Shown here: one piece after another, positions 1-64,000 of the stretch | How positions within the stretch are numbered: the first letter of the stretch is position 1 | How the letters are laid out: every line of letters starts with the position of its first letter | From: Beroe forskalii | Lineage: Eukaryota > Ctenophora > Nuda > Beroida > Beroidae | Assembly: GCA_011033025.1 (NCBI GenBank) | Contig: WFMF01000212.1 | Coordinates: 186,001 to 250,000 of the forward strand | Length of the DNA stretch: 64,000 nt | Direction of reading: 5' to 3' | Notes under the pieces: generated by a model | Databases searched by the model: none | Told to the model about the DNA's origin: nothing | What the model saw: the letters and a program-made list of their open reading frames with translations, nothing else | Translations under genes and position numbers: made by a program

Positions 1-37
1 AAGGCATCAGTCTTGCTGCGATGTTGTGGCTGGATGT

Positions 38-277
38 TCAACTCTGAAAATAACGGATTTCACATAAACCTGAGTAAAATGTGGTAAATATTCTGTTGTT
101 TCGGATGATCAGGTTACACAGCACGAGTTTGTTGTTTTCAAATTTGGTTCCAACGCCACGATGAAATCGGCTGGATTTCAGCCAATCATGCGCGGCGCGC
201 GCGGCGTCGAATTTGTAGAGTTCAAAGAAATTTGACGCGACTCGGGACGCTACTATGTCTTCGCGCGTTACGTACAT
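38..277 (-). CDS. Unrecognised 79-codon ORF
   Basis: An open frame of 79 codons starts with ATG at 277 and reads left. The central part is rich in Ala, Phe, Lys and Asn and shows no motif I recognise. It could be a first coding exon of a gene continuing left of the window, because its upstream side is GC-rich (CGCGCG runs) while the surroundings are AT-rich. It could equally be chance. No clear splice donor was identified inside it. Confidence 0.15.
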   Translation of the reverse strand: MYVTREDIVASRVASNFFELYKFDAARAAHDWLKSSRFHRGVGTKFENNKLVLCNLIIRNNRIFTTFYSGLCEIRYFQS

Positions 278-2486
278 GTACGAAATTTTGTCTGAAATTT
301 TGAGGAAGTTGGTACCGACGGCTTATGTAAACAAGCGATGCTTCGCTAAGTAAACATGGGTAATTGTGTCCGATTACAGTTGGCCCAGACGTCGGTTGAA
401 ACCTGATACGCTCCTACAAGAAAACTAATTTCCCAAATACTTCCGTCTTCGATCGATCCTAGAATCGCGAAAATTAATCCGGGCAAATTTTAATTTTCTT
501 CTTTTTTCCATTTTATTCAATTTATATTCGTTAACTATTCACTACCAGTTGCAGTGGAACTAAGGAAGAGGTACTGAGGAGCCCCTTATAAAGATTTTCC
601 CTGACACCACTATTAGCGTGCTATGTTACGAATACTTGACACCACTTTACGCCACACTTTGCATTCGTCATAGCATGTTTCCTTGACACCACTATTGGTG
701 GCTATTGACCACGAATGATTGGTAAAACAAAATCAATAGATTTAACCTACTGAGAATTAAATTGAAACTTACTTATGTTATTGTTATTCTTGGTTGAGTT
801 AGAATCACTCTCCTCACTTTGACTTAAAGCGTTGCTCGTCTGTCTACTGGGACCTGTAACAAGGTGATATTAGGACTCCACTGGAACCCGGGGGGGGGGG
901 GGGGGGTGGAGGAGGGAGGGGATTTACGCATTCCACATTACTGTACGTCCATTCTTTCATTCTAATCGACGATTCAATCAAAATATAATTTCGAGTGTAA
1001 TTTTATCAGGAGATAATAAGGTTTCCCTTATTATCAGCAGCGTTGCAAATGCCAGTCAACTAGAAGATTCCTTGTATAGGATTCAATTTGATACATTTGG
1101 TGTACATTTTGCATAAAAAAGCAAGATTTTGGAGGTCTCAAGACTTTTCGATTGATCCTCTAATTAGAACTTGACTGCCAATATTTCAGTTTTCATAGAT
1201 CACTGTTATCAAACAATTCTGGCAGCATGAAAGTGTAAATTATTCACAACTTTTCAGTTCCCGTGAATTTAATTTTAATATAATACCTGGTGAATCTGAT
1301 TCAATTTACTCTGAAAATGATGCTACAATCTTTATTGCTCACATAATTATGGATTAATTTGAAGGTTATTTGCACGAAATAGACGAAGCAATGATCAGCT
1401 TGAATAATTTCATAATTAGCTAATTATCGATTAAGTCATGTAGCTCAGTGAAGTGCAGTGATAGGGTTTATTTAATATCTGAGTAGCAAGGACCTATAAT
1501 TGCCTTGTTTAACCGCTCAAAACGCTAATTATATCCATAATTCTCCGCAGTATCATGACTAGCAGAATATAATGTCAGATAACAATATAATTAGAGGAAA
1601 TTAATGTACACACATTTTCATTAATGTCTGATGGAAAATGTGAATAAATATTCTCTGTGGTGAGGGCTGATTACTCTAATCTTCCCTCAACTTTGGACCA
1701 TCCAAGCTCCCCCAAACATGAATTCAACCATTCAAGCGTGCATAACTTGAATATATACCGTGTGGGAAGGTGTTTTAAAAGTTGAGAATTCATAACTAGA
1801 ATAATTCCCAAGTTCCGCATGAATATTTGTCTTTGAAACAGACATATATTATTCACTGTGTGTAAGAACTATGCTCTTACACTTCAAAAAGTACCGCATT
1901 ACACAACTTTCCCACTCTTGTTAGATTTTCCATATTCCTTCATTCTCTCGAATAAATCATGAGAGTTCTAATTACTAAATAACTTTACCTAGGCCTCACT
2001 TTTCCCGAATGTTTAAAATGTAACGTTGTTTTTACTTTTTACAATGGACATTATAAATTAAATTGAGGTTGGTCACTGGTGCAACTAAGGGCCTCAATTT
2101 TCCTGATTACAAGAGCAGACAATGTGTTTATTTTCAGAGTGTTCACTGTTCACTGAGTGTATTGGAATGAAAGTGAGCACTTTGTGCAACTTGTTATGTT
2201 GGCGGCATAGAAACAGACTGTGACTCATTAAAACTAATGAGATACATGGTTCAGAATATATCGCAAAGGTGTTTCACTGTTCCTCAAAATTTAGGTGTAT
2301 TGTATAATTCAGTATTGTAAACAGAAAGGCGGAGATTTAAAATAGAACAGTACACCAGTATTGAAATAGAATAGTATTGAGAGCAGCCCACATAGAGTCA
2401 TTGTCAGTAGGTGTAAAGAGAGCATATCCCCTTTGAATAGAGCATCCTTTCATTAGACCGACCTCTAACATATGCACCCACGAGAA
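278..2486. other. Gene-free AT-rich stretch
   Basis: I see no exon-like frame or recognisable domain here. The only notable sequence is a run of 17 G at 890-906, followed by a G-rich tail. Confidence 0.5.
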
Positions 2487-2553
2487 ATAGACGCTTATGA
2501 TGACGTCATTATCATAGCGTGATGTAGTGAGTTAATGACGTTGAACCGTCTAT
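2487..2553 (+). repeat. Dispersed CRE-bearing short element, copy A
   Basis: This copy contains GACGTCATTATCA near its left end and GAGTTAATGACGTT near its right end. The outer flanks ATAGACG and CGTCTAT are inverted. At least nine related copies occur in the window, in both orientations. Confidence 0.6.
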
Positions 2554-2689
2554 GCTTCAAAACATAAGATCGGTAGGTGGGTAGGAAACATATTATATAG
2601 TGCTCACAATAGGACTGTTCTAACAATGGTTTGGGCAGTAAACAATGTTTTAATCAGTGCGAAACATGGGAGTTGCAACCCAACAATAG

Positions 2690-2755
2690 ATGTGAGAGAA
2701 TGACGTCATTATCATGTCTCAGAATGGTGAATTGATGACGTCACACTGGGTCTAG
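2690..2755 (+). repeat. Dispersed CRE-bearing short element, copy B
   Basis: GACGTCATTATCATG is followed about 14 nt later by GTGAATTGATGACGTCA. This is one of the two best-preserved copies of the family; the other is at 5,809. Confidence 0.65.
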
Positions 2756-5700
2756 TGATAATTAGGAGGTGTAAAACACTTGTAATACACACAGGAGAGC
2801 AGGAGGTTAGTCTTGGCTCTTGCAAGGTGCCGGAGGGCTGTATAAGTGCCCACTTCACTGCCAAGTGTCACGGAAAGGGAAGAAGAGGGTGGGAAGAGGA
2901 GGGGGGGAGGGGAAGGGTTGCACATGTTAAGCTTAAAGGATAGAATAGCTTGTAGTTAGTGTACGCTAAGGATAGAAGTAAAGGCAGTAAATGTGGTACT
3001 TGGTACAAGCAGGAACGGGTAGGAGAGACTTGCTTTTGAATTCACTGCCAAGTGTCATTGTTGGGTAAAAGTTGTAGTGTAGGCTAAGCGCATTGTGAGG
3101 GCCAAAAGGTTTAAAGGAAGAGCTAAGGATAGAATGAGTTAAGGTAGCCAGCCCACTAGTGTAAGCATAGAATAGGCAGGGCTATATCAGTGTAACTGAG
3201 GGGTGGGTACTAGGCACCAACATGAGTAACTTGCGTTTCACTGCCATTGTGGCTCAACTCTCAAGCATCAAGGAGCTGTGTGCCATGATGATAATAATGC
3301 CGCCTTTTGCACCTCTTTAGCGACATTCAATGCAGAATTGGTGGTGTGTACAAACAGAGCCACACAAACAGACCACAAATGTACGTTACAGTGTTACACG
3401 CCTTCCCCTTACAATAAGACATGACAGATCACAGTCTGTCAGGTACTGTGGTTAGTAAATCAAAACACAAACGGTTCATCGCTTCGTCTCACACTTCTAT
3501 CAGATTATTTCCCACGCTCTGAGCGAAGTATTCGAGGACCCCTCAAAGATTATTTAATCTCATCTGCAGATCACATTCCAGCAGCACCACTCTACTGTGA
3601 TTTGTACTATCATGATGCAGTGAAGTGAGGTCATCAGTTCATATCGAGTGAAATTAGAGCCGGAATTTTTAGATTTCGTATTTGGAATTTAGCTGCACAG
3701 TGCAACTCAAGTACTCATTATTCAACAGAAAGGGTGAGACTCAAGCTTCCAACTAGACAATGGTAGAGTGGAAATTGTTAATGTGCCATCGCTATTTGGC
3801 AAGTCATTGTTTTGTACGGGAAAGACAAGAAATTATATTAGAGCGAAAAACACCGCTTTTAATGGACTCATGACGGATAAAGTTTTGAAAAAACTCATTT
3901 TTCTTCCCTGAAATGCGAACTAAGTTGATACAGAAAGTCTGTTTTTTGAACGTCGTTTTTAAAGACTCCTCAATTGACAGTGAATCTCCACCCTCATCCT
4001 AAAACACATCCTCGAACATATTTTGTTTTCTCTCCTGTTAACTCTCAAATTCAACTTCTCTCTTATAAACAAGCAGCGAATATGATGAGTACTTGAAATC
4101 TTTTCTTGAGTACATCCCTTTTACTTTCCTGGGAGGAATCTTCAGTGATATGAGATCATGGCAATACGTTCTAGAAGTCCGGTCTGTGGAAATCGAGGAA
4201 ATGAGGAAGTGCCTTTACTCCTTCGCTTTTTCAAATAGTTAAACGATGAGATCAACTCTAGATTGTAAGACGAAACCATTGTGAAACACACCTGATCTCA
4301 TTTTCAGTACTATTTCACTGAGGTTCTTTATGAAGTCAAAATCACTACTTTCACACTGAATTAATGATTTTAACTCTTAGTAAAAGTGCCACCAAAGCAT
4401 TATTGAAATTAGAAAATTGCTTTTCAGTGCAAGCAAATATACTCTAAGTAGATCATTGAATCATACTAAAAACATTAAAAACTTGCATCTCTAAATGAAT
4501 CCTAAATAGATGTAAACACTTCCACATTAAATGCCACCAATTTACTCATTTAGAAAACTTAGAACATCATTCTGTCCCCTGGTACCAATTTAGCATCAAT
4601 CCTGTTACGAACTACAAACTTGCGCTGTCTGTGTGATTGAAGAGGTAGAAAAATCACGAGGTTTTTATATAACTTGCACATGGTAAGCATGTGAAGTTTC
4701 GGCGATTTTGTCACGGTACGTGGGTACTAACAGGTTTCATTTCTGATTTACTTTGACCAGGTACCACTTTATTAACGTACCATTTAACTCATGTGACTAT
4801 TAACATCTAAGTAAGTAAGTAGTGTGTTAGAAAGTTACGAACCACTTTCTACCACCATCCACTCCTCACAGGTCCATCAAGCACATTACAAGCTCTGTTA
4901 CACACTCCAATATCTTCAGTAACTCACGTGAGAGAGAGGTAGAGAGTGAGAAAGAGAGAGTGAGAGAGATGTAGAAAGAGAGTGAGAAAGAGAGGTAGAA
5001 AGAGAGTGAGAAAGAGAGTGAGAAAGAGAGATTTATTACATACTGAGTGGTAATGCATGTCCACTCCACTCAAAAGCACATTACTCAAATACTCAATATA
5101 ATGGCAGGAGTAAAGTACATGCTTGTAACATGAAGCCTTGGTGGATATAATAGGTCAGTGAATATTAGGGTAAGGGAATGAAGGATGAATCCGAAAATTC
5201 GTTAAACAATTTTTTGATAATCAAAATTCTGAGTCGCATTATAAATTATTATAGTTGGCATGGATGATATATGGATTCCGACCATCTGAAAGCAAGTATT
5301 ATGAGATCCGGCCTTTTAACCACACGGACTCGAATAGTCTGAATAGTCTGACACACATTACAGGACTCTAGAGCACATTATAGCATGCTATCCAATTTGC
5401 GGGAGGGAAGGAAGGAAGAGTGGTCAAGTATATTGAGTGACGACACTACTGTTTTTATTTGGAGGGAATTATCGTGATGAAAGGAATTGACACGCATATA
5501 ATTATTGTATGAGTGGATCAATAATTTCCATGTGGTTTGTTGATCAAACAAACCTTCAATATTGACTCTTTTCCGGAGCATGAACATGGAACACTCTAAT
5601 TCTGAATTATTCAATATTCGCTCATATTTGAGTAAAATTTCCTTCGCTCAAGCCCCCTTCGCATATCCTACAATCTTCCAAAAGCTTGAAATATGCTCCT

Positions 5701-5808
5701 TCCCAATGAGGGCAGGCAGCTATGTTATGTTTGGCTCTTGCTCAATTTCCTGCCATACACCTGGGTCATTATGAGGCACATGACACAATACACGCTCAAA
5801 CAATAGGG
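2756..5808. other. Gene-free stretch
   Basis: No coding exon is recognisable. A degenerate relative of the CRE-bearing element may lie near 3,610-3,640 (TATCATGATGCAGTGAAGTG). A GA-rich microsatellite is listed separately. Confidence 0.45.
4922..5032. repeat. GA-rich microsatellite
   Basis: Irregular GAGA, GTGAGA and AAAGAGAG repeats. They produce a false Ser/Leu/Phe-rich ORF on the opposite strand. Confidence 0.85.
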
Positions 5809-5870
5809 AGTCGAGACTGACGTCATTATCATGTGTTAAAGCAGTGAATTGATGACGTCACACCGCCTTT
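5809..5870 (+). repeat. Dispersed CRE-bearing short element, copy C
   Basis: GACGTCATTATCATG and GTGAATTGATGACGTCA lie at the two ends, almost the same as copy B at 2,690 although the middle differs. Confidence 0.65.
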
Positions 5871-6103
5871 ACTTCCAACATGAAATATAACATATCTATG
5901 TGAGTGTGTGCATTGTGTGCATTGTGTGCATTACCTTTCCCTAACTTAACCGACATGGATTGATCAGGGTACAGCAATTCTGTACTGTGGTTAGTAGATA
6001 AAAATACTGCCTGCACTAATCCGTATAGTCATGAACATCTCACATGACACCCACATGCCCCTCTATTTAACTCAATCTCTCCTCTCTCTCTCCAGCTAAG
6101 ACC

Positions 6104-6144
6104 CTCCTCCTCCTCCTCCTCCTCCTCCTTCTCCTCCTCCTCCT
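6104..6144. repeat. CTC trinucleotide microsatellite
   Basis: About 13 CTC triplets with one interruption. Confidence 0.85.
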
Positions 6145-6357
6145 TTTATTACTTCCTCTCTCAGCCCTGGCCAGGCGTGTACGTGTTCTACACAGAACCC
6201 CTCGAAACATAGGTATTTTAATACGCCACCAACTTACTACATTTCCTGCAATAATGACGCGATCTTAACCCACTCTGTCCTGCCTCTCTCAATGCCCAAT
6301 GGAAGAGACCCGCAGCTTTGATAGCTTTCTCTCAAAGCCTACACACGAAGACTTAGC

Positions 6358-6412
6358 GTTCCGGCGTCATTGCTCCACTGGATTAAACCCTGATAATGAC
6401 ATCACCTCTCAC
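6358..6412 (-). repeat. Dispersed CRE-bearing short element, copy H (reverse)
   Basis: Read on the minus strand it gives GTGATGTCATTATCAGGG and then GCAATGACG, matching the family with substitutions. Confidence 0.5.
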
Positions 6413-6518
6413 TACCTATTACCAGAGAGCAGTGTTACACTGCTACACCAGCATTATACTGCCCCCTGACAGAGAACTTCTAACTGTCTTCCAGCCAATC
6501 AGCAGCAAGGGATCAGGT

Positions 6519-6764
6519 CACGTGACACAGTCAACCAAACACAAGTGCTCCATCATGCTCTCTACCAACCAATCAAATTGCAGGACGACTAACATGCTCG
6601 CCTGTACTGCACCGTACCGTTTGGTATAATCATACCAAAAGCAGGGCATCTCGGAGAGTTAATTCGCTGTCACGTGACCTAGATAATGATTTCACGTGAC
6701 TGTTTCTATGGCAACACGTGACTGTTTCTATGGGAGCACGTGACCAGTAATGAGAGGTCACGTG
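6519..6764. promoter_or_regulatory. Cluster of six CACGTG E-boxes, five at 22-bp spacing
   Basis: CACGTG starts at 6519, 6671, 6693, 6715, 6737 and 6759. The last five are exactly 22 bp apart, about two helical turns. Four of these five read CACGTGAC, the palindromic core bound by bHLH-ZIP factors of the MITF/TFE, USF and MYC types. Two middle repeats share the spacer ACTGTTTCTATGG, so local duplication built part of the array. A GC-rich stretch follows at 6,770-6,850. No gene start was identified next to it, so a promoter role is inference. Confidence 0.5.
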
Positions 6765-6775
6765 CACATCGGGTA

Positions 6776-8595
6776 CCGGTATTTTTAGCTGGTCCCTGGA
6801 GGAGGAAGGCGGAGGGGGCCCGCAGGGCCACAAAACCCCTGGATTCCAAGAGTAAACGCTGCGCACTCTGGCAAAACAGCTGTAAAACCAGAGACAATTG
6901 GCAAGGATCAGCGGGATCAGTGGTACCATCATGAGTGAGGAAATCAGCAGCTGGGTTCTTTCGTGGATCCTTTTAAAATCCGTTTGATGAAACTTGTAGT
7001 ACTCGACTGTACAAAATATTGGGTAATGGCATACAGGGCAAGGCTAATGTAGTCTAAAATATACTGCCTACAATAATATCATGTCACCAGATGAAACGCA
7101 ATCATTTTAATCGCTGCCTCAAATTAACTCGGTATTACACTGAGTGCTAGTTAGAGGGCTGCTGTACACACAGAGACATTAGCTACGAGCTATTTAATGC
7201 TAGTTACCCTCAATTAATGCTCAATTTTAATCCGGCCAATCAGATGCTTGCAAGAAGTCACGTGATGAACCAGAGCGAGTATTTACATTCAAATATTATA
7301 TGATGAGCCGTGAAGATCAATTTAATATTTGTGCGCTTTTCCGCCTGTACACGGGTGTGCACATAATTGGATCTAATTATCTGATTAACACTAACATTCT
7401 AGTTTATTCTACAATATACTCGGAGGTTATTAAACTAATTTATATTTTCACTGCTATGAATTGATGAGTGCAAAACTGATTTATTTCCAATAAGACCAGC
7501 CAGCCCAAAAGTGTAAAATTGTAGCCCTGGTAATTCGATTTTCAGATTACTGGTACAAGAGTTGATGCATTGCATCAATGATGCGCGTAACTGGCTCTGT
7601 ATTGTTGTGTTCCAGAAAAAAGATGGAAAAGCTCCTTCTATATTCAATTCTCTCAATTCTCAGTGTGTATCAAAGCTATCCCCTTTCTCAGATTTATCTA
7701 ATCTCAAGTCCCCTAAACTCTGTTCAAGATGCTCATTTTTCAATTTCAAAATCAGCCATTTAAGATCAAATCATTAGATTCTAAAGCGATCAAAACAACT
7801 TAATTAGATAATTCTAGTTACTAGCGTTAGTAAACAGTTACATTGACGCAATAGCAAGGAGGTTATTTAACAAACTAACAACGTAATACTATGGATAACA
7901 GAGTGAATACTGACGATAACACATTGAACATTGAGAATATGTGATCAATAGGCAGTAGACGTAGTCAACTAGTTAAACTAAGGTTATTAAAATCTGAGCA
8001 TGCCATATTTGACACACCTGCATTCCAATGTTTACTTTTTAAACACAGATTGTTTGTTTGTGCAACTCGGATGACATGGATCCTCAGATACAGAATCAGC
8101 TAAGAGCTGAACTGATAATGGACATTGACAGGTATTGGAGGTTCCGATTTTGACTTACTCTGATGAAATTTGGGCGCAATTTACGAATTATCTGCAGGAA
8201 TAACAGCTACATTTTATGTTCTGTAACCACCGTACAATTCCTCCTTCACCTCAGCATGTACAGGCCTCACCTTGCACTACCAATTCCACCAATCAGGGCT
8301 CAGTAGAGGGCGCTCCAACCAATGAAATACCTCAGATATGGGTCACGTGATTGGACAATGAGATTGCAGCACAACGTGGGGTATTTTACATTATTGGATT
8401 TGTACTGTACACTACTGTTGTGATGTTAATAAAGTGACATTGATCGAGGGGGCATGCAATTAAATTAGTGGCGCAGGAATATCATCGGAAAAAATAACTT
8501 TTTGATTATTTAAACTATCAAGTTGTTATACAATGCCTCGAACAGATGGTTTAAGTTTAGGATAAAATAGCGTTCAGCACTTTGTTGATTAATCC
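6776..8595. other. Gene-free stretch with CCAAT and CACGTGA motifs
   Basis: No exon recognised. CCAATCAG with a nearby TCACGTGA occurs at about 7,222-7,266, and again at about 8,288-8,352 (two CCAAT boxes, then GTCACGTGATTGG). These look like regulatory or short repeat sequences rather than coding. Confidence 0.4.
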
Positions 8596-9084
8596 TTGTT
8601 TACAAAAAAACAAGACCGATGTTATCGATCACTTCAAAGCATGATATGTGTACACTTAAAATGCTTGGTAATTGGAATTAACATGATAGTGACTACATAT
8701 CGTGCAATTAAGCTCATCTCTGTTTTGAAGCAATTTAGAGATCTCTGTTTTGACTGTGAAAGTGCTTGGCACTTGAAAGCACATGTTAAAACAAACGAAA
8801 CGAAAAAAAAATCTCAGACACGAGAGTGGTTTACAATCACACTGATAATGAACAATGGCATGTCAATTCATTTCACCTTTGATAAGACAATATCGAAGGT
8901 TGATCGGTGGATTAAAATGGACCACGGATGGATTATGATGGCCCATAATTATCAGAGACAGTACAAAATTCTGTTTTGTGGTAATATCTCACCACACCTA
9001 TTATACGTGATAAATTATTGGAATGCTTCATTTGATGCAATTATAAAAACTTGTTCATTTACTTTAAAAACCGTGCTCGTTTAA
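8596..9084 (+). CDS. Unrecognised 162-codon ORF
   Basis: This frame is long for AT-rich DNA. The translation is basic and rich in Ile, Lys, Met and Trp, and I recognise no domain. A second open frame follows on the same strand at 9,387. Together they may be the decayed coding part of an old mobile element, but no reverse transcriptase, transposase or terminal repeat is visible. Confidence 0.2.
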   Translation: MFTKKQDRCYRSLQSMICVHLKCLVIGINMIVTTYRAIKLISVLKQFRDLCFDCESAWHLKAHVKTNETKKKSQTREWFTITLIMNNGMSIHFTFDKTISKVDRWIKMDHGWIMMAHNYQRQYKILFCGNISPHLLYVINYWNASFDAIIKTCSFTLKTVLV

Positions 9085-9386
9085 TGTTTTTAATTCAGAA
9101 TCTATAAACAATCGATCGAAGATCATAACTGGCAACATATGCAATAGAGTTTTAACTTTATTCTCGAAAATCACATGGTGAAGAAAAGAAAACATCAAAA
9201 GAATTCTACACACTGTTTTTCATTTCAAAATGAACGTTTTTTTATACTTGTTTTTCGACCATTCACAAAAACCAGTAGAAACTTAGAAAATAAATGATTT
9301 CATTAATCTATCCGAGCTCAAGTAGTCAAGGAAGAAATCTTGAAGAAGTATCACATTAAGTTAAATTATTATGTGGTTATCCTAGT

Positions 9387-9713
9387 ATGGAAGTTATGAT
9401 GAATTCCGTATTTCATTTTGAAATTTTAGGAACTTTGCAAGCATGTCAGAAAATAAGATTGTTGCCAACACATTCTAAAAGCAAAGGATTATCTGACAGC
9501 TCGAGTGGGAATTTGGCAAGCATGTACTATTCGTGTAAAGTTAAGGGCCTTGTTATTTTACTTGTTCAGTGCAATATACAATCCGAAATTTTGACAGAAT
9601 GTTTATATCAAAACATGCCAGATTATATGATGACAGGTCAACAAACTATAAAGCATTCTAAATTGAAGCGAATTATCAAAACACATGGTGGCCTTCTTCC
9701 ATGTTTTGGATGA
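9387..9713 (+). CDS. Unrecognised 108-codon ORF
   Basis: An open frame on the same strand as the 8,596 ORF, about 300 bp downstream. No motif is recognised. Not supported beyond its length. Confidence 0.15.
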   Translation: MEVMMNSVFHFEILGTLQACQKIRLLPTHSKSKGLSDSSSGNLASMYYSCKVKGLVILLVQCNIQSEILTECLYQNMPDYMMTGQQTIKHSKLKRIIKTHGGLLPCFG

Positions 9714-10291
9714 AAATATTTTGAAATATGCCTGTTACAACAGACAGACAGCTTGACAAAAGGTGCTGGATGTATTCATGGTTGGAACTGCCAGAGATGA
9801 TAACAGATAAAACAGTAAGTCAAATAAGTTCAACCTGAATACAGTACAGACCATGATTTATTTGACATCAAAACAGTTTATCAACTCAGTAAATGTATGT
9901 CAAACTTTAAAATCATCTGTCAAATGTCATTTGCCAATGCAGAGATAAATTTGAATGATGTGACGACCACCTGTCAATTTGCAGGAGATAAAAGAAGATT
10001 GAATTTCCCCTGTGCATGATTACTCAACACCTCTGTAATTTGTATCATTTAACATGGGGTCAGCTGTCAGTGGTGATGCAGCACATCTCTCAACACCTTA
10101 TTCTGTGTACACTCAACACTGAACAGTCAGATACAATTCAATTCATACTTTGATGATATGATGATATGGATACATGGGAATTGGGACATGTACTTTTAGT
10201 TTAAATACTTTATATCTCGAGTATATTTGTTCAATTATTCATTAACAGCTTAACTAAATGTAGTAGATTTTTAGATAAAAAGTTGATGTAC

Positions 10292-10430
10292 CTTGTGAGT
10301 GGGTGTTCTGTCTGTTCTGGTCCATCCTGCAGGCCTCTTCAGCTTCACAGACAGCTGTTATGATGTGACGCTGCAGCTTGTCAAGGTACCGTGCAACATG
10401 GTACTGTCCCATCTCTCTAGCCAACATCAA
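10292..10430 (-). CDS. ANKLE1: ANKLE1-like exon 4
   Basis: Acceptor CCTTCCCAG/TTGATG and donor TCACAAG/GTACAT. Encodes LMLAREMGQYHVARYLDKLQ and then a Gln/Asn/Cys-rich linker. It joins exon 3 in frame and ends in phase 1, so at least one more exon must lie to the left. Confidence 0.6.
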
Positions 10431-11217
10431 CTGGGAAGGGAATGAAGTTTAATGTTTTAGAAATGGCATGTGATATTTACAGGCATCAAAGTAATCATAA
10501 GGCAGGCTACTGGCTAGGTCTTGGAATGAGTAATAATGGAAGTAAGCATCAAGAACTTCTCAGAGAACAAGAAGTTGAACATAAAACTCACAGCAGTTTT
10601 CCCTTCATTATCACACAGCTCTATGTCAGCATCACTATTCACCAATAACTCCACTGCTTGAAGGTGTCCCCACATTGCTGCAATGGTAGTTTTGTGATAA
10701 AGTAGTCAAATTTTGATGGACAAAACTTACTACTCTGTAGGTAAGCAGAGCAGGAAATGACATTGAAAACAAAAGACAATATCAGTCAATATCAGAATAT
10801 AGCATATTTATTGCTCACCAGCAATATGAAGGGAGTGAGCCCATCATGGGAGCGGTTGTTGGGGTGAGCATTGCCATCAAGCAGCACAGCAACTATCTCC
10901 AGGGCTTTATGTCCTGCTAAGCCAACACTCAAGTGGAAGGGGGAGATTCCTCCTTTACGTTTTAACAACAGATTGGCATTGGCCCCTTCTCTCAGAAGGC
11001 GTCTCACATCTCTGATATGAATATTGAAGGAATATTATCATTCTAATACACTCCAGCATTGAAATTTACCAATAGAATGTTCTTTGAATTCTAGTGATTA
11101 TTAACATACAAAATTAAGTTTTTCAAACCTCAAATTGCAATCCTGAACAGCTTTAAAGAGTTCATATTCAGGCCTTCTTGCATCTTCACATTGAATCCTC
11201 ATTTCTATGAGAAACAT
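10292..11217 (-). CDS. ANKLE1: ANKLE1-like ankyrin-repeat gene (four exons, 3' part off-window or unseen)
   Basis: Four minus-strand exons join into about 150 residues with ankyrin repeats. A helix VRRLLREGANANLLL is followed by ISPFHLSVG, VAVLLDGNAHPNNRSHDGL and MWGHLQAVELLVNSDADIEL, then GKTALMLAREMGQYHVARYL. The spacing and wording match the N-terminal ankyrin block of ANKLE1, which in animals is an ankyrin, LEM and GIY-YIG nuclease protein acting on DNA bridges. The LEM and nuclease exons should lie further left, and I could not find them in 1-10,290. Exons 1-2 and 3-4 join in frame. The exon 2 to exon 3 join is one nucleotide out with canonical sites. Another ankyrin protein is possible. 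Confidence 0.6.
10592..10677 (-). CDS. ANKLE1: ANKLE1-like exon 3
   Basis: Acceptor CATTGCAG/CAATG and donor ACTGCT/GTGAGT. Encodes MWGHLQAVELLVNSDADIEL and DNEGKTA. The protein alignment continues exactly from exon 2, yet the sites give phase 0 against phase 1. That implies a one-base difference, either a sequence error, a polymorphism or an unusual site. Confidence 0.6.
10819..11011 (-). CDS. ANKLE1: ANKLE1-like exon 2
   Basis: Acceptor ATATCAG/AGATG and donor ATTGCTG/GTGAGC. Encodes the first ankyrin repeat and most of the second, ending SHDGLTPFILL. It joins exon 1 through a split Arg codon in frame. Confidence 0.65.
11130..11217 (-). CDS. ANKLE1: ANKLE1-like exon 1
   Basis: ATG at 11,217, with a second in-frame ATG at 11,202, encodes an acidic and basic start leading to EYELFKAVQDCNL. 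The donor is TTTGAG/GTTTG. The exon could instead begin at the acceptor-like TTTCTCATAG just before AAATGAGG, so the start is not certain. The last G of the exon lies at 11,129 or 11,130 depending on how the junction is counted. Confidence 0.55.
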
Positions 11218-11403
11218 AATCATTAATGGATGGTTATAAAAAAGGAATAGAACAAATGATATTTAATCTCTTCAAAGAGTAACATCTTCAATACATTAAT
11301 TTGCAAAGCTAGTCCAACTCTTTAAGCAAGGCTTTATAAATGAATGATTCAATCTCTAGGGATTTCTTGGTGGGGATGGCTGCGAGATTTTAAAGCTGAA
11401 AGC

Positions 11404-11525
11404 TTACACATGTGTGCAGACCCCTCAATTGACAGAAGCCTTGATAAAGACGCACAGATTTCCTCTGGAGACTTCAACTTTACATTCAAATTCCATCAAA
11501 AGCACACAAGTTTGCACACATATAG
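11404..11525 (+). mobile_element. MITE remnant of the TTGATAAAGACG family
   Basis: It begins CACATGTGTGCAGACCCC and carries TTGATAAAGACGCAC and AATTCCATCAAAAGCACACA, matching the complete element at 54,969-55,129. The right terminal repeat is not visible. It creates a false 62-codon ORF. Confidence 0.6.
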
Positions 11526-12184
11526 GTTATGAATGTGGACATTAGACAGTGATGAGAGAAATTGCTCTTAGAAATTTAAGAGTTCCTTTGAAATTTTTTG
11601 GGACCATGGGTCAGAATGTTATGAGCTGTATATACCCCCATACACTGCAACAAGAAATCAAACTAATGTCAATTTCCACTATCCAGTGTCTCTGATTGTT
11701 TAGGAGCAAATATTGCCACTATAGGAACCACAATGTGTTAAGGAAAAATGATGCTGTATCAAACATTTTATCAAACAATAACTTAAGAAATAAAATAGAG
11801 TGATGATACTTAACCATCACTTTTCATCTTCACAAAAACGGTATGTTATGTCAGTTCATCAATCACACTGTTTGGCAAAAACAGTACACTATGTCAGTTA
11901 GTCAATCACACTGTTGGCAATTTAAATTGATTGATCACAGTGGCTCACAACATAGATTAGAAGTACAGATATAATTTTCAATGTTTTTGACTTGCATTTA
12001 AGTGAAACATTATCAGACAAATATGAAATATTATTAATCTGACTTGCTCTAACCAGCGCCTGGCGACGTAAGCAGTGCATCTTCAAGTTAGATAAAGGTC
12101 TGAAAACGTGAAGCTAATGAAGCATAATAAATCGAGATGTGCGGAGCGAAGGCTAAACACATATATTGTATATCCATGTTGGCG
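11526..12184. other. Non-coding, with a short two-copy tandem repeat
   Basis: No exon seen. At about 11,830-11,915 a unit of roughly 50 bp (containing TATGTCAGTT, then CAATCACACTGTT) occurs twice. Confidence 0.45.
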
Positions 12185-12665
12185 TTGCGCGGCGCACTCC
12201 CGTAGGTAAGCGCGCCGTGCAGCGCGTACACACACACACCTTTAGCTCTGCGGAGGCTTATTATAGGAACGCACATCGGCACATACCTCCTAAGCCCGCA
12301 TAGTTCCTAAGCCCGCATAAGTGTGTGTACGCACTACGCGCGCGGCATTTCCATCCCTGTTCTGAGAAAGCGCGCCGCACAACGCAAACAGGGATATACG
12401 TGTTTAGCAACCCGCATAGGTGTGTGTTCGCGCCGCGCGTTCCCTTCTGCAATGGAGATTGGAGAAGCTCGCCGCGTGGGAGCCACACCACACACAGGGA
12501 TATACGTGTTTAACAACGCCCTGCCGCGCGTACGCATTGTCAGACCATTATTTCAGGACGCGCGCGCGCCCGCCGAAGGGGTCAGACAACGTACGCAAAC
12601 CTTCGAGGTTTGCTAAACTTGTATATCTCTGTTTGCGCGTACACACACCTAAGCGGACTTAGGAA
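12185..12665. repeat. Cluster of GC-rich units (CCTAAGCCCGCATAGGTGTG type)
   Basis: Several direct and inverted copies share a unit running from CCTAAGCCCGCATAGGTG, through CGCGCGGCGCAACGC, to GGGATATACGTGTTTAGCAA. Forward copies lie at about 12,300-12,411 and 12,408-12,515. Reverse copies lie at about 12,205-12,260 and 12,610-12,665. A cleaner reverse copy is at 16,562-16,630. All short ORFs here are repeat translations. Confidence 0.65.
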
Positions 12666-13406
12666 CTTCGAGGTAACAGGTATAAAAAACTTAAAAACGC
12701 CGCGCGCGTGAATAATTGCCGTTTTCCGATTGTGTGTAATAATTTTCCATTCGGCACTGGATAATGAGTTCCATTAAAAATGAAGGGAAACTTTCATATT
12801 TGACTCATTATCCGGGGCCGGATCGTCATAACGTTAATTTCCTCACGATTTTGATTTTTTCCCTCCCCATTGGCGTTTTTGTGAATACAAAAAGGCAAAT
12901 GAGAGGGTTGGCAGAGATCGTGGTTTGGGAAGGTGAGAAATAGGATATGTGTATATCAGGTCGAGGTTTGCAATACAACTACTGTAATTTCTGGAAAGTG
13001 CCCGGATTGCTCCTTTATAATATCAGTCGCGAAAGTGTCCCTCCGTCCCTCTGTCCGTCCCCTTTTCACACAAATCTTCAAAATCACGAATTTCCTAATT
13101 CATGAAGCTTTCGGTTGTCAAAAATTTTAATCTCATACATTGACCAGGCCCATCCCTGCCACATTCCCAGTCACTAAAGTTTTCATATCGACCAAATCTA
13201 ATGTCGCAAATTGATTTCATTTCGACTATTTCAAACACAAAAACACGATTTTTTTTGCCAAAAAAGATATTGACCGAGTAAATGTGAAGAAGGCTTGCCA
13301 AATTTGACTATTCTTTGAGAAATGATGTGAAAATTGAATCAATATCACAATAAAAAAAAACTGAAAATTTACACGTATTGTTACACATAATTAACATGTC
13401 ATACAC
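12666..13406. other. Gene-free stretch
   Basis: Nothing supportable. The GC-rich flank gives way to AT-rich sequence without exon-like frames. Confidence 0.4.
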
Positions 13407-13488
13407 GACATTGTAGCGCAATCGGTTAGCGCGTCTGACTTAGTAGTGCTGGGACGATCAGGGTCACGGGTTCAAGCCCGCTATAGTC
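13407..13488 (+). tRNA. tRNA-like sequence, probably a pseudogene
   Basis: A good box A (TAGCGCAATCGGTTAGCGC) and box B (GGTTCAAGCCC) lie in a tRNA-like order, with a D-arm GCGC/GCGC stem. An anticodon stem TCTGA/TCAGG is possible only with an enlarged 19-nt loop, which could be a 12-nt intron. The acceptor stem pairs only partly and the T stem is weak, so no anticodon is assigned. It may be a tRNA relic or the head of a SINE. Confidence 0.35.
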
Positions 13489-13979
13489 CAAATTTCAAAT
13501 TTTTATTTTCTTAGCTTATCTTCAGGTTTTCGATAGCAAAAAATGATCCTGTAAACCCCAATCAGTTCATCAGAAAGGTTTTAAATCAGGTCACAGAAAA
13601 TTTTCAGTAATAAGTTTAATTCAGCAGTTAGATTTCGAAATACACAATGGCACGATACTCAAATAAGCATGTTGCCCAGGTCGTTCAGACTAGAATTTCC
13701 AAAATGTTGAGTTACAAGACATCAAGCATCGCGGGGGAGGGAAATTAAGCGCCTGCATACGGGAACAATGGACAAACAAGAATTGTGTCGGCAGGCGCAA
13801 TTCTTGTTGTGTTAACAAAATCCCATAGCAAGACTTAAGAAGTGAACTCTAAATTGATAATCATGGAATTTGGATTGTGATGTTTCAAAAATAAACAATT
13901 AATTTGCGAACAATGGACGCCTTCATATATCGCAGCTAAAATATTAAATTTCAAATAAGATAGTGTTCATCATATAAAA

Positions 13980-14640
13980 TATCGTGTCAATCCAAAGAAT
14001 AAAAAAACCCCCGAATTTTTTCAACTTTGGGGGAGGGGGGGGTAGGAACTTTTATAACAAAAAAGACATGGGCAGGGCGTCATTTGACCTCACTGGTTAA
14101 AAAATTCCTCTCCCCCAGGAAACCCTCATGGAATGTTAGAATGAATGAATTGGGGTTTCACCGGGGGTCACTTCTTTGTGGGGGCTGAAAAAAAAATAAC
14201 GTTGGTGGTTAAACTCAACATGGGCCCTTTTCCTTGTAATTTCACCCTACAAGTTTTGAAACAGTTTCTTCATTGGTTTCATTTAAAAAAAAATTTATTG
14301 GATAGGGACAAACCGTTTTTGGGGAACCATTTCCCTTGTGCCTTTTGATTTCAAAAGATGGGAAGGGGAAAAAATTGGGGGGGGAGGGGTAACGGGGTTT
14401 AAAAATCCTTTCCCTTTGTCCCTGTGATGGGACCCCATGCAATGGCAGGGGGACCCCTGTGGGGGTAACCATATGTTCATTTTGCCCCCCTTTTTTTGCC
14501 AATTTAATTAAAAATGGTAAAATTTTGTTGGTTTTTAGTAACCCTACATTATAAAAGACTTTTTGGGGGATTTCCCCCAGCAAAGAACTGGCCCGTTTGA
14601 CCTCCTCCTCGGGTTTTTTTATGTGCCTGGCTCTATCTAA
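13980..14640. other. Homopolymer-rich stretch, possibly low-quality sequence
   Basis: Runs of 4-9 identical bases (G, T, A, C) are far denser than in the flanks, for example AAAAAATTGGGGGGGGAGGGG near 14,370. This looks like inflated homopolymers rather than a biological feature. A 134-codon ORF on the minus strand here is not trusted. Confidence 0.4.
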
Positions 14641-15975
14641 CTCCATTTGATTATGCTTGCTGCAGGAGACTCTGTGTGCCCGGCCTCTATCTACCCCATT
14701 TGATTATGTTTGTTGCTGTGACTAGGTGCCCCTGCCTGTTCACCCCATTTGATTATGCTTGCTGCAGGACCCAGTGTGCCTGTGGCTCATTCCATCTATT
14801 TGATTATGCTTGCTGCAGAGTCTCTTGTGCCCGCCTCTATTTACTCCATTTGATTATGTTTGCTGCAGGAGAATCTGTGTCCTGGCTCATTCATTCATTT
14901 GATTGTCCTGTTGCAGGAAACTCTGTGTGCCCTGGCCCTATCTACCCATTTTGATTATGCTTGCTGCTTCAGACCTGTGGGCCCGCCCATCTACCTATTT
15001 GATTATGCTTGCTGCAGTGAGACTCTGTGGCCTGCCTCTATTCACTCCATTTGATTATGCTTGTTGCAGGAGAACTCTGTGGGCCCGGCTCTATCTACCA
15101 TTTGATTATGCTTTATGGCAGGAGAATCTGTGGACCCTGGCTCTATCTACTCAATTTATTATGCTGCTGCAGGAGACTCTGTGTGCCCGACTCTATTCAA
15201 CCCATGCATTAAGCTTGCTGAGGAGACTCTGTGTGCCTGGCTTCATCTTACTCCATTTGATTATGCTTGCTGCAGGAAACTGCAGCCCGGCTCTTATCTA
15301 CCCCATTTGATTATGCTTGCTGCAGGAAACTCTGTGCCCGGCTCTATCTACCCCATTTGATTATGCTTACTGCAGGAGACTCTGTGTGCCCGGCTCTATC
15401 TACTCCATGTGATTATGCTTGCTGCCTGTGGGCCCGGCTCTATCTGCCCCATTTGATAATGCTTGCTGCTTGTGACTCTGTGTGCCCGGCTCTATTTACT
15501 CCATTTGATTATGCTTGCTGCAGGAGACTCAGTGTGCCCGGCTCTGTCTACTCCTTTTAATTATGCTTGGATCAGGTGACTCTGTGTGCCCGGCTCTATC
15601 TACTCCATTTGATTATGCTTGCTGCAGGGAACTCTGTGTGCCCGGCTCTATCTACTCCATTTAATTATGCTTGCTGCAGGAGACTCTGTGTGCCCGGCTC
15701 ATCTGCCCCATTTGATAATGCTTGCTGCTTGTGACTCGGTGTGCCCGGCTCTATTTACTCCATTTGATTATGCTTGCTGCAGGAGACTCAGTGTGCCCGG
15801 CTCTGTCTACTCCCTTTATAATTATGCTTGCTGCAGGTGACTCTGTGTGCCCGGCTCTATCTGCCCCATTTGATTATGTTTGCTGTAGTTGACTCTGTGT
15901 GCCCGGCTCTATCTACTCCATTTGATTTAGCTAATTGCTTGTGAATCTGTGAGCACCGGCTCCTTGTACCCCGTT
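14641..15975. repeat. 52-bp minisatellite, about 25 copies
   Basis: The unit includes CCATTTGATTATGCTTGCTG, then CAGGAGACTCTGTGTGCC and CGGCTCTATCTA. Copies diverge more at both ends. The unit holds a pyrimidine-rich stretch ending GCTGCAG/GAGAC, which resembles a 3' splice site. The array produces many false Cys/Leu/Tyr-rich ORFs. Confidence 0.85.
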
Positions 15976-16079
15976 TGATTATGATTGCTGCTCGTGAGCA
16001 CCGGCTCTTTTTACTGCATAATGACATATCGTGCAGCCGCGGTGCAATTCATGTTATGTAAACCATCCACGCTGAATCC

Positions 16080-16680
16080 AATGCGCGGGATATTTTCAGC
16101 GCGCGCGATAATTAGTTACGACGCGCATCGACTATTACCATTATGGTGGAGCCTTATTTTGCCTCTTGTCTGAAGAGGCGCGCTTGCGCGCGCAAAATAA
16201 GGCTCCGTAACATGGAGTAATTACGGAGCCTTATTTTGCGCGCGCAATTCAAGCGCGCCTCTTGTACGAAAAGCGCGCGCAAACAAACAGGGACACGTAA
16301 CATGTGATAAATGCTTCGTTTGAAGAATGACACAACGCGTCAAGCCGTCAACGCGACACGACGGCGCGCGCAAAAGAGGGCTCTGGTTAAAATAGCACGC
16401 TGCGCATCTACGAAAAGCGCGCGCGAACAAACAGGGACACGTAACATGTGGTAAATGCTTTGTTTGAGGTATGACACAACGCGACACGACGGCGCGCGCA
16501 AAAGAGGGCTCTGGTTAAAGTAGCACGCTGCGCATCGCGATTTGCGATCCCACTCAGTACACTTGCTAAACACGTATATCCCTGTCTGCGTTGCGCCGCG
16601 CGCGTACACACACCTATGCGGGCTTAGGAATCAGTACACCAATGCCCGCGCTTCCCCTTCCAAGGGGTATGTATACTTAC
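16080..16680. repeat. GC-rich repeat block: palindrome, tandem duplication, GC unit
   Basis: At 16,148-16,258 an inverted repeat pairs GGAGCCTTATTTTG with CAAAATAAGGCTCC, both beside CGCGCG. A unit of about 140 bp, from AAAAGCGCGCG through ACAGGGACACGTAACATGTG to AGTAGCACGCTGCGCAT, is tandemly duplicated (about 16,269-16,408 and 16,412-16,540). At 16,562-16,630 lies a reverse copy of the GC-rich unit found at 12,300. Confidence 0.6.
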
Positions 16681-16921
16681 CGCACCGCATACTCTTTGCG
16701 TAAAACCAGAGCGCTGGTAAAAGCAATTAGCTGCCGGCTCGGCGGCTCCGACCCTTCAGTTAAAGCGAACAAAATGTGTTGCCAGGTGTTGCTTGGCCCC
16801 CTCCGCGCGCTTGCATGGCACGCGCATTGCACAGACTTACAGAGCAGATTTTGAAAAAATATGGAACAGACAATGCAACGTCTGGCGACAAAATGTGCTG
16901 TGAAAGTTTCAAAATTCTTGT

Positions 16922-17213
16922 ATGATGTTACTCTGGTCCACCCAGTGCGCGCAAGGTTCCACATTTGGAGTTTGAGCGAAGCTGGAGACATAATTTGATA
17001 GTCCTGTCACCCGGTCAACAATAATAAATTGGCAACGTTGCCCCTTAACAAAGTTTATGAGATTCCATGTTGCTGTAAAATTTTCATTAAGCTCGACGGG
17101 CGATGTCCGTCCCTTTCTTCTGACTTGTTGGTCGCGGAAGGCGCAAAGTGACGTCCAAATGTGGAACGTTGCGCCGCGCGCGCGAGGGTAGGGTAACATC
17201 CTACGACATTAAG
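16922..17213. mobile_element. MITE-like element with imperfect terminal inverted repeats
   Basis: The left end GATGTTACTCTGG, GCGCGCAAGGTTCCACATTT is mirrored on the right by AAATGTGGAACGTTGCGC and GGGTAACATCC. Length is about 290 bp. No coding capacity. Confidence 0.5.
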
Positions 17214-17960
17214 CTGATTATATTATTTTTGATGATCTGACATCTGTCCCTAATTGGAATGTCTAATTGTGATGTAGATCTGGATTCTGCAGTACTCCAT
17301 GAAGGGTTAAATAAAATATATTCAAGATCTTTTTATGAGGTAGGTCCCCCAGCAGTCACCCCTGGTACCAGGGTATAGCACCATCAATTGCAGTGACCAC
17401 CTGCCTGAATGAAACTGAAACTTGCTCTTAGGTCTTTGTTTGTACTCCAAGCATCAAGAAATTAAGCAACACACCTTGTTAAGAGAAGTAGAGGACCAAT
17501 GGATGGATTTTGGTGTATTTGTGTATACATGAAATGAAAATAAAACACATGAAATGAAAATGAACACTCAAGTTAGCTCTAAACAAAGTAAATGAGCAAA
17601 TGAAATGCAAGAAGTTTTGACAGATTAAATCATATCTGATCTAATCCATTTATCTTGAAGAAGTTATGTTAGGGTTGGCCATTTGTTAATTGCACCATTA
17701 ATCTTCTTTGTAGAACAAATGCAGTCTTCTTTGTAAAAGTCAAGCAACAAAGAGCTAAACAAAAGTCTTCAACAGCTAAATCCATGGGATTTATAAAAGA
17801 ATGCCTTCATCAGAGATCAAGGCAGATCCAAATAGACCATTAATCAGCAGTAATGGCTGTGATCTACCTGTTTTGGATAATGTTGTGGATAATCAGGTCA
17901 TTATCACCACTTGAAATGATTGAAATGAGGAGTGAAATACAAAGTTCCAAGTAAAACAAT
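17214..17960. other. Gene-free stretch
   Basis: No exon or repeat recognised between the MITE-like element and the large palindrome. Confidence 0.4.
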
Positions 17961-19139
17961 TACTCCAGTAGCCCAGGCAAAGTCAGTATGCAACATTCGA
18001 GTGGACAAAGTTGCTCAACGGTTTTTGGTACTTCCAACTGTGCTTTATCGAAAAAATTCACTGCCCTTTCGTGAATCGACGTCATGGGTGGTGCCATATG
18101 GCCCCCCCATTTTCGCGTAGTTAAACGGCTGTAACTCCGGTTCCTTTTGGGTTAGGAGCAACAAACCACCTTAAAATGACCGCAATGGACACACATTATG
18201 CCAGGCGGATGATGGTTTTGAAGCCCTCAGACCTTTCGTTTTCGAGTTACAGCCAAAAAACTGATTTTTCGTCACCCGTGAGCCAACGCAAGGTAAAAAT
18301 CGTAGCTTTCGTTCCTTTTGAAGTTCAGCATGAAACAACCAGGTTAAAATAACCGTTATCACCCAATTGTGGGGGATAGATGATAGTTTTGAAGCCTTAC
18401 GACCTTCTATTTTGTAGAAAATGCACAAAAATAGGGATTTAAAAGCAGCTACAAAGCCATCGGACCTTATTGAAACTGTATAATTTTTCTTCCACATACT
18501 CCAGGATGTAAGCTCCATCCATTAGCAACGGTTACTAGCTCTTCAGATCATGTAGAATCGATGTAGCTTTATCACGACATCTGATCTTGATGGAAAACTT
18601 GAATTCCATATTAACCACGCCCTTTTTAAGGTCACGCGCAGCTGTGCAGGCTTGATATTTCATAACCTAGCTCAGGAAGGTCATAGGGCGTAGAAACTTT
18701 GTTTTGGACACCAACGAAGTGCAAAGGCCATGTTTGTATACAAATTTTTCCTTAGCATATACTTAATAATGGTCAGGAAGAGATTTATGGGTGAAGAACT
18801 GATTTTCCAGGCACCCGCAGGACATAGCAGAGTCGATTTTTGTATATTGGCCCAGGAAAGTCGTTGACACTTCTTTTTTGGGTGCAAATGAATTTTAATT
18901 GCCATGTTTATGTACAACTTGTTAATAAACATTATAATATATACCCTAAAATGTTCAGCAAGAGAGTTGTGGGCAAAAAATGATATTTCCATGGGTGTCC
19001 ACAGGGCAAAGTGGAGGTGATTAGTAGAGACTTCGCTTTAGGCGCACAGCACAAATGGAGTGCAATGGCCATGTTTTTTCCTTTATTTCAAATTTCTAAT
19101 AAACATATTATTATGTCCTTAAGTTATTATTGAGTTTGA

Positions 19140-19960
19140 GTTTGGTGAAGTGTAGCCTAGAACTGGAGGTATATCAAGAGGCTTCCAAGTTGAGGGTGAT
19201 CAAGGCATGAGGTTGTATGTCAGTCTTGATTTGAATGCCTCGAAGGATGGAGGACAAAATTGTCTTTTGGAACAGCATTCCACAAACTCTGACGAAGGAC
19301 GGCAAATGAGTGATTGTACAGCGATTTTGTGAGGGTTGCTACCTACATAGAGACTTCGTATTGGTCTTTAATAAGAGTATAAGAAGCCTGGTGGCCATGT
19401 TTATACTTTTACATACGAATTTTTTAAACAATTTCTAGATGAACATGGCCATTTCTCTTCTTTTAACTTTTTAAGACCAAATAAAAGTTTTACACGCTGC
19501 ACATCATCAATGGAGGTACTACTGGGAAGTGCCTATCCTAGCCATGAAGAAACTGGATGAGCTTTTACATGCAACATCCCATGGATATCCTTCTGGGAAA
19601 GGTTGAAGAGGCTTGGTCTGATGTCCCTCCACAGGCGTAAAGAGCGGTATGTGATTATGCACAACGCATATGTGAAAGATCTGGCTATGTACCTGATCCA
19701 AAAACGACCTAGGATCCTTCTTCTATGATCACCCTTGACTCTGAAGCTGCTGTTTTGAAATACCCCCAAAGGCAACAACCCTCACGAAATCGATGTAAAT
19801 TCACTTGTTTGCCGATCGATTCTTGCCTTGATCATCCTCAACTTGAAAGCCTCTTGAGAAACATTCCTGATCTACATAGAGATCTATATGATCTCTAGAG
19901 ACATGGTTGATCATACCTCCACTACACCAAACTCATACTCAATCTTAGATTAGACCACGG
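19140..19960. mobile_element. Decayed LINE 3' coding fossils inside the palindrome
   Basis: In the plus frame at about 19,575-19,690 the translation reads SFWERLKRLGLMSLHRRKER. That matches the C-terminal region of non-LTR reverse transcriptase proteins, where a W-E-R-L-K ... L-Q-R-R-R-E-R-Y line is typical. In the left arm, on the minus strand (about 19,200-19,330), SLWNAVPKDNFV is visible after a frameshift, again typical of LINE C-termini (LWN-LP). Both are broken by stops. Confidence 0.6.
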
Positions 19961-20740
19961 GCTGCCTACAGCAGGTGGTCTAATTGAGTCCCCATTGCAA
20001 GTGGAAAAGGGGTACCATAGAAAGGTGCTATGCATCACAGGTGCCCAAATATCAGTTTTTGCCCATAACTCCCATCCTGACCATTTAAGGGGATATGTTT
20101 ATTAGCAAAGTAGCAAGTTGTAATAAAAGAATAAACATGACCATTGCACTCCATTTGTGCAGTGTGCCCAAAGCGAAGTCCCTACGATCTTCCTGGGCTA
20201 AGGTACAATAATCGCCTCTGCTTTGCCCTGTGGACACCCATGGAAATATCATTTTTTGCCCACAACTCTCTTGCTGAACATTTTAGGGTATATATTATAA
20301 TGTTTATTAACAAGTTGTACATAAACATGGCAATTACAATTCATTTGCACCCAAGAAGAAGTGTCAACGACTTTCCTGGGCCAATATGCAAAAATCGACT
20401 CTAGTGCTTATATGTCCTTCGGGTGCCCGGAAAATCAGTTCTTCACCCATAAATCTTCTTCCTGGCCATTATTAAGGATATGCTAAGGAAACATAAATTG
20501 TATACAAACATGGCCTTTGCGCTTCGTTGGTGTCCAAAACAAAGTCTCTACGTCCTATGACCTTCCTGCGTGTGACCTTAAAAAGGGCATGGTTAATATG
20601 GACTTCAAGATTGCCATCAAGATCAGATGTCGTGGTAAAGCCATATCGATTCTACATGATCTGAAGGGCTAGTAACCGTTGCTAACGGATGGACCTAACA
20701 TCCTGGAGTATGTGGAGGAAAAATGATATTGTTTCGATAA

Positions 20741-20976
20741 GGCGCCCGTAACGTTCGTCGGTCGATCGATTGGAGTTGGTGGATCGATCAACTTCATTTG
20801 ATCGACTGATGTGTTTTGAATAGAATATGTTTGAGCTAGTAGGAAAACAACTAAATATTGATCATTTAAACACGATTCAAGTCATTAGGGACCAGTAAAC
20901 CACATTATTAATTGTTCAAATGGAGTTGATTGATTGACCAATTCCAATGGATCGATCGTCGAACGTTACGGGCGCC
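20741..20976. mobile_element. 236-bp MITE with TAA target duplication
   Basis: Terminal inverted repeats GGCGCCCGTAACGTTCG and CGAACGTTACGGGCGCC are flanked by TAA on both sides (20,738-20,740 and 20,977-20,979). The left palindrome arm has the uninterrupted target, with a single TAA before GGTCCGATGG. So the borders and the 3-bp duplication are direct observations. A 3-bp TWA duplication fits PIF/Harbinger-type elements. Confidence 0.8.
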
Positions 20977-21477
20977 TAAGGTCCGATGGCTGCTTTTAAA
21001 TCGCTATTTTTGTGCATTTTCTACAAAATAGAGGGGCGTAAGGCTTCAAAACCATCATCTATCCCCCACAATTGGGTGATAACGGTTATTTTAACCTGGT
21101 TGTTTCATGCTGAACTTCAAAAGGAATGAAAGCTACGATTTTTACCTTGCGTTGGCTCGCGGGTGACGAAAAATTAGTTTTTTGGCTGTAACTCGAAAAC
21201 GAAAGGTCTGAGGGCTTCAAAACCATCATCCGCCTGGCATAATGTGTCCATTGCGGTCATTTTAAGGTGGTACGTTTGCTCCCAACTCCAAAAGGAACCG
21301 GAGTTACAGCTGTTTAACCATGCGAAAAATGGGCGTGGCCGTAGCACCACTCATGACGTCGATTCACGAAAGGGCAGTGAATTTTTTCGATAAAGCACAG
21401 TTGGAAGTACCAAAAACCGTTGAGCAACTTTGTCCACTCGAATGTTGCATACTGACTTTGCCTGGGCTACTGGAGTA

Positions 21478-22006
21478 AATTGGGTTCCTACTTAAAGTTT
21501 GTTCATAAGTACGTGAAACTGTACTGTTGTAAATGTTGAATATTTGTTTAATTGAACTTTGAGTTGAAACCCAATCATTTTACCTGGTACTTAAACTTTG
21601 TAATGGTAGGACGCAGTATTGAAATGACTCATTTGTTGGGCGCCCGTCAAATGCATTCAACCCCACAACACGGTCGCAAGTCCGTGTGCCACAGTGTTAG
21701 CTTTCAGTACACCATATCATTTTTGGTGTCTCATGCTTTATTTGGATCTGCCTAGCTCTCTGATGAATGCATTTTGTTTATGGATCCCGTCAAAGACTAT
21801 GGTTGGAGTTGTTGGAGAGTTCTGTGGCTTGACTACAAAGATTGTATTTGTTCTACAAAGAAGGTCTGATTACACAAATGAAAAATTCCAATATAATACT
21901 TTGAGAAAAGTCTTGCAGATTGATGTCTTGAAGAAATTTTTCTTTATGATTTGAATACTTTCTTCATGTTTACATGCAATCAATAGCTTTTTATGTAAAA
22001 ATAGGG
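21478..22006. other. 5' flank of the myosin gene
   Basis: An AT-rich stretch between the palindrome and the start codon. I found no convincing TATA box, initiator or extra upstream exon. Promoter sequences, if standard, must lie here or within the palindrome. Confidence 0.35.
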
Positions 22007-22089
22007 ATGTCGATATTCAATTTAGATGGTGAGAGAGTGGAAGATCGTCCTAATGAGTTCCTTGTTCGAGATCCATCTGTCACAGGAAG
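22007..22089 (+). CDS. Myosin exon 1
   Basis: Encodes MSIFNLDGERVEDRPNEF and on to SVTGR; donor GGAAG/GTAAGT. An in-frame ATG also lies at 21,974. An acceptor-like TTCAATTTAG ending at 22,025 would allow an upstream non-recognised first exon. I chose 22,007 because it is the nearest ATG in an open frame. Confidence 0.6.
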
Positions 22090-25000
22090 GTAAGTGTTGT
22101 ATTGAATGCAGCGGTTGAACATGAAAATATCGTTGATTCTGAATCTTTTTAGCACTTTAGCACATCATAATGTTTGATTATTAGGACTTCTGTTTGTATG
22201 TTCTTGATTTTATTTAATTTCAGGGGTTCTTTCCGCAAAAGAGGTGGGATTATTAACCCAGGTCTCATTGTTGGAGAGCACAACTTAGCAGATTTAGATG
22301 ACCCAGATGTGGAAAGCATTGTTGATATCCTAAGACGCCGTTATCTTAGTAACACATTCTACACTTACATTGGGGATCTCTTGATTTACATGCCACCGTT
22401 CTCTGGTGTATCAATGTATACGGATGAGGATGTGGCTTATTACTGTGAGAACAATGCATTTGATCCCGACCTTAAGCCACACATCTACTCCTTTGCTGAC
22501 AGGGTGTATTCAAACATGCTCTTCTGGAAAAGGAATCAGGTGGTCGTCATGCTGGGCTCAAGTGGGAGTGGCAAAACCATAAACACCAAGCAGTTCTTGA
22601 GCTATTTGGGTGCTTTGATTTCTGTCACACTGTGAATGATAAACCTCTGACATGGCACACTCTTTGTTTACTTGTTTGTGGTGGTTCTCAAAAATTTTCA
22701 TACCACATAGCTTGATTTCTAAGCATTATATCATTCATAATTTTCCTACAATAAATTATTAAGCATTATACTTGTTTGATTCTGAAAATCCCTGAGCTAC
22801 ATTCAATCAGTGTCTGGAGGGTGGGATATGTCCATAACTCTCAAAACACGACTAGCACATCTTTTCAATGTTTTGGACTGTAAGTTATTGTACAGTCATC
22901 AGTCACTTGAACTTTGTTACCATATTAATTATGACCTTGGATTCATCAAATCAGTGTAATAAATTGAAAGTTGCTTATTTTTTTAGTTATCATACTTGCC
23001 CATGAATGTCAGAAGCTTTGATCCTATCTTTCAACTTACCATTTCAGGTTTTGGGTCAGCACAAACGGCAGACAGTATTTATGCTAGCAAATATGTAAGA
23101 AATCAATAAATTTTCTGTGATCTGTAGTTCGGAATTTCGTCAGAGAATAAATTTTCATTGTCATGAATGTAACTATCCTTCATTATGATGTAATATTGCA
23201 TTTCATTTACCTGTATGTCCTACAGACTAGTCAGTTGCAGCTGAAGTTCAACTACTTTGGTGATATAATCTCTTGCCAGCTCAAAACATGTGAGTGGGTG
23301 TGATAAGAATAATTTACTCTATTCCTGCATTGAGAATTGCTAGTCCCTTGCTGTATCAATTATATAAGTGTTTACATTGCTCATATACTGCAACATGGCA
23401 ATTTACTACCATATACCTATTGCTATTATTAGTCTATTTACCATGATATAATCTGTTCTGCCTGAAGTTAGTGAGCCATAACCGAGTTACTCCATTGGAG
23501 GCCGAGGATGCGGGTTAAGTGATAGTACATCACTTAGTCCCTGCCTGTAGGATCAGTAATGTATACAAGTACTTAACATCAATAGTCCAGTGTACACTAT
23601 ACACTGGATCATTGCCAATCCTCTTTCCTCTACCTTAGCTCAGCTAAACCCGTGTACTTAGGCCGTTGTTCCTGGTCCGTTTTTGGTGCCGTTTCTGAAA
23701 CGCCACCAAAAACGGTACCAAAAACGGCAAGTCATCATTGGTGGCCAAGAAAAACGGTCCAATGTGATGATGCCAAAGCGTTTCAAAAACGCTACCTACC
23801 GTTTCTGAATTGTGTAAACCGTTGATTAAATAATTGTATTATTAATGCAATCGCGTACACGCAGGAGGGGAGAGAGAGAGCTAGTTGATCTGTTCAGGAG
23901 TTGGTGAACTCAACTGGGAACTGGAGAAATTGAGAATGGTTTCATATTCTCATATTTGCTTTCCATCATACTCAAAATTCAAATATGATGTGTTGACACA
24001 TATTTTTTACACAACACCGGTACTCAAATTTCCATTTGTACCTACCTATGAACTTTATTTTAGCTTGTTTAATTTGCAAATTCACTTTCAAATCATCATC
24101 GTCTGACGGATTCGCTCGACAAAATTAAGAGATAACAGTATTTGATTAATAAAAGCTGCAAAAAACAGCAGAGTTATGATATCATTGCTTCATTGGTATA
24201 GATCGTCACGTCATTCGCACAATGGAAACAACAAAAATCATTTGAAAGTTCATACTTCACATTGGACAAAGGGATGATATTCCACCCCAAAATCCTAAAC
24301 GGACAAAATTTTTCAAAAATAGGGTTTTGTTCACCGTACCAAATCATATTACCATTGTGAAATGAATCACTCAGATTGAAATTTTATGAAACTTTTTTTC
24401 GGAATACCTCAGGCTGATTGGACAAAGGGGTGATATTCCACCCCAAAATCCTAAACGGACAAAATTTTTCAAAAATAAGGTTTTGTTCACTGTACCAAAC
24501 CATATTACCATTGTGAAATGAATCACTCAGATTGAAATTTTATGAAACTTTTTTTCGGAATACCTCAGGCTGATTGGACATAACCCCGGTCATACAAGCG
24601 AATTACTGCGGGAGACTCCCGGAAGTCCTCCGGGAGTACTCCGAGAGTCCTCCGGGAGTACTCCGAGAGTCCTCCGGGAGTACTCCGAGAGTCCCCCGGG
24701 AGTCCTCCGGGAGTCCCCCGGGAGTACCACGGGAGTGCCACGGGAGTACCCTGGGAGTACCACGGGAGTACCCCGGGAGTCCCTCGAGAGTCCTACGGGA
24801 GTACCCCGGGAGTTCTACGGGAGTACCCCGGGAGTCCTACGGGAGTATCCCGGAAGTACTGCAGGAGTACTCCGAGAGTCCTCCGAGAGTCCTCCGGGAG
24901 TACTCCGAGAGTCCTCCGGGAGTACTCCGAGAGTCCTCGGAGTCCCCGGTACTCCAGTAGGACTCCCGGGGTACTCCCGTAAGACTCCCGTGGCACTCCT

Positions 25001-28000
25001 GTGGTACGCCCGGGGCACTCCTGTAGTCCCGTGGTACTCCCGTAGGACTCCCGGAGGACTCGGAGTACTCCCGAGGACTCTCGGAGTACTCCTGAGGACT
25101 CTCGGAGTACTCCCGGAGGACTTTCGGAATACTCCCGGAGGACTCTCGGAGTACTCCCGGAGGGCTCACGGAGGACTCCCGGGAGTCTCCCGCATTAATT
25201 CGCTCGTATGACCTGATTTCCACCCAACCATATTATGCACTATGCAGTCTAAATCTTGGCTGTATAATAAGTTATATAAGGTTATAAGTCCCGAAGTTGA
25301 GCTCCCCATGAAGTGAAAATTGAAACCTATTATGAAAATTTGATGTTTCTGTCACAAAAGCACAAAAAGCAACATTGTTACGCCATTAATTAATCAAAAT
25401 TATGAGTACAGTGGCACGATATAGTGAACGAATTGAAATTTCTGAATTTGGCCATTTTCGAAGCCACCGTGCAGCAAAACTATTTCATGAAATCCTAAGA
25501 AAAATAATTCTTATAAATTTGATCCTTTGTCTATGTATAAAACAATTTCCAACACCAGAGATGTATAGCGCCATACTTTGAATCTTTGAGGGTCTATTCT
25601 TCACCCCTTTGTCATATCTGAGTTGACTATGTCGTTAGAAAAGTAGGAAGATACTAAGATAAGTAGCAAACTTGAAATTGATCATTATGTAATGTGTAAC
25701 GATCTCATATTCTCATTATATTTATACTGTATGGATCACATTAGCTCATTAGACGTATTGATTGACATACTACACTATTAAAGCATTGATGGCGTGTCAC
25801 GGGATCAGTCTGGCATTTCTATTCATTGAAGTCTGGGACATGTGTTTTGCCCAAATGGGTAGGTTGACCTAGTTACGTTGCTCATTCAGGTGCAACGTGA
25901 TACAATTTCAATGTCATGAGATATTATCGTCTATTAGGATTATGATGATTACAATTAAGATCAGAAATGTGTAGGTACCTTTTGCAGAACCTTGGTTCGC
26001 TATATATATCGTTGCAAAGTGCAGCTTTTAACTTTATTTCAATAATTGGACCATAACTTTGATTCTGTGTATCGTACGAATGTCAGAAAACGGGGTTGTT
26101 TATGTTTTAAAAGATGAATCTAGTTGAATCATTTTCAACTTCGCGAAATTGCTGAAAACTATCCTCGTGATTTTAGCAAGTCACGTGATATTTTGCCGTT
26201 TTTCGAAAACGGTTCCAAAACGGCAGATGGGAAGCGTTTTTAGAAAACGCCGTTTTTGAAAACGCCGTTTTTATAATTGGAAGCGTTTTGAAAAACGCCG
26301 TTTTGTTGAAAATGGGAACACTGGGAACCGTTTTTGTCCGTTTTTGGTACCGTTTTTGAAAAACGGCACCAAAAACGGCTCCAAAAACGGACCAGGAACA
26401 ACGGCCTTATATAAACTTGCACAGAATTTATAAAGTGATGGCCCCAGCTCCAGATTGAATATAAGTGTACCCCAATGCCACCCACACTGTCCATTATGTG
26501 CTCCCATCCTCCTATAATTCCTGGACATGTTTTCTATCCCCCTCAACCTCCTATCATTTCGTGTCCATGTCTCCACCCCCTATTAATCCAATGTATCTAT
26601 GTCCATGTCCCCACCCCTATTAATCCAATGTATCTATGTCCATGTCCCCACCCCCTATTAATCCAATGTATCTATGTCCATGTCCCCACCCCCCTATTAA
26701 TCCAATGTATCTATGTCCATGTCCCCACCCCTATTAATCCAATGTATCTATGTCCATGTCCCCACCCCCTATTAATCCAATGTATCTATGTCCATGTCCC
26801 CCCCCTATTAATCCAATGTATCTATGTCCATGTCCCCACCCCCTATTAATCCAATGTATCTATGTCCATGTCCCCACCCCTATTAATCCAATGTATCTAT
26901 GTCCATGTCCCCACCCCTATTAATCCAATGTATCTATGTCCATGTCCCCACCCCTATTAATCCAATGTATCTATGTCCATGTCCCCACCCCCTATTAATC
27001 CAATGTATCTATGTCCATGTCCCCCCCCCCTATTAATCCAATGTATCTATGTCCATGTCTCCACCCCTATTAATCCAATGTATCTATGTCCATGTCCCCA
27101 CCCCTATTAATCCAATGTATCTATGTCCATGTCCCCACCCCTATTAATCCAATGTATCTATGTCCATGTCCCCACCCCTATTAATCCAATGTATCTATGT
27201 CCATGTCCCCCCTATTAATCCAATGTATCTATGTCCATGTCCCCACCCCCCTATTAATCCAATGTATCTATGTCCATGTCCCCCCTATTAATCCAATGTA
27301 TCTATGTCCATGTCCCCACCCCTATTAATCCAATGTATCTATGTCCATGTCCCCACCCCTATTAATCCAATGTATCTATGTCCATGTCCCCACCCCTATT
27401 AATCCAATGTATCTATGTCCATGTCCCCACCCCCCTATTAATCCAATGTATCTATGTCCATGTCCCCACCCCTATTAATCCAATGTATCTATGTCCATGT
27501 CCCCACCCCTATTAATCCAATGTATCTATGTCCATGTCCCCCACCCCTATTAATCCAATGTATCTATGTCCATGTCCCCACCCCTATTAATCCAATGTAT
27601 CTATGTCCATGTCCCCACCCCTATTAATCCAATGTATCTATGTCCATGTCCCCCTATTAATCCAATGTATTCATGTCCATGTCTCCACCCCCTATTAATC
27701 CAATGTATCTATGTCCATGTCTCCACCCCCTATTAATCCAATGTATCTATGTCCATGTCCCCACCCCTATTAATACAATGTATCTATGTCCATGTCCCCA
27801 CCCCTATTAATCCAATGTATCTATGTCCATGTCCCCACACCCCTATTAATCCAATGTATCTATGTCCATGTCTCCACCCCCTATTAATCCAATGTATCTA
27901 TGTCCATGTCCCCACCCCTATTAATCCAATGTATCTATGTCCATGTCCCCCCCCCCCACCCCTATTAATCCAATGTATCTATGTCCATGTCCCCACCCCC

Positions 28001-31000
28001 CTATTAATCCAATGTATCTATGTCCATGTCCCCCCCCCCTATTAATCCAATGTATCTATGTCCATGTCCCCACCCCTATTAATACAATGTATCTATGTCC
28101 ATGTCCCCACCCCTATTAATCCAATGTATCTATGTCCATGTCCCCACACCCCTATTAATCCAATGTATCTATGTCCATGTCTCCACCCCCTATTAATCCA
28201 ATGTATCTATGTCCATGTCTCCACCCCTATTAATCCAATGTATCTATATCCATGTCCCCCCCCCCTTATCAACCCATATCCAGGTCTGCTAGAGAAGAGT
28301 CGGGTGTGTGGTGCCCCGGCAGGAGAGAGCAACTTCCACATCTTCCACCTGTTGATGGAACACATCGGGAGTGACGGCAGTGCTTACCCTTACCTCAACA
28401 ACACCAGCCACACCTTCGCGCTCAAAGTCACCCTCAGTGCTATACAGGTACCCTTTGTTTTAAAGTCACCCTCAGTGCTATTCAGGTACCCTTTGTTTTA
28501 AAGTCACCCTCAGTGCTATACAGGTACCCTTTGTTTTAACGTGTCAATGCAGGAGATAATTGTTTGCGAAAATGAATCTGTAATAAATTGTAATATTTTA
28601 ACAACATGGTTTTGACGAATTCCTAATTTGCTGCAAAAAACTGTAATGATCTGTACTTGAAAGGGTTTAGATTAAACCTCACTGCATTTCTGGAGCACAG
28701 CATTGTATTCTTTTGTGTGCACAAAGTTAAGCAATTAGCAGCGCCGTTATTGGCATTACTAATTCTTAAATCTTAAGAATAATTCCCAGTATAATGGAAT
28801 AAGGGATATGTAGGTGGTTCATTGTTAAATTCAATTCCAAGAACTCAGGCAAGCCGAGGTTAAAGATGAATTCAGCATACATAATATAAAGCAGGTCATT
28901 ATATGTATATGACAATGAGATCAGTAGATTTAGATTGTGATCTTTGATCATTGATCATTGATCATTGATCAAGACATTTAATATTCATTCTATAATACCA
29001 GCTTTTTTAAAAAGTTTAAATCAAATACTTGATAATAAAGTTCGAGCCATTCTATCTGATATACAATCTATTTGCCAGCTGTCTCATGTTAAGTAGTAAC
29101 ATTCACGCTGGGAAACAATAGGTAACATTTACCCGCCTTTGAGAGATTAGAATAATAAACATGAACATTATCCATCTTTTGAAGATTCAGCGCTAATCTA
29201 ACAATAACAATAGAATACGTGACCCTACTCCCGTACTATAGAATATCTAACTACACACATCTGTTACACACTCAACGATAATTAGTGTTTTCTAAGTGTT
29301 ATGGATGGACCATCAATTATTCTGCTGAAATTTGGCGGGAAAGGTGGCACACCGGGTAAATTGAACTGATAAAGTTAGTATCGTTTTTTGTTGCTGAAGT
29401 GAACGTCTCAATTCAGTTTTTACTCCATGTTGCTCACTACCTACTTTTTATTATAGCATAGCTTGGCAAAGACCCAAAATACTAAAACTTGATACCTAAC
29501 ATGGCTATTGAGATGCGAAACAATGTCAGACACCTGTTGCCCCAAGAATTTTCAACCTGGCGGCTGGCTTGGCAACATTGAAACTATTGAATGTAAAACC
29601 TGTTTCTTTGTTAGAACTGTCCCCCACATGACAGTTTGGTAGAACTTGGGATTGTTTGTTTGACATGTCCCCAACAGGACAGTTTGGTAGAACTTGGGAT
29701 TATTTGTTAGAACTGTCCCCCACAGGACAGTTTGGTAGAACTTGGGATTGTTTGTTTGACATGTCCCCAACAGGACAGTTTGGTAGAACTTGGGATTATT
29801 TGTTAGAACTGTCCCCCACAGGACAGTTTGGTAGAACTTGGGATTGTTTGTTTGAACTGTCCCCCACAGGACAGTTGGGTAGAACTTGGGATTGATTGTT
29901 TGAACTGTCTCCCCTCAGGACAGTTTGGTAGAACTTGGGATTGTTTGTTAGAACTGTCTCCCACAGGACAGTTTGGTAGAACTTGGGATTGTTTGTTAGA
30001 ACTGTCCCCCACAGGACAGTTTGGTAGAACTTGGGATTGTTTGTTAGAGCTGTCTCCCACAGGACAGTTTGGTAGAACTTGGGATTGTTTGTTAAAACTG
30101 TCTCCCCACAGGACAGTTTGGTAGAACTTGGGATTGTTTGTTTGAACTGTCTACCACAGGACAGTTTGTTAGAACTTGGGATTTTTTGTTAGAGCTGTCT
30201 CCCACAGGACAGTTTGGTAGAACTTGGGATTGTTTGTTTGAACTGTCCCCCGTAGGACAGTTTGGTAGAACTTGGGATTGTTTGTTTGAACTGTCCCCCA
30301 CAGGACAGTTTGGTAGAACTTGGTATTGTCTGTTTGACCTGTCCCCCAGAGGACAGTTTGGTAGAACTTGGGATTGTTTGTTAGAACTGTCTCCCCACAG
30401 GACAGTTTGGTAGAACTTGGGATTGTTTGTTAGAACTGTCTCCTACATGACAGTTTGGTAGAACTTGGGATTGTTTGTTAGAACTGTCCCCCACAGGACA
30501 GTTTGGTAGAACTTGGGATTGTTTGTTTGACCTGTCCCCCACAGGACAGCTTTGGTAGAACTTGGGATTGTTTGTTTGAACTGTCACCCACAGGACAGTT
30601 TGGTAGAACTTGGGATTGTTTGTTAGAACTGTCTCCCACTGTACAGTTTGGTAGAACTTGGGATTGTTTGTTAGAACTGTCCCCCACAGGACAGTTTGGT
30701 AGAACTTGGGATTGTTTGTTAAAACTGTCCCCCACAGGACAGTTTGGTAGAACTTGGGATTGTTTGTTAGAGCTGTCTCCCCACAGGACAGTTTGGTAGA
30801 ACTTGGGATTGTTTGTTAGAACTGTCCCCCACAGGACAGTTTGGTAGAACTTGGGATTGTTTGTTTGAACTGTCTACCACAGGACAGTTTGTTAGAACTT
30901 GGGATTTTTGTTGAACTGTCCCCCACAGGACAGTTTGGTAGAACTTGGGATTGTTTGTTTGAGCTGTCCCCCACATAACAGTTTGGTAGAACTTGGGATT

Positions 31001-34000
31001 GTTTGTTAGAACTGTCTCCCCACAGGACAGTTTGGTAGAACTTGGGATTGTTTGTTAGAACTGTCCCCCACAGGACAGTTTGGTAGAACTTGGGATTGTT
31101 TGTTAGAACTGTCTCCCCACAGGACAGTTTGGTAGAACTTGGGATTGTTTGTTAGAACTGTCTCCCCACAGGACAGTTTGGTAGAACTTGGGATTGTTTG
31201 TTAGAACTGTCCCCCACAGGACAGTTTGGTAGAACTTGGGATTGTTTGTTTGAACCTGTCCCCCACAGGACAGTTTGGTAGAACTTGGGATTGTTTGTTT
31301 GAACTGTCTCCCCCACAGGACAGTTTGGTAGAACTTGGGATTGTTTGTTAGAACTGTCCCCACAGGACAGTTTGGTAGAACTTGGGATTGTTTTGTTAGA
31401 ACTGTCCCCACAGGACAGTTTGGTAGAACTTGGGATTGTTTGTTTGAACTGTCCCCCACAGGACAGTTTGGTAGAACTTGGGATTGTTTGTTTGAACTGT
31501 CCCCCACAGGACAGTTTGGTAGAACTTGGGATTGTTTGTTTGAACTGTCCCTCACAGGACAGTTTGGTAGAACTTGGGATTGTTTGTTAGAACTGTCTCC
31601 CCACAGGACAGTTTGGTAGAACTTGGGATTGTTTGTTAGAACTGTCTCCCACAGGACAGTTTGGTAGAACTTGGGATTGTTTGTTTGAACTGTCCCCCAC
31701 AGGACAGTTTGGTAGAACTTGGGATTGTTTGTTAGAACTGTCCCCCACAGGACAGTTTGGTAGAACTTGGGATTGTTTGTTAGAACTGTCTCCCCACAGG
31801 ACAGTTTGGTAGAACTTGGGATTGTTTGTTAGAACATGGAACTGTCCCCCACAGGACAGTTTGGTAGAACTTGGGATTGTTTGTTAGAACTGTCCCCCAC
31901 AGGACAGTTTGGTAGAACTTGGGATTGTTTGTTAGAACTGTCTCCCACAGGACAGTTTGGTAGAACTTGGGATTGTTTGTTTGAACTGTCCCCCACAGGA
32001 CAGTTTGGTAGAACTTGGGATTGTTTGTTAGAACTGTCCCCCACAGGACAGTTTGGTAGAACTTGGGATTGTTTGTTAGAACTGTCTCCCCACAGGACAG
32101 TTTGGTAGAACTTGGTATTGTTTGTTTAAGCTGTCCCCCACAGGACAGTTTGGTAGAACTTGGGATTGTTTGTTTGAACTGTCCCCCACAGGACAGTTTG
32201 GTAGAACTTGGGATTGTTTGTTAGAACTGTCCCCCACAGGACAGTTTGGTAGAACTTGGGATTGTTTGTTAGAACTGTCTCCCCACAGGACAGTTTGGTA
32301 GAACTTGGTATTGTTTGTTAGAACTGTCCCTCACAGGACAGTTTGGTTGAACTTGGGATTGTTTGTTAGAACTGTCTCCCACAGGACAGTTTGGTAGAAC
32401 TTGGGATTGTTTGTTAGAACTGTCCCCCACAGGACAGTTTGGTAGAACTTGGGATTGTTTGTTTGAACTGTCCCCCACAGGACAGTTTGGTAGAACTTGG
32501 GATTGTTTGTTAGAGCTGTCTCCCCACAGGACAGTTTGGTAGAACTTGGGATTGACGAGTCAGAGAAGGAGCATGTCATTAACATTCTCACTGCCATCCT
32601 CATCCTGGGACAGATCCAGTTCAAGACGGAGGCTGAGGGGGTCCGCATCAACAAACCCGCAGATGGTCAAGGTACGAGGCAGCTTTTGTTATCAAATTGT
32701 CAATTTGCATTCTAAGCCATGATAATGGCATTTTAACCAAGCATCAACACATCTGTATTGCCTAATTATATCTCACGTATTCTCATGCCAGGTGGTATCT
32801 AAGTTGCTGGGAGTCACCAACCAATCCATGACAGATTGTCTGACTAGCACCCCTCACATAAGTGGGAACAGAAGCATCAAGATGACACCTCTCTCTTACG
32901 ATAAGGTATCCTAGAATTCCTCTTCTCGTAGTCTTATCTTACGATAAGGTATCCTAGAATTCCTGATTTCTTAGTCTTATCTTACGATAAGGTATCTGAG
33001 AATCCTGATCTCACTTCTTGATATCTCATCCTCTACTTTTCATTCCACTCAAAATACCGCCTCCCCTCGAAATCTTGAGTCAAAATTAGTCAAAATCCCG
33101 ATCTTTAATTTCATTATTACTTTATTACTAGTCTTTTGACCGTTCCCTCGCAGGCGGTGTCAAAGCGTAACTCTCTGGCCGGATACCTCTACTTACGTCT
33201 TTTTAACGAGGTAAGCTCACTGCCTTATCCAATTAGTAAAACTCACAAAACTCACACTTTCTTCTCAATGAAATCTTTCTTTTGTTCTTTAAAATTCCTT
33301 CGCTTCTCGTTAGTACGGAGATTAACTTGTCCCGAACGCAGGTACTGACCTGTGCCAACAAGAGTCTGATGGGTGGTAACGAGCCAGTGTCAGACGACCT
33401 GTGTCTTTCACTGGACATCGTGGATGGGTACGGGATTAAGTGAGTACAATGATGGGTAGGGGTACGTTCTTCTTCTGTACTGACTTATGCGATGAGTATA
33501 ATTCATTCAAATCATTCAAAATACGCCGTACTTACTCCGTCACAAAGTTATTTCCATAACCATCTAAAATATTAATTCTCGTTTAATAATTGACAACTTG
33601 ATTACTGTAGTCCCGTGTAGTCCTGCAATACCCCATGCTTATTCCAAGTGATAAACATCCCCCCTCCCAGAGGCGGTGACCTGAACAACTTCCCGACTCT
33701 GTGTGTGAACTACATTATACATTATACATTATACATTATACATTATACATTATACATTATACATTATACATTATACATTATACATTATACATTATACATT
33801 ATACATTATACATTATACATTATACATTATACATTATACATTATACAGTATACATTATAAATTATACAGTATACAGTATACAGTATACATTATGCATTAT
33901 ACAGGGGCGGTGATCTGAACAACTTCCCGACTCTGTGTGTGAACTACAGTAACGAGCGTTTACACCAGATGTTCATTGAGCACTGTCTCACTGCTCCCCA

Positions 34001-37000
34001 GGAGCTGTACCTGCAGGAGGGACTGGACTGGGACCCCATCAGGTTAGCACTAGACTGGGACCCCATCAGGTTTACAGACAGCACCTTGTGTTGTCAAGGG
34101 ACGGGCTATCGATTCACATATTATCTCAAAGTATGATAAGGATTTCTTAACTGTCGAATGAGTTCTAGCTTAATTTGACCGATCCTGCAGGATACCGGAT
34201 AACAGAGGGACTGTAATGCTCTTCACTGACCTGCAACCTGCCTGTCTTATAGACGTGAGTATATCATGAGAGGGTGTAGTCGACACGGCAAAACATACAC
34301 CATGCCCCTTCTTTATTTTATTACAATACTGCTCTCCAACCTTTTTATTTATTTATTTATTTTTTATTTAAAATCACAAATAGTATACACAACAAATTAT
34401 ACATTGTCACTTGCCCTATATAAAATCAATCATGAAACATGAGGGTGCCCCAACCAAAAGATTTGAATAATCATAGTTGAATAAAACATAAACATAGTAA
34501 AGCCTAACTTGTTGCATATGCTATGAGTGGGGCACGTGCAGAGTAGTCGAGACTACTCTATGCTGCACAATTACGCCCTCAAAAATCTTAAATCACACAA
34601 TTGGTTGATTACATAGTTGGTAAAATTGCATTATTTAAGTAGATGGTAAAAATTTATCTTAACAAATATATTAAAATAACAATGATGACAAATATAATAA
34701 AATAATAATGATGAATTGCTTTTATTACTCTGAGTGATATAAAACTCTGAAATATGCAAAAAGATGTATGAAATGTGTGATGTGGGTGGTGAGCCTGATC
34801 CTGGTGGTCCTTATCATGAACAAAATATGCATCCTATTTGAACCCAAATCCCACTCCCCCAATGGTTTACCACTCCTCCCCCAATTATACTTTGCGTATT
34901 AGTAATCCGCCGGGCATATGGCGTCGCCGTACTGCCGCGCCCCTCACCCCCATGCATAGCCCGGCGGATTACTAATACGCGAAGTATAGATCATAATACC
35001 CATCACTCTCAGTGTATTGAGGACGAGTGCAGTAAGCCCCTTCTTCACAACCCCCCCCCCTACCCCTCACCCCCCTCACCCCCCTCATTTAAATCATCGC
35101 TCTCAGTGTATTGAGGACGAGTGCAGCAAGCCCCTTCTTCAACCCCCTACCCCCTCACCCCCTACCCCTCACCCCCCCCCTACCCCCTTATTTACATCAT
35201 TGCTATCAGTGTATTGAAGACGAGTGCAGTAAGCCGGCTGAGACTACTAACTTCATGGCAGACGAGGCATTCGGCAAGATATCCTCGCCCTACTTCATGC
35301 TATCTCACGAGATTGAGAACGTGTTTACTATTCGACATTACATTGGAGAGGTATGTCAGACTCACTAATATGTCCAAGGTATGTCAGAATCACTAATATC
35401 TCCACTAGAGAAATAGGCGTCATCTTCATGATATCGTAATGTTAAGTGACTATGGGGAGTCCCTTAACCAAGACTTGGGTAGATTTTTGTCTTGATTGTT
35501 TAAACTTTCAAGATGATTAATTTGGAAACAATATGATATAATAGTCCTACCAGAAATTTCCATCATGAAAGTCACGATCAAGGCATACAGTGCACATGTT
35601 TTTGTCACCCAGCCATGAACTTGCTTCTCCACAAGGCTCAGAGTGTGGTTACTGGTTACAATGTCAAATTATAGTTTACAAAATCATTAATTACCGAACA
35701 ATCTGGAAGGTATAGATACTGCCACCCGATATAAAAAGTTTTTCTAGAACATGAAGTACTGCCCATGTTTTCTCTAGGCACGTTTTCTCATAGGCCGAAC
35801 CAATGAACAATTTACTGAATTCTATGGAATTGTTGCCAAATAACCATCAACGGAAGCAGTTACGATCGCTAAAACACAGGTTTCAATCTCTTTAAACTCC
35901 GTCGTTTAGTTTTTCGGATTTTGCTCATTAAAAGCATCTGAAGAACGGCAGTTGTCGTGAAATGAACGTCTAATTAGGCGGTAGTATGTCTGCTACCATT
36001 ACGAAATGCTAATCGCTGCTTATTGGTCTCTCTTACTTCACTTCACGTCATCAACTCACCACTTTAAGTCCTGATAATGACGTCATCTCCAAATGAGACA
36101 GTTATAAGGACTTGTGCTGCTGCTCGGAGTGACGTGACATTTCTCTCTTCTTTCACACAATATTGTCATTATGTAAGGGCAGGTTAGTTAGGCTTATTAT
36201 GCTCCAAGAATTCACTATTAGCCAGTCACAATGCAGACAAAACACTGCGCTCTGAAAGCCAGCACGTACGTCTACTGCCATAGAGGGATTTGAAAGAAAC
36301 CAATCCAAATTAAAGAGAGCATTTCGAAATCCTTCATGAAATCCTGAAACTTTGAATCTATACTTCTGTGGTGAGATCGAACCTGCTGTGAAATCCGAGC
36401 AAAACATTGAAAATGTTTATTTTCACCTATGAAATGATGAACAGCAATAGAATGATGATTAGAGGTCTTGAAACGCTAACTTTTTATTGCATAGTTTATA
36501 CTTGACAGAATATAATACACACCGATCGTTTATTTGCCATGAACTCATGGAAATGACAGTTCAGCTAAATATTGCTGATAGGTTTTGAAATGCTCATTAT
36601 TTATCTATTAACATTATACACTTATCGTGTGAGAGGTATCATACGACGCTACGAACTTCCACAAGATGTCAGTAACAGGGCTGTCTAAGGACACTAAACG
36701 AGTTATGAACAGTAGCAAACTACCCCTCATACAAAGGATGTTCCCTGATGGGGCCCCCACCGAGTGGATGAAGGGTGAGTGCTCTTATGGGGGGGGGCAA
36801 CCCCAATAAACCCCCGGTGCTCTTATTTCGACTTATTGACGGTGCATAAGCTTACCCATGGGTCTCTATGACGTTACCAATCTGCTAGGGATTTGACGGT
36901 ATTTCTAAACTTTGCATCTATTTGATTGGGTTGGTCAGTGTTATGATGATCTTGAGATCTTGGTGTAAGCTGCCGATATGAAACTCATTTGTGGCTAGGT

Positions 37001-40000
37001 AGCGCAGTGGTTAATGCAACGTACTTTCAATCGAGAGGTTGGTGGTTCGATTTCCGGCCGTGCCTATCGTGCTTAGGGCGAGGATTCTCACCTTAGCAGC
37101 CACACAGTTCACTCAGCCGAGCACACAGGAAACTGTGCGGGAGGCTTAAATGAGGAGCTGCCCATTGCAGCAAAGTCTCGTGCGATTACACTTCCTTAGT
37201 TCCTTCCTTAGTTCTCTGAGATTTAGAACCCGAACCCCTGGCCCTCATATATCCAATGTTTTGCCCCACCCTTGAACTTGACCCTCCCTTATTTTACAGT
37301 CGCCTCATGCTGTTAAATCAGATATTTTCTCATAATATTATGTTGGTTGGTGATAGTAGCTTCTCAAGTTTCTTGACATTGTTTACATTCCCACATTCAA
37401 TAAGGAAATATGCTAATTCATTAGTATGCTAGTACATTCCGTCGTTATGATTAAGGAGACATAATCCAGATGAAATTAATAGGGGTTTGTACATTGTACA
37501 ATATAAATATGTTCACAGCACACCACTGATGACAATAGAAGCAGATTGACGTTACCATACGCACACTTTAAACTCTGAAAAAGCCCTCATCACGTCATGA
37601 TGATACATTTTGTTTTTTTCGTTTTTCTTCTTCGGAAACATTTCTTATAATTTCTTATTCACTCTAAGATTTCTATCTCCAGGTAAGAACAGCATGTGCA
37701 TCGCACAAGGCTACGTTGGGGCAGTGGACGGTTTACTGAAAGACCTGAAGAATAAGTTCGTTTCCTTTGTCCGGTGCATCAAACCTAACCTTTCCTCAAC
37801 ACCACAGATATTCGAGGATGAGGTCGTTGAGGACCAAGGTAAACAAAACACGTTGAAATGTGAAGCCTTGTAATCAGGGATTATTGAAATGGGCACACCC
37901 CCCCCCCCCCCCCCCTTGAGTGAAACATTGGCAGAGTAATATAGCAACTTATCACTTTGACCAATGATAATGACGTAACTTTGCGTATTTTTATGGGACT
38001 GTATTTTCCACATCTAACAATTCCTAAGCTGCATTGGAACTGCTTTTAGATTCACTATGTTTTTGTTCAGTCATTTCAGCATAATGAATAACTAGAAAAA
38101 TGTCAGACTCGTCGACTTTCAAACTTCAAAGTCCGACTCATTTAGGCTGATCATTAATCATTCTAAAAATACAAAGAAATGCCTTAGTCCAGGACTTTGT
38201 TACTGTGTATTATACACTCGCGAATAGCTCCAGTAATAAACTACAGTGGTTTTATTGTCGCGTGTATTGTGTACATGTAACACTATACACTCAGCCCCTC
38301 TATTGTTTGATACAAAACCTTTAATTTACACACTCAAAATGTATAATATGAAACATGCCAGTCTAAACAAAACACCTTTGTGTATAATTATACGTGACTG
38401 TAATGTAACACCACTTTGGCGCTTACAGTGTAACAGCATCTGTAAGCTCCAATGCCAGAATTTATGCTGATAATTCATTCAAATTATATCTATTTAGGGC
38501 CCCTTCCCTTCCCATTTTCTGTAATTCGATTGGCGACTCTGTGAGGGGCGGGTGTCATGCTTTGAACGTTGTCGCCTGTATCTTTTGAGTGTGAGATTCC
38601 AATTACATTACCTCGAGACCCCATGGTGCCTTCTATACACGCAGTGTTCCTTTGAGAAGACTGGATCATGTTTCGGTAATTACTGTCCGCATTCCATCAC
38701 GCAAGGATGATCCAATCGCCTTCGTAATTTGTGTCGAAAATGGAAGGCGCGGAGGAATTTTCCATGATACTTTCGGCGCAAATGTACATTTTGCGCGGCG
38801 CGTGGAACGCGCGCAATCAAAATTAAATTACGCGCGCGGCGATCCTGACCTTTTCATTGCATGTGCTAATCTATCATGGGACCAAATCCAGTACTCTGCT
38901 TCTGATTTACAGACGATTAACAGACCTCTATCCGATGTCAAGTAAATAGAAGAGATCATAGATCCCTCATTAGACCAGCTTCACCCCTTTAATCGATCAG
39001 GAGACCAAATAAGAATGTTGAATGCATTATCCGCGGGCTAGTGATCATGAAAGTGACGTTATTACTTTATTCATGTCTAAGAATGGCGATTCAATGACAT
39101 CAAATGGCGAAGCGCCTTATTTTCTTCTATCTTTCAGGGTGAATAGCACACCCTTAGCTTATGGCACCCTTATTGAGTTATTGCCTCCAACATACACCTC
39201 TTGTTGTAATTAGAATCATAACGTTTTGTTTCAGTTGCCAGTTCTTGCCTTGTGGAGACGTCGCTGATAAAGCAGCGAGGCTTTGCCTTCAGTTCTGACC
39301 TGGTTGGTTTTGTGCAGCGTTACAAGTGTACCCATGAAGAGGACCAGTTTAGGAGGTGTGATGGGGACTGGCAGATGGCTGCTGATAGGATCTGTGGTAT
39401 GTGTGGGGTAGAAATGCCGTGTTTTTAGAGATCACGTTTTCAACTAAATAATTTAACCTTTTTAGCTTACGTCGTGAAAAAAGCCAACCAGTTGAATGGA
39501 TGATCGTGACAAAATCGAATGATTTAGAAGTTAGCCAAATGCCGACTATCCGTTGCTTTCCTTATTATTGCTTCATAACCCACCACCTCCCCAGGCAATC
39601 TGCAGATCGACATGGACCTCTACTTTGTGGGGTTCACGTGTATCTTCATCAAGGACTCAGCTACAGTCCTGTACCTGGAGAAGAAGAGGGACGAGTGTAT
39701 AGACGACATTGTAACTAAGATACAGCTGTGTTGGAAGAGACGGTACATCAACCGGAGACTGGGTCCTCACCTGAGGGCTGTCCGGGAGACGCTGGTTAAC
39801 GTGGACAGGACCAAGAAGATCTTTAGTGCATGTCAAGTAAGTCAATAGTATGCCAAGTGGGGTACGCCAAGTGAGTAGATTATGACAATTTTCTGTCAAT
39901 GGTATTGGCATGCGATCCTGTTTGTTTGATAAGATAGCTTGATAAATAGAAATTGAAACTCTGAATAAAAGTTTAGCATGAAACCCAATAAATGATAAAT

Positions 40001-43000
40001 GGAAACATCAACAGCAATAATTTCAATAATGAATAACGATGACAGTATAGTGCCATGAATTCTCCAGAAAATATCATATCCCAAATAAATAGCCAAAAAA
40101 TCATCCCAAATAAATAGCCGAAGGAAAATCAATCAAAAATAATACTTGCTACACCCCACGATCGGTATTAGGCAATTCGAACTGAAATACACTTTATTAT
40201 CGTGAGTCTTCAGCAGTTTCGGGTGACAGTTGTGTTCCTTCTCTTGAATCAAGCACTTCAACCCGCACTCTGCCTGGTTCCCTGATAATCCGTCTCTGTC
40301 CTGGCCTAAACAATCCTCCTCCTTCCTCCCTAACTCCACACAAAACATATCCCTTCTCCACTGTAGATCACACGAGCCACTCCTCCTACAGTTAGTCCAC
40401 ACTATCCTATCTTCTCTGAAGTTCAGTTCAATGCTGCTTCCACACAACCACGTCTCCTCTTCCTCCCTTCCTGTACAAGCAATTCCTCGACAAGGACTCC
40501 CCCCGATTACTCGGCAAAGTCTCGTGTATATGTCTCGTGGGTGGTAAAAGGAGGGAGTTGTAATGTTGTCAGGCAACATGTTCTCGTTGCTTAGCAACCT
40601 GTTCTCGGTGCTAAGCAACATGTTGTCATGTGATGTCGCGTTGCTATCTGAGAAGTGTGCAGTGTTCTGATTTGAGGCCAGGTTAATTACAGGAGAATTA
40701 AGAGGCGGGATTGAGATGTTAAAATCCGTGAAGCACTTTGCTGCCCATAGCTCTGAAATGGATTTAATTTGACAACCCCTAACAGTTAGCACACCTTATA
40801 TTAGTTATGTAAGAACACCTTAGAGAGCAAGATAAAACGTTTAAATGATACGATAAACTTTAAATCAGGAGCTTTCGAAAATCATGTGATTATCGTCGTA
40901 AGAACACATTTCAAAATCACTTAAAAACGTTGTGCTATAAATAAAAGTGGCAGCCCAGCCCACGAGATTTTACGGAACTGTCAAGTGCCAAAATGATATT
41001 CCTCAGTTAATTCTCTCTAAGTGGATTCTCACGTTGTCGAAGCTATCCATTATATATTAAATCTCTACCGGTTGCCAAGTGGGGTACGCCAAGTGAGTAG
41101 ATTATGACAATTTTCTGTCAATGGTATTGGCATGCGATCCTGTTTGTTTGATAAGATAGCTTGATAAATAGAAATTGAAACTCTGAATAAAAGTTTAGCA
41201 TGAAACCCAATAAATGATAAATGGAAACATCAACAGCAATAATTTCAATAACGAATAACGATGACAGTATAGTGCCATGAATTCTCCAGAAAATATCATA
41301 TCCCAAATAAATAGCCAAAAATCATCCCAAATAAATAGCCGAAAGAAAATCAATCAAAAATAATACTTGCTACACCCCACGATCGGTATTAGGCAATTCG
41401 AACTGAAATACACTTTATTATCGTGAGTCTTCAGCAGTTTCGGGTGACAGTTGTGTTCCTTCTCTTGAATCAAGCACTTCAGCCCGCACTCTGTCTGGTT
41501 CCCTGATAATCCGTCTCTTCCCTGCCCTAAACACTCCTCCTTCTTCCTCCTCCCTAACTCCACACAAAACATATCCCTTCTCCACTGAAGATCACACGAG
41601 CCACTCCTCCTACAATTAGTCCACACAATCCTGTCTTCTCTGAAGTTCAGTTCAATGCTGCTCCCACACAACCACGTCTCTTCCTCTCCTCTTCCTGTGC
41701 AAGCAATTCCTCGACAAGGAGTCCCGATTACTCGACAAAGTCTCGTATAGATTTCCCGTGGGTGGTAGAAGGAGGGAGTTGTCATGTTGTCAGGCAACAT
41801 GTTCTTGTTGCTAAGCAACTTGTTCTCCGTGCTAAGCAACTTGTCATCTGATGTCGCGTTGCTATCTGAGAAGTGTGCAGTGTTCTGATTGGAGGCAAGG
41901 TTAGCAACAGGAGAATGAAGAGGCGGGATTGAGATGTTGAAATCTGTGTAGCACTTTGCTGCCCATAGTTCTGAAATGGATTTAATTTGACAACCCCTAA
42001 CAGTTAGCACACCTTATATTAGTTATGTAAGAACACATTTCAAAATCACTTAAAAACGTTGTGCTATAAATAAAAGTGGAAGCCCATCCCACGAGATATC
42101 ACTCAAATGTCAATTGTCAAAATGCTATTCCTCAGCAAGTTGTCCCGTCTCTAAAATGGAATGCCCAGCACAAAAAATTACTAAATAAGGCCAGTCAAAA
42201 AATTGGCCTTCTTAGAAGAAATTGCTCCTTCAATAGAAACACAAATCAACGTAAAATTTTATTTTTAGCTATAATTCGGTCACAGTTCGAGCACTGTTCA
42301 CAAATTTGGAGGCCAGTGCACAAAACAAACATTGATAAGTTTGAAGCCATGCAGAAAAGAGCCGTTAAGTGGGTTTTCAGTGAAGATTTTTGCAGCTATA
42401 CCAAATCAGAATACCACCTTAAATTAAAGAATCTAGGTGTCCTGCCAATGAAATACAAGTTTGATTATAACGACTTAGTCTTGTTCTATAAGATGTTTAA
42501 TCATCCTAGCCCATTTCAAGTATCCCTGAATATCTTAGGAAGAAGCACCTCCCTGACCCAAAATTAACTCGATATACTAGGAGTATGTCATCATCTGATG
42601 AACTTCAATTAGAATGCTCCATAAAACCTAGAATAGATGTTTTAAAAATTCATACTTCTACCGTACACATTTACTTTGGAATGAAGTTCCATTGAATATA
42701 AGATCTGAAAATTGCTTAACAACCTTTAAGACTAAACTCAAGGAATATCTCTGGATGAAAGCGGACAGTGAATTTGACTAATTTTGGTTAATATGTTAAT
42801 ATCCCTAAACATGTGCTTTCCTATGATAAGGGTAAGGGACAGGAAGATAGGTAAGGAACAGGAAGAAAGGGAAAAGGTATACAAGGGATTCATATCATGT
42901 TCATAGGGATCACCAGGTTCAGGTTCACCACCCACATCACATACATCTTTTTTGAATATTTCAGAGATTTATATCACTCAAGCACTCAGAGTAATAAAAG

Positions 43001-46000
43001 TAATTTATCATTATTTTATTATATTTTTAAGATAAATTTTTACCATCTACTTTTAATGCAATTTTACCAACTATGTAACTAACCAATCTGTGTGATTTAA
43101 GATTTTTGAGGGCGTAATTGTGCAGCATAGAGTAGTTTCGACTACTCTGCACGTGCCCCACTCATAGCTTATGCAACAAGTTAGACTCTACTATGTTTAT
43201 TTTTTATTCAACTATGATTATTCAATTCTTTTGGTTGGGGCACCCTCATGTTTCATGAAATATTTTATATAGGGCAAGTGACAATGTATAATTTGTTGTG
43301 TATCCTATTTGTGATTTTAAATTAAAAAAAAATAAATAAATAAATTTTCTTCTAAGTGGATTCTCACGTTGTCGAAGCTATCCATTATGATTTAAAGGGA
43401 TGGTAAAGTTTTCAGATGCAAATTTCTAATTTTATCTTATTCCGGTAAAAATAGCTACTTCATGACCTCTAATAAGGTTCTACACGTTTGTTTGTACAAA
43501 CACGCCCTGGAATAAGTCAATTAAGGCTGCCATTTGTGCTCTGAAAAGGCACATGGATGTTATGAGGTTATCATGTGAAACTCATTGGTTTTTAACATTA
43601 ATTAGATATGGATTATGGTTCCCCAATCAATTTTGGACATGCCAAATATTATTTTGTTGCATACACATATGTGGTTCCGCCATAATGATGCAATTCATGA
43701 GCGTGATATCACATTAGATCATATTGAAAGGTGGACCCCATGCCTTCTCGGCTTGCGGTTATGTATATTGTATGATAAATTTCCCGTTACAAATCTATTA
43801 ATTAGTGGTCACAGGGCGCATATTGTGGAATGAAACACATCACATACTTGTCGATATGATATTCCGGTAACATTCAGGCTAAAATAAACAAAATCTATTT
43901 TTGAGCCCAAAACTACACCATCCCTTTAAATCTCTAACGGTTGTAAATTTCCTGAGAATCCTGTAACGGTTTGCAAATTCCCCAGAGAATTCACGTAGTT
44001 ACGTACCTGGTAAGTTGGCTAAGTATCTGAGTTGTGTACAAGTCTGTGAAAGGGCTGCCAGGGAGGCTGCTGAGCAAAGCTGGAGAATGTTGAGCAGTAG
44101 TTCAGTGGGGTGGCACAGAATGCTAGCGGAGGGTGGCGGGGAATGTGCCTTACTGGTAGAGGAAGAAGGAGGAGGAAAAGGAGCTCTTTGAGGAATCCCA
44201 GAGGTGGAGGAATCAACGCAGTTTGTCTTGTGAGGTCTGTAACACGCTGATTCATGGTGGGTGATATTCCTGTTGTAGTGAGACCTTTGATTCCGGGTGT
44301 TCGAGTTAGTCGTCAGAGGATGGTTTCTGGTGGCTTGGCGGTTGTGGCACTTGGAGTTATTCGTGGGATGCTGGTTCTTTTGTCTCATTATTCTACTGGG
44401 TTTTCTTTTTGTTATTCTTTTCTAAAATGGGATGAGTAGAAAAACGCTATCAAGTGAGAGAAAATTTCAAAAGAGAAACTTGTGCGCACAAAGTCAAATA
44501 AACTTACGAAAGCTCAATGAATGTTATTACTTTTTAATTTGAAGAATCGTAGGAGGCCCGAAGATATATTGCCAGTCTAAAATTAATACTCTCTGTTCCA
44601 CCTGACTAACAATCAACCAATGACATGCTGTGATTTAATCACGTGACGTACCACCCACCAATGGATAGTTTAGATTTGATCACGTGATTTCAATCTGCAG
44701 ACCGTAGAAAGCTTGCTTTTCTACTTGTAGAGCTTGCTAACAGTGGAGTATATTGTATAACAAGTATAACAGTCGGGGCATCGGGGCTAGTCTGAAAACT
44801 AGAACGGTTGCAGAGAGTTCGTTTTAATGGCCATTCAAGTTTTTGCCATCTTTAAAGCATCAAACGACAAAATCTAGGGCAACAGCAATAGCTATAATGC
44901 AATTTTAAGAGTAAAAGTACAAATTGCGATTTTTAGACGGACAATCAAAAACATAAAATGAACATAAAATTTATTATCAGCCAAAACATTATTACTTCTC
45001 CTTCGAATTTTAAAAGTGTTAATCATTTGATGAAAGGTCGGATTCTTTCAAAGTTTTAAGTCGTATCTTGATGATACATTCAAAGAACTCAACAAATGTA
45101 ATACTGAATTAAAATTCTAAAATAGCATCGTGCATCCACTTGTACAATACTTTAATTCGTGTCAAACGAACGTAAATTCAAATATTTTCCTCAAAGAACG
45201 AATGAGAAGTATCGCCTAGTATAATATCTCAAAAGCAGTGAGCAGAAGTAGCCAGGCGTTAGGAAAGCATGAAATAGAAGCGGGATATATCAGTAGAATA
45301 CAACTCTCCGTTAATTGTGCCTATTATGTGTCATGTAATGAGGCACCCTCGCTCCTTATTTGGGATAATTGGCTCTATGGGTGGACCAATTAAGCCCTAT
45401 CAAGTCGGGGGAGTTACCTAGCTCTCATTTTATCGCTCCAGATGGAGGTATGATCAGCATGCAATGTTCGGTGTCTTTGTTAGAATGTACACTTTCCATC
45501 AAAATGTCGCGGATAGAAAAGTGGGGGCCGATCATCGAGTCATTGCCATCATTTTAACAATGTTTAATTAATTTATCATGATGATGAAGACATTTTCAAC
45601 CGTAAAATCGTTAAAGAGCTAGAAAAGTACAAAGCCTCAACTTTATAGTTTTTCCTCTTGAACAAGTACACATCCAAGCGCTCCCGACAATTTAGGGATA
45701 CGTTGAAGTAAAGACTTCACATTTCGCACTCGCCTCGACCTCAAACTTCTAAGATAACAGCACTTTAGCAGTAACTTCACAGTTACTTCACAGTAACACT
45801 TATTATCCCCCCCCCCCATTATTGATACCACGTCTATAACAGTAACTTTGCAAGAAGATCCGGCTACCGAAGATGACGGGCGTGTTCAGCTCTACTATTA
45901 ACATGTACCTGGAACGTATCTACCTGTGCTGGTGGGCCCGCTGCAAGGTATTATTTAGAGTTATTTAGAGTTCTGAGTTATTTAGAGTTATGAGTTATTT

Positions 46001-49000
46001 AGAGTTCTCAGTTATTTAGAGTTCTGAGTCATTTAGAGTTCTGTGTTATTCAGAGTTCTCAGTTATTTCGAGTTCTGAGTTATGTAGCGTTCTGAGTTAT
46101 TTAGAGTTCTGATTTATGTAGAGTTCTGAGTTATTGAGAGTTCTGAGTAATTTAGAGTAACATGCTGGACAGAATTTATAACAAAGTAGTGATACAATAC
46201 CAAAGCATTTTATGAAATTCCAATACTTCGACTGGACAATTGGCAGGTTTTGGAGAATCATGCGTGTTACAATGTATAGGGTTTCTCATTACTCACCTCC
46301 TCATCCCTTGCAGATTATGGCACTGAAGCCACCTCAGCGAGAGAACGTGAGGGTGGCGTTAGCGGCTCACGATGCCTTCAGAGGAGAGCTCAGCTCCCAC
46401 CCCTCCCTTGTGGTGAGTTGACAGCCCCCCCCCCTCTCAGCTCCCACCCCTCCCTTGTGGTGAGTTGACAGCCCCCCCACCCCTCTCAGCTCCCACCCCT
46501 CCCTTGTGGTGAGTTGACAGCCCCCCCCTCAGCTCCCACCCCTCCCTTGTGGTGAGTTGACAGCCCCCCTCTCAGCTCCCACCCCTCCCTTGTGATGAGT
46601 TGACAGCCCCCCCCTCTCAGCTCCCACCCTCCCTTGTGGTGAGTTCACAGCCCCCCCCCTCTCAGCTCCCATCCCTCCCTTGTGGTGAGTTCATAGCCCC
46701 CCTCTCAGCTCCCACCCCTCCCTTGTGGTGAGTTGACAGCCCCCCCTCTCAGCTCCCACCCCTCCCTTGTGGTGAGTTGACAGACCCCCCTCTCTCAGCT
46801 CCCACCCCTCCCTCGTGGTGAGTTGACAGCCCCCCCTCTCAGTTCCCACCCCTCCCCTTGTGGTGAGTTGACAGCCCCCCCTCTCAGCTCCCACCCCTCC
46901 CTTGTGGTGAGTTGACAGCCCCCCTCTCAGCTCCCACCCCTCCCTTGTGGTGAGTTGACAGCCACCCCCTCAGCTCCCACCCTCCCTTGTGGTGAGTTGA
47001 TAGCCCCCCCCTCTCAGCTCCCACCCCTCCCTTGTGGTGAGTTGACAGCCCCCCCTCTCTCTCAGCTCCCACCCCTCCCTTGTGGTGAGTTCACAGCCCC
47101 CCCTCTCCCAGCTCCCACCCCTCCCTTGTGTGGTGAGTTGACAGCCCCCTCTCAGCTCCCACCCCTCCCTTGTGATGAGTTGACAGCCCCCCTCTCAGCT
47201 CCCACCCCTCCCTTGTGATGAGTTGACAGCCCCCCCTCAGCTCCCACCCCTCCCTTGTGGTGAGTTCACAGCCCCCCCCCTCTCAGCTCCCACCCCTCCC
47301 TTGTGGTGAGTTGACAGCCCCCCCTCTCAGTTCCCACCCCTCCCTTGTGGTGAGTTGACAGCCCCCTCTCAGCTCCCATCCCTCCCTTGTGGTGAGTTCA
47401 TAGCCCCCTCTCAGCTCCCACCCCTCCCTTGTGGTGAGTTGACAGCCCCCCCCCTCTCAGCTCCCATCCCTCCCTTGTGGTGAGTTGACAGCCCCCCCCC
47501 TCTCAGCTCCCACCCCTCCCTTGTGGTGAGTTGACAGCCCCCCCTCTCAGCTCCCACCCCTCCCTTGTGGTGAGTTGACAGCCCCCCCTCAGCTCCCACC
47601 CCTCCCTTGTGGTGAGTTGACAGCCCCCCCTCTCAGCTCCCACCCCTCCCTTGTGGTGGTGACAGCCCCCCTGACTCCCACCCCTCCCTTGTGATGAGTT
47701 GACAGCCCCCCCCCTCTCAGCTCCCACCCCTCCCTTGTGATGAGTTGACAGCCCCCCTCAGCTCCCACCGCTCCCTTGTGGTGAGTTCACAGCCCCCCCT
47801 CTCAGCTCCCACCCCTCCCTTGTGGTGAGTTCACAGCCCCCCCCTCAGCTCCCACCCCTCCCTTGTGGTGAGTTGACAGACCCCCCCTCTCAGCTCCCAC
47901 CCCTCCCTCGTGGTGAGTTGACAGCCCCCCTCTCAGTTCCCACCCCTCCCTTGTGGTGAGTTGACAGCCCCCCTCTCAGCTCCCACCCCTCCCTTGTGGT
48001 GAGTTCACAGCCCCCTCAGCTCCCACCCCTCCCTTGTGGTGAGTTGACAGCCCCCCCTCTCAGCTCCCACCCCTCCCTTGTGGTGAGTTGACAGCCCCCC
48101 CTCTCAGCCCCCTCCCTTGTGGTGAGTTGACAGCCCCCCTCTCAGCTCCCACCCCTCCCTTGTGTTGAGTTCACAGCCCCCCCTCTCTCAGTTCCCACCC
48201 CTCCCTTGTGGTGAGTTGCCCCCCCCCTCTCAGCTCCCACCCCTCCCTTGTGGTGAGTTGACAGCCCCCCCTCTCAGCTCCCACCCCTCCCTTGTGGTGA
48301 GTTGACAGCCCCCCTCTCAGCTCCCACCCCTCCCTTGTGGTGAGTTCACAGCCCCCCCCTCTCAGCTCCCACCCTCCCTTGTGGTGAGCTGACAGCCCCC
48401 CCTTCAGTTCCCACCCCTCCCTTGTGGTGAGTTCATAGCCCCCTCTCAGCTCCCACCTCCCTTGTGGTGAGTTGACAGCCCCCCCTCTCAGCTCCCATCC
48501 CTCCCTTGTGGTGAGTTGACAGCCCCCCCCTCCCCAGCCCCCCCCAGCTCCCACCCCTCCCTTGTGGTGAGTTGACAGCCCCCCTCTCAGCTCCCACCCC
48601 TCCCTTGTGGTGAGTTGACAGCCCCCCTCTCTCAGCTCCCACCCCTCCCTTGTGGTGAGTTGACAGCCCCCCTCTCAGCTCCCACCCTCCCTTGTGGTGA
48701 GTTGACAGCCCCCTCTCAGCTCCCACCCCTCCCTTGTGGTGAGTTGACAGCCCCCTCAGCTCCCACCCCTCCCTTGTGGTGAGTTGACAGCCCCCCCTCT
48801 CAGCTCCCACCCCTCCCTTGTGGTGAGTTGACAGCCCCCCCCTCTCAGCTCCCACCCCTCCCTTGTGGTGAGTTGACAGCCCCCCCTTCTCAGCTCCACC
48901 CCTCCCTTGTGGTGAGTTGACAGCCCCCCCCCTCTCAGCTCCCACCCCTCCCTTGTGATGAGTTGACAGCCCCCCTCAGCTCCCACCCCTCCCTTGTGAT

Positions 49001-52000
49001 GAGTTGACAGCCCCCCTCTCAGCTCCCACCCCTCCCTTGTGATGAGTTGACAGCCCCCCGCCCCACCCCTCCCTTGTGGTGAGTTCACAGCCCCCCTCTC
49101 AGCTCCCACCCCTCCCTTGTGATGAGTTGACAGCCCCCCTCTCAGCTCCCACCCCTCCCTTGTGGTGAGTTCACAGCCCCCCCCCTCAGCTCCCACCCCT
49201 CCCTTGTGGTGAGTTGACAGACCCCCCTCTCTCAGCTCCCACCCCTCCCTCGTGGTGAGTTGACAGCCCCCCCCCCCTCTCAGTTCCCACCCCTCCCTTG
49301 TGGTGAGTTGACAGCCCCCCCCTCTCAGCTCCCACCCCTCCCTTGTGGTGAGTTCACAGCCCCCCTCAGCTCCCCACCCCTCCCTTGTGGTGAGTTGACA
49401 GACCCCCTCTCTCTCAGCTCCCACCCCTCCCTCGTGGTGAGTTGACAGCCCCCCCTCTCAGTTCCCACCCTCCTTGTGGTGAGTTGACAGCCCCCCCCTC
49501 TCAGCTCCCACCCCTCCCTTGTGGTGAGTTCACAGCCCCCCCTCAGCTCCCACCCCTCCCTTGTGGTGAGTTGACAGCCCCCCTCTCAGCTCCCACCCCT
49601 CCCTTGTGGTGAGTTCACAGCCCCCCTCAGCTCCCACCCCTCCCTTGTGGTGAGTTGACAGCCCCCCTCAGCTCCCACCCTCCCTTGTGGTGAGTTGACA
49701 GCCCCCCTCAGCTCCCACCCTCCCTTGTGGTGAGTTCATAGCCCCCCTCTCAGCTCCCACCCCTCCCTTGTGGTGAGTTGACAGCCCCCCCTCTCAGCTC
49801 CCACCCCTCCCTTGTGGTGGTGACAGCCCCCCTCTCAGCTCCCACCCCTCCCTTGTGGTGAGTTGACAGCCCCCTCTCAGCTCCCACCCCTCCCTTGTGT
49901 TGAGTTCACAGCCCCCCTCTCAGTTCCCACCCCTCCCTTGTGGTGAGTTGACACCCCCCTCTCAGCTCCCACCCCTCCCTTGTGGTGGTTGACAGCCCCC
50001 CCCCTCTCAGCTCCCACCCCTCCCTTGCAGCCCCCCTCTCAGCTCCCACCCCTCCCCTTGTGGTGAGTTCACAGCCCCCCTCAGCTCCCACCCTCCCTTG
50101 TGGTGAGCTGACGCCCCCCCCTTCAGTTCCCACCCCTCCCTTGTGGTGAGTTCTGGCCCCCTCTCAGCCCCACCCTCCCTTGTGGTGAGTTGACAGCCCC
50201 CCTCTCAGCTCCCATCCCTCCCTTGTGGTGAGTTGACAGCCCCCCTCTCAGCTCCCACCCTCCCTTGTGGTGAGTTGACAGCCCCCCTCTCAGCTCCCAC
50301 CCCTCCCTTGTGGTGAGTTGACAGCCCCCCTCAGCTCCCACCCCTCCCTTGTGGTGAGTTGACAGCCCCCCCTCTCTCAGCTCCCACCCCTCCCTTGTGG
50401 TGAGTTGACAGCCCCCCTCTCAGCTCCCACCCCTCCCTTGTGGTGAGTTCACAGCCCCCCCCTCTCAGCTCCCACCCCTCCCTTGTGGTGAGTTCACAGC
50501 CCCCCTCAGCTCCCACCCCTCCCTTGTGGTGAGTTCACAGCCCCCCTCTCAGCTCCCACCCCTCCCTTGTGGTGAGTTGACAGCCCCCCCTCTCAGCTCC
50601 CACCCCTCCCTTGTGGTGAGTTGACAGCCCCCCTCTCAGCTCCCACCCCTCCCTTGTGGTGAGTTGACAGCCCCCCTCTCAGCTCCCACCCCTCCCTTGT
50701 GGTGAGTTGACAGCCCCCCTCTCAGCTCCCACCCCTCCCTTGTGGTGAGTTGACAGCCCCCCTCTCAGCTCCCACCCCTCCCTTGTGGTGAGTTCACAAA
50801 CCCCCTCTCAGCTCCCACCCCTCCCTTGTGGTGAGTTGACGGCCCCCCTCCCTCTCAGCTCCCACCCCTCCCTTGTGGTGAGTTGACAGCCCCCTCAGCT
50901 CCCACCCCTCCCTTGTGGTGAGTTGACAGCCCCCCCTCTCAGCTCCCACCCCTCCCTTGTGGTGAGTCCACACCCCCCTTCAATGAAATGTGACAGATCA
51001 CGGGTGCTCTCGATAGGTGGGGTTGAGCAATGGCATTATTTTGGATTTGAATAATCGATAATCGCGTAATTTTGTGCGTGGGGGGCGGGTCAACAGAAGT
51101 TTATTGAACCCCTTACTCAATTTTTGCTTCCTCAATTACTGTCGCAGATGCTGAAGCACTTTGTTCCTGGAATTTTCGTGAAGTCTAAGGTTTGCGTTCA
51201 TTTTCTTAGGATTTATGTCCTAATGAGGAGATCATCTAATATTCCGTTACTGTCTCGGGCCTAAACTATGACTGAAATTCTGAATTTGATTCGTCGCGGG
51301 TTAACAGTTACATCTTTAATAATTTAAACCACGATTATTCTAATACACTATAGACAGTTATTTAGCTGAAGTGTTTACTGCACCCTCCACGATGTTACAG
51401 CTGAGATCTATGGACACCGGTCTAGTCTCAAAAGTCGCATAAATTAAGGTCTGGTTATTTAACGATTCTCTAGGAAACAGGGCGGTTGAATGTGACACAA
51501 TCACCATGGCTAACCTTGTTGATTGGATGCCGTCAAAGCACCTAATTCTCACACAAACCCCCTTCAATAATCCCACTCACTCTGTGACTATACTCGTTAG
51601 ACCCCTCTCAGGACACCGCTCTGTTCACGATACCCGGTCAGTGATCCCATTCAGGTTTAATAAAGCTGGGTTAATATTGTCACTCAGTGATCATATGTAC
51701 GCTGGTTATGGATCGTGCTGGTTTTATTCAAAGATATATTTCATGATAATAGTGGTTTAAGAATGTGCGGTTCAAGGGACTGCAAACCTAATATATTGCC
51801 GAGTTTGAAGGCGATATCATGAAACTCAATGGTAAAAAGACGAAGTAAGACTGTCAATACTTTTTGTGCCTCTTCCTTCTCGACAAACTTGAGCACTTAT
51901 AGTTCCAGACGAGGTTACAATATCAGCTTGTTCCGAATTAAAAAGCTCTCAATTTAAAGATGAGGCTCAAATTATCAAAAAAATCTGCCACATCTATAAT

Positions 52001-54034
52001 TCTAGAACTGTTATTTGTGCACATGGATCGGTCGATAAAAACGCGTGAAAAGGCTGCAATTTCGACAGAAATTCTATGAAAATTAAATTGCGGAGGCTGT
52101 AATATGCGCGTCTTTATCAATGCCTTCATCAATCCAATAATGAGCACACATACGGTTAGCTGCCACATCAATTCAAACAGTCGATAACGACGGTCAATTT
52201 AATTTCCGAGGTCACGAACGAGGCTCTTAGTCCCAGACATGACTATTATCAGCTTGTTCTCTCAATTTAAAGATGCTGTCACTTTTTATAGCTGCCACAT
52301 CTATTACAATCAATAACAATAATAACAATCAATGTAACAATATTTCAAAGGTCGAGCACGAGCCAAAGTAGCGTAAGTTCAGTGACGTAATTATCAAGAT
52401 TTACAGTATTAACTTTAAGTACTTTGAATCGGAGTATTTGATGAATATCAAGTAATTGAGCCAGCTATTAGTATTATCATCAGTCCTCACTTTCTCAACA
52501 CGTGTTTCAGAGCACAGGGAAGCCGCTGGCCCTAGAGAAGCTGCGTCTCAGGAAGAACTACATCGAGTCTAACCACTTTGACGCTACTCAGCTGCTGTCT
52601 GCAGCCCACGGACAGGAGGTCTACTTTGCAGGCCCCATCAACAGACTCAACAGGAAACATGTCGTGGAGAGGTAAGTGGTTGGTGGTTGGTTAGAGGACC
52701 AAGAGTCCAAAAGTTCCACTGATTATTTTCACCTAAATTGTTGCTACTCAGATCTCATATTTTGAAAATATCTTCACTCTTGTAATATCATTCATATGAG
52801 CCCTAAACTCACCTCTTCCGTAGGAATAACGTTGTTCTGACCGACAAAGCTCTGATATTCCTGACCAGCAAGTTCGAGCTGTACCCCCAGAAAACTATGT
52901 TCCTACAGAACTGCAGATCTGTCAGCCTGAGCAACCACGTGGATACCATGTGTGTAGTGCACCAAGCAGAGGTAGGCGTTACCAGGTGGATACCATGTGT
53001 GTGGTGCACCAAGCAGAGGTAGGCGTTACCATGGTAGCTGAGTGGTAGTGTGGTAGCCTTGGTAACCACTTACCATGGTTACCAAGTGAAACTGTGGTAA
53101 CCGTTGTTGCTAATTACCAACTAGAACATGTTATGGTTGATGATGATTAGCTAGGTTACCATGGTTACCATGACAACCCATACCCTGCAGGCTGGTAAGG
53201 ACATGGTAATAGACCTTGGTGTGACTGGTATCTACCACACCCTCCCTGACTATGTAGCTAGGTTACCATGGTTACCATGACAACCCATACCCTGCAGGCT
53301 GGTAAGGACATGGTAATAGACCTGGGTGTGACTGGTATCTACCACACCCTCCCTGACTATGTAGCTAGGTTACCATGGTAACCATGACAACCCATACCCT
53401 GCAGGCTGCCGGCTGGTAAGGACATGGTAATAGACCTTGGTGTGACTGGTATCTACCACACCCTCTCGACTATGTAGCTAGGTTACCATGGTTACCTTGA
53501 CAACCAATACCCTGCAGGCTGCCGGCTGGTAAGGACATGGTAATAGACCTTGGTGTGACTGGTATCTACCACACCCTCCCTGACTATGTAGCTAGGTTAC
53601 CATGGTTACCATGACAACCCATACCCTGCAGGCTGGTAAGGACATGGTAATAGACCTTGGTGTGACTGGTATCTACCACACTCTTCCTGAGTTCGTGGCT
53701 CGGCTCTACTTAGCCTGTAAAAACATGGGTAATAGGATCCAAGTCAACGTCTACCTCGAACGGATACGATATAACAACTCCCGGAAAGCTAATGTGTTCG
53801 ACGAACTGAGTTTCAGGTGGGTGCGGTGCTCCTTTGCAAAGTTATCAACGAATTTTTCATTGCATTTACTCAGGATTCTCTTTGAGTTCGTATGGTAGTA
53901 TTTTCTTAACTCGTAACTTTTCATTTTTCAGTGCAAAGAAGGACAAGCACAGCAAGTTAAAGCCGGGTACTCCAATCTGTCAGTTGAAGAACAAGGTTGT
54001 AATTTACCACGGGGGACGCGACTTCCTCCACTAG
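22007..54034 (+). CDS. Divergent short-tailed class I-like unconventional myosin, 23 exons
   Basis: The joined exons encode about 1,009 residues, the usual length for a short-tailed myosin I. In order: an N-terminal segment; motor start FYTYIGDLLIYMPPF; P-loop GSSGSGKT at about 139-146; LLEKSRV; SNFHIFHLL; LGIDESEKEHVINILTAILI; VNYSNERLHQMFIEHCL; GLDWDPIRIPDNRG; HYIGEVSYDA; FVSFVRCIKPN; an IQ-like neck (IQLCWKRRYINRR); and a TH1-type membrane-binding tail (INRLNRKHVVERNNVVLTDK). Myosin I links membranes to actin. Switch I and switch II are not conserved, and about 26 residues between P-loop and switch I are missing, so motor activity is doubtful. All joins are in phase except exon 6 to 7 (one nucleotide out). 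Tandem repeats sit on 12 of its splice borders. Confidence 0.9.
22224..22609 (+). CDS. Myosin exon 2 (N-terminal motor and P-loop)
   Basis: Acceptor TTTAATTTCAG/GGGT, donor TATTTGG/GTGC (weak). Encodes ESIVDILRRRYLSNTFYTYI and continues to LGSSGSGKTINTKQFLSYL. The P-loop keeps GxxGxGKT, but the usual myosin Glu and Ala are Ser. Confidence 0.9.
23048..23094 (+). CDS. Myosin exon 3
   Basis: Acceptor ATTTCAG/GTTTT, donor AAATAT/GTAAGA. Encodes FGSAQTADSIYASKY, which occupies the AFGNAKT..NNSSRFG (switch I) position. The consensus Asn and Ser-Ser-Arg-Phe-Gly-Lys are mostly replaced. Confidence 0.75.
23226..23289 (+). CDS. Myosin exon 4
   Basis: Acceptor CCTACAG/ACTAGT, donor AAACAT/GTGAGT. Encodes TSQLQLKFNYFGDIISCQLK, the strand pair that precedes LLEKSRV in all myosins. 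It joins exon 5 through a split Cys codon in phase. Confidence 0.8.
24262..24577 (+). repeat. Two-copy direct repeat of about 157 bp
   Basis: TTGGACAAAGGGRTGATATT through GGAATACCTCAGGCTGA occurs twice in tandem (24,262-24,417 and 24,418-24,577) with few differences. It lies directly before the foldback element. Confidence 0.8.
24588..25213. mobile_element. Foldback element made of inverted CTCCGGGAGTA units
   Basis: Ends GGTCATACAAGCGAATTA and TAATTCGCTCGTATGACC are inverted repeats. The interior is a satellite of short units such as GTCCTCCGGGAGTACTCCGA, whose orientation switches at about 24,955, so almost the whole 626 bp can fold into one long hairpin. The frames on both strands are repeat translations. 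Confidence 0.8.
26560..28262 (+). repeat. 37-bp minisatellite abutting the 3' splice site of exon 5, about 45 copies
   Basis: The unit runs CTATTAATCCAATGTATC, TATGTCCATGT, then a C-run of variable length with one A. The array stops about 20 nt before exon 5. The last stretch, TTATCAACCCATATCCAGGT, looks like a diverged unit in which CCATGT became the acceptor CCAG/GT. TATTAAT fits a branch-point consensus. Single-frame ORFs here (CIYVHVPTP repeats) are artefacts. Confidence 0.9.
28284..28447 (+). CDS. Myosin exon 5
   Basis: Acceptor CATATCCAG/GTCTG, donor TATACAG/GTACCC. Encodes LLEKSRVCGAPAGESNFHIF and on to FALKVTLSAIQ. It matches the LLEKSRV and NFHIFY signature of myosin motors. Confidence 0.92.
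28422..28538 (+). repeat. Triplicated 5' splice site of exon 5 (38-bp unit)
   Basis: TCACCCTCAGTGCTATACAG, then GTACCCTTTGTTTTAAAG occurs three times, with donors at 28,448, 28,486 and 28,524. The first copy is the true exon end, judged by reading frame. Confidence 0.9.
28541..29611. other. Intron 5, AT-rich, nothing recognised
   Basis: No exon or named repeat seen apart from a short TTGATCA run near 28,945-28,970. Confidence 0.4.
29612..32553 (+). repeat. 48-bp minisatellite carrying the 3' splice site and start of exon 6, about 60 copies
   Basis: The unit is CCCCCACAGGACAGTTTGG, TAGAACTTGGGATT, GTTTGTTAGAACTGT. The last copy runs into exon 6, where GACAGTTTGG..GGGATT is coding (DSLVELGI). 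So each unit repeats an acceptor CACAG/GA plus the first 24 nt of the exon. Units are 47-49 bp. The main variants are TTAG or TTTG, and CCCCC or CTCCCC. Frames on both strands are artefacts. Confidence 0.95.
32530..32671 (+). CDS. Myosin exon 6
   Basis: Acceptor CCCCACAG/GACAG, donor GTCAAG/GTACGA. Encodes DSLVELGIDESEKEHVINIL and ends INKPADGQ. It matches the LG..EE..I..ILAAILHLGNI segment of myosins. Ends in phase 1, but exon 7 reads in phase 0. Confidence 0.9.
32792..32905 (+). CDS. Myosin exon 7
   Basis: Acceptor CATGCCAG/GTGGT, donor GATAAG/GTATCC. Encodes VVSKLLGVTNQSMTDCLTST and on to MTPLSYDK. The frame needs GTG as a full codon, so the join to exon 6 has one nucleotide too many with canonical sites. 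Confidence 0.85.
32894..33010 (+). repeat. Triplicated 5' splice site of exon 7 (43-bp unit)
   Basis: TCTTACGATAAG/GTATCC recurs with donors at 32,906, 32,949 and 32,992, separated by AGAATTCCT and TAGTCTTATC. Confidence 0.9.
33154..33210 (+). CDS. Myosin exon 8
   Basis: Acceptor CCTCGCAG/GCGG, donor AACGAG/GTAAGC. Encodes AVSKRNSLAGYLYLRLFNE, matching the A..RDALAK.LY.RLF segment of myosins. Confidence 0.9.
33342..33439 (+). CDS. Myosin exon 9 (switch II region)
   Basis: Acceptor GAACGCAG/GTACT, donor ATTAA/GTGAGT. Encodes VLTCANKSLMGGNEPVSDDL, then LCLSLDIVDGYGIK. The canonical LDI.GFE motif is changed to LDIVDGYG, losing the switch II Glu. Confidence 0.88.
33671..33712 (+). pseudogene. 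Duplicate of the first 42 nt of exon 10 with its own acceptor
   Basis: CCCCTCCCAG is followed by AGGCGGTGACCTGAACAAC and on to GTGAACTAC, nearly identical to the start of exon 10 at 33,905. It also joins in frame to exon 9 but runs into the ATTATAC array, so it would only work as an alternative acceptor. Confidence 0.85.
33713..33904 (+). repeat. ATTATAC heptamer array, about 27 copies
   Basis: A nearly pure (ATTATAC)n lies between the duplicated exon head and true exon 10. Its last unit, ATTATACAG, supplies the acceptor AG of exon 10. Confidence 0.95.
33905..34042 (+). CDS. Myosin exon 10
   Basis: Acceptor ATTATACAG/GGGCGG, donor CATCAG/GTTAGC. Encodes GGDLNNFPTLCVNYSNERLH and on to LYLQEGLDWDPIR. 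It matches the N.FEQFCINY.NE.LQQ.F and GI.W..I blocks of myosins. Confidence 0.92.
34024..34069 (+). repeat. Duplicated 5' splice site of exon 10 (27-bp unit)
   Basis: ACTGGGACCCCATCAG/GTT occurs at donors 34,043 and 34,070. The second copy keeps an intact exon end and donor. Confidence 0.85.
34191..34254 (+). CDS. Myosin exon 11
   Basis: Acceptor ATCCTGCAG/GATACC, donor ATAGAC/GTGAGT. Encodes IPDNRGTVMLFTDLQPACLI, the F.DN...I.LIE....GIL segment. Confidence 0.88.
34343..34835 (-). mobile_element. LINE 3' end, inverted copy
   Basis: Reverse-complement match to the 3' part of the LINE at 42,136-43,346, including GAGGGCGTAATTGTGCAGCA, CTGCACGTGCCCCACTCAT and the ATTT/AAAT tail repeat. It is untranslated 3' sequence only, in myosin intron 11. 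Confidence 0.85.
34886..34988. mobile_element. 103-bp hairpin MITE
   Basis: TATTAGTAATCCGCCGGGC and GCCCGGCGGATTACTAATA are perfect inverted repeats of about 28 bp, with TATAC and GTATA outermost. Confidence 0.8.
35001..35235 (+). repeat. Triplicated 3' splice site and head of exon 12
   Basis: CTCTCAG/TGTATTGAGGACGAG and the following GTGCAGTAAGCC occur with exon-like starts at 35,013, 35,107 and 35,210. C-rich CCCCTACCCCTCACC spacers separate them. Only the third copy continues into the full exon. Confidence 0.9.
35210..35350 (+). CDS. Myosin exon 12
   Basis: Acceptor TGCTATCAG/TGTATT, donor GGAGAG/GTATGT. Encodes CIEDECSKPAETTNFMADEA and on to FTIRHYIGE. It matches the LDEEC......D..F and F.I.HYAG.V blocks. 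Confidence 0.92.
35349..35402 (+). repeat. Duplicated 5' splice site of exon 12 (28-bp unit)
   Basis: AGGTATGTCAGACTCACTAA recurs 28 bp later, so two GTATGT donors lie in tandem (35,351 and 35,379). Confidence 0.8.
36024..36101 (-). repeat. Dispersed CRE-bearing short element, copy I (reverse)
   Basis: On the minus strand, GATGACGTCATTATCAGG and then GTGAGTTGATGACGT. Outer sequences GGTCTCTC and ATGAGAC are imperfectly inverted. Lies in myosin intron 12. Confidence 0.6.
36636..36774 (+). CDS. Myosin exon 13
   Basis: Acceptor GTGAGAG/GTATCA (pyrimidine tract weak), donor ATGAAGG/GTGAGT. Encodes VSYDATNFHKMSVTGLSKDT, then LPLIQRMFPD, matching V.Y....F..KN.D.L..D and PL...LF. Confidence 0.85.
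36991..37240 (+). mobile_element. tRNA-derived SINE
   Basis: The head has box A (TAGCGCAGTGGTTAATGC) and box B (GGTTCGATTTCC) about 35 nt apart. It is followed by an unrelated body (TTAGCAGCCACACAG) and a tail of CTTAGTTCCTTCCTTAG repeats. Lies in myosin intron 13. Confidence 0.65.
37683..37838 (+). CDS. Myosin exon 14 (actin-binding / SH region)
   Basis: Acceptor TATCTCCAG/GTAAG, donor GACCAAG/GTAAAC. Encodes LLKDLKNKFVSFVRCIKPN, the hallmark FVRCIKPN of myosin motors. Confidence 0.95.
37839..39234. other. Myosin intron 14
   Basis: Holds a run of 18 C at about 37,897-37,914, a partial CRE-bearing element near 37,957-37,985, and a degenerate copy at 39,041-39,105. An open frame at 38,652-38,945 contains a CGCG-rich core and is not recognised as a protein. 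Confidence 0.4.
39041..39105 (+). repeat. Dispersed CRE-bearing short element, degenerate copy G
   Basis: GTGACGTTATTACTTTATTC and then GCGATTCAATGACATCA keep the spacing of the family with several changes. Confidence 0.4.
39235..39396 (+). CDS. Myosin exon 15
   Basis: Acceptor TTTCAG/TTGCCA, donor CTGTG/GTATGT. Encodes VETSLIKQRGFAFSSDLVGF, then VQRYKC, matching ET..IR..GY..R..F..F..RY in the converter region. Confidence 0.9.
39595..39836 (+). CDS. Myosin exon 16 (converter end and IQ neck)
   Basis: Acceptor CTCCCCAG/GCAAT, donor GTCAA/GTAAGT. Encodes DLYFVGFTCIFIKDSATVLY (the G.TK.FL.......LE position) and an IQ-like IVTKIQLCWKRRYINRR that would bind calmodulin or a light chain. Confidence 0.92.
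40133..40752 (-). CDS. F-box gene terminal exon, copy 1 (downstream duplicate)
   Basis: Acceptor ATCCATTTCAG/AGCTATGG. Encodes ELWAAKCFTDFNISIPPL and a full-length open frame to the stop at 40,133. It may be a mutually exclusive alternative last exon or an unused copy. No polyadenylation signal was clear after either copy. Confidence 0.6.
40133..44388 (-). CDS. Nested F-box protein gene, antisense in the myosin intron
   Basis: Exon 1 (44,007-44,388) joins in frame to a terminal exon that exists in two copies (41,354-41,970 and 40,133-40,752). The junction rebuilds a complete F-box: LCHPTELLLNILQLCSAASL, then ALSQTCTQLRYLANLP joined to ELWAAKC. That follows the LP.E.L..I......L..L...C..LR.L......LW pattern. 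F-box proteins recruit substrates to SCF ubiquitin ligases through SKP1. The predicted product is about 333 residues, with a Ser/Thr/Asn-rich N-terminus and a Cys-rich C-terminal half I do not recognise, which would be the substrate-binding part. No internal stops are present. Confidence 0.75.
41354..41970 (-). CDS. F-box gene terminal exon, copy 2 (nearest to exon 1)
   Basis: Acceptor ATCCATTTCAG/AACTATGG. Encodes ELWAAKCYTDFNISIP, a variable Ser/Asn-rich stretch, then SFYHPREIYTRLCRVIG and a Cys-rich end with the stop at 41,354. The exon and its downstream twin differ by many substitutions and small in-frame changes but both stay open, which suggests selection on both or a recent duplication. 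Confidence 0.75.
42136..43346 (+). mobile_element. 5'-truncated LINE (reverse-transcriptase C-terminus, 3' UTR, AAATA tail)
   Basis: Translation gives NKASQKIGLLRRNCSFNRNT, then FLAIIRSQFEHCSQIWRPVH and AMQKRAVKWVFSE. That is the post-domain-7 region of jockey/CR1-type non-LTR reverse transcriptases. After a frameshift near 42,560 the C-terminus FYRTHLLWNEVPLNIRSEN is visible. It ends in AAATAAATAAATAAA. Comparing with duplication copy 1 shows insertion right after CCTCAG. It is broken and non-functional. Confidence 0.88.
43391..43930. mobile_element. 540-bp TIR element (AAAGGGATGGT ends)
   Basis: TTTAAAGGGATGGT at the left and ACCATCCCTTTAAA at the right. Duplication copy 1 lacks the element at the matching site (ATTATATATTAAATCTC). 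The target duplication may be TTAA, but the terminal bases are ambiguous. No transposase frame. Confidence 0.75.
44007..44388 (-). CDS. F-box gene exon 1
   Basis: ATG at 44,388, donor TTACCAG/GTACGT. Encodes a low-complexity Asn/Pro/Ser-rich start and then the first two helices of the F-box (about residues 89-127). Ends in phase 1, as required by exon 2. Confidence 0.75.
44389..45854. other. 5' side of the F-box gene and rest of myosin intron 16
   Basis: No exon seen. Two CACGTG boxes (at 44,640 and 44,679) and CCAATG lie 250-300 bp upstream of the F-box start codon and could belong to its promoter. A run of nine C occurs near 45,810. Confidence 0.4.
45855..45947 (+). CDS. Myosin exon 17 (neck)
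   Basis: Acceptor CTTTGCAAG/AAGATC (imperfect), donor CTGCAAG/GTATTA. Encodes KIRLPKMTGVFSSTINMYLE, then RIYLCWWARCK, probably the second neck segment with a degenerate IQ motif. It joins both neighbours in phase 0. Confidence 0.75.
45948..46160 (+). repeat. 17-bp array starting at the 5' splice site of exon 17, about 12 copies
   Basis: GAGTTATTTAGAGTTCT units begin within the first bases of the intron (GTATTATTTAGAGTTATTT). Later units diverge by single substitutions. Confidence 0.9.
46314..46412 (+). CDS. Myosin exon 18 (start of TH1 tail)
   Basis: Acceptor CCCTTGCAG/ATTATG, donor CTTGTG/GTGAGT. Encodes IMALKPPQRENVRVALAAHD, then AFRGELSSHPSLV, matching the LR.K..A...F.GKK..Y segment that opens the myosin I tail. 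Confidence 0.88.
46389..50985 (+). repeat. About 44-bp minisatellite carrying the exon 18 end and 5' splice site, about 100 copies
   Basis: The first unit is the true exon end. Unit: CTCAGCTCCCACCCCTCCC, TTGTG/GTGAGTTGACAG, then C5-C9 and TCT. Nearly every unit keeps GTGAGT. Variants are GATGAG, TTCACAG for TTGACAG, and lost or gained C. CCCTCTCAG in each unit also looks like an acceptor, giving potential 19-nt exons. The plus strand is C-rich and the minus strand G-rich. All ORFs here (ELTAPPLSQLPPLPCG or WELRGGLSTHHKGG types) are artefacts. Confidence 0.95.
51148..51189 (+). CDS. Myosin exon 19
   Basis: Acceptor CTGTCGCAG/ATGCTG, donor TCTAAG/GTTTGC. A 14-codon exon, MLKHFVPGIFVKSK, in phase with both neighbours. 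The small size and weak donor lower confidence. Confidence 0.7.
52018..52155. mobile_element. MITE-like element of the TTGATAAAGACG family
   Basis: GATCGGTCGATAAAAACGCG at the left is mirrored by CGCGTCTTTATCAATGCC at the right. GTGCACATG and GAGCACACAT lie further out. Lies in intron 19. Confidence 0.5.
52511..52671 (+). CDS. Myosin exon 20 (TH1 tail)
   Basis: Acceptor GTGTTTCAG/AGCACA, donor GAGAG/GTAAGT. Encodes LEKLRLRKNYIESNHFDATQ, then EVYFAGPINRLNRKHVVER, the V.FA..I.K.NRK.....R segment of TH1. Confidence 0.9.
52824..52971 (+). CDS. Myosin exon 21 (TH1 tail)
   Basis: Acceptor CTTCCGTAG/GAATAA, donor GCAGAG/GTAGGC. Encodes NNVVLTDKALIFLTSKFELY and on to VSLSNHVDTMCVVHQAE. It matches the lipid-binding beta-barrel part of TH1 (LLLTDK.IY). 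Confidence 0.9.
52937..53030 (+). repeat. Duplicated 5' splice site of exon 21 (47-bp unit)
   Basis: GTGGATACCATGTGTGTAGT, GCACCAAGCAGAG/GTAGGCGTTACCA occurs twice, with donors at 52,972 and 53,019. Confidence 0.92.
53150..53700 (+). repeat. Five copies of the 3' splice site and head of exon 22 (107-114 bp unit)
   Basis: CAACCCATACCCTGCAG/GCT followed by GGTAAGGACATGGTAATAGA and on to CACACCCTCCCTGA begins at 53,191, 53,298, 53,412, 53,525 and 53,632. Copies 3 and 4 carry an extra GCTGCCG. Copies 1-4 continue as GACTATGTAGCTAGGTTACC, clearly related to the coding GAGTTCGTGGCTCGGCTCTA of the true exon. So about 75 nt of coding sequence is repeated each time. Confidence 0.95.
53632..53816 (+). 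CDS. Myosin exon 22 (TH1 tail)
   Basis: Acceptor CCCTGCAG/GCTGG, donor TTTCAG/GTGGGT. Encodes AGKDMVIDLGVTGIYHTLPE, then FVARLYLACKNMGNRIQV and FDELSF. It matches the end of the TH1 domain. The fifth acceptor of the array is the one that leads into full coding sequence. Confidence 0.9.
53932..54034 (+). CDS. Myosin exon 23 (C-terminus)
   Basis: Acceptor ATTTTTCAG/TGCAAA, stop TAG at 54,032-54,034. Encodes a basic end: SAKKDKHSKLKPGTPICQLK, then VVIYHGGRDFLH. No SH3 or Pro-rich region follows, so it is the short-tailed type. Confidence 0.88.
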
Positions 54035-54968
54035 CAGATACAGAGAATATTATTATAGTGACGTCATTATAGTGATGACAGTGCCATATGAGCAGTGCAA
54101 TATCATGCAGTGCAGTGTGAGCAGAGTATTCTGTGTCTGTGATATTTCACTCGGCAATCACAATGTCAGAGATAAATATTTTCATTCAGAAGTTACCAAA
54201 TTCCCTAAGATTAAATGGTTGATGCCCTGCTGATGACGAGCCTAAAAGTTGCATAAAACTTCAAATAAGGGGGACATTGAACTTAATAGTAAAATACTTG
54301 ACATTATGATTAAACATATTTACTGTAAGACATAAATGCATGGCGTGAAGTTTGCAACTTGAATCTAATGATCGAGCTGTCAAGGGGAAGGACTTTTTGA
54401 TAATTTTATGAGATTTATTGTAATGTGAATGTGATTTATTACTATGATTATCATGAATATGAATATTGTACATATTGTTAAATTATCAATATCCCGAAGA
54501 CTTATGATTATTAGACTTATCATTTATTCAGAAAGTTCAGCATTATTTTGATATCATATTTGATGATTACAGATATTCTTTAATTGCATGCACCAAATTT
54601 GGTTAATTTACATAGATCTTTTTATTTTTAATATATTATTACTTTATTCTAAGTCAATTAGCAAACTTTATTTTCATTAATTACACCTAAATTCGAGAAT
54701 CAAGAAAGCCAAGTTTCTGATTATGTTGGAACGGAAGTTTAATGTAAATTCAGATTGTAAGCCAAAAGATCCATTGCAGAAAACCAAATCCTTTAAAAGC
54801 TTTGAAAGATAGTTTTTTTAAATCAAAAAGAGTTTATACGTGAGAATTATACTAGTCACAGCATTTTATTTCTGTCTTATGAATTACTATTATTTAGAAG
54901 TACCTATAATCTTGAGAGGCATTTAGAACTTTTGTGAAGCCTATGATATTGTAAATCGTTGTGTCACG
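54035..54968. other. 3' flank of the myosin gene
   Basis: Presumed 3' UTR and AT-rich flank. No unambiguous AATAAA was identified. GACGTCATTATAGTGATGAC at 54,060 resembles a fragment of the CRE-bearing element. Confidence 0.35.
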
Positions 54969-55129
54969 CATATGTGTGCAGACCGCTCGATTGACCTCGA
55001 TAAATTAGACGCTCGGATTTCCTCTGCGCGCTTCAACTATCCTAATCCATATAAATTCCATCAAAAGCACACAATTTCGCATACGTCTTTATCGGGGCCT
55101 TTTTCAATCGAGCGGTCTGCACACATATG
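54969..55129. mobile_element. 161-bp MITE with perfect 26-bp inverted ends
   Basis: CATATGTGTGCAGACCGCTC at the left and GAGCGGTCTGCACACATATG at the right. The interior contains AATTCCATCAAAAGCACACA. This is the best-preserved member of a family also seen at 11,404, 52,018 and 60,963. Confidence 0.88.
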
Positions 55130-56599
55130 GGTAGTGCATTTTACCTTTAGTTTAGAATGATAGTTTCATCGTTTGACTTGCTTTCAATCTTTTAGTTTTA
55201 GGACGCTATCTTGATATTTTGATCATGATATCACGATGTCTTGGAATAATGGAATTAGTATTACGCATGGAGTTAAATGATAATTCTCCCAAATACTAGG
55301 CATTTTGATGATGACTTAAATACGAATCGCTATGTAGGTCATGCAGTCTGAAGGGTTGACGCGTCACTACGTCAATAACGTAACTGAGAAAGGGAGGGAA
55401 GCACTAACAGCAGCTATGGATATTGGCAACCTATAGCACTAACAGCAGCTGTGGATATGGCAATTGCAACCTCTCTTCTTCCTACATCCTACTCTGGGGT
55501 ATCTCTTGATGGCAGTATGCCAGTTGTAAAGCCTGGATATTATCTCAACAACTCCTGATTAGCCCCACTTCCTCATCTTTTAGGAAACAGATTTACATTT
55601 CGGGTATGTTAATGTGATTGAGCTACCTCTGTGGTTTTAGTTATTGTTTCTGAATTATTGATATCATGATAGGTAGGTTTTGTGAACTTAAATTGAGATA
55701 CTGGTTAGAATTGCAAGTTCGAATTCAGCTGGGTACGTTAATTCATCTGATAGTAACACCCTTTCAGGATTACCTCAACCTATCCTGCACGGTTGCCTTG
55801 ACAACTCATTCATCTCTTGCTGCCTTGACAACGCATTCACCTCTTGGTTATTTCAATATCATCAACTTTCTATCACCAAGCATCCAAGAAAAGGTATCTT
55901 TTATTATTTGATAATTTAAATGAGCTTGGAGCTCTGATAAAGCCAGTATATTAATAAATTGACTTCAGGCCTATGTCAGAGCTATATTATTTTTATTATT
56001 AGATTGATAAATACAACATGAAGTTGCGCTAAAACGTCGATGTGGGTTTTTATTTTATACGATCCTTTGGGGATTTTGGGGATTTCAAAATCTCATTTAT
56101 ATAAACGGCAGTGTCCCTCCAATCGGCACTAAATGTTTTATTTCCCCGATAATTCAATAAACCCCTCCCTCTTCCCCCTGAAGCCCCGTATAAATTATTT
56201 GCCATGACAGCTCTGTGCTCTGGGTTGGTATTAAATAGTTTAGGTATAAAAGTTGATACGGATGGAATTATTGCTATATTTTGAGCTTTCGTTTGTGCAA
56301 TTGATAACGCCAGAGGTTGCTATCTGCACAATGCAGGGGTGGGGTTGGGTGGGGTTCGGACTGAATCGTGTTCTAGGTATTTTTACTTTTTGCTAATTTC
56401 AATTTTTTATTCGGGAAAAATTTGAAAATAGCATTTTGACTTTTCAGAGTTGACACTGAAAATTGTGCAATGTGCGATTCTTCTTATTTTTTACGCAAGA
56501 AATCAAAAAATAAATGCCCTAAATTTTTGCCATTGTCGGAATCATTGAACGTTTTGAGTTTCATGAATCACAGTAAAGATAGCGAAATGCTCACAGAAA
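55130..56599. other. Gene-free stretch
   Basis: No exon seen. A two-copy repeat GCACTAACAGCAGCTRTGGA lies at 55,401-55,470, and a two-copy CCTTGACAACTCATTCA-type repeat at 55,796-55,845. Confidence 0.4.
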
Positions 56600-56662
56600 T
56601 AGAATGCGCTCGACAGTTACGTCATTATCATAGTATAAAGTAGTGTAATTGACTAGGCTCTT
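56600..56662 (+). repeat. Dispersed CRE-bearing short element, copy D
   Basis: TTACGTCATTATCATAGT and then GTAGTGTAATTGACTAGG. The left CRE has lost its first G and the right one is degenerate. Confidence 0.5.
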
Positions 56663-56744
56663 GTTGTCCTTGTATCCCAACCTCATGAGATCTCAGATAA
56701 CAATCTGGGAACTGTCATGCCAGTAAATCTTATCCCCACGTAGT

Positions 56745-56865
56745 TTAGCAGTTTACCCGTGACGCGGTGTGGACTGACCAATCAGAGCGCAGGGATTTAT
56801 TCTACTGCGTGTTGATTGGCTGAGTTATGGCGTGCGGAGGGTATTGGGTAAGTTAATACCCCTCT
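56745..56865. repeat. Paired-CCAAT imperfect palindrome, copy 1
   Basis: GACCAATCAGAGCGCAG and CTGCGTGTTGATTGGCTGAG form an imperfect inverted repeat, placing two CCAAT boxes head to head about 40 bp apart. Related copies lie at 60,475 and 61,255. Confidence 0.5.
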
Positions 56866-58205
56866 GGCGACTGCCTCACTGCCTGTGATACTGATAGACA
56901 CAAGTTGTAGGCTTCTATCTGACGTTATTTTGTGCGCGATCAATGAATATTTTTCAGGGTTTTCTTTGTATGAATTTGATCAGAAGAGCATCCGTACAGA
57001 AGAATAATCAGCTCCATCATCTCAGAGAACCATTTGAAAGATAGATTGAAAATGCATTTCGCTGTCATATTCTTTTAAATTCTGATCCAGTTTGTTCAGA
57101 TCTAGATAAAAGTTGACTGGAAAACCTTGCTGGCTAATTATGGCATGGGTTTCTTCCCGTAACAAGGTTCATTTAGGAGAAAGTTTAACTAATTGAAAAA
57201 GCTCAATGCTTTACATGACAAATACAGATTGTATCAAAATCTATAAAAAAAAATAACCATGTCATTTTGGACTTTAAAAAAAGTTCAGATTTGACAGGAA
57301 TAAGTTAGCAAAATTGAGTCTTGAGTTCTGGTTAGCTGTGTGGGAGCCGAATGCCACTCTGTTTATACAGGTCAATATAGGGTCAATATAGGGTCAATAT
57401 AGTATGATATCTATCCCACTATCTTAAATTTCTACGATTTAGAAATAAGAACTTTTATATTGGAGTATTGGTCTTAAAATTTCTTTTGAGACGTGATCGG
57501 AATGTTACACTAAAGGTGTTCATTTTACGCAAGTGTCGTCAAAGCTCGTATGCGATGCTCGCGTTTTGAAATTGAATGTTTGAGTTTCCCGGCCATAATA
57601 ATTTCGTTAGATTATTATTCTGCGTTAGACTCTATCGCTGACGGCTTTTGATATGATTCGAATATTCGTTATAATGAATTTGGGAGGTGTGCTGTGAATT
57701 GAGGTGTCTTTTGTTGTTTGGCTGCATGAAAGTGATAGCCATATAACCATCGCAAACTGCAGCTGTATCCCGAGAAAAATATACTGCTGAGGTCGGTATT
57801 CGTATACTTTCAATCTGTGTTTATATTAATTAACCTGTGAGAAATATCATGATACTATTCGCAATTTTACTCGTATCAAGGATTCAGATCGGTTCACTAG
57901 CGTACTCGTACGTTATATGATTTCTCGTATTACAGACTGCTTCATTATTACAAAAAATAGACAGTTCGATCTCTCCATTTCGCCATTTCAAACCATGATA
58001 ATTTCGTGGCTCACTGAAATCTATTACCTGAGTGAGACCTGGAACTCCATGCTGGTGGTTGAATGTCTGGAGTACGGGGGTTGAATGAGAATAGTCCGGT
58101 AGTTTAGGCAAATTATTCGGAAATTAAAATAATTCTGGTACAGTGTACTCCAGCCGTATCAATGCGTAGGTAGCGCAGCATGATTATAACAAGCCCACAT
58201 GAGAT
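56866..58205. other. Gene-free stretch
   Basis: Nothing supportable except a short tandem of GGGTCAATATA (three copies) at 57,371-57,402. Confidence 0.4.
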
Positions 58206-58272
58206 ATGGGCGGTTACGATGACGTCATTATCAGGGCGCAATGAAGTGTGTTAGTGACTTTGTACCGCCTAT
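58206..58272 (+). repeat. Dispersed CRE-bearing short element, copy E
   Basis: GATGACGTCATTATCAGG and GTGTGTTAGTGACTTTG lie between the inverted ends GGGCGGTTAC and GTACCGCC. This copy shows the terminal inverted repeat best. Confidence 0.65.
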
Positions 58273-60474
58273 TTCACACACGCGGGGTTAAAAAGACGGA
58301 ACCTTGTGACGGTATTACTATGGTTTGGAATGGCTAAGTGAGGGCATGGAACCGTCTGCTTACCTTCCTCGGGGAGACCTCTACAACTCATTGCCATGTT
58401 CGTATGATTGAGCGGACTCAAGTAGTCCTAATCTACCCTGTAGTCCTACTCACTGACTATGCTCCAGTGACGTTCGCTGTGTCTCTTTTCAGGCTTCTCT
58501 TGAAGCTGTAGATGATTTCAACACGCGCGTTCGAACTTAGGTAACTTCGCCATATCGGGCAAACAGATTCGGTTTCCATTTTGTGAAATAAGACGAGCTC
58601 AAATCCTGTTAACGTCTCAGATCGCGTATATATCCCAATCCAGTCTTATCTTATTTGTGTGTTTTATTCTCGATGATCACGCACTCGCCCATATCATGAT
58701 GTATAGCTCAAATCCGTGCACTTCTGAGGAGAAAATACCGTTTTTCAACGTCTCTTCAAACTTCGGAAAAGGCGTAAATTGCCCCTCTTTATGTCTGCTG
58801 TCAATGTTTTGTGTTGTAAGTTTGAAATCCTAAGTACGATCAGCATGCGTGTGATGCAGCACCAATTATTTCGAATATTTCGTTGCCGGTGAATCCGGTA
58901 ACCTCTGTTTACTTGTTGTCGGCCGTTGACAGACCCTCGTGAGAATCAGCGCCGCGCGCGTCAGCGGGTCATCCATCGTACGACAATTTTACTTGTTGTT
59001 CTATATCTCTTCATATTTAGACTTTTACTTGTTGTTCTATCTCTCTTCATATTTAGAATACGTGCGGTGTACCTTTTGCCGTGAAACTACTTCTTTTTAG
59101 GTGACACCGGTTCAGTGTGACACTTCACTCTGATGCAGTGATACACCTCTAATTGGGACTTTATTCTGTCTCCACTTTACACTTCGGGGCCATTGTTAAA
59201 AAGCTACACAGTAATAAGTTCAGTTGCAAAATTTGGGATCGACTTCTTATTTGCGAGAGAAAGACCAAAATTTGAAATTCTGGGAATCTTCATCAACCAG
59301 AAATCAAGAAATTAATCAGAAGCTTTGAATATTTGCATCTCTAGCATTTTCACTCTAGCGCGAAGTTCTTTGAATCTGACAACTGACAAGCCTGGTGTCT
59401 GTATAATAGTTCTCTCGCCACTTTACTGCAGTTTCTTTGGCATAAGTGAACGCTATACGGCACCATTAAGCCATTAATCGGGTATTATTCGAATGGAACC
59501 CAAGTGGCAATAAAGCTACCCCTTTGTTAGCCTAGCACCCCTATAAGCCGCGCACTTAGAAACTGTCTGTTTATCGACTTTAATTCGCTACTTCTAGTCA
59601 TAATGATGATTTCACTGCCAGATTTGCCTACTTTAGTGTAGACACTAGAAAGTACGAGTGTGTTGAAGTTTAAATACACAGAGTGCTCAAGCTCTAGGAG
59701 CGAGCAAAATACAATTTCAATTTGTTTCATAGTGTTTCAATTTGGACACTAGAAAGTATGAATAACCATGGTAGCTACTAGCTGCCCATACTCCATAGCA
59801 TGGCGCAAATAGTGAATACTGCTAACTGCATAATGATGGAAAATCATGTTTTATACCAGTCAGGCAGTCAAAATTGGTGTATTTCTGCCGTTTTAAACAA
59901 TTTTCGACTATAAAGATTCACATTATTTTGGATTGTAGATTTTCTAATGATACCTTGAGAGTTGAGCTGTTAGAATTATAAATAACATTGGTAATCAAGG
60001 ACGGAATGACGGATGTAATACGCTGGAGGGGTATTAAGAACAGTTCATGCGGACGGTGGACTTTCTGGGTTATGCGCTCAATCACAACGAACTCATTCCC
60101 ACTTTCGTGGAATTACGTCTAGCCTCTACGATAACTAGGCAGTTAGAAACTGGGTCATAATCATGACTTGTAATGTAGAAGTGTTGACGTTTACTTCTGT
60201 CTTTGTTAGGGTATTTCTCAATGCGTGTGTTTAAAATCAGCATACAAGCCAATCCCAAGAATATAACTCGAAGTCATTTCTTCGCGTACTTCCTTGTATT
60301 AAGCTGTCGGAAAACTCCATGATTTTGCGTACTGAAATCCGAGGGAAAGCAGAATGATACCACTGTCCGATATGTACTGACACCAATCTACGAGTCGATG
60401 TTTAAACACAATGTTTCAGTTGACTAGCGAATTAACCGTGCAACTTAGCGCCCAGTATATTGACCACTCAGTTA
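58273..60474. other. Gene-free stretch
   Basis: No exon seen. A 45-bp two-copy repeat containing TTTTACTTGTTGTTCTAT lies at 58,987-59,056. Confidence 0.4.
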
Positions 60475-60580
60475 AAAGCTTACCCACTGCGCGGCTAGGT
60501 CCGACCAATCAGCTAACTGGGTTTCTAAGATACTGTGTCCTGATTGGTTGAGTCTTGGTGTGGTACGGTACCTCCTTTAA
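60475..60580. repeat. Paired-CCAAT imperfect palindrome, copy 2
   Basis: CCGACCAATCAGCTAACTGG and CCTGATTGGTTGAGTC face each other about 35 bp apart. A TTTATATAGAG sequence lies 40 bp further on. Confidence 0.5.
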
Positions 60581-60962
60581 TCCTTGTTCTGATCTAATAG
60601 ACTCCCTTTATATAGAGGATCTCTGCCGTGACACAGACACTTCATTTTGTCGGATTAACTTCAAACTTGACAGGATCAATCTTTTAATTCTTTAATTCGC
60701 CTCTTGAATATAACCCTTACGTTGAGAGGTTGGAAGTGCTCTGGAACGTTATGCAACTCGAGTCACATATCTAGCTTAATGGCCAGGTTTATACGAATTA
60801 ATAATTATACGCTGAAAGTTAGATTTCATGAGGCGCATTTTTACTTCAACTTCATAATTTGATACTTTTATACAATTTAACCATCATTGGATCAGGCTTA
60901 GTTCGCTTAAGTGTATCCAAATCAGAACTCAGAAGTTCAGATACATCAACGTTTGCAGTTTT

Positions 60963-61085
60963 CTCGATTGATGGTAGGCTTGATGAAAACGTGCAAATTC
61001 ACTGCACGTGCGTCAACTTTCGATATAAACCCTATCGAAAGTACGGCCAAATTGCACGTCTTTATCAAACCCTGCATCGATGGAC
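60963..61085. mobile_element. MITE-like hairpin of the TTGATAAAGACG family
   Basis: CGATTGATGGTAGGCTTGAT, GAAAACGTGCAAATT at the left pairs with AATTGCACGTCTTTATCAAA, CCCTGCATCGATGG at the right. A second, inner inverted repeat TTTCGATA..TATCGAAA sits at the centre. Confidence 0.65.
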
Positions 61086-61254
61086 CGAGCTTTACATCCA
61101 TATTTATCCTTACGCCCATATTCTCTTCATAGTAGTAGTGATCCAGTTTTAGTGCATGAATCTGGTGGGTTGTCTCCGACATTTCCCCTTGGCAATTGGC
61201 ACCTGCGATACTGTTTACTTCCGTGGACATGCAGCCTAGAGAGTATCACGGCGG

Positions 61255-61350
61255 CGTAGTTACCAGATCATCCACCAATCGGCGCGCAAGTTGACCGTCA
61301 ACTCGCGTTCTGATTGGCTTATGATGATTTAGGTTCCGAATGGTGCAAGG
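61255..61350. repeat. Paired-CCAAT imperfect palindrome, copy 3
   Basis: CCACCAATCGGCGCGCAAGT, TGACCG is mirrored by GTCAACTCGCGTTCTGATTG, GCTTATG. The arms meet almost without a spacer, so it would form a tight hairpin. Confidence 0.55.
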
Positions 61351-62396
61351 TTATACGCCGACGATGATTACATTACTGTAAATACTGTGCGGCTTGGAAA
61401 TGCCAGCGATCTTCTCAAATCTCACCAAACAGTAAACGTCTGGCTGGAGATATTTTATTCGCGGAAATTCGGTTGTTCTGAAGTAGAAATAAACAATTCG
61501 AGGATTATTAAATGACGGTACCCAGACTGCAGCTATACTGCAGTTATATTTCGCAGAATCACAGAGCCAATCATATCGTCCACTTGATTTCCGGTTATTT
61601 AAATCGATACTATTTGTCGTTGCTTACATCTAAGTTGGCATCGTTATGAGAAGTATCATTTTTAAATCTCTGCAAAATAGATGATATCCGTGATATAAAT
61701 GTTGGAAAGTCACCAGGGAATTTCCTTTTAGAGAGCCACTCCCCTTTAAAGGGTTCTTTTAAAAAGTTCATAACTTTTAAAAGTTCATAACTTTTAAAAA
61801 GTTCATAGAATATTTTGTGCAGTAATCTTTACAGATGTCTAAATTTGTGCAGGTTTTGTTGCTTGTACTATAATTACGCTGAACTTTTTAATTCTTTGTG
61901 CAGTGTTATATGATATAGGTTCAGCGGGAAATAATAAATGAGCTTTGAGAATTTTAATTTCGTGGTATAGTTTTGGTACCTGATGAAAATAACTAATTGT
62001 ATGATGCAAGTTTGGCGATCTTGCACTCGCAAAAGTTTTTCCAGCTACAATGATTATTCAAAAATTTTCGTCTCGTTACACGAAATTTCTTGGAGAATAT
62101 AATCACCACCTTTTCTCCTTACCAAAATTCTGAACGCCGAAATTTTAACTATCTATATAATTATCCCTCGGTCGGTAATTAGCATCGATAAAAATTTGTA
62201 AAATTAAGACTACTTTACGTTCGACAGAAATTATCGTTAGATCGATGCATGTGCACACACACGGGTTACATTGACAGCAGTTATCGTTAGATTTGTATCC
62301 ACAGTACGAGAGTCATGAAGAAGCCTACCAATCTGGATCTGCGAAAGCTTGTAACAACTTCTGTGTAATATCCAGAACTCTAGGTTTCTTTCAATA
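61351..62396. other. Gene-free stretch
   Basis: Nothing supportable beyond a short AAAGTTCATAACTTTTAA tandem at 61,763-61,806. Confidence 0.4.
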
Positions 62397-62466
62397 AATA
62401 GGCGGTTTATTATGACGTCACTATCATAGTTAAATGTGGAATGTTGTGACTTATCCAGCGCCTATA
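62397..62466 (+). repeat. Dispersed CRE-bearing short element, copy F
   Basis: TATGACGTCACTATCATAG and GAATGTTGTGACTTATCC lie between ATAGGCGG and GCGCCTAT, again with inverted ends. Confidence 0.6.
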
Positions 62467-62591
62467 CCCCACCTGACTCACTGAAGTGGCAGGGCACAGT
62501 GTTTATAACCAGGTCCGTGTTTAACGTTTGGACAGGGTTTGTATACTTCCACCCACGGATAAGACAACCTTCGACAATGCAGGACACAACA

Positions 62592-62650
62592 AGGGAGCTA
62601 CGTCATCAAGTCGTAGCTATAAACCATGATAATGACATCATCCTCAACCT
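62592..62650 (-). repeat. Dispersed CRE-bearing short element, copy J (reverse)
   Basis: On the minus strand, GATGATGTCATTATCATGG and then GACTTGATGACGTAGC. Confidence 0.55.
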
Positions 62651-64000
62651 TTGCAGTTTGTGCTTGGGGTGAATCCCAGCTGCGGTGGCAGTTTGTTTAT
62701 ATCGGTGTAACCTTGTGTATAGTTGTACTGCATTCTGCAACAGTCTTCTTCCTAATCAGTTTACTTCATGCCATTGGCATTGTTCAGTGTTAGATCTGCG
62801 AAAATTATTCACAAAAACGAGTTATTTTTTAAATCTTTTCTTATTTTTTATTTTTATTTTTGATTTCTTTTCTTGTTCTTGCCGTTTCCTAAATTCATGT
62901 TCTTAAGTTTTATTTTCCTTATTTTTCTTGTTTTTTGCTTACTTTACATTAAATACAAAACTAAGCGTATATCAAAGAACTCTATTTTCGTCTGTTTCCC
63001 ATATGATATTATCATATGCACACAAATAGAAATCAGAATTTAAAATAATTCGTTCCTCAAATCGTAATATCAATGATTTCTTGATGTTATTCGGTGCCCG
63101 AACCTCATTAGTTATATTTTCGTTGCATCTACATATTTGGTGATATGTAATTTAGAATCTATTATAAACTTTAGATTTACTCGTGTCAAATTGAGCAGTA
63201 TAAGTATTCTCCGTAAGCCAGCACGTGGCACTCGATGTGACGTCACTATGACAACTAATAATGGTGGTTTGGTGTGCATCCAGATGTTGGTGACATGGCG
63301 CCCCTCAGAGGTGCAGGGATGAGAGTTTCATTAATAAATGTTGTGATACGACTTGACAAATGCTCCTGATACCATGACACGTTACAATTTACTATTTCTC
63401 AGCAGCAGTGAATTGCAGTGAGGATTGTGATAGGTCTTGGGGTGCATCTCATGCTGGTCCACGATTACATAATTTATTCGTCAATATGTTTTAGTGATTG
63501 GTGTTTCATATCATGTGTCAAATCCTCAAACAGTATCGTTAATTTAATTATCTTTATCTTTGGTGAACTTTTTTTACTATACGAGAGGAAATTTGGGGAT
63601 TTTTAGAAAAATCCCCATATTTTCGTACCCCAAAACTTTGATCCCAAAAATTATTTCCCCCAAATTAATTTATTGTGATTTGATAACTTTGGCTATCAAT
63701 ATAGTTTCACATTTCATAAAATAGAGAATTCCGGACAAATTTCAATAATTAAATCAGTGCAGAGGGTTTCAAATCATCTAAAATTTAGTATTTCGAAAAT
63801 GCAGAAATTCAAAATAAAACCCTATTCACTCTGGATAAATAAAAATTTTTAAAATAATTGAATAAAGGGATCTTGTTTAGGAAATTCTACTACATCGATT
63901 ATCTCAGTGATATTGGCCTTACTGAAGTTTTGATTTGTTCCCAAGATTTACCTTATTCTCTCAGGGAAATCCCCTTTCTCAATTTGGGGTGCGGAATTTG
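62651..64000. other. Gene-free AT-rich end of the window
   Basis: No exon, RNA gene or named repeat recognised. Confidence 0.4.

Follow-up and report, generated by a model that had tools for sequence, protein, structure and literature searches.

Why should tandemly repeated DNA collect on the exon-intron borders of a gene, and what becomes of the protein when it does? The question is raised by a myosin gene of the ctenophore Beroe forskalii, which lies within a stretch of 64,000 nucleotides. That whole stretch, referred to here as the window, comes from contig C262, which is 291,628 bp long; the assembly totals 216 Mb in 1,134 contigs.

The gene and its exon model

The gene occupies positions 22006-54034 of the plus strand and encodes a divergent myosin of the class I type, with a motor and a TH1 region. 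Pfam recognizes both Myosin_head (E=2e-108) and Myosin_TH1 (E=1e-14) above the cut-off in the spliced product, so that the head plus TH1 tail by which a class I myosin is recognized is present. The joined exons encode a protein of about 1,000 residues. Its top BLASTP match is a Mnemiopsis leidyi protein (76% identity, with 99% of the query covered), to which the model is 79% identical over the alignment; the remaining 119 of the best 120 of 502 proteins are at most 30% identical.

The initial annotation described 23 exons and 44 internal borders. These numbers are revised here to 24 exons and 46 internal borders by the addition of exon 2b (22811-22879, plus strand), which is in frame, has GT/AG flanks, and matches the Mnemiopsis segment SVSGGWDLSVTLKTRLAHLFNVLDC. 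The exon numbers of array-bearing borders nevertheless follow the original numbering, and exon borders were fixed before the comparison with the Mnemiopsis protein. Exon 19 (42 bp) is unsupported by that protein, and its call may be wrong. The reading frame is broken once, close to where exon 6 ends (around 32650-32671); this is probably an assembly error rather than the mark of a real pseudogene. No second copy of the gene was seen in the genome, where the exon-21 region has one match only.

Other features were observed in and around the window. Near the start of the intron that follows exon 16, a stretch of ~1.2 kb occurs twice in tandem (39836-42100); it holds a minus-strand open reading frame of ~220 codons (40133-40795 and 41354-42013), and the pair is perhaps a nested intronic gene. 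Outside the myosin gene, a 52-bp array of ~27 copies spans 14622-15991. Further along the contig, a tandem duplication takes in two neighbours, a receptor-like gene and a long open reading frame that resembles a decarboxylase (labels assigned by eye); it is located at ~71.8-77.8 kb and 81.3-91.7 kb, counted from window position 1, and its two copies differ little.

Tandem arrays at the splice borders

Tandem copies lie at or beside 12 of the 46 internal borders of the myosin gene, i.e., about a quarter of them: the acceptors of exons 5, 6, 10, 12, and 22, and the donors of exons 5, 7, 10, 12, 17, 18, and 21. All twelve sites had been named in the initial annotation, and each was found in the sequence where it had been placed. 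For 11 of the 46 borders, Tandem Repeats Finder (TRF) reports an array no more than 25 bp away. The twelfth site, the exon-10 donor, comprises two copies spaced 27 bp apart (34027-34072, border 34042); it is missed by TRF.

Two arrays are the largest. The exon-6 acceptor array (29607-32554, border 32530) consists of a 48-bp unit in 61 copies by TRF, or 60 by motif, with 25 exon bases per unit. The exon-18 donor array (46389-50978, border 46412) has a 43-bp unit in ~106 copies by TRF, or 93 by motif, with 24 exon bases per unit. Like all arrays described in this section, both are given on the plus strand. The remaining acceptor arrays are shorter. That of exon 5 (26562-28264; 37-bp unit, ~45 copies by TRF and motif) is intronic and stops 20 bp before the exon, which starts at 28284. 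At exon 10 (33672-33948, border 33905), the acceptor and ~44 bp of the exon head are present twice, with a 7-bp array of 27.6 copies between the two (33711-33903). The exon-12 acceptor array (35001-35235, border 35210) holds three copies of the border at spacings of 94 and 103 bp, and that of exon 22 (53148-53690, border 53632) has five copies of a 107-bp unit that takes in ~60 exon bases.

Among the donors, exon 5 has three copies of a 38-bp unit made of 24 exon and 14 intron bases (28424-28539, border 28447), and exon 7 has nearly three copies of a 43-bp unit with 12 exon bases (32894-33012, border 32905). Two copies are present at the donors of exon 12 (28-bp unit with 2 exon bases; 35349-35404, border 35350) and exon 21 (47-bp unit with 38 exon bases; 52934-53031, border 52971). 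The exon-17 donor array (45951-46158, border 45947) comprises ~12 copies of a 17-bp unit; it is intronic and begins 4 bp past the donor.

Thus, the earlier statement that most units mix coding and intron bases is accurate for 10 of the 12 borders, where the unit includes from 2 to ~60 exon bases (at the exon-12 donor, 2 only). The arrays at the exon-5 acceptor and the exon-17 donor are purely intronic and simply adjoin the border. The ends of the arrays fall at variable offsets, from 0 to about 60 exon bases.

Within the big arrays, the copies are near-identical, which fits young, homogenized arrays. They are not uniform, however: 26 variants were counted among the 93 motif copies at exon 18, and 30 among the 60 at exon 6. 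This diversity bears on the suspicion that the assembler invented or multiplied the copies. The copy numbers of such arrays are admittedly difficult to assemble, and the broken frame of exon 6 suggests residual base errors. Nonetheless, so many distinct variants would hardly be expected of an artefact, the diverged two- and three-copy cases appear unlike anything that an assembler would invent, and similar arrays were found on several contigs. We therefore give an assembly artefact next to no credence.

Effect on the protein

The neighbouring copy was translated at ten borders, and at nine of them its use would introduce a frameshift or a stop. The exception is the exon-10 donor, at which the next copy would add nine residues in frame. 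The 12 borders belong to ten junctions. The spliced model aligns gap-free with the Mnemiopsis protein at nine of these (11 of the 12 borders), the exception being the exon 18/19 junction, where exon 19 is itself uncertain. Taken together, the broken frames and the gap-free alignment suggest that splicing probably takes place at the copy next to the exon and that the other copies are intron. The protein is, apparently, left unchanged by the border arrays.

These results also bear on the idea that selection keeps the arrays, with extra splice sites tuning splicing efficiency or making isoforms. Several features seem to speak for it. The splice words are largely intact: GGTGAGT in 79 of the 93 motif copies at the exon-18 donor, and CAG|GACAG in 54 of the 60 at the exon-6 acceptor. 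In the exon-6 array, columns derived from the exon are more uniform than those derived from the intron (means of 99.4% and 89.9%), and the exon-10 donor copy would yield a nine-residue variant in frame. Yet nine of the ten translated copies give a stop or a frameshift, and the less uniform columns of the exon-6 array are found mostly near runs of C, which are expected to be subject to slippage or sequencing error. Since the variation is largely confined to such runs, intact splice words need no selection to account for them. In our opinion, maintenance by selection is very improbable.

Concentration at borders within the gene

Could the arrays have come to lie on borders by chance? In our simulation, each array was collapsed to one unit, and units of the observed lengths, with 120 bp as the upper limit, were placed randomly over the gene. 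Only placements confined to an exon or spanning two borders were discarded, so that the simulation represents what tolerance alone would produce. At TRF scores of at least 90, 11 of the 14 arrays have a border no more than 25 bp away, compared with 2.50 expected, and not one of 20,000 runs reached 11. A more conservative analytic null also gave an excess at scores of at least 90 (11 of 14 against 3.29, P=6e-6), 60 (11 of 19 against 3.88, P=2e-4), and 40 (11 of 28 against 4.68, P=0.002).

The three high-scoring arrays away from borders (24261, 24604, and 24948) are all inside a transposon-like element at 23661-26411, in the intron before exon 5. This TIR element is 2.75 kb long, has terminal inverted repeats (ends GGCCGTTGTTCCTGGTCCG...) and a TTA target duplication, and carries an inverted-repeat-rich 11-bp array together with a 156-bp tandem pair. 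When it is left out of the simulation, all 11 of the arrays scoring at least 90 are near a border (2.12 expected), as are 11 of 15 at scores of at least 60 (2.66 expected) and 11 of 21 at scores of at least 40 (3.23 expected; 2 of 20,000 runs). The initial annotation had arrays almost absent away from borders. This holds for strong arrays only (11 of 14 near a border at scores of at least 90); at scores of at least 40, 17 of 28 lie elsewhere.

It should be noted that the outcome depends on what is counted. A base-by-base test gave no border enrichment, with a local copy at 6 of the 46 borders as against 34% of deep-intron points, since a small number of arrays take up kilobases of intron sequence. 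Our first permutation, in which arrays were allowed on exons, yielded a mean of 4.97 arrays near borders for the 11 of 14 observed (1 of 5,000 permutations), while counted by border, 11 were near arrays, fewer than the 15.6 to 17.4 expected. This permutation was replaced by the seed-level nulls described above, because it permitted exonic arrays and did not separate coverage from seeding.

The simulation addresses the possibility that duplications are formed evenly and persist at any place where they leave the mRNA intact, in which case this gene would be the noticed extreme of a long list. In its favour, the gene was picked for its dense look, and its figures consequently overstate the general case; moreover, arrays are common in general, with TRF arrays making up 14.8% of 205.6 kb of the contig to which the window belongs. 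Nevertheless, the null that matches this explanation reaches 11 of 14 in none of the 20,000 runs. Tolerance alone is thus rejected as the cause in the myosin gene, although not firmly for other loci.

Border arrays at other loci

Other genes of the genome show a similar but weaker pattern. We examined 16 loci, comprising 12 other myosin segments, ELP1, asparaginase, an ab initio predicted Ig-domain gene, and a LEM-3-like gene. Among them, 12 of 37 arrays are near a border, with a null expectation of 5.65 (P=0.006); at scores of at least 90, the figures are 10 of 23 and 4.25 (P=0.004). The initial judgement that the arrays are too concentrated for chance is thus well founded for the myosin gene (11 of 14 against 2.50) and applies with less force to this small sample (12 of 37 against 5.65), in which ELP1 and asparaginase do not count as unbiased, having been examined after arrays were noticed beside their exons.

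The least biased set is that of the 12 other myosin segments, with 48 exon matches and 70 borders kept (26 were dropped). At scores of at least 60, 4 of its 17 arrays lie within 10 bp of a border (null 1.71, P=0.07), 6 within 25 bp (null 2.15, P=0.011), and 8 within 35 bp (null 2.46, P=0.0008), while 2 touch a border (null 1.36). At scores of at least 90, 4 of 10 lie within 25 bp (null 1.71, P=0.067). The excess within 25 bp, found in segments that had not been picked for their arrays, argues against tolerance alone. On the other side, arrays that cross a border show no excess outside the myosin gene (3 of 27 against 3.38 expected in 14 loci), as judged by TRF limits, which overlook some crossing arrays, e.g., that of the ELP1 exon-14 donor. 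On balance, we regard tolerance alone as unlikely to be the full explanation.

Individual cases resemble those of the myosin gene. On the same contig, the asparaginase gene has a donor array of 17 copies of a 20-bp unit with 16 exon bases, in addition to an array on the acceptor side. ELP1, also on this contig, has acceptor arrays before exons 7 and 12 and a donor array after exon 14; the exon-7 array ends 59 bp short of the border and was not counted as near. The ELP1 exon-12 donor bears a two-copy duplication that TRF does not report. In the GIY-YIG exon of the LEM-3-like gene, 1.6-2.1 kb before the window, the acceptor and an exon head of ~60 bp are duplicated around a C-rich array, which is the same architecture as that of myosin exon 10. 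The label of this gene rests on a Pfam match (E=6e-6, 26.8 bits) just below the cut-off of 27. On contig C225, a myosin acceptor is associated with an eight-copy 34-bp unit containing GCTAAC, CAG, and a few exon bases; in our own reading, GCTAAC is branch-point-like. A myosin donor on contig C785 is present in two copies.

In the predicted Ig-domain gene (labelled by eye), ~55-57 kb before the window, a 40-bp array fills nearly a whole intron and leaves 30 bp free on the side of the predicted donor and 23 bp on that of the predicted acceptor.

Strand composition

R-loops favour a G-rich sense strand. For this reason, strand composition bears on the suggestion that the arrays start from R-loops at exon-intron junctions. 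GC skew was calculated for 26 border arrays, i.e., the 12 of the myosin gene and 14 others. The 12 near-border arrays of the 37 do not include two of these 14, namely that of the ELP1 exon-7 acceptor, 59 bp from its border, and that of a C225 acceptor whose splice score is weak. The sense strand is C-rich (skew below -0.1) in 17 of the 26 and G-rich (skew above 0.1) in 7. The proportions are 8 and 3 of 12 in the myosin gene, and 9 and 4 of 14 at the other loci. Six of the seven G-rich arrays are at donors.

A process bound to the junction, be it an R-loop or a paused polymerase, would account for the fact that borders rather than deep introns are affected. The prevalence of C-rich sense strands nevertheless disfavours an R-loop start and leaves that part of the initial annotation unsupported; the variable offsets of the array ends likewise argue against any junction-bound process. 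We consider initiation of this kind highly improbable. The C-rich skew is consistent with slippage in the C-rich tracts of acceptors, but less so at donors, where nearly all of the G-rich arrays are found.

How the arrays may have arisen

Taking these observations together, we think it likely that the border arrays of the myosin gene are mirage-type minisatellites, i.e., of the kind described from amphioxus, that are spliced out, and that the borders have been seeded beyond tolerance by slip-prone splice signals. A short segment of DNA straddling the border, or lying just upstream of it at some acceptors, would be duplicated in tandem. If the copy touching the exon stays in use, the extra copies would turn into intron and the protein would remain the same. 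The arrays could then expand by slippage, unequal exchange, or conversion, and this expansion would be hidden from selection, given that the copies are spliced out. Borders would, in addition, gain more founding duplications than tolerance alone predicts. The cause of this seed bias is the most conjectural step; it may most plausibly be sought in splice signals prone to slippage, such as C-rich polypyrimidine tracts and repeated AG|GT words.

The alternative offered in the initial annotation, that duplication is merely tolerated at borders, probably names the reason why the arrays survive. It leaves their concentration unexplained, however, since tolerance equally allows arrays deep within introns, and the simulation gave no run among 20,000 that matched the gene. 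Survival alone predicts mostly deep-intron arrays, unlike those of the myosin gene, and a start bias at splice signals was added for this reason. It is, in our opinion, the simplest addition to tolerance.

A broader proposition is that a mutational process at splice signals makes the borders of ctenophore genes genuine hot spots of minisatellite birth, so that a large share of the borders in one genome would be undergoing amplification, each at its own stage, and some genes, like the myosin gene, would be crowded with them. We advance it tentatively, as something that may well prove too general.

Relation to amphioxus mirages

The initial annotation drew attention to the mirages of amphioxus, and the precedent is apt, since the descriptions in PMC3087553 and PMC3902484 reveal the same architecture. 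There, tandem repeats located at or spanning exon-intron borders are described for Adh3, the globins BflGb6 and BflGb9, PGBD5, and troponin C; in the globin and Adh3 cases the units measure 10-160 bp, the repeats are unstable in length, and the mRNA is apparently undisturbed (PMC3087553, PMC3902484). As far as those descriptions go, mirages and the myosin arrays share minisatellite-like copies that span the border, at donors or acceptors, and splice signals that are repeated in many of the copies. In the myosin gene, the unit spans the border at 10 of the 12 sites, and the splice signal is retained in 79 of 93 and 54 of 60 copies of the two big arrays. In their structure, the myosin arrays are the amphioxus mirage phenomenon in another phylum.

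The differences are those of host, density, scale, and evidence. The myosin arrays belong to a ctenophore, and amphioxus is a cephalochordate. Twelve borders in one gene are unusually dense for a mirage, and copy numbers of 60 and ~100 contrast with the 3 and 6 described for two BflGb6 haplotypes. Finally, mRNA and length instability are described for the amphioxus genes, whereas the ctenophore case is described from one genome assembly.

A related process is the AGGT duplication model of intron gain, which, as outlined in PMC3443670, likewise involves local tandem duplication that copies splice signals and leaves the mRNA unchanged. In that model, an exonic segment is duplicated to create a new intron, while in the myosin gene existing borders have been copied into existing introns.

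Ordinary intronic minisatellites are abundant in ctenophores as well; the myosin arrays differ from them in containing coding bases and in clustering at borders. Tandem repeats make up 13% of the Hormiphora assembly by TRF, and the repeat passages of that report make no mention of border arrays (PMC8527503). Nor were border arrays in ctenophores reported in the titles or abstract beginnings among the matches listed from the open-access PMC literature.

The present case extends mirages to a phylum far removed from amphioxus, which indicates that they are not an oddity of lancelets. If borders are indeed mutational hot spots, then the birth of minisatellites, the growth of introns, and perhaps the gain of introns would share a starting point, and the Beroe genome would offer many copies of the same experiment. 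The exon-18 donor presents ~100 near-identical 5' splice sites and the exon-6 acceptor ~60 near-identical 3' splice sites; both offer natural tests of how the spliceosome settles on the one that touches the exon.
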